Assembly: GCF_947623445.1 (NCBI RefSeq)
Contig: NC_135247.1
Span: 1,986,501 to 2,050,500 of the forward strand
Origin: Clavelina lepadiformis
Lineage: Eukaryota > Chordata > Ascidiacea > Aplousobranchia > Clavelinidae
Length of the DNA stretch: 64,000 nucleotides
Reading direction: 5' to 3'
The first letter of the stretch is position 1; every line of letters starts with the position of its first letter. A program made the translations under genes and the position numbers. The notes beneath the pieces are model-generated. The model was not told where the DNA came from and made no database searches. It saw nothing but the letters and a program-made list of their open reading frames with translations. Positions 1 through 64,000 of the stretch are shown here, piece after piece.

Positions 1-109
1 TCTGATAGATTCATGAACATAATATTTTAACCAGATGCCACTTATAATTTGCAGTTATTACAATTTATTAAGTAGGTCGCTGTCCTGGTTGAAGTCATTT
101 TTTCTTTAC

Positions 110-162
110 AGAGAAGAAATGCGAACCTTGTCACCCGTTCTGCGACGGCTTGTGCTTCGGTA
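110..162 (+). CDS. possible cysteine-rich mini-exon
   Basis: A pyrimidine-rich acceptor ending TTTACAG precedes a 53-base open stretch that ends in a GTAAAG donor. In one frame it reads KKCEPCHPFCDGLCFG, with four cysteines spaced as in furin-like or EGF-like cysteine-rich repeats. No further exons of such a gene were found on either side, and the opposite strand is also open over positions 42-281, so this could be chance. If real it belongs to a gene that starts outside the window. Confidence 0.2.
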
Positions 163-1397
163 AAGGACCCTTCAAATGCATAACCGCAGCCCATTTGCGA
201 CACTGAATGCAACAAGTTTTGAAGGACACCAAACTTGTTTTTGAATAATCTTGCAAACGCTTCCAATTCTGTATATTCCAATTATTCTGCAACAATGTTC
301 TGTATATACCAATAAATACGCTAGCAAATGGTGAAAATCATTTTCAGCTTTCAATAGAAATAGTCACAACATTTAAATTCTAGCGCAAGCTCAGGACTGG
401 ACTGTTGGTAGCCGCATCGATTCGCATTCTGGTGATAAATTTAAGTGCTGTGAAATAAAACACGGTGCATGTTATAGGGACGTCCCCTATTTCGATATAT
501 TTTGAGAACATACACATACAGAAATTTTTACGCATTCATCAGGGAACAGAAATGAAATAATGTAACGCGCAAGAGTGTGGTTTTTACTTCCTGAAAGCAA
601 ATTTTTTGGAAACATTCTTTAACATTAGAATTCAATCGATCAGGTACTTAACTGCGACATTCACCACAATAAAAAGGCAAGACATTGAACGCTTCATTCA
701 TAGGAGAAAGTAGTTTCTGCGTTTTTTTCCCTTTTTTGAACAGCCGTCTTTTAGACATGGAAGCGCGCAGACGCTGCGAGGAAAATTCTCCTTAAAGTAA
801 CAACAAATCTGCTGCGCTAGAATATAATCTATAAATCATATGAACTAAGTCAGCCGGGGTCATGGTAAAGACCAAAAATAGATACTTAACCTAACGTTTT
901 CCTAAGTTGCTATAAATTGAATCCGGCAATAAGACATAGGCCAACGTTGGTTGTATTCTTTTTTTGGCATTTAAAATGGCGTCCTATTGAAAGGTTTAAA
1001 TCAGTAAATAGGCGAAGGAAAAGAGTCAAGTGATATGATATCGTTATGCCTCATTTAAGTGGCTTATCATAATTACACAAACTTAGTAACGGGCTATTAG
1101 CAATGTATTCGTCACGCATCAACGCTGTGCTATAGTCTAGCTTCAAGTAACCTACTAGGCCTACTGCAAAGTCAATAACTTAACTTTGCCGATTTTTAGC
1201 AGCTGGTTTACCTGTTTACTTCCACAGAGTTTCGTACTCTGACAAGCATTACAATACTAAAACACAATTGGAAAAGGAGATTGTCAGTATGTGGTGAATA
1301 AACTGCTTTCAGTAACAACTTATCAGACAGCTTGTATTATTGAGCGACTTATAACAGGAATTAGACACAGACAGAGGTTCTGGTGGAACTCAGTAAA
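163..1397. other. intergenic, no gene recognised
   Basis: AT-rich sequence upstream of the first scramblase gene. Apart from a (CTA)n tract inside the first scramblase intron (about 1455-1469), I see no RNA gene, terminal inverted repeat or conserved reading frame. The last bases before the start codon (from about 1356) resemble the 5' leader of the second scramblase gene (from about 5980), so a 5' UTR exon probably begins near 1356, after an AACAG acceptor. Confidence 0.4.
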
Positions 1398-3746
1398 ATG
1401 GAAGACAACAACCAGGTATGCATCATACCAGGCTCGGGCTGCTAGCTATATTGCTACTACTACTACTAGGATGATTTTGCACAAACTGCTATCCTTTTTT
1501 TTGCTATTCCATGAGACCATGACCATACTGCAGTGTAATTTATCGACACCTACAGCTAAAGTTCAGAGCGAGATGTTCAGACATGTGTGATTTATTATAG
1601 TAATAATGGTCCCATAGCCTACTCGTAACAAGTATAGCAAACACGGTCGCACATTGTTTTGCTCCCGCTTTTTGTAGCATTTTAATGCAAACTGTCACAA
1701 AGAATAAATTAGGCTGCACCCTACTACTGGCTATACTTTCATGCTTCAGTGAACACAGACTGGCCAAGTAAAATTTCTACATAGACATCACATTTATTTA
1801 TAACTGATTTATCAAACTGTATACAGTACTTTTAATTTATTCACTTGCCGCTTTAATTTTTTTTATTGAACCTTCACAGGACAAAGAACTCTCTGAATGG
1901 GTTGAAACACCTGATTCCAGCTGCTTACTCTCCAACAATTTCCCGACGCTTCAATCATTGGCTGGAGTTGGCGAAGTATGGGTTATAACACTACCTGATC
2001 CTGTCACAGAAGGTTTAACTTATTAACTCATTTTTGGTCCATCAAATCACTCTTTCTTTGACGCGTTATTGCGCTTTAATTTTCTGTTCTAATTTATATT
2101 CTTTATGTGGGGTTGTTAAAGCCTGGAAACTTTGTCTTCTTTAGCACAAAGCGGAGAAACCAATTCAAATCGATGTATGCTGTTAAATGCGGAAAGACAG
2201 AAAATTTTTCTTGTCCACCAAGGTGACCCTTGTATTCTTAAAATAATGGATGATGAGTGTACATTAATATATGATATGTAGACCACCTCACGAAGGTCTG
2301 ATAACCTATATAAACTTATGGTATCAGTTGATGTCAAGTAACCACTTAACGTTTATCGATCAGAATTCGACTCTGAACCGAAGGTGTACGCCCAAGACAA
2401 GGGATATGTCATGCACTTGTACGATCGCTGTGAACAGGTTAATTCTGTGAACTTCTATTTCGATTCATGGTGAACGTGTATGGTTGAATCTCACAAAATC
2501 CTATTTTTAAGTATTTTTGACAGCCTGTAAATATCAAGCGTTCGGGTACACTTCCAATATGAAATTAAAGGCAATTGAGTAATATATTACTTTATGCAGG
2601 AGGTTATTCGCATGACCAGGCCGTACAAATTCTGTACGGGATTCTGCTGGTGTGCTTCCATCAACCATTGTTCGGTTCATATTGACGTTGAGGCACCAGT
2701 CGGCCAACTGATCGGTACCGTCAAGCAAAGGTTCGTAGCTTGCTTAGGTCTATTAGTTTAAACTTTTGACAAACCATACTTCATGAACTTTACAACAATT
2801 AGATAGGCATAAGCTATTAGTCTAATAAACATTTACTAAACAAAAAACATTTATTTACTTAAATGTAAGGAAGCTCTGAAACCGTGTTGCCTTAAAATAT
2901 ACCAACCAATTCCTACTGCAAAGGAGCGACCGACCCGTCAGCTTGTAGGTTAGGTCGACAAGTGCGTAATACCCGACTGAATGCTGTTTATAAATGTAAC
3001 GAAACTATTCCAGCGTGTCGTATTGGTACCCGGCGTTTGATGTGATCGGTGCAGACGGTAGAAAATTGTTCCATATCCCGATTTCAACTGACTCGACTGC
3101 CGTAATTCGCATTTATAGAGTCCGTGAACACAGCGCTTCATCGGCTGGGACCCTTTCACGGGACATCCGGTATCCTAAAATTACTTTAACGCGTGAGTGG
3201 CCATTTGTATATTGCACATTGCCTCTACAAAGCTAACGTCCCTGGTAGTTATTAAACATTATTTATTTTAACTAATTTTACAGTCCCGGGTGACTTGGAC
3301 GTCAAGAATAAGGCCCTTTTACTCGGAGCTACTTTTTTGATTGTAAGAATTCGTTGCTTTTTTATATACAGCACTGTAATTTCGTCATACGGTATAACAT
3401 TGTGGTTAACAGTTAATATATAACTATTTAAATAAATAAAAATAAGAAATTGCGGCGACTTGTCGACCTAAGCTGTTTGCAAGAAAATTATTTTAAGATG
3501 TTTGTAGTATAATTTTATGCAGCAAATGATTTTGGAATGCGAGATTCTAGCCCTGGGTTTCAATTTTGCACGGTTTCGAACGAAAAAGGCCTATTTTTAT
3601 GCTACCATAAAGTGAAGAAATATTACTACAAAACACGTAATTATAAATCATTGATTATTATATACGTTGGTTACTATCACTTGTTTTCAAAGCAGTTGAG
3701 TCGAGGTCTCGTGAGAGAAACTCCGCTATGGTATTTTGACGACTAA
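1398..3746 (+). CDS. PLSCR: phospholipid scramblase family protein, copy 1
   Basis: Eight coding exons: 1398-1415, 1880-2012, 2145-2222, 2364-2437, 2600-2730, 3014-3192, 3284-3342, 3696-3746 (240 residues). All joints are GT-AG and keep phase. Family marks: a V-W-V-I segment in the LxxxxGVxEV region, RPYKFCTGFCWC where scramblases carry their Cys cluster, a VEAPVGQLIGTV stretch matching the family's APPGxxIGxV, and a C-terminal LDVKNKALLLGATFLI membrane helix. Scramblases move phospholipids between bilayer leaflets or act as palmitoylated membrane or nuclear regulators. The region just before the helix lacks the acidic EF-hand-like loop of vertebrate PLSCR1, so calcium-driven activity is doubtful. 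The proline-rich N-terminus of vertebrate PLSCR1 is absent. The last exon codes a hydrophilic tail ending WYFDD. A second copy with the same exon plan lies 2.3 kb downstream. Confidence 0.85.
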
Positions 3747-6021
3747 GAGCAGAGCAGGAAAACACCATTTTGTCAAGTAAGTCCGACGAGATGATGTAGG
3801 TCAAGTAAAATATAAATAAATATGCAATATTAATTATGAATAATAATAAGAATAATAATTATTCCCGATAAAAAAAACGCTCAAAGGCGGTTCACAGCCG
3901 AAAGATAAAGACTGCATGTAACTTAAAAATTGTTGTAATATAAGCCATCATATAGCTTATGCTGTATAATATACAGTGTATATGATTTTAGTATTTTTTC
4001 CTCTGTTTTTCAGTCGTAACCCCAAATCGCTCAACTGCTATAATGTAGTAACGCAGTTGTTTTCTTAGGAAGTGCATTCCTTTGCCTGCGCTATAGTAGT
4101 TACCTATTTCGAATGAGCGCAATAAAGCTAACTTTACTGTAGTTGCCTTAAGATAGGAACAAACAACACGTTTCTGCAATTTGCTAAACAAAATTTATTT
4201 GATGCAATTAGATGAAAAATTTAACTCTTCCAGCCAATGGGCAAGCTATAAATGTTACAAACATATTTCATCTTTTCGCATATCAGATACTGATTTTATT
4301 TGGACGTTGTAAATTGATCATTGTTTGTGCACCATTACCCGGCTGTATTTATGACAAACAAATACAGTAGCTACAGGTTAATTCAAAGAGATTAAAACCC
4401 ATGTTATAATCTTTTTAGGTTACTTCGTCCATGGTTAACACCACCAACCACGGTGAAAGTATTGAGCGAATTTTACTATTTTTATTTCCGCACTCCGTTT
4501 TTCTGAATCTAAGTGGCTTTGTACAGCGGTCAACTGTTAAGGCAAAGTTGTTGTCTTGCAGTTTGTTGTTTATATATTATGATGTTATTAGTACTTTATG
4601 TCGTGTGGTTAGCAATAAGCTTTGTACTATATTTTGGCCGTGTCTGGTATACGCGACCCGGTTTTGATTATTTCCGAATTACGTCATTCGTACTACAGCG
4701 CTTAACGCGTCAGTTCTGATATTGTGAGTCTGGTATTAACCGTCTACTAAACGCAACTCTATTCTATGCTCTGCAAACAGTAACTGTTTTGTTTACAGCA
4801 ATCAATAATATAACAGTATTCGAGAGATTGACAGTTTAGCTTTGGTACTGTGATGCTTAACTGGCTATCAGGGGTGAATGAACGCGCTATCAATGGAGTC
4901 AGATTAGCGAACAATCGATCAAGCAATAATTAACAACAGTTCACAACCCCAACATTACGCTCAGTTAGAACAAAACATCCGAAAAAATCAGCAGCCTTCG
5001 TTGTTTATGAAGTCAAACGCAAAATATAGTGTAGGTTCGGGTTACATTGTGAGACATCAAAACCCATTTTGTTTATAGGCTGCCACTAAATATCAGCTAC
5101 GCAAGATGACGTAATAGCTGCAGCTTATATAGGTTTATTCTGCGAAATACGGCAAAAGGGAAGTAGTTAGTTTTTAATTGGTTCTCTGGCTATATACCGC
5201 ATATTCATAATGATGTAATGCACGTTTTTGCCCTCGAGTCTTTGTCACATTTGCCCGTCCAATTTGTGGAAATTATCGTCAATAACTACTGTACTAATAT
5301 GTTTGCGACCATCTGCTTTAGCACAATGTTTTCGTTCCCACACTGAAAACGAAAAAAAATGAAATTAATGAATTTATCATCAGTTAATACTGTGTTGTCT
5401 ACGCCTATCGATTATGAAAAATATAAGGTTAGTCGGCTAGGCAGTTTTACCACCACATTCCAAGAGTTGCGATAATATCGGCCTACCAAACAATGGTTTC
5501 CAAGCCATAATAATTAATCAACAGCAACCAACAAAAACAATTTGTAGACGTACGAGTCAAGTCAGTAAACATCATTATTGGAGGCATACGTTGAAAAAAA
5601 ACCCAGAGGTACTTAACCGTGACGCCACTTACGAGCATTCTATAGTTTGTGGGATTTCTTTGGTTAAACCCAGTTTAAAACTGTTTTGTGCGCGCAAAGT
5701 GCTAAAGAAGATAATAAGAACGAAAACTAGAATGGACGATTGAAAATTAAAACTTAGAAGCAAAAGGTGCTGGTAAAGAAAGGCAGAATGAGTGTAACTT
5801 TTCGTGACGTCAAAACATGTTGGTTACGTAGGCCTAATTGCTTCCAAGTTATTGGTTGAAAACGACTCTATACAGTTTTCGAAGAAAACGAATAATGTTA
5901 TTTGAACAACTTATGTCTACTATCAGCTAAATTGTTAATACAGTATAAGGCGCCTGTATGTGTTTTGTTATGCAATAGTAGGAATTAGACACCGGCAGAT
6001 ATCACAATGGAGGTCAGTAAA
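3747..6021. other. spacer between scramblase copies
   Basis: No coding exon recognised. It contains a roughly 308-base dispersed repeat (4661-4968) shared with 24.2-24.5 kb, and AT-rich unique sequence. The final 45 bases resemble the leader of copy 1 and are probably 5' UTR of copy 2. Open frames near 4.43-4.72 kb show no family resemblance and overlap the repeat. Confidence 0.5.
4661..4968 (+). repeat. dispersed repeat, copy 1 of 2
   Basis: Aligns over about 308 bases, in the same orientation, with 24207-24516. Shared landmarks are GTTTTGATTA at the left edge, GCTATCAATGGAGTCAGATT near the middle, and CACAACCCCAACA followed by TACGCTCAGTTAG at the right edge. I see no terminal inverted repeats, poly-A tail or protein homology, so the family is unknown. 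Confidence 0.75.
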
Positions 6022-9000
6022 ATGGATGACAACAAACAGGTATGCACAATAGGCCCGTTTGGCTCAAGCTGCGAGCTATAATGCTAGCACTAGAGAATAA
6101 TGACTTGGCGCAAGCTGCTGTCGCGTAAATTGTTTTCTTAGTTGCAGAATGATTTATTGGCATCGAGTTAACATGCAACATCACGAAGTAACTTTTGCGA
6201 TATGGTAAACCACTTGAACTTAATCTAGTGATGATGATATTCTGTTATTAATATAAAAACCTATACCCGTCTAAAACGCACCTTTAAACCTACGCTTAGC
6301 ATGCATAACAGCCTCGTCGCTTCATCTATTAGAGAGCAGTATAAATTTTTTGAAGATTGTCGCATAAAGCTTTTTATTTACAACTAATTAAAGCAATGCG
6401 TTTATTAAGTTTAAGCCTAAAATGTGTTAACTTGCAATTCACGCTTTCAATTTCTTTATAGCCTACCTGGCTTTAGCCTGCTTTTTGACTTTTCATAGAA
6501 AGAACAGCCTAATTGGGTTGATACTCACTATTCCGGCGAATTTTTGAATTTGGAGCCGTTGACCGGAGTAAACGAGGTATGGATCAAACAACAACCTGCT
6601 GATGTCGTTGAAGGTGTTTATTATAAGTTTTTCATTCATGACATAGTCAATTTTTAATGGCATGTTATCAACTCTTTTCATCATCCTTTACCCTTCGTAC
6701 GTATTGCTCTAATTCACATTCGTCTTGCGACCCTATTAATGCTGATTCCTCCGTTTATTTTTCAGTACGGACCGAGGGAACTTTTTCGAACCAACATCTT
6801 CTGCTAAATAAAGAAGGACAGAAAATGTTTGTCGCTCATGAAGGTAACCTTATATGGCATGCGTATAATAATAGGTGGTTGAACGGATTACAGCAAAGCA
6901 GCCTAATGCGTGATGTCAATAAGTCGTGGGTGAATGTACAGTACAACTTGTCTTTAACAAGTTTGTCGAGATTAGTGTTCCTGCAAAAGTTGTGTGGTAA
7001 TGTTGACACGAGGTTATATTAACAAATAAATTAACATTTTCCACTTACAGAAGTGGATTCTCAAGCCAAGGTGTTTAACAAAGCCCGGGGATACGTCATG
7101 CACTTGTATGATCGCTGCGAACAAGTCAGTTTTGTAAATCTTGGGTTAGTTTGGGAATTAGTAGTAGCATAGATTGAAGAAATGTGATTATTTTGCGTGG
7201 GGATTAAAACCCCGTATATGCTTGTAAAAAGGTATAGTTTCTTTAAAAGTGAAATTACTGAAAATGCAATTAATCGAAAAACCCCACATGGGGCTCCCTA
7301 AAATTTTGTATGCCACTTTAGTTTGCCCAGTTTGGTGACTTTTACTCAAGTTAATGACAAACATATATGGTTGAATCTCGTATGTTTACGTGATTCCAAT
7401 TAAACTGGATACGAAATACGCTAGGAGGAAAATTGAACAATATATTACTTTATGCAGGAGGTTATTCGCTTGACCAGGCCGTACAAATTCTGTACAGGAT
7501 TTTGCTGGTGTGCTGCCATCAACCATTGTTCGATTCATATTGACGTTGAGGCACCAGTCGGCCAGCTGATCGGTACCGTCAAGCAAGGGTTCGTTGCTTG
7601 CTTGCTTTAGGTCTATTAGCACTTGTAAAACTCTATACCTCTAACTGTATATACTGCATGTTTCATTGCAATAACTGTAGGCCTGCATATTACAGTAGTT
7701 CGGTATAGGCTGTATAATATGCAGTGCATATACATTTAAGCTGAGAAAAGCATTCTTCTAACTTCAGTATTACTTAATGAATAAAATTATTTGAAAAAAC
7801 TTGTTGCCAAAAAAACGCCTGCAAGTGTAGACTTACTCCGTGAAGGAATGAGACTGTGGTCGATTGGTCGGCTGGGTAAGTAAAAATGGTCAAACAAGGA
7901 AAACTAAACCAACTGTGTGATTGTAAAAACTATTCCAGCGTGTCGTGCTGGAGTCCAGAATTTGATGTGGTTGATGCAGACGAAAGAAAATTGTTCCATA
8001 TCCCGATTCCAATTGGCCCAGCTGCCGCAATCCACATCTGGAAAGTCAACGAACACAGCGCTTCGTCGGTCGGTATCATTACACGTGATATGCGGGATCC
8101 TAAAGTTGTCGTAACATGTAAGTAATGAAACGCTACGATACTTTGATCTAATACGTTGCTCTGCCATTTACAAGTATATCTTTTGCAAATTGCTTTACAA
8201 AACCAAATAGTTCTTTTCGCCAATTGAGGTGGTTGTAACATGGCATTAAGATTAATTGATGTTACATTTGCAGTTCCAAGTGACTTGAACGTCAAGTACA
8301 AGGCCCTTTTGCTTGGAGCTGCCTTTTTGATCGTAAGATTTTCTTGATTTTTTTACATACTGTAACTGCAAGTTATCTTACAGGCTACAATTCTGATCAT
8401 ATTTTAGTCATTTACCGATTTTCAACCTGTATTTGCAATTAGTTTAAAAGATGTCGATATTTATTTGGGTTTTTTATAATGATTCTCGAATGCTCAAGTT
8501 TTACAGCGCTTAAAGTTTGGATACTGTGCGTAGTTCTGAGTTGCCTTATAATGACTATTTCAACTGTACAGATACCCTTACACTATTTGAGCCACCTGGC
8601 ACATTGCTGGAGACAGTTAAAGAGGCGTCAAACACCAAAAAATGCCATAAAATCTTTGTTTGTTTTATTATACAGTGAATTTACTAAAAGACTGATTACT
8701 CGAAAAATTCTCCATGGGGCTCTCTGAAATTTTGCATGTCAATTTAGTATGCTTTGAACTACCATTCCATAAAATGCCATCAAAAAACCATGATTCAAAC
8801 TTTTTTTACAGAGACGCAAAATAAACATTAGAATTTTTGGTCAAAAAACCTAATTTTAGCTACTTTCATGTTAATTTTCAGCCAAATTCTGCACGCGACC
8901 TGGGACATTGAAGTACACCAACTGCTAGGGTAATTCCCAGGCTACAAAACAACTCCAACCATGCTGCATTCTGATAGGTCTAATTATGTTTTTTAAAGCC

Positions 9001-9397
9001 CTACGTAGGACGTACAACAAATTCATAAAGATCTTAGTTTTAGGTGTTTGATGCCTCCTTAATGCCAGCGTTAGTTTTCAGTATATGCAGGTTTATATCA
9101 AGTTCTGGCCTATTTAATTTGCAAGATAAATTACTAAGCTAGTACTAGTAATATACGTATTCTACAAGTTAGTAGGTTAATAATAGTAAATATAGTAGAC
9201 TTGTAAAACGTATAGAGTATAGACTATACTTATTCTGTTACATTAGAGTGGAACTATTGACCTTTAGACTGATGTAATCTAATAAAGTGAGAAATGAATA
9301 ATATTTATTAGATATTATATTCTAAAAAGTTTTGTTTTTGATGCAGATGAACCTAGTTTTTGTGGATGAAGGTTCACAATGGACCTACCAACAGTAA
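6022..9397 (+). CDS. PLSCR: phospholipid scramblase family protein, copy 2
   Basis: Eight coding exons: 6022-6039, 6499-6613, 6766-6843, 7051-7124, 7458-7588, 7939-8117, 8274-8332, 9347-9397 (234 residues). Six of the eight exons have the same coding length in both copies from exon 3 onward, with exon 1 also identical in length; only exon 2 is shorter here (115 versus 133). Family marks are the NLEPLTGVNEVWI segment, the RPYKFCTGFCWC Cys cluster, GQLIGTVKQ, and the membrane helix LNVKYKALLLGAAFLI. The calcium-loop position reads DPKVVVTFPSD, again without the usual acidic run. The final exon reads MNLVFVDEGSQWTYQQ, unlike copy 1 in sequence but exactly equal in length (17 codons with stop). 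Introns are full-length with good splice sites, so this is a tandem gene duplicate and not a retrocopy. Confidence 0.87.
7275..7320 (+). repeat. short repeat in scramblase intron, copy 1
   Basis: A segment around CATGGGGCTC followed by AAATTTTG recurs, diverged, at 8701-8748 in a later intron of the same gene. About 45 bases align. It may be a fragment of a dispersed element; no ends are visible. Confidence 0.45.
8701..8748 (+). repeat. short repeat in scramblase intron, copy 2
   Basis: Diverged direct copy of 7275-7320, sharing the CATGGGGCTC core and the following AAATTTTG. It lies in the roughly 1 kb last intron of scramblase copy 2. Confidence 0.45.
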
Positions 9398-11490
9398 AGA
9401 GCAGTGAAGGGAAAACGCCATCAAATGACAAGTAAGCCCGATTATGCAATGTTGGCCTGTAGGCTGAAAATTAGTAATCAGCCACATTAGTAATTATTAT
9501 TATAAAACTTGCGATCTATTATTACCTATGTATGACTTATAAGTGTTTTTCTCTATATTTCAGAAATAACCCTAACTCCTATAATGTTTCAACTTTTTGA
9601 AACCAAATATTTTTTGTTGTCATTCTATTTTCCTAAATCAAAGGTTCTACTTTCTAAATTCAGATGAAATATGGCACTAAATTGCCATAACCGAGTCAAG
9701 TGAAGTTTTTACGATACAACTCCGGATGGAAGATTTTTTTACTTATGTAGTTATACATTGACAAACTTTCTGTTTGCCCATATTTCTTTTAACAAATTTT
9801 TAATCGGTAAATATTCGAAATATTCAATGTTTTTTAAGATTAACTGCAGGAGATGCAACTACAGTACTGAGTTTGGTCCTTAATAGAAATAAGCTCACAA
9901 ATAAAGCTTCACATATTTGTATGCAAAAAGTTGCTAGTTTTTGTTGAGGTCAAAAAAACTTAGAATAGGTAGCCTATAGATATTGAGTTCATGTTTGTAT
10001 GAAAGGCGTTCAATTTATTCTACAGAATTGTTTGACAATCAGCTTTAATTGATAGGATGATTAGTAATATGTGTTTGGAACTAATGGGCGTCAAATAATT
10101 AGAGTCATAACCAAGTTATCAAACTTGGTGATAACTTGTGCTGCAGATACCTGGCAGACTTATACCTGACGCCTATACATTCATGTAGACTATAAAATTT
10201 TATCTGTTTTTTTTCCAAAAAGTTTGTAGAAACACTATGTATGAAGTGTGTCATCTAAAAATGATGTTTCCGTTTCTCCATTTTCAAAGGTTTTGATTTT
10301 GGAAATATCACACAAGTGGAAAAACGAATTGCCTCTTCTTTTGAGTAAGCGACACAGAACTTCGACAATTTAAATTCAAATGTTTTCCTCAAGTCTGTAG
10401 GCTACATGGTAATGTAAGCTCACAAATGAAAACCTAATATATACACAGAGAAGTATATAAATAGAAGATTAACGTTTTACTAAATCATAAGTACAAACAC
10501 ACATCACACGGCTAATAATAAACTTGTTATGTGTGCCAAAAGAATGGGCTCTTTATTTCATTCCATCTGCAGTGCTGTACATATTGCTCAATATCTGCAC
10601 GTTATGGACAAAAATTGCCCAAACTGTTTACAAATGCATATTCTTAGCTAATATCAAAAGATATTCTTTAAAAAGAATTCCACATCATTCGCTCAGCTTG
10701 CGTTCGTAGAGTTTTACGGTAGCCTATGTTACAATACGCATATCGCATATCGTTCTTGCAGCTTTCTTCAATCAAGAAAATAAGTATAAATATGTTAATA
10801 TAATGCTCAACAGCAGAATATGCTAAATATATATATATTTGCAAACACCAAGCACTGATCTCAGTCTCAATGCGCTATTTCGGCGTCAGCCGGCATTCAA
10901 AATAGCATGTAGCCAATACAATTTAAGTATTAGGCCTAGTGCATGCAGCTACTTTAGCAGTTGTGGCTTCAATTGCATGGGGAAAATTGATGCACACTTA
11001 AATGCCTGAATATAGAAAACTTACGGGGGTGGTTTAGGTTAAGCTTAATCCAAATTTAGGCTATAACATAAATAAAACTATAACACTTTTTCCTAACGCA
11101 TACCAAACCAAAATCTTATCTACAACAGCATGTAGGCTGTAGCACTAGGCTATCCCTTCACAGATTGGTGATGGCATGGTAGGCTAGTCTGCATGTTCAG
11201 CACTGACAGACCACAGGTAATTATGTAGGTTAGTGAAGGTAACTAGGCTACCATCTCCATCTACACATATCAGGCAGGTGCACACTGTAGGCCTAGTACT
11301 GCACGACAACATGTCTATATGACTGCATTGCACCGTCAATCTTGCTATTTCTCCGAGCAAAATGAAACGTAGCGTAATTGCAACATGCTATCAGGGACCT
11401 CATGCACATGCCTCAGGTCAGATGGTTTGTTACGGTGTCATGTCAAATACTGACCCCCTCCTTGTGACGTAACACATCATAGATATATAT

Positions 11491-11555
11491 CATAGATATC
11501 TTATATATATGTCAACAGTGTTTTTATAAATATATATATATATAAGATATCTATG
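11491..11555. repeat. AT-rich perfect inverted repeat
   Basis: Left arm 11491-11510 (CATAGATATCTTATATATAT) is the exact reverse complement of 11536-11555, with a 25-base loop. It could fold as a cruciform or hairpin. The arms are simple AT-rich sequence, so it may be a slippage product. Confidence 0.7.
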
Positions 11556-12089
11556 CTCTTTGCTCTCCAAGCGACTGTTAACGCTAGTTTCAGGCTATCT
11601 CTATCGTAGTATCCCAGTTAGTCCACTTCAGTGTATTGAGTACATGGATTGCTCAGAAGTTGATGTTACTAAATTGTTGAACTTACAGCCAGCTCACCTG
11701 CTCGGTTTCATTAAATAGACGTAAGATTTTCTCCCTAGAAACCATTCTGTGAATCCAGCTTTGGAGGCCTAATACGTATTTCTTATACAGGCCGATTCAA
11801 CGCAATCCGCCAATGTTTTCATATAGGCCTATTGCTGTATGAAGGCACGCCGGTTTTAATTGTAGTCGGTTTGTACCGTTGTGGTATGATACTACACAGT
11901 AATATAGGCCTAATATTAGTACTCAAGACGTCCATCCTATACCAACCTGTATCCTAGCCTACATATTTTAGCGGGGTCGTCTTGATATAGGCCTAGTCAA
12001 TAGCAGAGCAATTACAGGCCTTGAAACAGTGAGTGGACTCACTACAGCACTAAAAGCAGACACGTGAGCCTGAACGTGCACGCGAATTT

Positions 12090-12265
12090 TGGCGTGATGG
12101 CGTGCACCAATTAAAACCCTAATTCTTCGTTTATTGATAATGAATTGGCGTTCAAAAAACCAGCTTTTCTTTGCTTATTATAAATGGGCTTAAAAATAAA
12201 ATAAATACACGTTGATGAACCTCATGTGTGCAGCTGCCACACTTTCCTCTATGGTCTATGTTAGA
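12090..12265 (+). repeat. diverged tandem duplication, unit 1
   Basis: Aligns with 12487-12665 through shared words: GATGGC then TGCACC, TTTATTATAA (TTATTATAAAT here), GTTGATGAACCT (GTTCATGAATCT there), and CCACACTTTC followed by CTCTATGG or GTCTATGG. The offset is about 395 bases. No reading frame is conserved between the two units. Confidence 0.55.
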
Positions 12266-12486
12266 GCATCTAAGTTACGGTAACAAGAATTTCCATGAAA
12301 AAAAGCTTCAAACATATGATTTTTCCGGTGAAATATTGACACCATAAGAATGCATTTTAGACAACCAGGAAAGCCAAGCTCAGTATTTGCAGGTCTACTT
12401 CTAACCGAATTAAAATGCTATTTATCTGTTCATAACCCCCGCTGGAAAGTACGGCTGTTTTCGACAAAAAGTTGTGCGTGCAAGAA

Positions 12487-12665
12487 TGCAAATTTTTGTG
12501 CGATGGCCTGCACCGATGCCTCAATTCTTTATCTATTATCAATCAAACAACGAGCTTCAGTTTGTTTGTTTATTATAATTCGGCTGGAAGATAAAAAGTT
12601 TTGTGTGTACGTTCATGAATCTTGTGCGCGCACGTTCCACACTTTCGTCTATGGTTTATAGCTTA
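12487..12665 (+). repeat. diverged tandem duplication, unit 2
   Basis: Second unit of the duplication described at 12090-12265. It ends about 400 bases upstream of the first LRRC49 coding exon. Confidence 0.55.
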
Positions 12666-13106
12666 GCCTACTTTGTGAACTTTTGTTAGAAGTTTTTTTT
12701 ATATAGGATAACATTGCTTTGAAGACTGGTAGAATGGAATGTAAAGTTTTGCTTTATTAATGAGATGTACCACAGTGGCAAGTTCAAAGGTCGACCTGGA
12801 CAGGCCCCCGGGAGAGAACAAGTGATTTATTTCATAATATTGGAAGTTAAATATGGTCTATCAGTTTAACTAGTCAATGTCAGCTTTCCAAAACATTGTA
12901 ATTGTTGCCTAGGTGTAGGTGTAATTTAACTGTGTATATATTAGTAATTTTTTGGCCTTACATACCTATGTATGTTTAAAACTGAACCATGACTGGTTAA
13001 TTTTCCAGTCTGGTTATATGGTAGAGTTTAATAAACTATTATTTTTAATTATGTTTTTTATTCCTTGTAGCACGGGGTGCACCCTGTACACCTTTCGCTA
13101 CAAGCC

Positions 13107-16100
13107 ATGGCGAGTCCTGTAGTGGAAAGGAATGTGCGCCAAGTGACACCTGATCGATTAACACGAGATCAGGCTGCTACATTTCGTCCTTCAGAATTGC
13201 CCGTTGGCCAAGGACCTAGAAGGTAACTTGCCATCTCTGATTTTTCTGGACCTACACATTAGCTCAATGCAGTGGTATAGCATCATAGTGGACACATTTA
13301 TGTCAGCTGTGCCCTTTCAGGAGTTTGTTAGAGCAGGGCTTCTCAAACCATGGGTCGTGACCCCATTTGGAGCCGTAAAACAAATTCAACTCTTACGAAA
13401 TGCTAATTTTTTATTCGCTTTTCCGTTTTCATTTATGCAGTTATTTGATTACTATTCAGTTTCTTTTGTAGGCATTTGTATAATTTCACCATAGACAACA
13501 ATACCACTTGAGATTTGTGATGGGACATGTAATGTTTTAATATCATTTACACTAGAATTACCAGTGCGGTCATTTTGATCGTTTTTGATTTTTAATCGCT
13601 TATATCTCTGCTTAGGTAACTGTTAGAATATTGAAACTTCCTGACTTATCCAAAGTCTTGGTCACCTTTTAGCATGTAAATTTTTATTGCATTACAATAA
13701 GCACAGTGGGGGGTTGGAAGCGATTTACCTTAAATTTCCGCCAACGGTCACTTTGACCGTAAAGCAACTTTTAATTCCTCCACGATTAAAATTGCCTTAA
13801 CAATAGTCTTTTGTTGTGCTATTGTTTTAAAACAACCAGGGAAAAATTGCTGCAGTAGCTGGCAACAGTTAGTTACTAGCTAGTTCATAATTTTTAGTCA
13901 TTCGCAGAATGTCGAGACCGGAGCGCCTTAGCAGTTTCCAAGTTCTAGCTAGTTCTTGTATCAACGCCTATGTGTTGTACAAGAAGAAAACTGGAGATAG
14001 ACACCTACAAAGATTTAAGTCTTTCAAAAGTTATAGCATACTTATAGTATGTTTATACTTTCAAACTTACAGCATAAAATAAAGCTAAATTATTAAGCAA
14101 TTTTTTCTTTATTGGACAAACGGTCATTTTGACCGTTTGTCGCATAGAAATTTCTTTTGTAAAATGGAATCGTAGAACAATTTGAGAAGTCCTGCATTAG
14201 AGCTTCTGTTCAACTGTACTGCTTTAAACTAAGCTCTTTTGTTGTAGGTCATCTGCACAGAGTGATGGAGGTTCTGCTCACAGTTTCTCATCAGGACCAC
14301 TTCGAACTATTGGTAAAATCTTTGTCATCATGCAGAGAGTAATCATCGTTTCATTTTACAAATGCTTTGACATATGCTGCATCATATATGATGTCAATCT
14401 ATTTTTTTCAGTTAAAAATAAAACGCATTCTTATAAGGCAGGGGTTCTTAAAGTATGGGTCGCGATCCAAACATGGGTCGCGGAGGGTCAGAAAATGGGT
14501 CGCGACATAGTGACATAGGTGGGTCGCGACATAGGTTAATATAATATAATATAGGTCTATAGGACATTAAAATGGGTCGCGACATAGGTTTGGGTCGTGA
14601 GGTGATCATGAAACTCAGATTTGGGTCGCGCTCAAAAAAGTTTAAGAACCGCTGTTATAAGGTAACATGATATCATTCTCTATTTCTGTGTTGGTTTATT
14701 TTAAGCAATTGTAGTTATCCATAAACAAGGGCGTCACAGGCAATGCTGTTGGCTGTTTATGTAGGCATAGGTCCACCGGCTCTCACGCATACAATGAGTG
14801 AAACTCGTATGATTGGAAACAGACGCAACATCACCAGCCCATCCAAAGTATACGCTGCAGAATTTGCTCAGGTGAATGAGGTTTTAGTTACGCAAAATGA
14901 CTTTCCAAAAATATTCTAAACTATTTCATTCGTCTGCAGTTGTCTGCTGGGGATCATTTTCGTAGGCATAACAGCATTGCAGGGCAAGAAAATGAAAGCT
15001 CACATTCTCAAGTAAGTTGATTCAGTGATCGTTCTCATCAGGCATCTTCAGGATCTAGTATCTAGGTTTCTTTTTCATGTTAAATTGCAAAATTTTATTG
15101 CAATATGCAGTTTAGTAAACTTTAAAGTTCAGTTTTGGTCATTCTATTCATAATTTCAGGTATAGGCCTTCTGTTAATGATGTTTGATATCGTTTTATTG
15201 TGCATATATATTATATATAGTATATGTCTACATTTTGGTAGGAGTCAACACCAAGGAACTTGAGTAAATTGTACAGCCAGCAACAGCAGAAGAACACTCC
15301 ATACCTTCCAGGTTTTTATGATCATAAATATCAGATAATTTTTCAATGTCATTTGCAGTTAGGGGTGTTTAGTGAGGAAATCGTTGATTTGTGCAGGTGA
15401 TCGTGTGATCTTTGCCGAAAGTCCTTCTGCACCGGGGATCCCGATAGTTTATCGGACTGCAGAAGAACGAGCTTCAAATCCGGATCGATTGAACCTAGAT
15501 AGGTTTGTTTTTTGTTTAATCGCAGGATTAAAGATTGCGTAAATTTCTCGAAAACAGTAACCAGATTGCACTTTTATGATTAACTGAGTTAATTTTTTAT
15601 TTAATACTATCATACAAGCATTTATCAGCTTTAATGTGCTTTATCAGGCGCAAATATTCTTCAATATTTTGCATAACTATACACTGGATGACTAATGCCA
15701 AAGCAGGAGAAAGCTTGTGAATATAAATTAAATTGACCTTAAAAGTGCTGTCCAATTATTGTCATGAGTGTTTTTCCTCCACCAATGTTTACCATTATAT
15801 GCGCTAATTGATCCCGGGAACTGATTCAATCCTAATCACAGGAGGAGGCTCACAGTGTGTCCTATACTGGAGGGAGAGGAACATCTGCGCCTACTCAACT
15901 TCCAGCACAACTCAATCAGCCGAATACAACATCTCTCCAACCTGAGGCGTCTCATTTTTCTTGATCTTTACGACAACCAAGTGGAGGACATGACTGGACT
16001 CTCTGCTCTTAAATCACTTCGTGTCTTGATGCTTGGAAAAAATAGGTTGCCCAGCCATAAAATATGCATTCATTTCTGTGTATGATTTTTTTCTGTTTTT

Positions 16101-19100
16101 ACCTGCAATAGATAAATCTCCGACTGTGAAAATGTCTTTAACTGAATTTTTATGTGTCAGTTTAAAATTTATGTTTTGGATCAAATTCTTTCATTGCGTG
16201 TTCCAATATTAATTGGGGACAAAAGGTGAAATTAAACTTTGTATAAAAGCAATCCATATTGGCAGAATACAAAATGTGAGTGGCTTGGAAAATCTCCTAA
16301 AGCTGGATGTACTAGATCTTCACGGAAATCAGATCAGCGTAATAGAGAACCTAAATCACCTGACAGAATTGAGAGTGCTAAACCTGGCTGGCAATCAAAT
16401 TGAGGTTTAACATGGCTTAATAATCTCATCTTGGCTGTAAATATGTTTGCTCGTTTTACTGATATATAACACCACTTGCAACTTTCTTTAGCTAAACTGC
16501 ATGTATTGGTTTCCCATAGCTATTTTATTTACACTTGCTATGCTTTAGCATGTTAGCAACTTGGCTGGTATGTCAACACTGGCTGAATTGAACCTGAGAA
16601 GGAACAGCATAATTACTGTGATGGAAATAGATTTGCTCTCATCACTGCAAAGATTGTTTCTCAGCTTTAACAACATTAACAAGTTAGTATTAAAAATGTT
16701 ATTAATTAATTTTCCAGCATGTTCGTTTTTGCTAATGACTGTTGTTCTGTTTCCAGCGTTGGTGCATATTGTATACATACTGTATACTGTATATACTGTA
16801 ACGGCGATAAATTATGCTTGTGTGGTATAGGCTTATATTGTTTTGCAACAGCTTATGGACGCTTTGCGTGTAACATGTTTCACATTAATGTAATGTTATG
16901 TCAATGCCATGTCTATGGTTGTTCAAAAGGTGGGAGGACATAGAATGTCTTGGAGAATCATCAAGTTTATGTGAAATATCACTCGATGGAAACCCGATCG
17001 CTGCTGATACTTGCTACAAGCAGATCGTCTTGAAAAACATGCCACAACTTCGACAACTGGACATGAAGCGTATCACAGTAAGTTGTTACAGTAACAGTAC
17101 AGTAAGTTGTGAGTTACAATTAGTTACATTCACAGCCATACGTTAAGTTTGAAATTTATTCCGCATGAAAATAGATTTCTTCAAGGAGTTATCAAAATAT
17201 ATTTGTAAAATTTCAAACAATAAATGTCATGATGATTGGTGACCCCGATTGCTGACACAGTTCCGATCAATGTTATCTTTGCTCACAGGAGGATGAGAAG
17301 AGGGTTGCCTCAGTGATGCTGCGCAAAGAAGAAGAACGTAAACGAGAGGTTCACAAACAGGTGTGGAGATACTGTTCTCTCTTGAATCTCTCCTTTGATC
17401 ATATTATCTTTACAATTACAATTTTTCATCCTTTTATTGTTTAAATAATGTAAAGGTGCTTTTAGAATTTCTGATTACAGTGGAACTTTGTTAGATCTAA
17501 GCTTAGGAACCTATTAAATTGCTCTGCGTTATCTGGAGCTTGTAAAACTGATATTACGATATTGTCTTGAGTTAAAAAGCTTCAACTGTACAGAACAACT
17601 AAGTAGATACTAAGTAATCAACTCCAGTGCTTTTGTTCGTAGATTTTCCGGCAGTAAACCACCGACATTTTATTTTTAGGCCATCGCTAAGGAAAAGAAG
17701 AGACTGGCAATTAACAACGCGGCGAGGCAGTGGGAAGCAGACGGGAAACCAGGACTGGGAAACAACAAACAGGGGCCAGAGAATCACGAGAAGTGGGTTG
17801 CTGGGTCAGATAAGCAAACCCCAAAGAAATGGGAACAATATACTGACGGGCAAGGGGTGTATTATCAAGGTAGTCTTTCTGGTCAAAGTTTATCATCAAC
17901 AGCAAGAATCGAAAACGAAAGGTGAATTGACAACTGTTGTTGAAGTTGTTTGTTAAGCATTTTTGACTTGACGATTTATTGCTTGGATTAGTTAGCAGGG
18001 ATTGCACGATAAGTTTCATGCAACTTACAAACTTGTAGGAAACCCTCCTTCAGGGAAGTTGGTGAGAGAAAAAGTTCAACAGAAAAGTCGTCGTGGATGA
18101 ATGCTTCGAAAAATCAAACAAAGTAAGTGTTTCATTAATCCCTCATCTTAGGAGTCTTGCTCAGTGGAAACCACCAAGACAGTCCCAACAACACGTCTTT
18201 ATTTGATTAAGTATCGATGATGCCGGCAAAATATAATTATACCTATAATATATATAATAATTATATATAATATATAATATGATAACTATAATTATTATGC
18301 ATTTATACATATCTAAGATCCAAATAAATTAATTCAGTTGGCAGATCTGTGAATTACTTCTTCTGTTTTTGCAAACACTCTCCTATGTTATATCATACAT
18401 GTTTTTTTTTATGATGTTGTTGATTTCTTCTAACATAGAACTTTCCTGACTGCACTATATTCAGAGATTTTAAATTTACCAAGTTTTTATGACTGTCCTG
18501 TACTATGGTTTGTTGGCCAATCTGTATTTTGTGGCAAGAGATAAATTTCAAGTACACTTTGCACCTTTGACTTTATATAAACCTAAATTTGGGGGCCGAA
18601 TAAATAGCTGTTTAATATATTCTAAGTTTGCCCTTTTATAAGGAATTATATGAAGGCTGTAGGTATCAGTTCTTGAACTATTTCTGGTCACCATTCATTT
18701 TATCAGTAAAGTCATTGTTTGTTAATTTGTTGACATGGTTTTGTACATTCTTAGACAAACTGTTCCAATAACATCACTTGACATATCGGATTCATACCTT
18801 GCTGAGATTGATGGAGACAGCTTACAATTGTTTGGTCCGGGAGCACTAGATTCACTCGACAAAAACTGGGGTAACCTGATTTTTTTTTGCATTTGAAGTC
18901 CTATCGGCATCAACCAAATAAATTAATTTTTAATGACAAAATTTTAGGTAAAATTTTGCTTCGGTGTTTGTATTTTTTTGGTCACGGTTAATAAAAGACA
19001 AACCTTCCAGTAACATTTTTATTTCTCCAGGCAACCAAGCCTCAACATCTGTAACCACTGTGACGGTGCAGTTCATTAAATTCGATGATTTTTGCTTGTA

Positions 19101-21138
19101 CATCAACAAAATTCGAAATAGGTTTCCTAATGCTGTTGTAAGTGATCAATAAATAATCTGTAGTAGAAAAATAGTCAAATTTGGAGTTACACTAGACTAG
19201 ATAACTTGTCTTATTATTTGTGATTATTCTAGGCAATTCACTAGATTAGACTTAGGTGAGTTGGAAATGTAAAGTAGAAGTGAACTGGAAAATAAAAAAT
19301 AATTTTCTGTGTTTCCAGAACTTTATTTTCAAAGAAGTGAACTTGCACAGTCTACAGCAGATCAACTCGCTCTCTCAACTCAAAAAGATCGATTCGCTCA
19401 CAATTGAAAGCGGCCAAGAGAATCCAGTGACCCAGTTTTCGCTCTGGAAATCTTACACCCTATTCCGACTTTCCCATCTCTCTCTTGCAAGGTTGAATGG
19501 AAAAGAGGTGAGAAATGATTTTCTAAACAGAAACTGTAAAATGCTAACGAGACACCACACTTTGAAACTTCCATAAATTCGTTTCCTTATTGTTTGTTTA
19601 TTTTGTGTAGGTTCGATTGAGTTTAGCTTACAAAAATAACTTGGTAATGACTAATGAGTCAGGGAAGGTTCTTGCTCAGTATGGTTGGTGCGGCTGTTTT
19701 GTAAACTCATTATTCGACCGCCGGTCGTAGAAATTATTTTCACGCACAGCTGGTTGTGGAGATCCGTTTATATGTCGCCTGTGAGCGCATTTGTGTTCTT
19801 ACTTACCCTGTCAAGCTTTCCTGCCATTTTTAAGGTGACAGCCGCCGACGTGGTGAATGCTGAGAAGATTTTCGGAGCTTTGTCTCTAGTCACGACGTCA
19901 CAATTGTCCCAGTTCCGACTGGTGGCGCTGTTGGGCGAAAATAGACAGAAAGTGAGTGCAGCCAAAGAGCAAAAGAAAAACAAATCGAGTGAGTTGATTG
20001 GGTTGTGAAAGTTGTCACTCAGTTAAATTAAGCTAAATTTTTAATATCACTGCAGTAAACGACCTATTTTTGTTTCAGACAAAGCATTGTATGAGTAAAA
20101 TAGCTTTTTTTACATTTCTTGTTAACATTACAGTCAATATTTGATAATATCTATGTTTTTCTATTCGATTTTTAAACTGATCCACTAATCATAAGTTTTG
20201 TTTTGAAATGGACTTTTTCTTTTCGAGTGGCATCTTATTTATGTTAAGAATCTCGTATGCCATAGTCAAATTCAAGTATTTGTAATCTGTTTTACCGCTA
20301 ACAGCGATCAACGTCACCAGAAATTGTAATAATAGTAACATTTAACAACCGCTTCACTGCTTTAAAAAAAACTGTGCAATCCCGCCATAGCCTGTATCGC
20401 TGGCGGTCAAAAGTGTTTTTTGTTTCTTCTGTTCAGATGATGATAATCAGAACACCGCAGTGGAATCGGTTGGAAGATCGGGGCTGCGATACTTGCCAGC
20501 CAAAACTGTTGCTGCGAAGAACATTGTAAGTGTTTGCAGTATTTTTTAAAGGTGCCTTTGGGGACTAAAACGGTCTCTGAAGTTTTTCCGAAGGTATTTT
20601 AAAATTTATATTTCTGCAACTACAGAAGAAAATTAACAGTTGGTCTTTAAAATTTGCGGTCGCTTAAAACTTCTCAGCGGCCGCCAAAGTCAAACCTGAG
20701 TAAAACCCGCAAGCGCAGAAATCATTTCTCAATTAAGTTCGCGTTTTTTCATTTATTGTTTTGCAATAATGCGCCCTAAAATATCTGATAACAGTTATGT
20801 TGAAGGAGTTTATGCTTCGATATTGAAAGAAGATTCCAGGAGTTAGCATTTTGTGACGTGGTAATAGCGGTAGCCATAATCAAATCAAAATACTTACAAT
20901 TGCAAGTTGTTAACGAACAGTTGTCACGTGTTTTCAGGATGTGCAAGTACGAAAGTCCGTGGCAAAGGACATTGTGACGCAAATGAGTGCAGAGGCGCAG
21001 CTTATTGTTACCAAACAATCTCTTTTGTACAAACTCTGGCCGACTATCTTTGTTGACCTCGTAAAAGAAGCCGTTGTCGATATGAATGACTTGGAAACGT
21101 ACACCAAGCAAGAGTACAAAAAATTTGAAGAAACATAA
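13107..21138 (+). CDS. LRRC49: leucine-rich repeat-containing protein 49
   Basis: Nineteen coding exons, all phase-consistent, 804 residues: 13107-13222, 14248-14312, 14765-14871, 14940-15011, 15242-15311, 15397-15502, 15842-16045, 16266-16404, 16549-16682, 16930-17077, 17289-17360, 17680-17921, 18039-18122, 18755-18870, 19031-19137, 19319-19507, 19835-19988, 20437-20525, 20938-21138. Exon 6 reads PGIPIVYRTAEERASNPDRL and exon 7 begins the LRR array (LRLLNFQHNSISRIQ, LDLYDNQV). Exons 8-10 continue it (LDLHGNQI, LSFNNIN, NMPQLRQLDMKRIT). The C-terminal half matches LRRC49 too (FGPGALDSLDKNWG, LYKLWPTIF). LRRC49 is a subunit of the neuronal tubulin polyglutamylase complex (TTLL1/TPGS family knowledge), acting on axonemal and neuronal microtubules. 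The N-terminus (exons 1-5) is Ser/Gln-rich and disordered-looking. The exon-12 donor is at 17922; an earlier GT at 17870 would break the frame. Exon 1 follows a TTGTAG acceptor at 13070, so a 5' UTR intron is likely. AATAAA signals lie at 21454 and 21526. Confidence 0.95.
13334..14194. mobile_element. hAT-like nonautonomous element in LRRC49 intron 1
   Basis: Left end CAGGGCTTCTCAAACCATGG and right end TTTGAGAAGTCCTG form a 14-base terminal inverted repeat with one mismatch, typical of hAT elements (CAG...CTG). The flanking 8-mers TGTTAGAG and CATTAGAG agree at six of eight positions, as expected for an aged target duplication. The interior holds a second signal: CACTAGAATTACC at 13550 and three near-identical palindromes of the form CGGTCANTTTGACCG (13567-13581, 13745-13759, 14121-14135), a layout seen in piggyBac-type termini. 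It may therefore be two nested elements. No transposase is recognisable. Confidence 0.6.
14439..14654. mobile_element. hAT-type MITE with perfect target duplication
   Basis: The element begins CAGGGGTTCTTAAAGTATGG and ends AGTTTAAGAACCGCTG, near-perfect terminal inverted repeats. It is flanked on both sides by the identical 8-mer TTATAAGG (14431-14438 and 14655-14662), the signature of hAT insertion. At 216 bases it is a MITE. The interior repeats the word GGGTCGCGACATAGG several times. It sits in intron 2 of LRRC49, between the exons at 14248 and 14765, and the open frame across it is noise. Confidence 0.9.
18227..18300. repeat. AT-rich low-complexity tract
   Basis: Intron sequence made almost wholly of TATAAT-like units, between LRRC49 exons 13 and 14. 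No further structure. Confidence 0.8.
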
Positions 21139-21663
21139 CACACCATAACTTGTGTTTATGCTTTCTCATAGCTGAAGTCACGAAGGTGATCACTCGGGAA
21201 CTTATCTTGAAATTACCGCCAAGTTTTACTTCAATTGCGGTCAGATTTTCTTACCATAGTCAGGTATTTTTATGTCCTTTAGTTGCCTGACATTTTGATT
21301 ACTTTTTCTTCCTTTTTCCCCACCTATTGGTCGAAGTCGTGTAACGTGTTTTGTCACTAGGTGGCATTTCAAGCCTGTTTTCTTCATAAGAATATATTTA
21401 TAATAACTGTATTTTTACTAGTCTTTAGAAGTGTAGTTGCACTTAACGTTCTAAATAAATTATATATTTTCCAACGAAAATGTGCGTTTACCTATCGATT
21501 TCTCAAGCTGGCAGTTTTGAGGGAAAATAAAGTAAGTCTAAGCTTTGTCACACATTTAACGCGGTTACAATGAAGTTGATAAACCCAAGTTGTTAACTGC
21601 TATTCATGAAAAAGTACAATAATTATTGAGTTGATTGTAACTCTGAAATATCAAATCAGTCGT
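21139..21663. other. convergent intergenic region LRRC49 / fucosyltransferase
   Basis: The two genes end towards each other with about 525 bases between stop codons. AATAAA motifs on the plus strand (21454, 21526) can serve LRRC49. I see no clear minus-strand signal for the fucosyltransferase in this stretch. No other feature recognised. Confidence 0.5.
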
Positions 21664-23993
21664 TCACTGCCGTCCCACGCACTCTAGCGGATTGTCGTTG
21701 ATGAACCAGTCAGTGAAACTTTCATATACTTTTGGTTCTTTTCTGTCGAGAAGTCTCTCACAAACGTTCGTGTTTTGCTTCTTAAACACTGTCAGATGAG
21801 GATACCTTGACTTTGTCATCTCAATCATCTTCTCATCGGTCATCGTCGCATCTTCCCTCCACCGGAACAACTTTCTATACTCTTCATCGTGAGAATCAAG
21901 ATACTTTAGATACTTCACCACATCAACGGAAGAGGCAAAGTCCTCCACAAATACGAAGGAATCCAGAGGAGCGATACTCAAAAGATCATCTTTGGACGGT
22001 CCCCACACCAAAGGAACGGCGTCCGACAGGAGACCGTTCCTCCAGAATTTCTCAGTGATGTAATCCTTACAGTGCAGAGAATTTTCAAAAGAGAGGTAAA
22101 ACTTATATTCACTTATTACGTCATAAAGATTGGCGTCTTTCGCCAGTGCCCTATCAGCGTCGAAGCAATCTCCAAATTTTTCCAAATCGAGTCCTGCCTT
22201 TTCAAGTTCCATCGCCACTTCTAATCGACGTATGTTTCCTTTTATGCCGGCACACGAACTCACTATCCATATCTGACAATTTAAAAAAAATTTTTCAACT
22301 GATAGATAACATACTCGTAAACCATCTTGTCACTGTGAAGGTTTATAATACTCTAACAGTGCTTATGCTTCCGGTATTATAGGACAAAAACAGTCTCAGA
22401 TCAATTCAACTCACGAACGGTTGAACCAAGAGCGATCAAACCCAGAACCACCCAACCAACCTCTATGGGCTGAATGAGTTCTTTTTCGAGTCCATGAGTT
22501 TGAAATTTTTTGGGTTTAATTGTCTGTTGGTTAAAATGTTGAATCGTCCGTGGGTTGAATTGACCGACCACCGTCAAAAACGTTATTTTTAGGTTTAATA
22601 GATAGAAAGATATAGGCAGATAAGTTATGGGCAGGCCTAGATAGGTAGAGAATCTAGAGATGGGTAGACGGACGCACAATAAAGTCAAATGTTTTAGAAT
22701 TGAACAGAAACAAAATTAAAATTGGTCAACAAACCGCCAGTTTCTTTTTCTTGGCTATGACGTCATCAACCGCTTTTTTCCCTTTCGAAACAGTTTTGAG
22801 AACGTCACCACGATAAAATTTAATGTTTATGACGTCAGAATCATGTCTGAGCGTGTATGTCCAATTGAAGAAGCCACCATCGAATTCGCGATATGCATTG
22901 GGAACTGATGGCCTCTGTATAATACCTGGTGCCTCGCGCGTAGACCAAATGTACACTTGGCTGCTTTTTCTGCCATTGTAAAATATCATTTGGATAACTA
23001 GAAGCTTTTGTGCAATCAGTTATTTATAATGTCATCACCGAAACAAAATCGTAAATACTGGAATGAAACGCGCAACGTATTGGGTTAACAATGGAAAATA
23101 TACGTAAAGAAGACGAAGTTATTCTTTTGGCGTTTTCTGGTTTTATTCAGGCTATTTTGCACTTGTTAAAATGATAAAATTTATAATAAGGAGCAAAAAA
23201 GTTGAACGTTACGATTCATAAGCAGAATGAACACAAAGCTAAGACAGTAGAAAATACATTCATTTATCAAACGTGTCGGTCGATATTACATACCTGTCCA
23301 ACATATGACAACCCAACATTATCGTATTATGAGGTGTGTTTAAGGGGCCACGCTAACAGTTACTTAATTGGGCCTCGCATTCTGTTGCGCCTGTCCTGAT
23401 TGTAAACCGCATGTAATGTTAAAGTAAGCTGTACCGGAGCGTAGGCTATACCGTACCGTATATGCACCTCTGCAATATTCTCTTTAATGCTATTTTCCAT
23501 GAAAATAGGGGGAATCAAAGAAGAAAAAGAGTTTTTCGGTAGAACACTGCCAACAAAAACGACGTTAGGTAAAATTTCGGTTTGATAAAAAATCGTTAGC
23601 CGCCTTCAATTGTAATCCGTTCTCGAATGAAGGACACATAAAAATGACGAGAAAAACTTTATAGGCTTTTATATACATGTTATCGGAGTTTAATTAACAC
23701 CTTTCATATTTCCAAGGCATGTCTTTGTGAGATATGGATCTATGGGAAAAAATGACGGCATCCGCCTCTAGAAGTCGACTTCTGTTTGTTGTCATTTCAC
23801 AACCTCCTTCCATGCCGTGTTCGCTGCTGCTTCTACCCTTGTCCCAATTTAGTATAAGTAGTCTTTTTCTAGAGCTGGTTTGGATTGTTCCCCTATTTTG
23901 TACAGTTCTGGTTAACTTGTACAATATTCCCAGCATGACCAGATTAACAAAGGAAAACACCATCAGCGAAATAAACAGTTTAGTGGGAGCCAT
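21664..23993 (-). CDS. FUT: alpha-1,3-fucosyltransferase (GT10 family)
   Basis: Three coding exons on the minus strand: 23993-23701, 22969-22735, 22272-21664 (378 residues). An in-frame ATG at 24053 would add 20 residues; MAPTKLF at 23993 is preferred because a type II signal anchor follows at once (about residues 5-25, hydrophobic). The stem has N-x-T/S sites and leads to the acceptor-side region (HKDMPWKYER, joined to KSSQVYIWSTREAPG) and FFNWTYTLRHDSDV. The catalytic C-terminal domain has the GT10 signature FYLSFENSLHCKDYITEKFW at about 234-253 and then a VPLVWGPSKDD stretch, which bind GDP-fucose. It should add alpha-1,3-linked fucose to N-acetylglucosamine glycans in the Golgi. The exon-2 acceptor at 22970 was chosen for phase; an upstream AG at 22998 gives the wrong frame. 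Length and domain order are normal for the family. Confidence 0.9.
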
Positions 23994-24124
23994 TTTGTGA
24001 CCGGCCCGCTGAAACAAAAATCGTTTTCTTGTTTCAAATTTGATTTTGTACACAAAATTTTATTTTTACAGATTCACTGTTATTTGATGTTGTTGGAATA
24101 CGATGCTCTTGCAGCCGTGTATTG

Positions 24125-24195
24125 TATTATACTATATTATTATTGCATTATTATTATATTATTATTATTATTATAGTATTATTATATATTACATG
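24125..24195. repeat. (ATT)n microsatellite-like tract
   Basis: Runs of TATTATTAT with minor interruptions just upstream of the fucosyltransferase gene and just left of the dispersed repeat at 24207. Confidence 0.8.
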
Positions 24196-24206
24196 CCGTG
24201 CTTCGT

Positions 24207-24516
24207 GTTTTGATTACATCCGAATTACGTCATTAGTACTACAACGCTTAACGCGTTAGTTCTGATATTGTCAGTCTGTAATTTACAGTCTACCGAATGC
24301 AGCTTTATCCTGTGCTCTGGAAACAATTACCGTTTCGTTGAGAATTTATAATAGATATTATTTAAGACATTGACAGTTTGGTTCTGGTATTGTGATGCTT
24401 AACTGGCTATCAAAGGTTAATGATTGCGCTATCAATGGAGTCAGATTAGCGAACAATCGATCAAACAATAAATACAGTAACAACAGTTCACAACCCCAAC
24501 AATACGCTCAGTTAGC
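24207..24516 (+). repeat. dispersed repeat, copy 2 of 2
   Basis: Second copy of the repeat at 4661-4968. It carries the same GCTATCAATGGAGTCAGATT core and the same right edge, with small internal indels. It lies about 200 bases upstream of the fucosyltransferase start codon, on the opposite strand, so it may overlap that promoter. Confidence 0.75.
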
Positions 24517-27321
24517 ACATGTTCTAACTGCTAACCACAATTAGTGATTAGTGATAATTACCATCTAGTTACAATTTATAAATAAAAGTTTTCTCACAGG
24601 TGGACTTTCGTGAATGGGCGCTGTTTTTATGCGGGTTTCCTGAATCTAGGTCATTGTCCTCATTAAACACGGGAGCGGAGACAACGATAACTTAGTTATA
24701 AAATACAAACAGACCTATTTTGTCAAGCAAGATCTTGAACATATCCTGTGACAGGGTATATCTTACTAACACACACTACTGAAATTGTGGCTTTGTCGCA
24801 CGTTCTTATCTGCAAAAACTGACATGAGACAGATTGACCGATAAAGGTTGTTTCATATTGGTATATAATCTGCTGTTTGAATGACAACAAGGCAGATTAA
24901 ATTCATAAATATGAAGTCTTCTCAAGAAAAGGACTCAGGCTATGGTATTGCATTACAATCTTTTACTTCGGACTGGGGAAAGTCTTTGCACAGCTTGGCG
25001 GTAATTTCTCATCCCTCGAGCCCCGGTTACCGAGCTTGTCTTATAGCGCAAGTGCTACTTTTCAAACGTTTTTATTTGTTTTCCAGTTTTTATATTGTGG
25101 ACTATTACCCGAATTAGGAGCTGCTAACCAGAAACATTGAATAGGAGCAAAAGTTATTCGTGCTTTGCCGAAATAACCTCAAATGACCTCAGATATCTAA
25201 ACAGTTTTTGCACCTACATTAAAAAAACAGTTGACTTGCCTGAATAAAGTTTCATCGATCTTATTTCGTTTTGCGCCTTTAGACTATAGCTTAACCAGTT
25301 AGGACCTTCCAGTGCAAATGAATTGACAAGGTATAGCTTCATGGAAAATTGTGAACAATATGATTAGAGTGAAATAGAATAGCAGGAAAAGGAAACTACA
25401 CCGAGTTATTCAATCAATATTGATGCGTAAAAAGCAAGCTCGCCGTTGCGTTTTAAAAATGCTTATGATTTTGAGCAAACAAACGGGCGATCTGGAATGC
25501 ATGAAGAATCCACTGTCCCAAGTTTTACTTTTTCTTTGAAGAGTTTTGATCTGTCTAAATATAATCTGCCGTTTTGGTGTCTGTAAATGCGTTAAATCAA
25601 ACTTACTGGTAAGTTCAAGTTGCTTGTTCTACTTCTTAATTATTTCTGTTACTGAAAAAAAAGCAATAACACTCCACTCTATCCTTAAAATCAGACAAGT
25701 GTGGCGTTTAGCGTTGCACGATCAAGCCACATGGCACTCTCCCTTTAAGGTTTCGCGCCTCTCGGCGCTTCCTCGCATTTAATTGGTATTGGCGTGTTAT
25801 ACAAATTGTTGTGCTGTACCGCGCAACACAGACTGTCTTATCTTTCACGAGTTTGAATAAACGTTCTGGTTGAGTTTGTTTTCTGCTACAGCTGACGTCT
25901 GTCTGTAATTTGTGTTGGCAGAAAAGGACACGCAGACTTCATGAAAATCAGGTAAAGTGAGATATATTGAGGCACACAGACACGTGATCTGTAGGGCTGC
26001 TGTAGAATTGTAGTGCTCATGAATTGGGCAAGAGGCCACTAAGTCGTAAAAATAATAATTAAAATTTTAAAAATAAATCTTATAGCTTATGCGCTTGAAA
26101 AGGATAAGTAGAAAATATTTGGCGAAAACAAAGAGATTAAAACAGGGTGAGTGTGTGTTTTATCTCATGTGTTTTTTTTCTTTGGCGAAAATTTTTAGCA
26201 CTTCAAATATAAGATGTCTTTGTTACACTGCAAATGGAAGCTTCCCTTCACAAGTTCACAACCTCAGCTCAGTTAGCTGTGAAGAGTCACGCTCATGCAA
26301 TTTGCCTCTGGATGTCGAATCTCGGCTAAAGTGAGATATTCTGAGGTAGAATTGTAAGAAACTTGACAATTTGCATTTTGACAACGTAGTAGTCAATAAA
26401 TTCTTATAAAAGTTAACAAACAAACTGTCAAATTATCCTTTCCATGCGTTATTACAATGATCCCAAGTTTATAGATGTTTTTTATAGGCGAGCAGCAGAG
26501 TTGACGTGTGAGCCACTAACAGCTAGAAATCTAATCAAATTTTCAAACTCATTAGAAACAGGCTAGCCTGCTAGCTTATCCAGTTTAAATTTGGGTTTAA
26601 TGCAGAAGTGCACACCCGAATGGCGTCATAATTTGGGAAGTAGATTTCTAGTATAATACGGTAACGCATGATGTGGTTGTGCACTTCTGCACTAGCCTAT
26701 AACCCTTAAATTGATTATTTGCACTTACTATGGTAAGTTATAAAATATGCATTGTAGCATAATATTACAGAATCAGCGTCTGTGATAGTAGGTAGGTTCC
26801 CTCATGAATTTTGCATTTTTAGCACTTTTTTTGTACTTTTTGTGACACAGCACTGTCAATGCACGCCTCATTTGTTCCTCAACCGTAGAAATGATTTGTT
26901 TCCTTCAAAAACTAAGATATTGGTCTAGTTATCTCTTTTCAAGCTAAAGATATCCCACATATTGTGAGAGAACAGACAACGAAAACAGTTGTGGTGAGAA
27001 TTTATAAATAGAGTGGAATTTTAAAAATGATGTGATATCTGCATGTTACAAGGTTGATTGCAATTCTATCCTTTATGGAATATTTCGTTCAAGCACTGCA
27101 CCATACTAAAAACGTCAATTAACTTGTTTGTTTTCTTAGAGCTTTGTTAGGACATGAAGTAGTAATTAAATTAGTTGAAATTAGTGATATTAATCAATAC
27201 AGTATAGCCTACAAAATGGCTTTCAAATGAAATGATTTTTTTCAGTAAAACCTTAATTTCTTAAGCGTCATGTAAAAGATTTGAGTATTGTGTTGATGGA
27301 GTAAGGTGGTTGATTTACAAA
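24517..27321. other. intergenic, weak SINE-like piece and hairpin
   Basis: No coding exon recognised. A segment at 25700-25770 starts GTGGCGTTTAGCGTTGCACG, like the A-box half of tRNA-derived SINEs seen elsewhere in the window, but no clear B box follows. A short hairpin lies at 26601-26691. The remainder is unremarkable AT-rich DNA. Confidence 0.45.
26601..26691. repeat. 91-base element with 14-bp inverted ends
   Basis: TGCAGAAGTGCACA at 26601-26614 is the exact reverse complement of 26678-26691. The flanks show no clear target duplication. It could be a tiny MITE or a structured element upstream of UBFD1. Confidence 0.65.
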
Positions 27322-28726
27322 ATGGAACAAGAAAGTGCACAAGATCTAACGAAGAAAATGGTCACTGAACCAACCGGAGACGGACAGAATTTAAATGACG
27401 CCTCAGAGAAGAAAAACGATATTACTTTTAATTTGGTCTTCAAGAAGGAAAAACTCAATATAACTTGGGATGCTAACAAGACTATTGCAACCCTGAAATC
27501 TCACGTACATGACCTTACTGGTGTGCCCCCAGCTATGCAAAAACTCATGTATAAAGGTAAGATTGTGTGTCATGCGTTAAAACTTAAAAAGTGAGATAAA
27601 AAATTAAGTTTGTTTCAATTTCTTTATCTCACTTTGTAGGTCTGGCGAAAGATGATGTCACTCTATCGGCACTCGGAGTTACCAACGGATCGAAAATGAT
27701 GCTGGTTGGCTCGAAACTTACCGATGTCATTTCTGTCAACACGAAAGGAAAAGCTGAGTCAACCTCCGCAGGGTCAAGCAGCTCAAACAAAAAGGAACCA
27801 CTGTCAAAGCAAAAACCCCACACCAAGGTAAATGTTCGACACAGATGCTAAAAGTTCTATGTAAGGTAAGCTGCATTGGATTTGAAATAACTTTTACTGA
27901 GTTCTTTACTTTTGTAATTATCCGGTTGCTTTAGTATTGAACATACATATTCTTTGGAAGAAGGTAAAAATTTCCAAAACTCTTCCAGTAAATTTAACAA
28001 TACTGTGTGTTGGTTATTAGGCTATTGAAAATTTGTATGTTGAAACCATGCAGGTGATAGATCAGGGAGTACCTGATGATGCCATGCCAGCCTATAAGAA
28101 CGGTCATGAACGTTTACCTGATGTTCCTTTATTTGGGATGGTCAACAAGTATCGCAGCAAGGTTGGCGATTTATGAAAAGCAATTTTTGTTTCGTTAAGC
28201 ATCTTGCAATCATGTTTACTGTACCTCTACCAGTAATTCATGGCTATAGTTGCATTATTAGTGGTAACTTGGGAAACACTTTCTTACAATGCTGCATAGA
28301 ACTTAGCGGATTAATAACACTCACCAGTCACATGGAAACATATCAGTGATTGGCAGCATCAAGTGTCCCTGTTTCATTAGTTGTAAATATTCTCTCTGTG
28401 TGCTACAGGTTCGTTTAACATTTAAACTCGAAGCCGATCAACTGTGGCTTGGAACCAAAGAGAGGACAGAGAAAATCGGGATGGGTTCGATCAAAAATAT
28501 TATCTCGCAACCAATTCATGGCCACGAAGAGTACCACATGATGGCGCTGCAGCTTGGTCCAACAGAACAAAGCAGGTGAATTGTTTCACGTCACAGATTG
28601 AAAAAAATCAAAAGTTTTTATCGCAAACTTACAAAGTTCTGTTGTTTTTCTAGGTACTGGATATACTGGGTCCCAGCGCAATATATCAATGCAATAAAAG
28701 AGCTTATTTTAGGCAGATTTTACTGA
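27322..28726 (+). CDS. UBFD1: ubiquitin domain-containing protein UBFD1
   Basis: Five coding exons, all in phase: 27322-27556, 27640-27827, 28054-28161, 28409-28575, 28654-28726 (256 residues; human UBFD1 is somewhat longer). A ubiquitin-like domain spans roughly residues 33-105, with the highly conserved VPPAMQKLMYKG and LGVTNGSKMMLVGS. A Ser/Lys-rich linker follows, then the family-specific C-terminal domain with VRLTFKLEADQLWLGTKERT, MGSIKNIISQPIHGHEEYHM and YWIYWVPAQYI. UBFD1 binds polyubiquitin and has been linked to NF-kB signalling. The first ATG of the frame after an upstream stop was chosen. No neighbour suggests co-regulation. Confidence 0.95.
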
Positions 28727-29606
28727 ACTTTCTGATTGAACGCTGCCCTGCAATTGGTTCAAAGTCCTTTTGAGTGTCTCGATGGAGACGGTGGTGCTTA
28801 TTGTGTAACGTTTGCGGACAAAACTTGCTTTATATTTACCTTAATTCCTATCAGGCTTTTTATATAAACTACGTTGCTTCCACACCATAAAATGTTCACA
28901 TGAACTCACGTAAAGATACAGTTACAATCTCACAGCACGAGGCTTTCTATTCTGACAAGTGCTACTTTCTTGTTCTGCATAGACGATGACGAAACGTTCC
29001 AACCTACTTTAGAAATTTGGTATAACTTGATACTGAGAAAAAAACACCTTGTCTTTAATTTGAAAGCATGCCGAGTGTGGCGCTAATTTTATGCTGTGGC
29101 ATCGAACCACTACACAGCAAAGTTGCAGGGTCGGTTCAGTTTTGGCCACAGCAGCTTGAATTGCAACAGATTTTGTTACAATATACTTTAAAAATGTTGA
29201 AGTTTGTTTGCAGAACACGTTTTCATTGATCCAAAAATTTTTGTACATTGCACCATAGCAGTAAGATGTGATATTTGTAACCTCTTGTGAAAGCACGCAA
29301 TACCAAACGCAATACTTTCATAGTTGCTGCTGGTTCCTTTCAGACCTTCGCTCGCCTATTCCTTGTTATCTATGAAATAAAAAAAAACTTGATAGTATCT
29401 TGGAATTTTCTATTCATTGTCGTCATACAAGATAAATTTGCATTGAGCAATTGTCCGACGTTCCTAGACAACGCAATGAAGCATGAAGCACGTCGAGCTA
29501 GAGGTCATCTAAGCTTATTTTGAAAACAGGAAATTAATTGGGTGAAGATAATGAAGTGTTTCTGTTCAGAGACAGATAAAATAGAGCACTTGAATTTATT
29601 TATTAA
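28727..29606. other. 3' flank of UBFD1 with SINE head
   Basis: No gene recognised. It includes a tRNA-like segment (29074-29142) and ends at the TTAA target site of the piggyBac element. Confidence 0.5.
29074..29142 (+). repeat. tRNA-derived SINE head
   Basis: Starts GTGTGGCGCTAATTTTATGC, resembling a Pol III A box. It continues with a possible anticodon arm (GCTGTGGCATC...CACAGC) and ends in GTTGCAGGGTCGGTTCAG, a degenerate B box. The arrangement matches tRNA-derived SINE heads of the GTGGCGCAG...GGTTCGA type. The D arm is shortened, so this is not a functional tRNA gene. The SINE tail was not delimited. Confidence 0.5.
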
Positions 29607-30918
29607 CACTAGAAGGACGGCAATTTTCGTATACCTAGAAGGACGGAGTGCGTCAATTGACGCAAAAGGTCAAAACGGCGCAAATCTAACGTTTTTTGTT
29701 GAGAAAACTGTGCTGTTGCTCCGAAAAAACTACTTCTATCGCATGTCCGCTTTGTGCATTTTAATTAACAAAAGCAATCGAATTGAATATACAAGCCGTC
29801 GTGCCTAAACACTTCTGTTTCACGCAACTCCTTTTTCTTCTTGCACTCTTCCGGGACTTCTCTCCTGTTCTGGCGCATTGTCCCTACGAGGCTGCACTTC
29901 TTTTCTGCAAGTCGCAACGCCAGGTCAAGTGAGGTGAAAAAATTATCGCAAGTGACGTTGTAACCTCCTTGAAAAAGCGGAGCCATGACTTTCAGTACAA
30001 CGTCGGTGGGCACACTCACGTGGGGGCTCCTTGCGTCATCTTTTCCAACGTAAGGAAAACCGTTGAATGAATATATGTTTTCAACGTCAACTGCCAGCCA
30101 GAACTTTAGACCAAACTTGTCTGGTTTATTGGCCATATATTGGATGAACTTGCAGCGTGCCTTACACGGCAATAGTTGCTCATCCACAGTTATCTTCCAC
30201 TGTGGAATGAATGCTTTTTGGCAGTTTGATATAAAACTGTTCCAAAGTTGTGAAGCGAGTGCAAATTTATCATGCAATAGATTCCTACGCCTTTCCGTCT
30301 TCAGGTCGAAGCGAAGGAATCATATGAGCTCCAGAAACCTGTCTCTTGCCATGGTTTGGGAAAACATCGGACATCCCCACGACCTCCCCCACAAACTCTT
30401 CACAGGGAAGTTGCGCCCTCCTATCACGCCACGAGCAACCACCAAGCCGACGAATTTATCTAATTTATCTAACTAAGAAACTCTTACTACACTTACGCTT
30501 CGATAAACTTCAAAAATTCCGATAGTAGGCTGCGCTTGTGACGAAACTACTCTGTTTTGCGGAAAAGTCGACTTGCATAGTTTGTCGACACGTTTGTCAC
30601 ACCTCTGTGCTGGCAGCTGTGACCTAATTCGATAAACCTGTAATTTATCAGCAGAAAGAAAACAGTGCTCTCTATTGCGAGAACTGGTTTTTGTACGGTG
30701 AAGTAACAATGCGTCAATTGACGCACCCCGTCCTTCTAGGTAGTGACCACGTTAATTATCTCTACCGGTAAAATAAAAACTTCATCTTCATGGGTTAGTT
30801 ACCTAACACTAATGTAGGAAAAGTCAGGAAATATCACGGTTGTGCGATGCACCACTTAAAAGTGAAAGATGCACTTAGGTTGAAAATGCGTCAATTGACG
30901 CGCCCCGTCCTTCTAGTG
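29607..30918 (-). mobile_element. piggyBac-family DNA transposon, decayed
   Basis: Terminal inverted repeats CACTAGAAGGACGG (29607) and CCGTCCTTCTAGTG (ending 30918), with TTAA on both sides (29603-29606, 30919-30922): a complete piggyBac insertion, 1312 bp. Transposase remnants lie on the minus strand from about 30476 to 29790. The longest open piece (30277 down to 29765) holds TVDEQLLPCKARCKF and VTCDNFFTSLDLAL, which carry two of the three catalytic aspartates. The third Asp region (GGVDxxDQ) and the zinc-finger C-terminus are missing, and upstream coding has an in-frame TGA at 30322-30320. The palindrome GCGTCAATTGACGC occurs three times (29650-29663, 30711-30724, 30888-30901), each beside a CCGTCCTTCTAG-like motif. 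The copy is immobile on its own but its ends look usable in trans. Confidence 0.92.
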
Positions 30919-30922
30919 TTAA

Positions 30923-31636
30923 GAAAGTATAGTTAAGATATGGCCACCTGCTTTGCATGTTCGTGGCCAATCTTCCGGCTAACGCTAACTAAACTAAAGC
31001 AAGTTGGATTTAATGGGTTTATAATATTATTCAATTAGTTTTTCACTTCTCAGCACCATTCAGTTTTTCAAGTTTTGTTAAAATGATTTCGATTGACGCC
31101 GCGAGATGGCGCTAAGCAATTGCAAGTAATGTTACTGACATGTTTGCTAAAATTAAGATGAGTGAAAAAAATTTAAATTACGCAAATTCTATTTTAAGAT
31201 AAAGTCTAGCTTAAAATCATTGTTTAAATTAACTCAGACTTAAAACAACAAAATTATCCACGAATCATTACGTTTTTCGTTGCTGTCTGCTGTGTAGTGC
31301 TTATGATATTCCTGTTTAGGTGGGACTATTTTATACGTCAGCAGTCCTGTTTATTTCATGACCTTCAAGCGATTCTAAATATTTTTAAAATGTGAAAATC
31401 TAAGAAAAGCTGTAAACCACCTTGAATGATGAACGGGTCCAATCGTTGCTGATCACCATTGAAAAACTTTTACTGACGGATTTTGGATTTCAACGAGTAC
31501 TTTTACTTCAATAGAATCTCCGGGATGTAAGGGCTTACAGGCTCCTCATTTACAATATAGAAAAAAAACAGAAAAAAACCAATGCCAGAAAAAACCACCT
31601 TGAATGATGAACGGGTCCTATCGTTGCTGATCACCA
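30923..31636. other. intergenic before gag fossil, local 50-base duplication
   Basis: No gene recognised. A segment around CCACCTTGAATGATGAACGG at about 31419-31462 recurs at about 31597-31640, directly in front of the gag fossil. Confidence 0.5.
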
Positions 31637-32080
31637 TTGACGGTCGAAGACTACATTGCAACACTGGAAGAGCTACGCCCTACGCAATCGCCCGCTATAA
31701 ACAAAACAAGAGTTGTTCGAAGCTGTCTTTCGCCCGAGGTTTTCTCATACGTAGAAGAAGGTGACAGCTACGAGAGTATTGTAATCCTTTTGAAAGAGTT
31801 GTACATCCGACCAAGAAATAATGTCTACGCAAGACATCTTCTGGTCAGTCGCCATCAAAACCACGGGGAAAATGTCCTGGAGTACCTTCGTGTCCATAAG
31901 GTATTCGCTAAGGATTGCACTTTTGAAACAGTCACAGCGAGCAAGTACCGCGACGAACTTATACGGGACTCTTTCATTAATGGGGTGAGTTCTTCGCTCG
32001 TACGTCAACGCGTGTTGGAGATAGATGATGTCGATCTACAACGAGCAGCCGACCCGCCCACACTATACGCTTACAACTGA
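31637..32080 (+). mobile_element. Ty3/gypsy-like retrotransposon gag fossil
   Basis: A 148-codon open stretch resembles the capsid part of Ty3/gypsy gag proteins. Signs are a LSPEVFSYVEEGDSYESIVI stretch, a tract with RHLLVSRHQNHGENVLEYL spacing, and a RDELIRDSFINGVSSSLVRQ-type helix typical of such capsids. Only this gag piece is seen. No protease, reverse transcriptase, integrase or long terminal repeats were recognised around it, so the element is broken and much reduced. Its age cannot be judged from the sequence alone. Confidence 0.7.
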
Positions 32081-32358
32081 ACGACGTACTACAGATGAAA
32101 CCAACACAAGAATCCAATTAAGGCGGCGTGATTATGCGCGAGGCAAACAAGCAAAACAAAGGAATTTCACCACAATGTTTACGGAGAGTCACAAAAATCC
32201 GGTCAGGTTTTCTTGATACGTAGCCTGTGTACTTATGAAGGCAAAAACTCCTATACTTGATGTTGAAGTTCCTGCAGCGGCTTGTTCATGTCGTAGTGAA
32301 AAACAAATCCATTTTCAATTATGGATTTTATTTGTCAGTAGTTTACTCGTTGTCACAG

Positions 32359-32506
32359 ATTCAGTGTCAGTAAAATTCAATCTGACGTCAATGGATTTAC
32401 CTGTACGGTCACTCGTACAGACACGAAAGCTGGTTGGGAACAAAACCCAGTGATCCGCTACAGTGTCGTTGTTGGTACAACGTCTTCGTTGTGTATTCTC
32501 ACATGA
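32359..32506 (+). pseudogene. orphan last exon of an H-lectin-like gene
   Basis: This 148-base segment has the same length and near-identical sequence as coding exon 5 of lectin gene 2 (45249-45396), including its TTGTCACAG acceptor, the GFTCTVTRTD and GWEQNPVIRYSVVVG words, and the extended ending TTSSLCILT. No exons 1-4 precede it. The sequence to its left is instead a second copy of downstream-spacer sequence and then the gag fossil. It is therefore the 3' remnant of a lost cluster member. An AATAAA follows at 32511. Confidence 0.85.
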
Positions 32507-32623
32507 TCAAAATAAAGTATAGTTAATGTCGTAGTGGAAACAGGTCCATTTCCAATGATGGATTTTATAAGCAAAAGGCTGACAGAATTACAGGCCACAA
32601 GCATTCCGTAACTTTGGCCAATA

Positions 32624-33541
32624 CAGTGAGACCTCGTTAATCCGGACCACTTCGTTTCGTCAAAAAATGTCGGTTTAGCGGGGTATCCGGATTATCGGAA
32701 AGTAAAAAATCAATCAATCTTGCAAATGCAGTACCGTGTGCAAAATGCAGTATGCACCTTACTCCAATTCTAAGTACCGACTTTCTGGCTGGACAGCAAC
32801 TAAAATAAAATTATATTTTTTGTGTGATCCGACCCAGTGTCGAACCCCAGAACCACCGTATTTAACACGAATGCTCTAAGCCAGAAGTGACGAACATGCG
32901 GTCGCAAATCGGTTTGACAACCGCTCTTGCATGGCGAAGCATTCCGGCGGGACCAGCAGTCTTGAACTTTCTTTGACCTGTTTCCAATCTTTGCGCAATG
33001 CGATATCAAAAGCTGATAGCACAATTGAGTTGCAGTAGTATGTCTTCAATAGATTGCCGCACTCAACCGATGTAATGTACGTATATTTTTTGCGACCGAG
33101 GAAGCGTTGTTTGTTACTGTTGATGAACAATTTATTTTTTCGTTTCTAAAATACTGTACAGTATTTCATAGTAGGCTATGACTAAAAAGCTGTGCGGCTA
33201 AAATTTTTTACAAAGCGCAATGCTGTACAGTACTGTACTTTTGAATCAATAAAGACCGCAACGTTATTATGCGTAGATACTCGGCTATTGTTTCGTCAAC
33301 TAACTACATAGTGTATTAGAACAATCGTGAATCATTTTCGCTTAACTGTTAATAATCCGGTTTATCGAATTTTATTGCTATTGATTTAGCACATTTGTTC
33401 CAAAACTTTTGTGTCGGAGTCGGACAGCGGGGTTTCCGGATTAAAGGGGTAAATGCATAGGAAGAAATCCGTTCCCGGCAGTTTTGTGTCGGATAACGGG
33501 GACTCCGGTTGTTCGGGGTACGGATTAACGAGGTCCCACTG
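32624..33541. mobile_element. pogo/Tigger-like nonautonomous element
   Basis: Ends CAGTGAGACCTCGTTAATCC and GGATTAACGAGGTCCCACTG are inverted repeats of the pogo/Tigger type, flanked by TA on each side (32622-32623, 33542-33543). The paralogous spacer after lectin gene 2 (about 45511-45517, GGCCAATATTGG) is uninterrupted and gives the empty site. The element is 918 bp with no recognisable transposase. It contains a tRNA-like SINE head on the minus strand near 32822-32886. Confidence 0.9.
32822..32886 (-). repeat. tRNA-derived SINE head nested in pogo-like element
   Basis: Read on the minus strand this gives TGGCTTAGAGCATTCGTG (A-box-like), then GGTTCTGGGGTTCGACACTG (B-box-like), closely matching tRNA-derived SINE heads. 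The right extent of the SINE was not determined. Confidence 0.5.
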
Positions 33542-35197
33542 TATTGGATTTCATTACGTAATTGCATCATTACAGAATAGTCTTCAAATAGGTTTTTAGA
33601 CGACATTATCTGGTTATCGTACAGTGAGGCGAACACCAACAAAAGCGAAAATGCCTTACGAATAAGATTTGGTCGACGCCACCTTGATTTGACGGTCCGG
33701 AAAATAAACACGGTCATGGATAATCAAGATCTCTAGTTTTTGGGCGTGCTCCATCACCCTTCAACACAGGCCAGTTTTGGTTTTATAACTAAAGATTACG
33801 TCAAACTCACTGCTGCCTAAGGCCGGTTATTTCGAAACAAAAATTCACACAATCCGGTTCATGTTTTCAAACTCATAAATGTATAAAGAGCCTAAATGGC
33901 TCAGCGGGTTGAAATAAACCAACACGGGTTTCACCTCCACCCTTCAAAGATTAAACGAGAAGTGTTTGGCGTCTCATTTTCCAAGGAAAGTTGCTTCACA
34001 AACCCTATAAAGAGTAACGTCTCATGTTTCATGGAAAGATGTTTCATGTGCCCTTTCAAATCGACGGTAACAACGACTGTGGAAGCGTATAAACACACCT
34101 GAAGTTATTTAAACTACGAGGCTTCACGCAGTCCTCTATAAGTCTATACAGTTGACGAAAAAAGAAAGACCTTCAACCACGTGCCACCGTGGCTTACCTC
34201 GAACGCTGGGTAACCTACTTACCAATAACCGTTAGTTGAAGCATGAAACAGTTTATAAAAAACGAGAACAAAGCCTTTCCAAAGCGTACGGCAAATGTAC
34301 ACTGTGTGGCAACCACGGAAAACGCAAAAACATGGTCATGAAAACGACATCTATCCCGTCACTGACCCGGGTCATTCACCTTCATCAGTCTCTCACTCGC
34401 CAAGATTTTGATATTTACGCAGCTGCATTTGCCGCTTATGCAACAACAGTCACGTGACTCATACAAAGAACAGTTTTTACAGCAGATCGAACGCGTGTAT
34501 GCTGTAGATGGCTTTCGAAAAAAGATCAACGAAGAATGTCAAGATGACAAGGCAGCCCTGAAAGCCCATTTCTTTTGCTTATCATGAAAAAAACAGGCAA
34601 AATGCAATAAGGTGACATAGTTAGAGCAATTTCAAGGAAGAATGTTCGGTTAGGTAAATGAAGACGGTTGGACAGTGTCGGATATAATGGTGTGAGCTAT
34701 TTACTTGCCGATATAAACCTACTGCAAATTATTATTGACGTCGCCTGCCAATGATTTGCCATTTCTGCTACTCGTAGTGCTGGTGCACTGGCTTCGTCAT
34801 CGTGGTAACGAGCTGTGTGTCCGACAGGAAAGCTGTTCGCCCTGTTCATGTATTTTGTATTTCAGCAGTAAAAATTTATATTTTCACCTGTGAGCTTTCT
34901 TAGGCTCATTTGCCGATGTCAACTATACGCGAGGAGATGACGTAACCACATAAAGAGCAAAGAACAAAAATCTTCGCGCAACCAAAGTTCAAATGAGCTG
35001 GATATAAACAAATTTTAAATGATTTGAAATCAACAAAATTCAGAAGGTTTGAATGCAGGTAAATTCCAGATCGGTTTAAAAATAAAGATCTAAAATTATT
35101 AGAACTTAGATAAATGACCAAGATTCAAAAGAATAGAAAACGGATAGTTTCAAAAACGATATAACAAAAGGGACGAACTGGTTGTGAAACTCTCACA

Positions 35198-35209
35198 GAA
35201 CATTCCAGA
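35198..35209 (+). promoter_or_regulatory. heat-shock-element-like motif, gene 1 upstream
   Basis: GAACATTCCAGA matches the alternating nGAAnnTTCnnGAn array bound by heat shock factor (two full pentamers and most of a third). It lies about 150 bases upstream of the TATA box of lectin gene 1. Confidence 0.45.
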
Positions 35210-35358
35210 CAACATGATATAATGATATCTGGCCTATAGCTGAGCCCAAACAAGTATGCTTCGCACCTCACCCCCCAACCGTAACTATAAAACAATTTCA
35301 ATGACGACACAAGATATTGAGGCGGTGAAATCTTTTCTTTCAATATTGCCTCTAGTGC

Positions 35359-35367
35359 TATAAATAA
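35359..35367 (+). promoter_or_regulatory. TATA box of lectin gene 1
   Basis: TATAAATAA, kept at the same position in gene 3 (50344) and altered to CATAAATTA in gene 2 (43740). A conserved segment with GAGCTCACA lies about 25-30 bases downstream and is the likely transcription start. A 5' UTR donor (GTAAGG, 35413) and acceptor (TTCGCAG, ending 35587) flank a UTR intron in all three copies. Confidence 0.6.
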
Positions 35368-35650
35368 GCCTGGAAACTCTTAGAGCTCACAGAATTGTGG
35401 ACAGTTGACGTTGTAAGGTTTAAATAAATAAATAGATATTTGAGAAAGATTTATGACGAAAAGAAATGTTCAAATGCAATTGCTTCTTGTATAACTGATC
35501 AAAGAGTTAATTAAAACGTTTAAAAAACGACTTAAAAGCAATGTATATTTTGCTTCGTATTGAATTAATTGTTATTTTGTTTCGCAGCTGCTTGGTCGTC
35601 GTCAACGATAGAATTTTTTAAGACAACGCTAGAAATTGTTCTTGCACAGA

Positions 35651-37013
35651 ATGGCAGACATATTACGCGGTATTAGTGTAATTATATAATAAAGGTTACA
35701 TAAATTTATGATCGATGGGAAAACGTGCATGCAAAACTCAATATATTTCGGAGAAGTTAATTTCTTTTTCGTGTCTAGGTGTCCGTCCAATCTTGAATTC
35801 TGAAACGTACGCAAGAGAATTCCGATTGGAATTTCCGGTTCCTTTTACAAGTGCTCCTCAAGTCTCAGCAGAAATAAAGCCAATTAGCATCGGTGACAAC
35901 GTTACCAAGTAAGCACTCGGTTGCTTTAAAACTCTTTTGTATTTAACCAGCTCACTTAATCAAATTTGTTATTTATGACAGTTTTGTTGTAGCGGCGATC
36001 ACTCCTGACGATCAGGGATTTAATTTCATTGTGATACGCGCTGGTCAACAACATTTAGGCTGGCAAGAAAATCCTTTATTATATTGGCAAGCTACTGGAG
36101 AAGAAGTGAAACTACGTACTCCACCAAAATATTTTCTTTTTATAAAAGTACAACAAGCTGTATCGCTGTAGAAAGAATGAAAATAACGCAATTATTAAGA
36201 AAATAAACAAGCTCATAGTTCATTTAAAAAACTTGCATCGTTCAACATTAAAATTAATATTTAAGATTTACAAATATTGCTCAAATTAGAATGAGTAATT
36301 AATATCCAAACAACAGTGTTTCGGTTCTTTAAAACGATCAGATAATTTTAAGTTTAGTTACCTGTAAAGCATCTGTCCTGTTTAGCCAATATAAACAATT
36401 CAAAATGCATTTTAAGTACAGTTATTTTAAAGCTGACTATTTACGTTTCAACTAAGTACGTTACTGAAAAGACTCAATTTCCAGAACACAAGTCGTTTTA
36501 TAGCACTGTGTTTTGTAAAACTGTCAAATTTCTTCTACAGCAAATGCAACTAATTTTTCACTTTGTTATTTTTCTTGTTTCAATATCTCAGCATCACCGA
36601 GGAATTCTGGAGCTCAGAAAGTTGGTACCTCGCCAACCGACTCCTTGACAATACGAATTAATTTTTTGGAACCGTTGTCCAGAACTCCAACGATTATCGC
36701 TTGGGTCAGAGGAGCCTTCCGTTTCCAACAAACGTAAGAGTTTTACGGAATATTTTGTTAAAACGCAAGTTTATTTCTGTGATAACCTTCGATGATTAGT
36801 TTTTTTGAAGAACTGGCTTTTTTAACTCACCAAGCTCCTGTGTTCCAGCTTTTATGATTTTAAATTTATACGTTTACTCGTTGTCACAGATTCAGTGTCA
36901 GTAAAATTCAACCTGACGTCAATGGATTTAGCTGTACGGTCACTCGTACAGACACGAAAGCCGGCTGGGATCAAAACCCAGTGATCCGGTACAGTGTCGT
37001 TGTTGGTAAATAA
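35651..37013 (+). CDS. two-domain H-type-lectin-like protein, gene 1
   Basis: Five coding exons: 35651-35669, 35779-35908, 35982-36115, 36592-36733, 36890-37013 (182 residues), all GT-AG and in phase. No signal peptide follows MADILRG, so the protein is cytosolic or leaves by a nonclassical route. Two tandem domains resemble the H-type lectin fold (Helix pomatia agglutinin family). Domain A has EFRLEFPVPFTSAPQV, then GFNFIVIRAG, then LGWQENPLLYWQATG. Domain B has LTIRINFLEPLSRTPTIIAW, then GFSCTVTRTD, then GWDQNPVIRY. A GWxxxP motif recurs in each domain. Domain A spans exons 2-3 and domain B exons 4-5, with matching intron positions, which points to internal duplication. Known H-type lectins bind GalNAc or Gal; that activity is inferred here. 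AATAAA lies at 37081. Intact and probably functional. Confidence 0.75.
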
Positions 37014-37543
37014 TTATGGAAGCTTATACGGCCTGACGACTTAATTATCTAAACCTTCTATTTAATCGGATGTGTATTACAATAAAGAAATTTTTCTGAG
37101 TTGTGGCCCTCCTTGTATTATCAGTATTTCTGTTAAATCTTTAATAAACCTAAAGAATATTTATATTTTGTGTGTCAATTTATACAATTTGTTTTCAAGT
37201 TATTTAAGCTTCTCAGTTTAAGCGCCAGTGCAGCGACGTATAACAAATGTCTTACACAAGTCCAGGCAAGACAAAACAATTTGCGCATACAATCTCCAGA
37301 AATCCGTTTAGATTTCCTTACAAATTTAGGCCCAACTGACGGGCGCTGATTAACTGGGTGTAAAATGCAATGATATGTGCGCTTTGTCATCACCAAGTGT
37401 TTAAATAAGTTATCTGTAAAGGGCTTCTTTGTCTCCGTGCAGCGTCATAACTGCTACATTACTGAGCGTAATACCCAAGTGTGCTGATTAAGATGTGGTT
37501 ATTTACCAGTCATTGTTAAGTTTAAAGTCATGCAATCATCACG

Positions 37544-37556
37544 GAACATTCCAGAA
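37544..37556 (+). promoter_or_regulatory. perfect heat-shock-element-like motif in spacer
   Basis: GAACATTCCAGAA is an exact GAAnnTTCnnGAA array. It is retained in the duplicated spacer at 52535-52547. It lies downstream of gene 1 and upstream of nothing coding on the plus strand for 6 kb, so its target, if any, is unclear. Confidence 0.4.
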
Positions 37557-38438
37557 CGATGTAAGAGAAAAAAGCTGATTTAATTACATATAGTTGAAAG
37601 AAATAGAGACCAATTTTAGAAACAGACAAACTACAATTATGCTGCCGTCCACATCAAGTGTATATCTGTATTTTCTTTCTAAAACAACCGTTGTAGAGAA
37701 TGCCCTCTCACACAGATAACTCGACGGTTAAAACATCAGCAATTAGTAGGCTGTTTTCGATAACTCACTGCATACGGTTGATACATTTGGCACCACCGAC
37801 CAATAGGTTAGTTTCACTCCCGCTAAGGTTTGGAATGTTTGTACCGATACAGTAACAGCACAGTAAGCATCTCGTAATTTCAAGTGGGTGTTATGAATTT
37901 ATGATGCAATAAAGCTACTGCTCAAACACAGGTTTAGTAACGATAGCAAAAAAAGACATGACAAATCACAGTATGACAACAGCAAGTGACGTTAACGAAC
38001 AAGTCAAAGTGTTTAAACAGTTAAAGCAAAGCACGAACTTAAACATTATTACAAACAAGCGAGGACTTTGAACTTAGCAAGTGTGATATTTGAAATAATT
38101 TTGGTTATTTTTGTTCCTGCAGACTGCAAACTGGATGTAGCAAAACTTTAATTGAAATTGAAATACAAATTTTGTTATTGTGTTACGGGATTTTTTTATG
38201 CACCCGTTTTAGAACCATCACATTGTACACTGTTTGTTCACACCACTCTTAAAGGTTAATTTAATCAAATGTGTGGGTCAACTTCTCTTTTTATTCGCAT
38301 TGTGTCATTTGTATGCTTGCTCGTCAGGTTTTCGTATATTTGCTCACGTGCTGCCGCATTTTACCTATTCTTATGTAGGCCTACACATGTTTTTAGTCGG
38401 TTTCTTGTGACGTCTTACATCGCTACCCCTAGGGCCTA

Positions 38439-38492
38439 AGTGGCGTTTAGCGTCCCGCGTTTATTTTCTCAATGCGTGACAGCGGTGGAATC
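38439..38492 (+). repeat. tRNA-derived SINE head (probable)
   Basis: AGTGGCGTTTAGCGTCCCGC followed by a TTTATTTTCTCA loop and a CAGCGGTGGAATC end matches the layout of a tRNA-derived SINE head with a degenerate B box. It interrupts the region between two copies of a CCTGCAGACTGCAAACTGG word (38115 and 38693). Confidence 0.45.
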
Positions 38493-38685
38493 TGTGTTTG
38501 TGTGGTGTTGCCTTCGGCTGGGAAGTGCTGGGCGACTGTTAATTCAGTCGACGTTCGGACTTCTTAGAAGAAAGATGTTTGTTTTTATCTAAGAAAAGTT
38601 ATCTAAGCTAGTAACGCTAAAGGAGCTAATTGACTAACTGTAAACCGGGTAATTTCCTGGCTAAGGAAAATCTTGGTTACAATTG

Positions 38686-39150
38686 TTATTCCTGCAGACT
38701 GCAAACTGGCCGTTGTAAAACTGTATTGCTAAACAAAGCTCCACAAACACAATTCCCGCTACAAATTTCTAAATTCTCTATGATTGAGATCCAATGATTT
38801 GAGTCTTTATCTATTATAGTCCAGAACCAAGTTGGATTCTGGTCCCAACCGTTGGTAGCATCAGTTCGACGAACCGTGCATTGGATACCAACGCTGTTAA
38901 TGCTGCCCATTTGCACGGCGTATCTGTGAAAAGTATTCAAGCAAAATAAGAAATCAAATAATACAAGTAGACATATATCATTTTTTATTGTTAAGAAAAC
39001 ACCTACAAAACACGACAATAAACTTTCGACTACCGGTACTCACGTAATCTGGTTTGCAAATGTTCCTAGCAACCAAGCAAATATGTTGCGAGCTTCATCT
39101 CGTGGTTCAGAGAATATGACTGTAACATCTAAGGTGTTTTTATCCGAAAT
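38686..39150 (-). pseudogene. partial opposite-strand H-lectin-like gene
   Basis: On the minus strand, exon 39150-39044 (EKIAISDKNTLDVTVIF, then NIFAWLLGTF) ends in a GTGAGT donor and joins in phase to an exon at 38923-38686 (MGSINSVGIQCTVRRTD, then NGWDQNPTWFW). This is the B-domain layout of the lectin cluster. The protein then runs on into an unrelated tail ending CSLQE. No AG acceptor precedes the first exon and no A-domain exons were found upstream, so this is a partial, probably dead gene; a highly diverged working copy cannot be excluded. Confidence 0.6.
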
Positions 39151-42110
39151 AGCAATTTTTTCAAACCCCAAGAAACAAAATTTTCCAAGGATTTAATGTT
39201 TAATCGGTAAATTTAAAGATGAAAAAAAATTAGATTATAAGAAAATATAACAATTAATACAGTATAATTATAAATATAGCAATGAATAAAAATATACTGA
39301 CTATGTGAGTGAGAGTTCCACTGATAACAACTAATCATACGAAGCTCGCAACAAGATTAATACAACACTGCTAAATGTCAGATGTGTGCTGGTCTATTTT
39401 GATCAACTGGATCTCAATTAAAAATTTTAAATGAGCAGGTGAGCAGCATGAGCAACGAGCAATGAGCAGCATGAGTCAACGCTTGGGTTTGTAGACGTGA
39501 CGTAACACCAATTCACGCCAAAAAAGGTAAGCCTACTTTCTGACGTATCGGGTACGTCGAAAGAAATACAAAATTTGGGGTAAACTGGGTGACGTCACGT
39601 CTACACACTCCATGCCAATGAGGACACAGCCAACCGACAAATATTTCTTAACCCAAGACACAATCATTAAACTTTTGTTAATCGATAACGTGGAGTGTTT
39701 GTTGCCAGATTTTAGACTATAATACCTTTTGGGTCTGGCACTTCCTGGCCGATTGTTTTCCAAACAATATGTTACAATATAACGCATTGGCAATCCAACG
39801 GTCAAATTTTCAACTTTACTCCATGAAGCAACTCCTAATTGCAAATCTACATTGCCAAAGCGGTTTAATTGTATCGAATGACGTGACACACACCTCATGC
39901 ATTTACAAAATATTGTTAGATTTTAATATAAAATTATGAACAAATTTCAGTCAACTTTGAAATGAATAGCAAATATCAAACATTTTCTATGATGAGGTCA
40001 TATATGATGGCTCATCATAACTAAAATGATCTTTGATGAAACGTCACCTAGTATTTTACATTTTTATACAATCTACAGTGACCTGTTCAAGATGACGTGA
40101 CGTAATCTGCCAGCACAGAAGTGGCTTCCCAGCCATCAGAGCATATACTATCCACGGACCAATCTGCTATTTTCGACACTAAAGAATTCACTTCCCAATA
40201 GAAAGACAATTTTGAGCCGGCATCGATTCGACCGGCCGGCGATTGTGACGATGTCGCTGCACTCAAAGCGTCATATTAAAAAAACTAAGAAATTTTCCGG
40301 TCTAATGCGCATATGACGTCGATGTGGACTAGTTTGTTACTGTTTTGGCGATAGCTGGTTGCAGATCTAGACTAAGTTGTAAATTTGGTGTGGGTTTGTT
40401 TTTTTTGTATTTTGGAGTGTTTGTCCTAAAATTTTAAGCTCAAAACTTGCTGTTAAATCTTAGGTAGTTGTTATAGAAAATTGAGTACAAGAATTTTGTC
40501 CAAATTAAGACTGTAGACAGTCATAGCTTAGATCTCGTTGCAAGCCAAACTTCAACGGAGGTTTATGATGTGGTTTTGCGACAGTGATGTCTTGATTTAA
40601 TGTACTTTGAATTGAAAAGCCAATCTCTTTGAATTGTGTCGTGATCCCTAAAAAGGAGTTGTCCGATTGCTTACTAATGACAATGTCGTTATTACTAACT
40701 AGTAAACCATTTCATGTCGTAGTGTCCTTTCACCGAAAAAATGAGTTGTAGTTGCATACAAGATGTATTGTAAGTATCAGTGTAATGGGTTTTAATGGAG
40801 GCTTGTTAGCAGTTAGGAAGCTCCCTCTAGTGGTTGTTGGTAAAAGGTTATCAGTATTAATTAGAGATGCTTGTTTGGTTTTGTTTGCTTTACGAGTTAA
40901 ATGCGCGTGTATATGTTATGGGTAAAATGCTATCAGTGTAAATTTCGTCTTTAAAAATGCTGCCAGGGTAGCAGGGCAAACAATTACAACAATCCTTTTA
41001 GAATTTAGACGCTTGATTCAAAAAGCAAACAAAACAAACACGCACCTCTAATTATACCGATAACATTTCACCAACATCCACACCAAAAGGAGAATACTTC
41101 ATGCTAAATGCTAACATATCTCCATTGAAACCCATAACACGACAACTACTGTTAAAGTGGTAGGTGCCGAATTGTAGAATGTGATGTTAGTTGTAGGGTA
41201 TCTGTACCTATATCAAATAGTACCTACATAGGGATGTAATATTGATGAAAGTTTCGCACGGCCGTAATATTCAGATTTCCATATTTTATGTTATACCTAA
41301 AAAGATACAGTATGTGTGGTGAAATAGCCAGGCTGTTATAGTCGTTCTGCAAAAAAAAGGGAGTGGGGGAAATCCCCTCCGAAAATTCAAAGATTTAGCT
41401 AAAGTAGAAAAAGGAAAGGACTGACAGTTTGACGTAATCGTGGTTCATCGGCTTTGCTTTGATATCTGTTAAAGCGTCAATGGCCATTCAATTATTTACG
41501 TCTCAACCCGATAAAATATGTAAGGTTAATTGTAGTAATTTCTAAAGGTTGTTACATTTCGAATGCTTGTCTCCCAAGATCACGTGCTCTCACGTGATGC
41601 TGACGCCTTACCAATGTTTCCTAAAAGTTGCACCCAACAGATTAACGCCACAATTTGCAAATAACTTTGTAAACGGCATGTCGCAGAGCTAACTTAGCTG
41701 TAAATAAGCAAACGACTTTACTACAGTTTTTGAGTAAATAATGTAGTTTTGGTATTTGGGTAGCGAATGTATGTTCAGAATACTTTTTCATGTTTATCTT
41801 GCATAACTATACTGCACTGCAAAGTGAGTTTGTTTAAGAGATTTTTGTAAACATTTCAACTGGACTCGATCCTTGCAATGACTGGTTTTGTTAATTGCTT
41901 GTCAAGAGCCCACTGTTTAGCTAAAGATTTAATTTTGAACTTATCGGCCACACTCCCAGCATTTATGTTATGAAAAAGTATAACAAAGTGATATCTATAA
42001 TGTGCAAAATTTAAACGGCACACTTCGCTAAAAATGGTTTACGCAGAAAAAAAAACTAGCATAAAACCACAGACTGCATCAAAGCGTTCAGAAAATACAA
42101 AAAAGCAAAC
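39151..42110. other. intergenic between lectin units
   Basis: No gene with recognisable homology. It contains a short array of GAGCAGCATGAG-like units (about 39430-39476) and the 360-base foldback element at 40781-41140. A minus-strand open frame at 39898-39533 (121 codons) shows no family resemblance and no splice context. Confidence 0.5.
40781..41140. mobile_element. foldback/MITE-like element with ~110-base arms
   Basis: The left arm 40781-40891 and right arm 41021-41140 are diverged inverted copies. Left TAATGGGTTTTAATGGAGGC matches the reverse complement of TCCATTGAAACCCATA. Left TTATCAGTATTAATTAGAG matches the reverse complement of CTCTAATTATACCGATAA. Left TTTTGTTTGCTTT matches AAAAGCAAACAAAA. 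A roughly 130-base centre separates them. No clear target duplication was found and no coding sequence. Confidence 0.7.
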
Positions 42111-42144
42111 ATGGAAGCTGAAAAGTTTTTAAGTAGTTTTTGTA

Positions 42145-45100
42145 ACCGGTTATACCTGAACGAAAATTCACACAATCCGGCTCATATTTTTAAACTCATA
42201 AATCTAAGAAGAAGCAAAATGGCTCAGCAGGTTGAAATAAACCAACACGGATTTCACCTCCACCCTTCAAAGATTAAACGAGAAGTGTTTGCCGTCTCAT
42301 TTTCCAAGGAAAGTTGTTTCACAAACCCTATAAATAGTAACGTCTCATGTTTCATGGAAAGATGTTTTATGTGCCCTTTCAAAAGATCGACGGTAACAAC
42401 GACTGTGGAAGCGTATAAACACACCTGAAGTTACCTAAACTACGGGGCTTCCCGCAGTCCTCGATACAGTTGACGAAAAATAAAGGCCTCCAACTACGTG
42501 CGACTTACCTCGAAAGCTGGGTAACATACTTACCAATAACCGTTAGTTGAAGCACGAAACAGTTTATAAACGAGAACAAAGCCTCTCCAAACCGTACAGC
42601 AAATGTACATTGTGTGGCAACCACGGAAAACGCAAAAACCTGGTCATGAAAACGACATTTATCCTGTCACCGACCCGGGTCATTCACCTTCATCAGTCTC
42701 TCACTCGCCAAGATTTTGAAATTTACGCAGCTTATGCAGCAACAGTCACGTGACTCATACAAAGAATAGTTTTTCCAGCAGATGGAACGAATGTATACTG
42801 TGTTATATACATGTATACTGATGTATACTCATGTGTACGCATGTATACGCACGTAGTAGATGGCTTTCGAATAAAGATAAACGAAGAATGTCAAGATGAC
42901 AAGACAGCCCTGAAAGCCCTTTTTTTGCTTATCATCAGAGCTTTATCATGAAAACAAAAACAGACAGAGTAAAATGCAACAAGGTGACGTACTTAGAACA
43001 ATTTCAAAGAAGAATGTTCGGTTGGGTGAATGAAGACCGTTGGAAAGTGCCGGACATAATGGTGTGAGATATTTACTTGCCGATATAAACCTAAAGGAAA
43101 ATATTGTTGACGTCGCCTGCCAATGATTTGCCTTTTCTGTTACTCGTAGTGCTGGTGCACTGGCTTCGTCATCGTGGTAACGAGCTGTGTGTCCGATAGG
43201 AAAGCTGTTCGCCCAGTTCATGTATTTGGAATATTTTGTATTTCAGCAGTAAAAATTTATATTTTTCACCTGTGAGCTTTCTTAGGCTCATTTGCCGATG
43301 TCAACTATACGCGAGGAGATGAAGTAACCACATACAGAGCAAAGAACAAAAAATCTTTGCGCAACCAAAGCTCAAATGAGCTGGATAAAAACAAAATTTA
43401 AATGATTTGAAATCAACAAAACTCAAAAGGTTTGAATGCAGGTAAATTCTAGATCGGTATAAAAATAAAGATCCAAAATTATTAGGACTTAGATAAATGA
43501 ATAAAATTCAAAAGAATAGAAAACGGATAGTTTCAAAAACGATATAACAAAAGGGACGAACTGGTTGTGAAACTCTCACAGAACATTCCAGACAACATGA
43601 TATAATGATATCTGGCCTATAGCTGAGCCCAAACAAGTATGCGTCGTGCCTCACCCCCCAACTGTAACTAACACAATTTCAATGACGACATAAGATATTG
43701 AGACGGTGAAATCTTTTCTTTCAACAATACCTCCAGTGCCATAAATTAGCCTGGAAACTCTTAGAGCTCACAAAATTGTGAGACAACTGACGTTGTAAGG
43801 TTTAAATAAATATATGGATAGTTGAGAAAGATTTATGACGAAAAGAAATGTTCAAATGCCATTGTTTCTTATATAACTGTTCACCGAGTTCTTTAAAACG
43901 TTTAAAAAACGACTTACAAGCAATGTATATTTTGCTTCGTATTGACTTAATTGTTATTTTTTTCGCAGCTGCTTGGTCGTCGTCAACGATAGATTTTTTT
44001 AAGACAACGCTAGAAATTGTTCTTGCCCAGAATGGCAGACATATTACGCGGTATTAGTGTAATTATATAATAAAGGTTACAATAAAGTTATGATCGATGG
44101 GAAAACGTGCATGCAAAACTCAATATCTTTCTGAGAAGTTAATTTCTTTTTCGTATCTAGGTGTCCGTACTATCTTGGCTTCGGAAACGAACGAAAGAGA
44201 ATTCCGATTGGAATTTCCGGTTCCTTTTACAAGTGCTCCACAAGTCTTAGCAGAAATAAATGCAATCGGTGACAGCTTTGCCACGTAAGCACTCAGTTGC
44301 TTTAAAACTCTTTTGCATTTAACCAGCTCACTTAATCAAATTTGTTATTTATGACAGTTTTGCTGTAAACTCGATCACTCCTGACGATCAGGGATTTAAT
44401 TTCATTGTGAAACGCACCGATCAACCAACTTTGGGCTGGGACGAACATCCTTCGTTAAATTGGCAAGCTACTGGAAAAGAAGTGAAACTAGGTGCAATAA
44501 AAAAGTATTTTCATTTTGTAAAGTATAACCAGTAGTATCGTTTCAAAAATAATGAAAATAGTGCAGTTATTAAGAAAATATACACGCTCATAATTCATTT
44601 AAAAAACTTGCATCGTTCTACATCAAAATTACTATTTAAGTTTTACAAGTATTGGATAATTGCATAATTGGAATTTGGTGATCAATATCCAAACAACAGT
44701 GTTTCGGTTCTTTAAAACGATCAGATAAATTTAATTCTAGTTAACTGTAAAACATCTGTCCTGTTTAGCCGATATACACAAATCAAAATGCATTTTAAGT
44801 ACAGTTATTTTAAGGCTGACTATTTACGTTTCAACTAAGTACGTTACTGAAAGGACTCAATTTACAGAACACAGGTCGTTGGAAAAGTGTCAAATTTCTT
44901 CTAAATGCAACTATACTTTGTAAGTTCTTTATTTTTTTTGTTTCAATGTCTCAGCATCACCGAAAAATTCGGGATCTCATAAAGTTGGTTCCTCGCCGAA
45001 TGCCTCCAAGACATTACGAGTCAATTTTCCGATACCGTTGTCCAGAACTCCAAAGATCGTCGCTTGGGTCAGAGGAGCGTTCCGTCTCCAACAAACGTAA

Positions 45101-45180
45101 GAGTTTTACGGAATACTTTGTTAAAACGCAATTTAAGTTAGATGATAAACCCAGATGATTAGTTATTTTATGAAAAACTA
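42145..45180 (+). repeat. segmental duplication block, partner of 33840-36780
   Basis: Second copy of the spacer-plus-gene unit. It differs by small indels, including an expanded ATGTATAC-type tract at about 42790-42855 that is absent from the first copy (near 34490). Open frames at the left edge are shared between copies but shift frame in a third copy near 45.87 kb, so they are not taken as genes. Confidence 0.8.
43581..43592 (+). promoter_or_regulatory. heat-shock-element-like motif, gene 2 upstream
   Basis: GAACATTCCAGA, at the same relative place as 35198-35209 of gene 1, about 150 bases before the TATA-equivalent sequence CATAAATTA. Confidence 0.45.
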
Positions 45181-45396
45181 ACTTTTTACCAATGTCCTGT
45201 GTTGCAGCTTTTATGATTTTAAATTTATACGTTTACTCGTTGTCACAGATTCAGTGTCAGTAAAATTCAATCTGACGTCAATGGATTTAGCTGTACGGTC
45301 ACTCGTACAGACGCGCAAGCTGGTTGGGAACAAAACCCAGTGCTCCGCTACAGTGTCTTTGTTGGTACAACGTCTTCGTTGTGTATTCTCACATGA
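44032..45396 (+). CDS. two-domain H-type-lectin-like protein, gene 2
   Basis: Five coding exons: 44032-44050, 44161-44284, 44358-44491, 44955-45096, 45249-45396 (188 residues), in phase with canonical splice sites. Same start MADILRG and domain plan as gene 1. Domain A reads EFRLEFPVPFTSAPQV, GFNFIVKRTD and LGWDEHPSLNWQATG. Domain B reads LRVNFPIPLSRTPKIVAW, GFSCTVTRTD and GWEQNPVLRYSVFVG. The last exon reads past the usual end and adds TTSSLCILT, an ending shared only with the orphan exon at 32359. Exon 2 is two codons shorter than in gene 1. AATAAA lies only five bases after the stop (45401). Intact; sugar binding is inferred from the fold family. Confidence 0.75.
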
Positions 45397-46390
45397 TCAA
45401 AATAAAGCATAATTAATGTCGTAGTGAAAAACAGTTCCATCTCCAGTGATGGATTTTATAAGCAAAAATCTGACAGAATTACAGGCGACAAGCATTCCGT
45501 AACTTTGGCCAATATTGGATTGCATTACGTAATTGCATCATTAAAGAATAGTCTTCAAATAGGTTTTTAGACGACATTATCTGGTTATCATACAGTGAGG
45601 CGAACACCAACAAAAGCGAAAATGCCTTACGAATAAGATTTGGTCAACGCCACCTTGATTTGACGTTCCGGAATATAAACACGGCCATGGATGATCAAGA
45701 CCTCTAGTTTTTGGGCGTGCTCCATCACCCTTCAACACAGGCCAGCTGTGGTTTTATAACCAAAGATTACGTCAAACTCACTGCTTCCCAAGGCCGGATA
45801 TACATAAAAGAAAATTCACGCATTCCGGTTCATGTTTTCAAACTCATAAATTTATAAAGAGGCTAAAAGGCTCAGCGGGTTGAATGAAACCAACACGGAT
45901 TTCACCTCTACCCCGCAAAGAATAAGAGAAGTGCTTGCCGTCTCATTTTTCAAGGAAAGTTGTTTCACAAACCCTATAAAGAGTAACGTCTCATGTTTCA
46001 TGTGCCCTTTCAAAAGATCGACGGTAACAACGACTGTGTAAAGCGTATAAACACACATGAAGTTATTTAAACTACAACGGAGCTTTATGCAGTCCTCTAA
46101 ATACAGTTGACCAAAACATAAAGGCCCCCAACTACGTTCCATCGCGACTTCGAACCTCGAATGCTGGGTAACATACTTATGTAACTTACCATACTTACCA
46201 ATGATCGTTATTTGAAGAAGTTTAACAACAACAACAAAAACAATTGTTTATAAAAAACGAGAACAAAGCCTCTCCAAACCGTAAATGTACATTGTGTGGC
46301 AACCACAGAAAACGCAAAAACATGGTCATGAAAACGACATCTATCACGTCACCGACACGGGTCATTCACCTTCGGATCGGTATAAACATA
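45230..46390 (+). repeat. segmental duplication block, partner of 32339-34460
   Basis: Includes lectin exon 5 and the spacer that follows. It lacks the pogo-like insertion of its partner, giving the empty site at about 45511-45517. The block breaks off at about 46417, where hAT-like sequence begins. Confidence 0.75.
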
Positions 46391-46417
46391 AAAATCCAAA
46401 AGATTTAGATAAGCAGT

Positions 46418-48018
46418 TTTCAAACTCTGGGTCTCAAGCCTTTAAGTTTGGGGTCGCAAGCCTTTTTTCTGGAGGTTGTAATGTTTTTGATGATTGGGTG
46501 TATTTTTTAACTTTTTTTGAAGGAAATGAAATTGTTAAAACTGGTTTGCAAAGAATTGAATAGTTTTTGATAAGTCTTTTGCTGTACAATGCTCTGCAAC
46601 AGTTTAAGTGGGGCCAGTTGCATTTTTTGAGTTTACTAGTGAAAACGGCGTTCAATTATTAAATGATAAAGACATAATATTATTGTATAGATTAGCCGTA
46701 GAGGACTGTTACCATCTCATTTTAGCGTATAGTGCTTTTTTAATTTTGTAGTACTACTGTAGTTTTTTTACTCGTTCTTAAAAAATGGGCAAAAAGAGGT
46801 CTCACACCGCTAAAATGACGTCTCATATCAACACATGTTAGCAGAGGTACTGCTAAAGCGGTGAGGTGCGAAGCATACTTGCCAGGGCTTAGTTATAGGC
46901 CAGACATCATGTGATGTTGTTTGGAATGTTCTGTGAGAGTTTGACAACCAGTTCGTCTCTTTGTATAGTGGGTTTTAACAATGGAAGACTGGACCGGCCA
47001 CCTTTGTTCAATTCTCAATCAAATTAAGTCAAGTCAACAGTCTAACAATATTCACCACTTAGCGTCAGCAAAGAGTAATTGAGCCATAATCCTGCACTTT
47101 ACCGCCAAATATCGAACGTGCATGTCATAGACATATCATGTCATCTAAAAACCTCTTCTCTTGATCGATTCAGCTTTTTGAAGACTATTCTGTAATGATG
47201 CAATTGTTTTACTGCTTTCTACAGATGGAAGAATATCATTTGTGTAAGAATAATTGTGCTTGTAGGTCCCCAAAGAGAAACAATCTTCTAACAACAACTT
47301 AACGCAATGGTTTTTTTTTATCAGTGCAATCAATGAACGCGAATGAAGGAGAAGGAAACCATATTTAAAATAAGTTGCACCACAGTATAAGAAAAATTAA
47401 TTGCTTTGCTTCTTATCATGTGCTCAAATGCTTCGGCCGGGTTTTACACCCTCGTGGTGAAATTGTGTTAGTTGGGTCGTGAGGTGCAGGTGTATAAACG
47501 TTGTGTAAATATGTGGTGATCTTATTTATAGTGACGTTGTGCTGGTGAATTGCACCTCAGTTATAGTCCAGGGGTACTCAGAGGGGAAACTGCAGCTAGT
47601 CTAGGCGTAAGCAGAACTTCAGTTCCCCCGGTTCAATTGTTGTCTATTCCCCATTCCGACCATTACTTTTCCGAAATCTTAAGCGGTATTTTGAGTTGTG
47701 CAAGCAGCACTTTTCTTGTAAAACGTTGTTATACGGTTGGTTCTGAAAACTAGCAACTGCAGCAGACTTTTAACAGTTAGTCTTAAGTGAAAACCACTTA
47801 GTCATTTTTAGGAATGTTAATTGATTTTATGGTGCCAAGCAATGTACAGTGTTTGTACATTATATGATAAATAGACTTATTTATTTCAACCTTTCATACA
47901 TCACACTTGCCTTATTTATAATCGTACATGTGTACATAACTGCATTATTTTGGAAGGGTGTCGTCAGGTCCCCTTCAATTGCTAAAAGGACCGCGGTACA
48001 AAAAAGGTTAAAAACCAC
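46418..48018. mobile_element. hAT-like composite insertion in duplicated spacer
   Basis: Left edge CAGTTTTCAAACTCTGGGTC and right edge GGTTAAAAACCACTG are both hAT-type ends. TTAGATAA occurs on both sides (46409-46416; again just right of the CACTG end). In the paralogous spacers at about 35110 and 43490 the sequence ACTTAGATAAATGA is continuous, giving an empty site. The two ends resemble different hAT groups and the interior contains inverted pieces of a local repeat (46858-46990 and 47190-47470), so this may be several insertions. No transposase recognised. Confidence 0.5.
47190..47470 (-). repeat. local repeat S, inverted copy
   Basis: Reverse complement of the units at 48210-48600 and 49130-49520. 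Shared words (plus orientation of those copies) are CACATGATAAGAAGC, ACTGTGGTGCA and CATTGCGTTAAGT. No conserved reading frame. Confidence 0.7.
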
Positions 48019-48049
48019 TGAATTAGATAAATGACCAAAAATCAAAAGA

Positions 48050-48600
48050 ATTGAAAACTGAGAGTTTCGAAAACGATAAAACAAAAGGGCCGAACTGTTT
48101 GTGAAACTCTCACATAACATTCCAGACAACATCACGTGATGTCTGGCCTATAGCTGAGTCCAAGCAAGTATGCTTCGCACATCAACGCCCAACCGTAACT
48201 GACACATATTCACCACGAAAGTGCAAAACCGGGCCGAAGCATGTGAGCACATGATAAGAAGCGAAGCAATTCATTTTTCTTACACTGTGGTGCAGCTTAT
48301 TTAAATATGGTTTCCTGCTTTTTCATTGGCGTTCATTAACTGCACTGATATAAAAACCATTGCGTTAAGTTTTTGTTAGAATATTGTTTCTCTTTTGGGA
48401 CCCACAAGCACAATTATCGCGCGTTATTAGTTTACAAAATATCAAGTCTACTCCAGATCGAATCTTGGTTCTCCATAAAAAAGAGATGGCCGTATTTTCC
48501 TTGGCGTCGCACAAGCTTGAAGAAAATGTTAGTTCCCACTTTTAAATCCTATGTTTGATTTAACTAAATGACATTGCAAGAAAAAATGTTTAGAACTTTG
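48050..48600 (+). repeat. local repeat R+S, direct copy 1
   Basis: Starts with a segment shared with the spacers upstream of genes 1 and 2 (GTGAAACTCTCAC, CATTCCAGACAACAT, GCCTATAGCTGAG, AAGTATGCTTCGCAC) and continues into unit S. Repeated about 930 bases downstream. Confidence 0.75.
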
Positions 48601-48979
48601 CAAATAGTCAGTGTTTGTTATTTTGTTTTTCAAAAATAGCGCAGGTAATCCCTCAATGCATTTGCTGTACGAGTCAGATTATGACATTTTGAAAGTATTA
48701 GAAAAGTCTGTTAAAAACTTATATTTTTGAGCTTTATTAGGATCATTTGCCGATGTCAACTAAACACGAGTATAGAAGCCGTAACCACATAAAGCATTAA
48801 GATTACAAGATATTTTGCACAACCATAATTTCAAATTAACTGAATGAAACCAAAAATCGCATGCTTTGAAAACAACCGAATTCAAAAGATCTAAATATTG
48901 GGAGATTCCATTTCGATGTAAAGAATAAATAGTTAAAAGATTCTGGTGAAAGACCAAAATACAAAAGAATCGAAAACGG

Positions 48980-49520
48980 ATAGTTTCGAAAAGGATAAAA
49001 CAAAAGAAACGAACTGGTTGTGAAACTCTCACTGAACATTCCAGACAACATTACGTGATGTCTGGCCTATAGCTGAGCCCAAACAAGTATGCTTCGCACA
49101 TCAACGCCCAACCGTATAACTAACACAAATTCACCAAGAAGGTGCAAAATCCGGCCGAAAAATATAAGCACATGATAAGAAGCAAAGCAAATTCATTTTT
49201 CTTATACTGTGGTGCAACTTATTTAAATGTGGTTTCCTTCAACTTCATTCACGTTCATTGACTGCACTGATAAAAAAAAACATTGCGTTAAGTTGTTGTT
49301 AGAAGATTGTTTCTCTTTTGGGACCTACAAGCACAATTATCGCGCGTTATTAGTTTAGAAACTTGTAAGACCACTTCAGATCGAATCTTGGTTCTGCATA
49401 GAAAAGAGATGGTCGTATTTTCCTTGGCGTCGCTAAAAACCTAAAGAAAATGTTACTTCTCAGATTTAAAGTTTGATTGGATTGAATAAATGACATTGCA
49501 AGAAAAAAATGTTTAGACTT
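48980..49520 (+). repeat. local repeat R+S, direct copy 2
   Basis: Second direct copy of the unit at 48050-48600, with small indels. It contains a GAACATTCCAGA heat-shock-element-like motif at 49034-49045. Confidence 0.75.
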
Positions 49521-50290
49521 TTACAAATGGTCAGTGTTGGTTATTTTGTTTTAAAAAAAAAAGAGCGCGGGTTTTCCGTCAATGCATTTGCTATGTCACT
49601 CCGATTATGACATTTTGAAAGTTTTGTATGACATTTTGAAAGCATGTCGGTATTTGCATTGTAGTTTTTGAAAACTGAGTAACTCTGGGCAACGTACATA
49701 GTATTTTTCATTTTTTTATGCTTCAGTTTTATCAAGTTTATTCGTATAAGTAAACTGACTCAAACAACTTACTAATTTTCTTTTGAAAGTTTGGTGGTAT
49801 TTCGCTTTTAAATAACCCAATGGTTTCAAACTCAGTAGTTCGAGCGCAAATTCTTGCTTTGTGCAGACTGTCTCCTTTCCTTATTGGTTGTCTGTTATGA
49901 CGTCATGCGCTCACAAATGCTCAGTTTGATCGAAGTTGATCAGCACAGGTTCAAACCGATGCACAGTTTGCAATGAAACCGGTTATATATCTATAACGTT
50001 TACTGTGGTTGAGAAAACATATTCATCGGAGCTGTTCTGCTTGTGGACTAGCTTTAAATTTTTAGAAATGTATGTGTACATAGGTAGTTGAGGAAAGTTG
50101 CCACTAGTAGTGTTCTGGGCAACGCTTGCGAGTGTGTTGGCGTGCGACTCACATAGCACAAGCATAATGTCATCAGCAGCAGATAATCGTGATGGCAAAT
50201 CTTTTTTCTTACCTATTGCTAAGACCGCGTATATAAGGGAGCAACCAATCCCCAGAAATCAACAGACTTGAGGTAACATTTGAGCCTCAA
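49521..50290. other. spacer upstream of lectin gene 3
   Basis: Unique AT-rich sequence. No gene or repeat recognised. The spacer shared with genes 1 and 2 resumes only at about 50290, just before the TATA box. Confidence 0.5.
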
Positions 50291-50343
50291 TGACGACATA
50301 AGATATCTATCTTATGCCCTATCTTTCAATATTGCTCCAGTGC

Positions 50344-50352
50344 TATAAATAA
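50344..50352 (+). promoter_or_regulatory. TATA box of lectin gene 3
   Basis: TATAAATAA followed by GCCTGGAAACTCTTAGAGCT, the same core promoter as gene 1. A UTR donor GTAAGG and the acceptor TTTCGCAG (ending 50572) are kept. Confidence 0.6.
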
Positions 50353-50636
50353 GCCTGGAAACTCTTAGAGCTCACCGAATTGTGAGACAGTTGAGGTTGT
50401 AAGGTTTAAAAAAATATATGGATAGTTGAGAAAAATTTATGTAGAAAAGAAAATTTTTAAATGCCATTGTTTCTCATATAACTGTTCACCGAGTTATTTA
50501 AAACGTTTAAAAAGCGACTTAAAAGCAATGTACATTTTGCTTCGTATTGATTTAATTGTTTTTTTTTCGCAGCTGCTTGGTCGTCGTCAACGATAGAGTT
50601 TTTTTAAGATAACGCTAGAAATTGTTCTTGCACAGA

Positions 50637-51985
50637 ATGGCAGACATATTACGCGGTATTAGTGTAAATATATAATAAAGGTTACTATAAAGTTATGATC
50701 GTTCAGAAAACGTGCATGAAAAGTGCAATATATTTCGGAGAAGTTAATTTCCTTTTCGTATCTAGGTGTTCGTACAATCGTGACTTCGGAAACGAACCAA
50801 AGAAAATTCCGATTGGAATTTCCGGTTCCTTTTACAAGTGCTCCTCAAGTCTTAGCAGAAGTGATTGCAATCAATGACAGTTTTGCCACGTAAGCACTCG
50901 TCTGCATTAAAACAATTTTGTATTTAACCGGCTCACTTAAACAAATTTGTTGTTTATGACAGTTTTGCTGTAAACTCGATCACTCCTGACGATCAGGGAT
51001 TTAATTTCATTGTGAAACGCACTGATAAACCAACTTTAGGCTGGGACGAATATCCTGTAATAAATTGGCAAGCTACTGGAAACCAAGTGCAACCAGGTGC
51101 AACAAAAAATATTTTCATTTTGTAAAAGCATAACCAGCTGTATCGCTGTAGAAACAACGAACATAACGCAGCTACTAAGAAAATAAACAAGCTCATAGTT
51201 CATTTAAAACACTCGCAACGTTCTACATAAAAAGTATTATTTAAGTTTTACAAGTATTGTATAATTGACATTGAGTAATCAATTTTCAAACAACAGTGTT
51301 TCGGTTTTTGAAACGATTAGAAAAATTTAAGTCTAGTTACCTGTAAAGCATCTGTCCTGTTTAGCCAATATACACAGATCAAAATGAATTTTAAGTAGTT
51401 GTATTAAAGCTGACTATTTACGTTTCAACTAAATACGTTACTGAAAGGACTCAATTTACAGAACACAGGTCGTTTTTTAACGCCGTGGTTTGTAAAATTG
51501 TCAAATTTCTTCTAAATGCAACTACTTTGTAAGTTCTTTATTTTTCTTGTTTCAATATCTTAGCATCACCGATAAATGCTGGATTTCAGAAAGTTGGTCC
51601 CTCGGATACTAACTCCTTGTCATTACGAGTCAGTTTTTTGAAACCGTTGTCCAGTGCTCCAAAGATTGTCGCTTGGGTCAGAGGAGCGTTTATTCCCCAA
51701 CAAACGTGAGAATTTTACCTAATATTTGGTTAAAACTCATTTTAGGTATGATGGTAACTCCCTGATGATTAGTTATTTTGAAGAACTGACTTTTCAACTC
51801 ACCAAGCTCCTGTGTTTAAGCTTTTATGATTTTAAATGTGTACCTTTACTCGTTGTCACAGATTCAGTGTCAGTGAAATTCAACCTGACGCCATGGGATT
51901 TAGCTGTAAGGTCATTCGTACAGACGCGCAAGCTGGTTGGAATCAAAACCCAGTGCTCCGCTACAGTGTCTTTGATGGTAAATAA
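50637..51985 (+). CDS. two-domain H-type-lectin-like protein, gene 3
   Basis: Five coding exons: 50637-50655, 50766-50889, 50963-51096, 51564-51705, 51862-51985 (180 residues), canonical and in phase. Start MADILRG. Domain A has RKFRLEFPVPFTSAPQV, GFNFIVKRTD and LGWDEYPVINWQATG. Domain B has LRVSFLKPLSSAPKIVAW, GFSCKVIRTD and GWNQNPVLRYSVFDGK. It ends like gene 1 and lacks the extension of gene 2. Domain B has several private substitutions, including a changed loop before exon 5 (FIPQQT). No signal peptide. Intact. Confidence 0.75.
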
Positions 51986-54900
51986 TTATCGAAGCTTATA
52001 CGACCTGACGACAAAATTATCTGAACCCTCCATTTAATCGGATGTGTATTACAATTAAGAAAATTTTCTGTGTTCTGGCCTTCCTCAGATTATCAGCATT
52101 ACTCTTCTAATCAGCAATTCTGTTAAATCTTTAATAAACCAAAAGAATAGTTATATTTTGTGTTGCAAATTTTACAAATTGTTTTCAAGTTATGCAATTT
52201 GCTCAGTTTAAGCGCCAGGGCAGCGGCGTATAAGAACATTTTCACACAAGTCCAGGCAAGAAAAAACAATTGGCACACACAATCTCCGGAAATCCGTTTA
52301 GATTTTTTATACAAATTTAGGCTTAACTGACGAGCGCTGATTAACTGGGTGTAAAATGCAATGATATGTGCGCTTTGTCATCACCAAGTGTTTAAATGAG
52401 TTAGCTGTAAAGGGCTTCTTTGTTTCCTTGCATCGTCATAACTACTACACTACTGAGCGTAACAGCCAACTGTGCTGATTATGGTAAGGTTATTTACCAG
52501 TCATTGGTAAGTTTAAAGTCATGCAATCATCACGGAACATTCCAGAACCATCGTTGGATCCAAATTCATGTACACTTGGTTCTGTGCCAGACAAACCACA
52601 ATTATGCCGCTATCCACGTCAAGTGTATATCTGTATTTTCTTTCTACAACAACCGTTGTAGAGAATGCCCTCTGACACAGATAACTCGACTGTTAAAACG
52701 TCAGCAATTAGTTGGCTGTTTTCGATAACTCACTAAATGTAGTTGATACTTTTGGCACCACCCACCAATATGTGTTCAATGAGTTGATTTTACTCGCGCT
52801 AAGGTTTGGAATGTTTGTAACGATACAGTAACAGCACAATATGCACGTCGTAATTTGAAGAGGGTGTTATTATGCAATAAAGCTACTGCTCAAACACGTG
52901 ATTTGTAACGATAGCACAAAAACGACATGACAAGTCAAAATATAACAACAGCAAGTGACGTTAACGAACAAGTCAAAGTGTTTAAACAGTTAAAGCAAAG
53001 CATGAACTTAGTGGAACATGAAGTGGAACTTAACATGTGTGAGATTTGAAATTATTTAGGTCATTGTTATTCCTGCAGACTGCAAACTGGACGTTGCAAA
53101 ACTGTATCGCTAAACAAAGTTCCACAAACAAATTTCTTGCTACATATTTCCAAATTCTGCTGGGTTGGGATCGGATGATTTGAGTCTTTATCCATTATAG
53201 TCTAAGCACAAGTCAGGAAACAAAACCGCGCAAAATGTACAAAGCACGATAGCCTTGAATTGGAACAATTCCAAAAACAAGCAGTTCTTAAATGAAAGAG
53301 TAGTTGTCTGTAAATACACAGGCTATAAAGCAGACCAACCAGTTTCAGAAAATCACTGTCTTAAGACAACATTTGAACACTAACAGAAGACATGGTGGTA
53401 GACAACGGATAGACATTTGCCTGCAACATCACAACGTTTTGTTACATGTTGGCGGGTTTTTGCGCGTGACTGTAGTGTTGTAGGTGTTAACATTGCTCTT
53501 TTATGCTTAAGTAAATATGACTGACTTATGTACTGTATTGGTTTTAGCCACACATTTCCTATGCAAAACCCGCAGAAATGCATCATGCTTATTGCTTACT
53601 TCTAAAATCTATGCGAGAAACAAAACCCAAAATTTTGAGAGTCTAGTCTAGTCAACAAGTCCAAAAACAAGCTGGTCTTAAATCAAAGAGTAGTTGTCAG
53701 TAAATGCACCGGAGAAAGTAAGCATTTTAAAAACATGTCATGGTAAAGCAAGCAATTATGGTCAAATTTTTATCGAAAATTTTTCGTTTATGACGGAGAT
53801 AGCATGCATTTTGGCTTCATCATATTAAAAAACCTCGGTTGATGATTGTATTATGTTGTGCTTATTGTTTCTCCGATTTCTATTTAACTCAAGCTTGGTT
53901 TATTCTAAATATGCGACCCGGTGACTTTGGTTGCTGTAATCATTCGAGACCTCATGCTACTGTACTCTGCGCACCAAAGTGAGCCATGATTAGTCAGACA
54001 ATGAATTCCAGTAGTTAATACAAATCCATAGAAAATTGGAAATTTTGCAACACAACGATTTCCTACTTTCACGTAGCACACAATAATCCTTCTTAACATA
54101 GATTTATTTGGTTAAAAAAACTTCCAAACCTGTCCGGTACTAAATTGATTTGATTGGTTTGGTTTCGCTTAACGGTTAACCCGACGCACCAACATGAGAC
54201 TTGTACTAGACCAGGAGAATAACAAAATTGAGCTTTTACTCTTCAACCACGTATCTACAAAATAAAGCATGATCAAAATTCAACGGATAAGTGTGTTGGC
54301 TGGAACGTCGAAATCGCCATTATTTAAATCGAGTTAGCAAATAAAGTAGCCCACTGAGACATTATGCTACCGTTCAGGGGCGTATCAAGATACACACGGG
54401 CCCTTAAGCAACTTTCTGTGATGAGCTCCTGTAATTTGGAGTTTTCCTGCAATTTTCCTATTTGTAGATGTGATTTATTAAAACAAATTATACACATAAT
54501 TTTAAACATTCATTGCCGTTAATTAAATGCACACTGCAAGCAAGTATGACTCAACGAAAATGGATTATCGTCAACAATAGGAATTGTTGAAACGCGAACC
54601 TTTTTCTTTCAGCTTGATCAGATCGGCTATAAAAAGGCTGGGTTAATGGCCAATAATCAAGAGTCTTAGGACAACAGTTGAGCCATTAAGTAATGGGATA
54701 ATAACGCAAGTGTCAAAGATACCGCAATAACTTATCCTTACGATATAACAGGCGATTGGGGTAATGCAAATCAGGAAGTTAAAGTTTATGTTATACTTGC
54801 TTACTGTATGGCATATGTTGAAGTTTACGTGCTTTCGTTGATAAAAATCGTTGCTATATTTGTAGAATACAGTGCCCAAAAAGTAATACATTTCTTTGCT

Positions 54901-55530
54901 AATAATCAAGTTGAGTTGGTTTGCAATTTCCATCTGAGTTGTTTTTCGGAATTTTATCCTTAAACTATTGCGCATATAGTTATACAGTAAAGATATAACT
55001 AATGTCATAATGTGATATAGCTTAACGTTAAAATTCGTTGTTAAAAATTTATAACTTTATGTCACGCTGGACATGTGTAGGCTATGTTGGTCGCTGTTAA
55101 ACATCATGGCTTTAGCGCGGATAAACATTTGTAAATGCATTCAAATGAACATGAGCGATAAGCATCTTTTGAGATTGGTTGCTCTAGCGACCGCGAGTAT
55201 GGGCAGGTAATAATGTCAACTGAAGCAATGGGATTCACATTACAAAAAGCAGCCCTGTTATCAAGTCCAGAAATATTTTGAGCTCACAGAAGTGTAGGAC
55301 AGTTGTATCATGCAAAAGCTGGCCTAAATCTGACCACGTTGTACAATTAGAACGTGCAGTAAAAGAAATTTTAGAAAATAAAACTCATATTTAGAAGCAG
55401 TTTTTACTTTTTTTGTAAACTGATTTTACTGTTATTCGTTAACTTTATTAGCAGTTTCATTTTGTGGTCAACGATCGCATATTTTAAAGTGTAGCTCACA
55501 CGAAACGGTGAAAGAAATACTTCAAAGAAA
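51986..55530. other. spacer between lectin genes 3 and 4
   Basis: The first kilobase duplicates the spacer after gene 1, including a perfect GAACATTCCAGAA motif at 52535-52547. A 60-base segment near 53262 (CAAAAACAAGC, GAGTAGTTGTC) recurs at 53660. The remainder to 55530 holds no gene I recognise; the minus-strand open frame at 55008-54643 has no homology. The likely 5' UTR of gene 4 lies near 55275 (GAGCTCACAGAAGTGTAGGA resembles the leader of the other copies). Confidence 0.5.
52535..52547 (+). promoter_or_regulatory. perfect heat-shock-element-like motif in spacer
   Basis: GAACATTCCAGAA, the duplicate of 37544-37556. It has been kept without change while flanking bases differ. Confidence 0.4.
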
Positions 55531-57218
55531 ATGGCAACACAGCAAGGTAGTGAAATGCTTTGCAAAGTATCAACCTTATCAGTTTTTGAGTTATTTGATT
55601 TCTATGTTTAAGTTAACTTCACCGACTTTGTACTTGACTACGTAAACGCACCTACCGATAGTGATGATTTGTGCAGTGATTCAACCGGTGAAAGGGCGCG
55701 TTTGGTTAATAATGCATTTTTAGTTAAACTAAGTTCAAGATACGATCGTGTTTTTTCAACATTTGCGCTATAGCTGTATCTTGTGGGAGGATTAAAGTAT
55801 TGGAAAATATTTTAAACCCACCTGCATTCCTGGGAAACAGCCCAGCATTAAAGGTTAAATTAATAGAAATAGTCGCATGGAGTCTGCCGCAGTAGTCAAA
55901 TTTACTGATGACAACAATTACGCGTATTCACCACGAAGGATACGTTCCACAGTCAAGGCTTGATTTCATTCTCAAAACCCATTGGATGTTTATTTTTAAA
56001 GGATCGCAGCTCCTCAGTTCATCAGAGACCAATACAAAGGAATGGCGATTGGAATTCCCCATCCCCTTTAAACTTGCTCCCAAGGACGTATAAGTAAACG
56101 TGGTGGGAAGCCCCCGATATCCGGACAAGTAAAGATTTACTGAATTCTCTCATTGTTTTAAATTATTCTATAAACATCTTGACGCAAAGTAGCTTAAACT
56201 TGTTGTTTATATTTTGTTTTGATTGATAAAATATCTTTTTCTTTTTATATAAAATATATATATATATATGCTGCTTATTAAAGGTTTCAAGTTCAGAGTG
56301 TGGTTGCTGATGAGCAGGGGTTTGACTTTGTTGTGAAGCGCACCGACAATCCAACCAGCGGTTGGGGTCAGAGTCCCACTTTAACCTGGGTCGCTGTGGG
56401 AGAGGAAGAGGCAGAACCGAAAGGTTTAATTTTTTACTTGACATTTCTTAGTGGCGTTTTAAACTTAGGGCAATTTTTGACCTATCAGTTCTACCCACAA
56501 TAAATGGCGAAAAAGAAATAAAACTGGTCTGAACAAGTTGTGGAATAAGCAGACAATTCAAGACCCACGATTTATGGTTCTGATTAACTTAAATTAGAAC
56601 ATACATCTAAAAGCAATAAAAAGGTTAACAGTTATTATAGTACCTTCGACGTCATTATACGCATCATTCATTTCACATGCATCCACTTATGAGCTCAAAT
56701 CCGTATAGAGAGGAAAGCACAGAGAAATATTGGCCACGTAACAGTTTGGTAATCTCACAACGTTGGAGTTCAACGCAAACATCTTACTTATACATGTGAT
56801 AGATCAAAGTTACAACATTATAAATATAACATGTTGATTGTAGGTTCGCAGAACATCGGCAGCTCGGAATTTGAAAACTTGCAGGTACGAGTCAATTTCA
56901 TGAACTCACTGCAGAAAGTTCCAAAAGTTTACGCTTGGGTTAGAGGATCGTTCCAATACCAAGACACGTAAGATATTACTTTTGCGTGAAAAGCGTAAAA
57001 CTGTGCTTTACGTAAGCTTAAATCACGATAACAGGTTTCCAAATTAACTGTTTTACGTCTTTAAATACACTTTTCGGTTTCTTTGACGTCACAGATTCAA
57101 AGTTTTTGGAATCAAAGCTGACGTCAACGGATTTAGCTGCACAGTCAAACGCACGGACAAGAGTCATGGGTGGGGTCAAAACCCCACGATCTACTACAAT
57201 CTGTCTGGTTGCGAATAA
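55531..57218 (+). pseudogene. H-type-lectin-like gene 4, diverged, one in-frame stop
   Basis: Exons 55531-55546, 56002-56128, 56284-56423, 56844-56967, 57095-57218 join in phase and would give 176 codons. Start MATQQG. Domain A has EWRLEFPIPFKLAP, GFDFVVKRTD and GWGQSPTLTWVAVG. Domain B has LQVRVNFMNSLQKVPKVYAW, GFSCTVKRTD and GWGQNPTIYYNLSG. A TAA at 56091-56093 interrupts exon 2 where relatives have a sense codon; the frame continues cleanly after it and all splice sites are intact. It may be a recent pseudogene, a null allele or a sequencing error. It is the most diverged plus-strand member and its GWGQ(S/N)P motif fits both domains best. Confidence 0.75.
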
Positions 57219-59728
57219 TCTGGAAATTGATCAAAACTGAAGACTTTGTAGTATAATGTAGACATTAGTATGTACTCAGATAGTAGCAATTAAGTAGATA
57301 ATAAAAGCTTAACAGTAGTTATCAGTGTGATCTCATTTCCTATTTTAACTCATTGAATCAGGTTATGCTTGAGTGGTGCTTTCAATTACGCTTTTCGTTT
57401 TAAACATCTTGTAAACAATCACATGTCGTTAAAAGAATATCTTTGCTCACAACATAGTACATTGGTACAAATTGAAACTTCAAGACATTAACAAAAACGA
57501 AAATAATGCTTGAGAAATTAAATATGTGAGAGTTGACGAAAAAGAATTTATCTATATCTAAGAATTTATCAAAATCGCTTTGGAATTTACTACAATGATT
57601 AAATTTTACATCGAACGTAACGTCAAAATCTATGACTGTTATTTTACAATCACATGATCGAGATTAAAGCAGGCGGTAACGCAATTTAAGTGAAAAAGAC
57701 AACCCCATGATTATTGTTTTACAATTTGTCAGTCTGCCTTGCTGACCACTTGGATTAAGTTGAGTAAGTTTCTTTTTCACAACTTGACGAGCTGAAATAT
57801 GTTTAATCGGACTTGTTATCTGTAACCAGCATTTTGGGCAACATTGTTATGGTCTTTCATATATCCCATCTTGCATTATATTAAAAAATAATAAACTTCG
57901 ATAAGATCGTTCGCAAACTCACATTCAATAATAAAACGACTGTACGGTACAGACAGTATATATATGGGATTGGCCCTTTTTCTTGACGCTGTAGGCGAAG
58001 CTAGACAAACGTATTCCAGGAAGACTCTTGGAAAGTTTCCTATGGATGCCTCGATGTCTTATAGGTTTCAAGCAAGGGACATTTCTCAACTTGATTTATG
58101 GTATGAGGCAGTCATCGAGTAGAGAAAATAAACAACATAAACGCACAGGTCACATACCAATAGGTGCCAACCGACCATCATAGGTACCGACTTCCAGAGG
58201 CGCTTCACCTCTTGAACAATTTGGAATTTGCACAACATTTATAAGTAAAATTGATACTTGTAACACGGTTGTTAGGATAAAAATAGAAACTAGTCATTGA
58301 CGATAGTGACGGTTTGTAATCGAATAGTTTCCACCATATTTTCGTTTAAATAATATTAACTTCGACTGAATGGAAAAACGAGTGCACGGGTCGCATCTTT
58401 GCGTTGTACTTTCATTCTAGCATTCGAGATTCGTTTTACGTTCGCGATAACTTGAACTAATTATTCAAAGCATTTAAAGAGAAATTGCCTGCAAAATCAG
58501 CTTTGCTTAGGTTGCAAAACAACGAATTCCACTTGATTAGTGACAGCATTCGAATTAAACAATTTTTCCAAACAGTCCCATGGCGTAATCAGTAACGGAA
58601 GAGTAATTGGCCCCGTCCAAATGTTTGTTCTTGATACGTGCTATGTCTTGATAAGGACCTTGCAGCCATAGGCAGATGAACTAGTTGTTAATGACATGTA
58701 AAAATGAGCCCATCTTTAATGCACAGACACGCTGAATAACTACATGAGTCATTGAATGAATGTCTTATTGTACATGCAGTTGTAATAGCAAGTAATAACA
58801 AAAGTTCAGTTAACCAAATAACGTGCAAGTTATCCGAAAAACAAACAAATAATAGCAAAATGACGTCCAATCACCAATGTCGTCCCATTTTTAAAACACT
58901 ATGCAAAATAATATTCTACAACGCAACAAACGTCATCAAAGATGTTGAACTTACGAAATGTCGTTGAATGAAGGTGTTGCGCCTAAATCCAGACCTTTTT
59001 TTATAGTAGATTTAAGCCAAGTAATCGTATTGAAGTTGTTAATAACTAACCGGGTTCGGTTGTATATTGCAAAAATGACAGGAAGAAGAATAAGAAATAC
59101 ACAGATTACTTTTGCAGCAAAGAAGAATCTTTTCAATAAGAGTAGACTATTGTAATTGGTTTCCTTGTCAATGTGAGCAATGGTTTGTGGATCCCGCACG
59201 ATTTTCAAAATCCAAACGCACAAACTGCAAAAGTAGGTTGTTTCCCAAACTTAATTCCGCTGGATAAGGATCGGATCACTTTGACTGGCAAGATTTCAGC
59301 ACACTTGGTTCTTGAATGGTCTTTGAAGAGAACAAACCATTGACAAGAAATCTGTAACCTGTCCTATCTCTTTGAATTGGTGTTCTGCTTTCCCAACACC
59401 TGAAAGATTTCAATTGTTTGTCAAAACGTCATTTTTAGCTATTGAGTTGAAAGAGCAAACCTCACCTTGGTGCGAAAGAGTTACCTTTCACTTCTGAGTG
59501 TAGTATTACCTTCGCTTTTGAAGTGTGCTGGCGCCCGCAAAGAATGCATCACGCAAACCGGTTAAAACTAGTGGTGAGACGTGACTTCCCGTGTATAGGC
59601 ACCGCGCCTGGTCTCATGCGCTAACTTATCAGGTCGAACGTGAACAAGCAACTGCAGTCAGAAATCACTCCACATCCAAACCTCAATCTCACCACACACA
59701 CAAAGATTTTCGAAGAAGTTTTACTCAC
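57219..59728. other. intergenic / possible 3' part of integrin gene
   Basis: AATAAA at 57300 probably ends lectin gene 4. No further integrin exon (FG-GAP, transmembrane or GFFKR tail) could be recognised on the minus strand here. A minus-strand open stretch at about 59392-59270 has an acceptor and reads CWESRTPIQRDRTGY, but I cannot assign it. Confidence 0.4.
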
Positions 59729-62130
59729 GTATTGACTTAGCGAAAACCCAACTTGAGCGTTCGTGAAACCATTGGTCGAGTTTGACGAAGAACTGCCACC
59801 TTGAAATGTTTTAGCAGATTAAGTAAAAAAAAGTTAAACATAACCAATTAAGTTGTAACTGGTTAAAGAAATTTATTGATTGCAGTTCGTGTTCTTGACA
59901 TGCGTAGCCTGTATCTTATAGTAAGTTAATTTTAAAAGACGAATTAACATGAAAATGTTGGGGACACATTTGAAATTGCTTCGGCGTTCAAACCTTCCAA
60001 TGCTGTGACAATATCTCTGTTGAGTTGATCGACGATCGTGGATAGCGTATTAAATTCAGCTTCGTATACCCTCTCATCAGAATCTGTTCCCGTTGCAATA
60101 TCCTTTCATGGTAACAATAAATAAATATCGTTATGTTAGATCACACAAGATAGGAGAATAAAACCAGACTCCATCTCAAGCAAGAATAAACCATGTTCTG
60201 TTGGTTTGTAAGTTTCAAGTCGAGGTCTACATTGGGTCTTCGCTCACACACCCCTGGCACTTTGTTAAATATTGGTTATAGAACAGAGCATCAGAAAATG
60301 CTTTCAGTTATAAAATGCTGACGGGTGAAGGTATCATGTGAATCTTACTCTCAACTCCCTCCTGTCTGATCGTCCGACTCCTACTGCAAACGTTAAAATT
60401 CCACGACTCCTGACGTCATTCGCTGCGTCGGTTAGACTTTCGTCATCAGTAGCTCTAGCAAAGATAATAACATACATTGTGAACTCTTAGCAACTTAATC
60501 GTTTTCATGGGCCACAGCGGGAAGCACTAACAGCCTAGTTTAACCGACCTGCCGTCCGTAAGTAAGACAAGAACTTTTCTAGCTGCTGAAGTCGAAAACT
60601 GATCAGCAGTCGTGCGAAGAGCGGATGCAGTGTAGGTACGACCACCTTTTTCGTATTCTATCCTGTCTATTGCTGCCTGTAATTTTTGTATGAAAATGAC
60701 TTGTAATAGGCTACATGGTTAAATTGACGATAGGCTATCTGTTATAACGGCCACCAAAGTTACTGACCTCTAATGCTGAATGATCGTTGTAAGTTCCCAA
60801 TGGAATCTCCGTCTCCGTGAGAGGAACATAACCTCTGCAAACACGAACTCATGAAACGAAATTAATCAACGAATCGGAAAACTTGAGCCTACTTTTCGCT
60901 AGGTCTGTTGCTAAGTGTCTAAGTTGCTAAGTCACCTGTTGATGCGAAGTTGGCCTGAGTACGTGTTGACGCCGATTAAAGTTGAATTGTCTTCAATATT
61001 AAAATTTTGAGTCAAGTTTTTGGTCCAGTTTATTATTGTCGGGAAATTCGCTTCTGTGATCGATGCAGACGAATCCAGTAAAAAAATAATCTCCAGATTT
61101 GCCGAGCACACTGCGGATTAAGAGTGAAGTGTTTACTAATAGCTTATTGTTACCTCACCGGATGTTATACGAAAAATGATTTCCCACTGAGGTAGTTTCA
61201 AATAAAAATTTTACATATGTTTCTGGTGTGGTCGTCCGGTTGCCAAGAAACCCCCCGACGAAAGCAGTATCCTGGAAGATTGTTCTGTCTTGGACATTCT
61301 TGTACTCGTGCTGTGGAGCAAGTCTAAACAACAACGTTGAGATTAATAAACCGTTTCCACAAGAAAATGATTTCACTTCCGTCAGCTTTACCACCAACTG
61401 CCCATTAGGCAAGACTTGAAGAATTTGCCCCGCGTTGTCACCCTTTTTCGCTTCGGGGAGTTCACCTAAAGCGGAGCAGAAAGGATTTGCGAAGTCGGAA
61501 GCCCAAAAATTTCTTCGTATGGGACATGTAATAATGTTTCCTATTGGAGCTGTAAAGATATAATTCACCGTTAACGTTCACGTTACAGGCTTTCATTTGT
61601 GTGTGCTTTCACTTCATGATATGATGCAGTCGTATACGTTTGCTAAACTAAGTATATGCTTCCGTAAATGCATTGTGCAAAATACTTCTATAGCCTTTTT
61701 ACCGGAAATCGATTGCATGGGGTCCACAGAATCTGACGCTTTAGGAGCACCGACAATTAGCCTAAAAATGAAAGTATTTTGTAACGTGAATACATCCGAA
61801 TGAAACAGTGATAAATTTCAGTACGCAACATATGAATGCAATATTCCCAGTAGGTTGTAGCGTACTCTCTTCAAATCAGATTCAGCAATATCATAATGTA
61901 GTATAAGCAAATTACCTATTTCTGGATAACGGGCCGATCTGAAGCTGATATCCATAGAAAGTGGCATTAAAATCACCGCTTTGTGAAGTATCCTTATTTT
62001 CATTTAGAAACGCTTCGTATTCCGGCGAGCGAAAAAATCTTGTCACATTTTTCTGTGTTTCGACGTTGAAAGCAGAGACGCCAAAACCCAACGCCGCCAC
62101 CAAAGCAAGCACGTGTTTGTTTTTTAACAT
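59729..62130 (-). CDS. integrin alpha-like protein with inserted I (vWA) domain, partial
   Basis: Minus-strand exons: 62130-61916, 61761-61703, 61549-61159, 61110-60936, 60834-60768, 60676-60549, 60454-60349, 60102-59994, 59799-59729. A signal peptide (MLKNKHVLALVAALGFGVSA) leads to FYGYQLQIGP and RLIVGAPKAS, the integrin alpha blade-1 FG-GAP motif. The I domain follows: LEIIFLLDSSASI (MIDAS DxSxS), RTYTASALRTTADQF (MIDAS Thr), VLVLLTDGR (MIDAS Asp) and ILTFAVGVGRSD. The last exon (NGFTNAQVGFSLSQY) fits the segment after the I domain. Such I-domain integrins act as collagen, complement or cell receptors. The exon 3 to 4 joint does not keep phase (phase 2 out, phase 1 in, 48-base gap), so one boundary is wrong or there is a frameshift. 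Reading through at 59994 reaches a TAA at 59944, giving a soluble form. Exons for the rest of the ectodomain, membrane span and tail were not found. Confidence 0.75.
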
Positions 62131-62918
62131 ATTTTGCCTGAATAACTTCGTAGTACTGTATAACCTCTATTCTTTACCGACATAATTAAAACTATTTATA
62201 TGTGTTAATTTTACAATTTCCACACATTGCTAAATTATAACCGTCACACAAGAAATAGTGAGGTTGTGATATTTATAACAATTTATTGGCATTAATAATA
62301 TTATTATGTAATTAATAAAACTATGTAAAATTTTTCGTTGTAAGCACTGAGAAATTCTCGGCAAACTCGCTGTCTCTTGTCGGCCTCACAAAATAAATAC
62401 ATTCCAATACAGTCTAATCAAAACTTTTTAAATGTTTTGGTAGAAAGACTGATGTGACGTAGCGATTTCCGCACATCGTGACATAAATTGCATGGAACGT
62501 GTCACTAGAACAACGGTCTGAAGACTAATTTCGGAAAGACTGAAACGAAATCGACAAATCTATGCCTTACAGTGTGCTATTCTCTTGCAGTCGTGATAAT
62601 GTGCTCACAACCAAGCAAATTCGAAACGATTTGTGCCAAAAATAAAATTGTTAGGCTAAATAGCACTTATATAGCCTGTCGCTTCTACTTTCACGTTCTT
62701 CCGAGACGCGCACGTATATCCTGTTTGGGAAAAACTAATTAAGGGCTTCATATGCTATTATTCATTGTGATTACGTCAATTAGACTGTCTCTACCGTGGG
62801 TCAGTCGCACGTCCTTTTATCGGAAATTACTAAAATTATGAAAAGTTTCATTAGTTTAAAAGCGCTTATTACACTCTGTTAAATGTACTTTAATCTTTTG
62901 TTGTTTTCTTCTGATTGC
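62131..62918. other. upstream region of integrin-like gene
   Basis: Contains the minus-strand promoter. No clear TATA box was picked out. No gene or repeat recognised up to the target duplication of the hAT element at 62911-62918. Confidence 0.5.
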
Positions 62919-63403
62919 CATAGGTGGGCAGTACCGCGGTACTAAAGTACAGAATTACTGTACCGTGGTATGTTTTAGTACCGATACCGTCAGTACTTTT
63001 GAAAAAAAGTACTGAATCTCTGTACCGAATTAGGTTTTTCAAGAAATTTTAGTCGAACCCGGTACTCGTTACTTTTCACGAGATTAGTTATAAATTTGAA
63101 CAAGTATGTTTTCAAAAATACATGTTAATTAATCCTTAATACTAATTTTAGTATCTGTTGATCTTTTTTATCTAGAAATGTCAAGTAAAATTTCAAGCGA
63201 TTAACGTCACATATGTTTTGACCTGGAACAATTTTTACAGGGGCATTATAGCGGCAAACATTGTATTTCTAGCACAAAAAATACCGGTACCGAGTACCGA
63301 CAAAGTACCGAACTACTTTTTTAAAATAATACTGAATACCGGAACCGTCGGTAGGCTACATTCTTTGCCAAGTACCGGTAACGTTACCAACTGCCCACCT
63401 CTG
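62919..63403. mobile_element. hAT-type nonautonomous element with perfect target duplication
   Basis: Left end CATAGGTGGGCAGTACCGCG and right end CAACTGCCCACCTCTG are inverted repeats of the CAGAGGTGGGCA type. Both sides carry the identical 8-mer CTGATTGC (62911-62918, 63404-63411). The 485-bp interior is rich in GTACCG/CGGTAC words, which could pair with one another. No transposase. Confidence 0.9.
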
Positions 63404-63411
63404 CTGATTGC

Positions 63412-64000
63412 TATGCTGACTGAAGTCATTCCACTAGACTAGACTACGAGTCGTGTTCACACACTCTGTGTTAGGTGGTACTAAAATAACTAAATGATAG
63501 AATTGCAAAGCATGGTTGTCTGTGTGAATCGTGGCGCCAGTTTCCCGCCACACATCTGACTCCGCACGGAACTGTTGAAGGCTGCGTGTTCATCTGCGCA
63601 CTATACTTGAAAAACAGCCAAGTGTTGCAAACTGATAACATCATTGACGAAACCAAACTGTCAAATGAGTTGGCTTGGGTGCCATAGCATTATAGAAAAA
63701 GTTCAACCAGAATTTATTGAAACGCACATATTGGAACATAAATTGCTGCCACACGCGACAAGTAATCCTGAGCATCAGGCAAAGTAGCGAAAACGTGCGC
63801 CAACAAAATCTGTTGATCCATCAAAGGGGAAATTTTCCCAATCGCCATATCTGAAGCTTACAACGCCGTTCTAAGATAAAGTGGTTTGTGGAAACTATAA
63901 GCAATGACCAGATAGCAATCAGCATAAATATAATAGCCCAAATCAGCATGGGTCTGGCATAATTGGAATGTAAGTTAAATTAAGTAGCAGCAGATTTCTA
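63412..64000. other. intergenic, right edge of window
   Basis: No exon, repeat or RNA gene recognised. The minus-strand open frame at 63656-63471 has no homology that I can see. Confidence 0.5.

Follow-up and report, generated by a model that had tools for sequence, protein, structure and literature searches.

A tandem cluster of two-module H-type lectin-like genes in the ascidian Clavelina lepadiformis

What do the short, closely related genes that stand side by side on one chromosome of Clavelina lepadiformis encode, and is their multiplication the mark of a useful protein family or of duplicates in decay? The cluster occupies positions 32339-57218 of the stretch of 64,000 nucleotides that we analysed (the window, C8:1986501-2050500, where C8 is taken as chromosome 8); positions given without a chromosome label are those of the window. 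Marker searches of the genome gave 54 matches to connexins, which are chordate markers, and none to COX1; GH6, an enzyme family expected in a tunicate, also gave none, but small exons could escape this search and it was equally silent in the control genomes. The original prediction described three intact genes, a near-intact gene, an orphan exon and a reverse-strand fragment that share a five-exon plan and two H-type lectin-like domains. All six elements were confirmed, although the near-intact gene carries a stop in exon 2.

The three intact genes lie on the forward strand. Copy A (35651..37013; exons 35651-35669, 35779-35908, 35982-36115, 36592-36733 and 36890-37013) encodes 182 amino acids with two H-type lectin modules and the C-terminus VGK, copy B (44032..45396; exons 44032-44050, 44161-44284, 44358-44491, 44955-45096 and 45249-45396) encodes 188 amino acids with a longer C-terminus, and copy C (50637..51985; exons 50637-50655, 50766-50889, 50963-51096, 51564-51705 and 51862-51985) encodes 180 amino acids ending in DGK. 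In each of them the reading frame is open across five exons, GT and AG are present at all twelve joints and the intron phases are 1-2-1-2, which bears out the five-exon plan. Exon 1 encodes the seven residues MADILRG, exons 2 and 3 encode module 1, and exons 4 and 5 encode module 2. From this layout it follows that one module corresponds to an exon pair whose inner intron is in phase 2 and whose outer edges are in phase 1. The predicted GWxxxP motif is found in both modules of all three proteins, and among 44 genomic module sequences its G and W are invariant (44/44 each) and its P is present in 40/44. An alternative open frame over exon 5 was dismissed as non-coding, because homologues fix the other frame. 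The possibility that a third module follows exon 5, raised by a GTAAAT at that place in A and C, was likewise rejected; 20 listed modules stop within ten codons.

The remaining copies are damaged. Copy D (56002..57218, forward strand; exons 56002-56128, 56284-56423, 56844-56967 and 57095-57218) is a two-module gene with a TAA at 56091-56093 within exon 2; exons 3-5 are present. No convincing exon 1 was found for it, the two candidates about 0.9 kb upstream being unlike exon 1 of the other copies. Its module 2 is the sister of module 2 of a gene at C8:1765222 in the module tree described below. The orphan exon 5 (32359..32506, forward strand) encodes the end of module 2 and a long C-terminus with its stop at 32504-32506, and is the leftover of one more tandem copy. 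On the reverse strand, the remnant of a second module (38794..39168) comprises exon 4 (39168-39046) and exon 5 (38922-38794, with the frame open to 38686); the tree assigns it to a different subfamily, as sister to a gene at C8:1.738 Mb. Upstream of this remnant, 39700-39760 of the same strand retains a short piece of exon 3 with part of intron 3, matched by eye to the C8:1.738 Mb gene. The remnant and the second modules at C8:1.739, 1.751 and 1.756 Mb extend further past the usual end, and second modules on C4:17.442, C6 and C7 may continue into one more exon.

The repeated unit itself can be recognized directly. Head to tail, 33823-37008 is 86% identical to 42146-45367, and 35298-38150 is 84% identical to 50287-53106. 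The flank of the orphan resembles the 3′ side of B at 94.7% and 83.7% identity, apart from a 918-bp insertion that interrupts it; the first of these stretches pairs 32341-32623 with 45231-45514, adjoining copy B. The insertion (32624..33541), which we take to be pogo/Tigger-like, is flanked by TA, has inverted CAGTG...CCTCGTTAATCCG ends and is not present beside copy B. Two versions of exon 5 had been proposed and both are real: VGK or DGK closes A and C, and the longer end closes B and the orphan, with D ending in SGCE. One 3′ end is common to A and C and another to B and the orphan, so that a switch between 3′ ends inside the last codons explains the two C-termini. Several other elements were seen in the neighbourhood. 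Between B and C, 47250-49625 holds direct repeats (48030-48699 and 48949-49625) and an inverted repeat (47250-47473). Just ahead of the cluster, 29768-30319 of the reverse strand is a transposase fragment (Pfam DDE_Tnp_1_7, 117 bits), presumably of piggyBac type, and fucosyltransferase exons, likewise before the lectin genes, lie at 21667-24059 of the same strand (GT10 C-terminal part, 154 bits; N-terminal part, 29.3 bits with a cut-off of 28.7).

Are these modules H-type lectins? The Pfam profile H_lectin (PF09458), proposed as a check, gave a divided result: A, B and C themselves score 19.1, 19.1 and 17.6 bits, each below the cut-off of 24, whereas paralogous stretches with several modules reach 93.9 and 54.4 bits. 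Further paralogues pass with 32.1 and 27.0 bits, and two other single modules stay under with 17.7 and 18.9. Family profile matches establish that A, B and C are homologous to the paralogues that pass. The fold predicted for one module is a beta-sandwich that matches the Helix agglutinins, discoidin II and SLL-2, and together with the scores of the paralogues it supports the H-type identity. The PF09458 profile run against the genome returned no match, as it did for the control genomes, and searches of PDB sequences with copy B and with the family profile gave no useful match. The Rab9 rows returned for one other module (E 0.014-0.089) look like chance and were set aside. Searches of PHROGs gave weak matches only (best E 0.0064). 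Within the genome, the half-modules of the window match at E 3e-11 or better, with family profiles whose input includes some of these sequences, and a search with a family profile lists 91 places with an E no higher than 1. A chance origin of the resemblance is excluded.

Given the predicted H-type fold, the residues that would contact a sugar can be considered. A profile-profile alignment to the snail agglutinin HPA, made with a three-row H-lectin alignment, is of low significance (10.5%) and covers HPA 34-79 only; within it the shared F, P and GF are in register and module position 42 falls on HPA Arg63. We take the GalNAc contacts of HPA to be Gly24, Asp26, Arg63, Trp83, His84 and Tyr89. 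Of the 44 modules, 20 have R at position 42 and 15 have T, followed by K (4), N (3) and I and Q (one each); by this low-significance alignment, A, B and C carry T or N in place of the arginine of HPA. When the alignment is extrapolated by eye past its aligned part, the positions of Gly24 and Asp26 hold G in 22/44 and S in 43/44 modules, and the loop of HPA Trp83-Tyr89 coincides with R61 (42/44), D63 (42/44) and GW67-68 (44/44). On this extrapolation the W83-Y89 contact loop appears to be replaced by RxD...GW, and the Clavelina family seems to have a conserved contact loop of its own. If that loop does stand in place of the snail one, the ligand need not be GalNAc.

The cluster is part of a larger family, for which we count 79 paired modules in the window and the genomic stretches examined; the 44 modules referred to above were chosen by hand from 68 spliced modules and form profile A1. 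About 0.3 Mb from the window, at C8:1699320-1734631 on the minus strand, seven near-identical two-module genes stand 5.2-6.2 kb apart. Their module 2 sequences differ by 0-2%, and the array does look recent. Upstream of its first gene, at about C8:1701560-1702935, a ATGCTGCAGCAAAGTGAG-like motif recurs in steps of ~105 nt or multiples. Eight further two-module genes, one with a stop, lie at C8:1.738-1.779 Mb, and other clusters of the family are found at C8:16.47, C4:5.41, C4:17.44, C6:5.76 and C7:18.65 Mb. Two longer runs, one of 11 modules and one of 14, each confined to one strand, lie at C8:16.656-16.679 Mb, and from its spacing and phase each could be one gene; automatic splicing leaves one stop in the first run and ten in the second, all ten past the eleventh module. 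A tree was made of 62 modules, leaving out duplicates, modules under 78 residues and module 1 of D. In it, the two-module genes of both chromosome 8 clusters have their first modules in one clade (local support 0.956) and their second modules in another (0.875), which indicates that the two-module gene is older than its clusters. Seven of the 11 modules in the first run are one another's relatives in a single group (support 0.984), and thus at least one run expanded independently.

The original prediction held that the family is expanding or being homogenized now, with introns nearly as similar as exons. Growth by tandem duplication is supported by the repeats of the unit, the other arrays, the low divergence and the module tree. 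The introns proved to be more similar than the exons in the 5′ half of A and B, with 105/109 and 71/73 identical positions in introns 1 and 2 as against 109/124 and 113/134 in exons 2 and 3. Among A, B and C homogenization does not predominate: between their modules 10-17% of the coding sites differ, and codon positions 1 and 2 differ more than non-coding DNA does (83 changes in 358 sites versus 175 in 1029, p 0.012).

Such an excess raises the possibility of selection for change. Estimates of dN/dS for each domain were proposed as a check, and they support this in part: the ratio is 2.78 for module 1 of A and C (bootstrap 0.002) and 3.38 for module 2 of B and C (0.006), but 1.28, 1.24, 0.82 and 0.66 in the other four comparisons, all six values being uncorrected for multiple comparisons. 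For comparison, ratios range from 0.33 to 1.48 in family pairs elsewhere that differ by 5.8-18%, and from 0.18 to about 0.54 where the difference is 18-30%; the list behind these values holds only pairs less than 30% different, and 11 modules without a splice joint are absent from it, among them the first modules of the seven-copy array and of D. Maximum likelihood over 179 codons (M0) puts dN/dS at 1.41, a value that does not significantly exceed 1 (p=0.17). The fit improves under a site model that includes a selected class (2dlnL 7.87, chi-square p 0.020); this model assigns a dN/dS near 0 to 36% of the codons and of 2.5 to 64%, and 6/400 null simulations reached the observed value. Exons 1-3 change more than nearby non-coding DNA (p 0.009); exons 4-5 show no excess over non-coding DNA (p 0.65), nor do all exons together (p 0.085), and the changed residues of module 2 are not enriched in loops. 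With gene conversion unmodelled and several related tests non-significant, we regard the case for diversifying selection on A, B and C as moderate.

The main rival to selection is relaxed constraint, by which young tandem duplicates, evolving at a dN/dS near 1 without any selected role, are drifting into pseudogenes. The M0 ratio, which does not differ from 1, suits it, as do the stop in D, the debris represented by the orphan and the reverse fragment, and the broken relatives at C8:1651170 (frame) and C8:1753716-1753385 (stop in module 1). Against it stands above all the absence of any stop or frameshift in A, B and C. Their frames and splice sites have survived 111 exon changes (probability of meeting no stop 0.012), and the only exon indel is one 6-nt in-frame event, compared with 52 non-coding gap columns. 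The class of near-invariant codons in the site model and the excess at codon positions 1 and 2 argue in the same direction, and we consider relaxed constraint somewhat unlikely. It is unlikely, too, that these are structural or adhesive lectins of the tunic, egg coat or larval glue with no part in defence. In favour of that reading, HPA is an egg-albumen protein, and the 11- and 14-module runs, if each is one gene, resemble multivalent cross-linkers; however, gene models that lack a signal peptide would be odd for a matrix protein.

That lack of a signal peptide was itself part of the original prediction, and it holds for the gene models: those of A, B and C begin with MADILRG and have no hydrophobic stretch by hydropathy. 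With the start codon placed in the tiny exon 1, there would be no signal peptide, and the proteins are probably leaderless. Less certain is the start itself, as a good acceptor (TTGTTCTTGCACAG) stands one base ahead of the ATG in A and C, with a closely similar one in B, and could be joined to a further exon upstream; such an exon could encode a signal peptide and make these ordinary secreted two-domain H-type lectins. For a few other genes, among them the one at C4:5409665, the first-exon candidates include longer ones that are hydrophobic. The acceptor would equally serve spliced-leader addition, which is known in tunicates. Moreover, five other genes have similar short first-exon candidates (MPTEK, MSTEK, MTTVT, MIRRE and MTSEC, each to a phase-1 GT) with no acceptor directly before the ATG, and the two C4 neighbours among them agree on the short start (MPTEK, MSTEK). 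Short first exons were listed at 8/33 first-module places, some of which are not true gene starts; several of the 33 have other candidates too, a few of them hydrophobic, and the short ones were chosen by hand. We judge the secreted reading distinctly improbable.

Taken together, we think it rather probable that the cluster encodes leaderless two-module glycan-binding H-type lectins of a large and diversifying family, which fits the recognition of changing glycans. The protein of ~180 residues would consist of two tandem beta-sandwich modules, and without a leader it would be cytosolic or exported by a leaderless route, as discoidins and galectins are. Two linked modules predict a divalent, cross-linking glycan binder. 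Tandem duplication would have supplied copies whose proteins diverged faster than expected, a behaviour common among genes of defence or recognition, and such change might follow changing target glycans, either microbial or of other individuals; a role in defence or recognition is consistent with these features. More tentatively, and with a smaller chance of being right, the family may constitute a chordate-lineage repertoire in which leaderless H-type lectins, multivalent and with their contact loop rebuilt as RxD...GW, have been amplified in tandem and positively selected; in this colonial ascidian they would serve intracellular or unconventionally exported glycan recognition, of microbes or for allorecognition. 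With its many two-module genes, its recent tandem amplification, its signs of diversifying selection and its runs of as many as 14 modules, the tunicate family would be a candidate repertoire for recognition in an invertebrate that is also a chordate. It would also offer a natural test bed for ligand change on the lectin fold, with A, B and C as three natural variants for testing it.

To our knowledge, H-type lectins are poorly characterized in animals, and we found no earlier report of this Clavelina family in the open-access literature. Rotifer and mollusc H-type lectins belong to the same lectin family as the Clavelina modules, and a published survey describes rotifer proteins with a single CRD behind a signal peptide, a combination of Ig-like and H-type domains in gastropods (HREPs), and no expansion of the family in either molluscs or brachiopods (PMC8878817). 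The other comparable systems each differ from the Clavelina proteins. In R-pyocins and phage tailspikes, C-terminal lectin-like domains form bacteriocin or phage fibre tips, to which the likeness in PHROGs is weak. The snail agglutinins of Helix are secreted, and those of Helix pomatia and Helix aspersa have one module where A, B and C have two. The coral lectin SLL-2 (3wmp), a chain of 94 residues, is likewise a single module. Dictyostelium discoidins I and II carry an N-terminal discoidin domain, whereas A, B and C have none, Pfam finding in them H_lectin and weak unrelated matches only.
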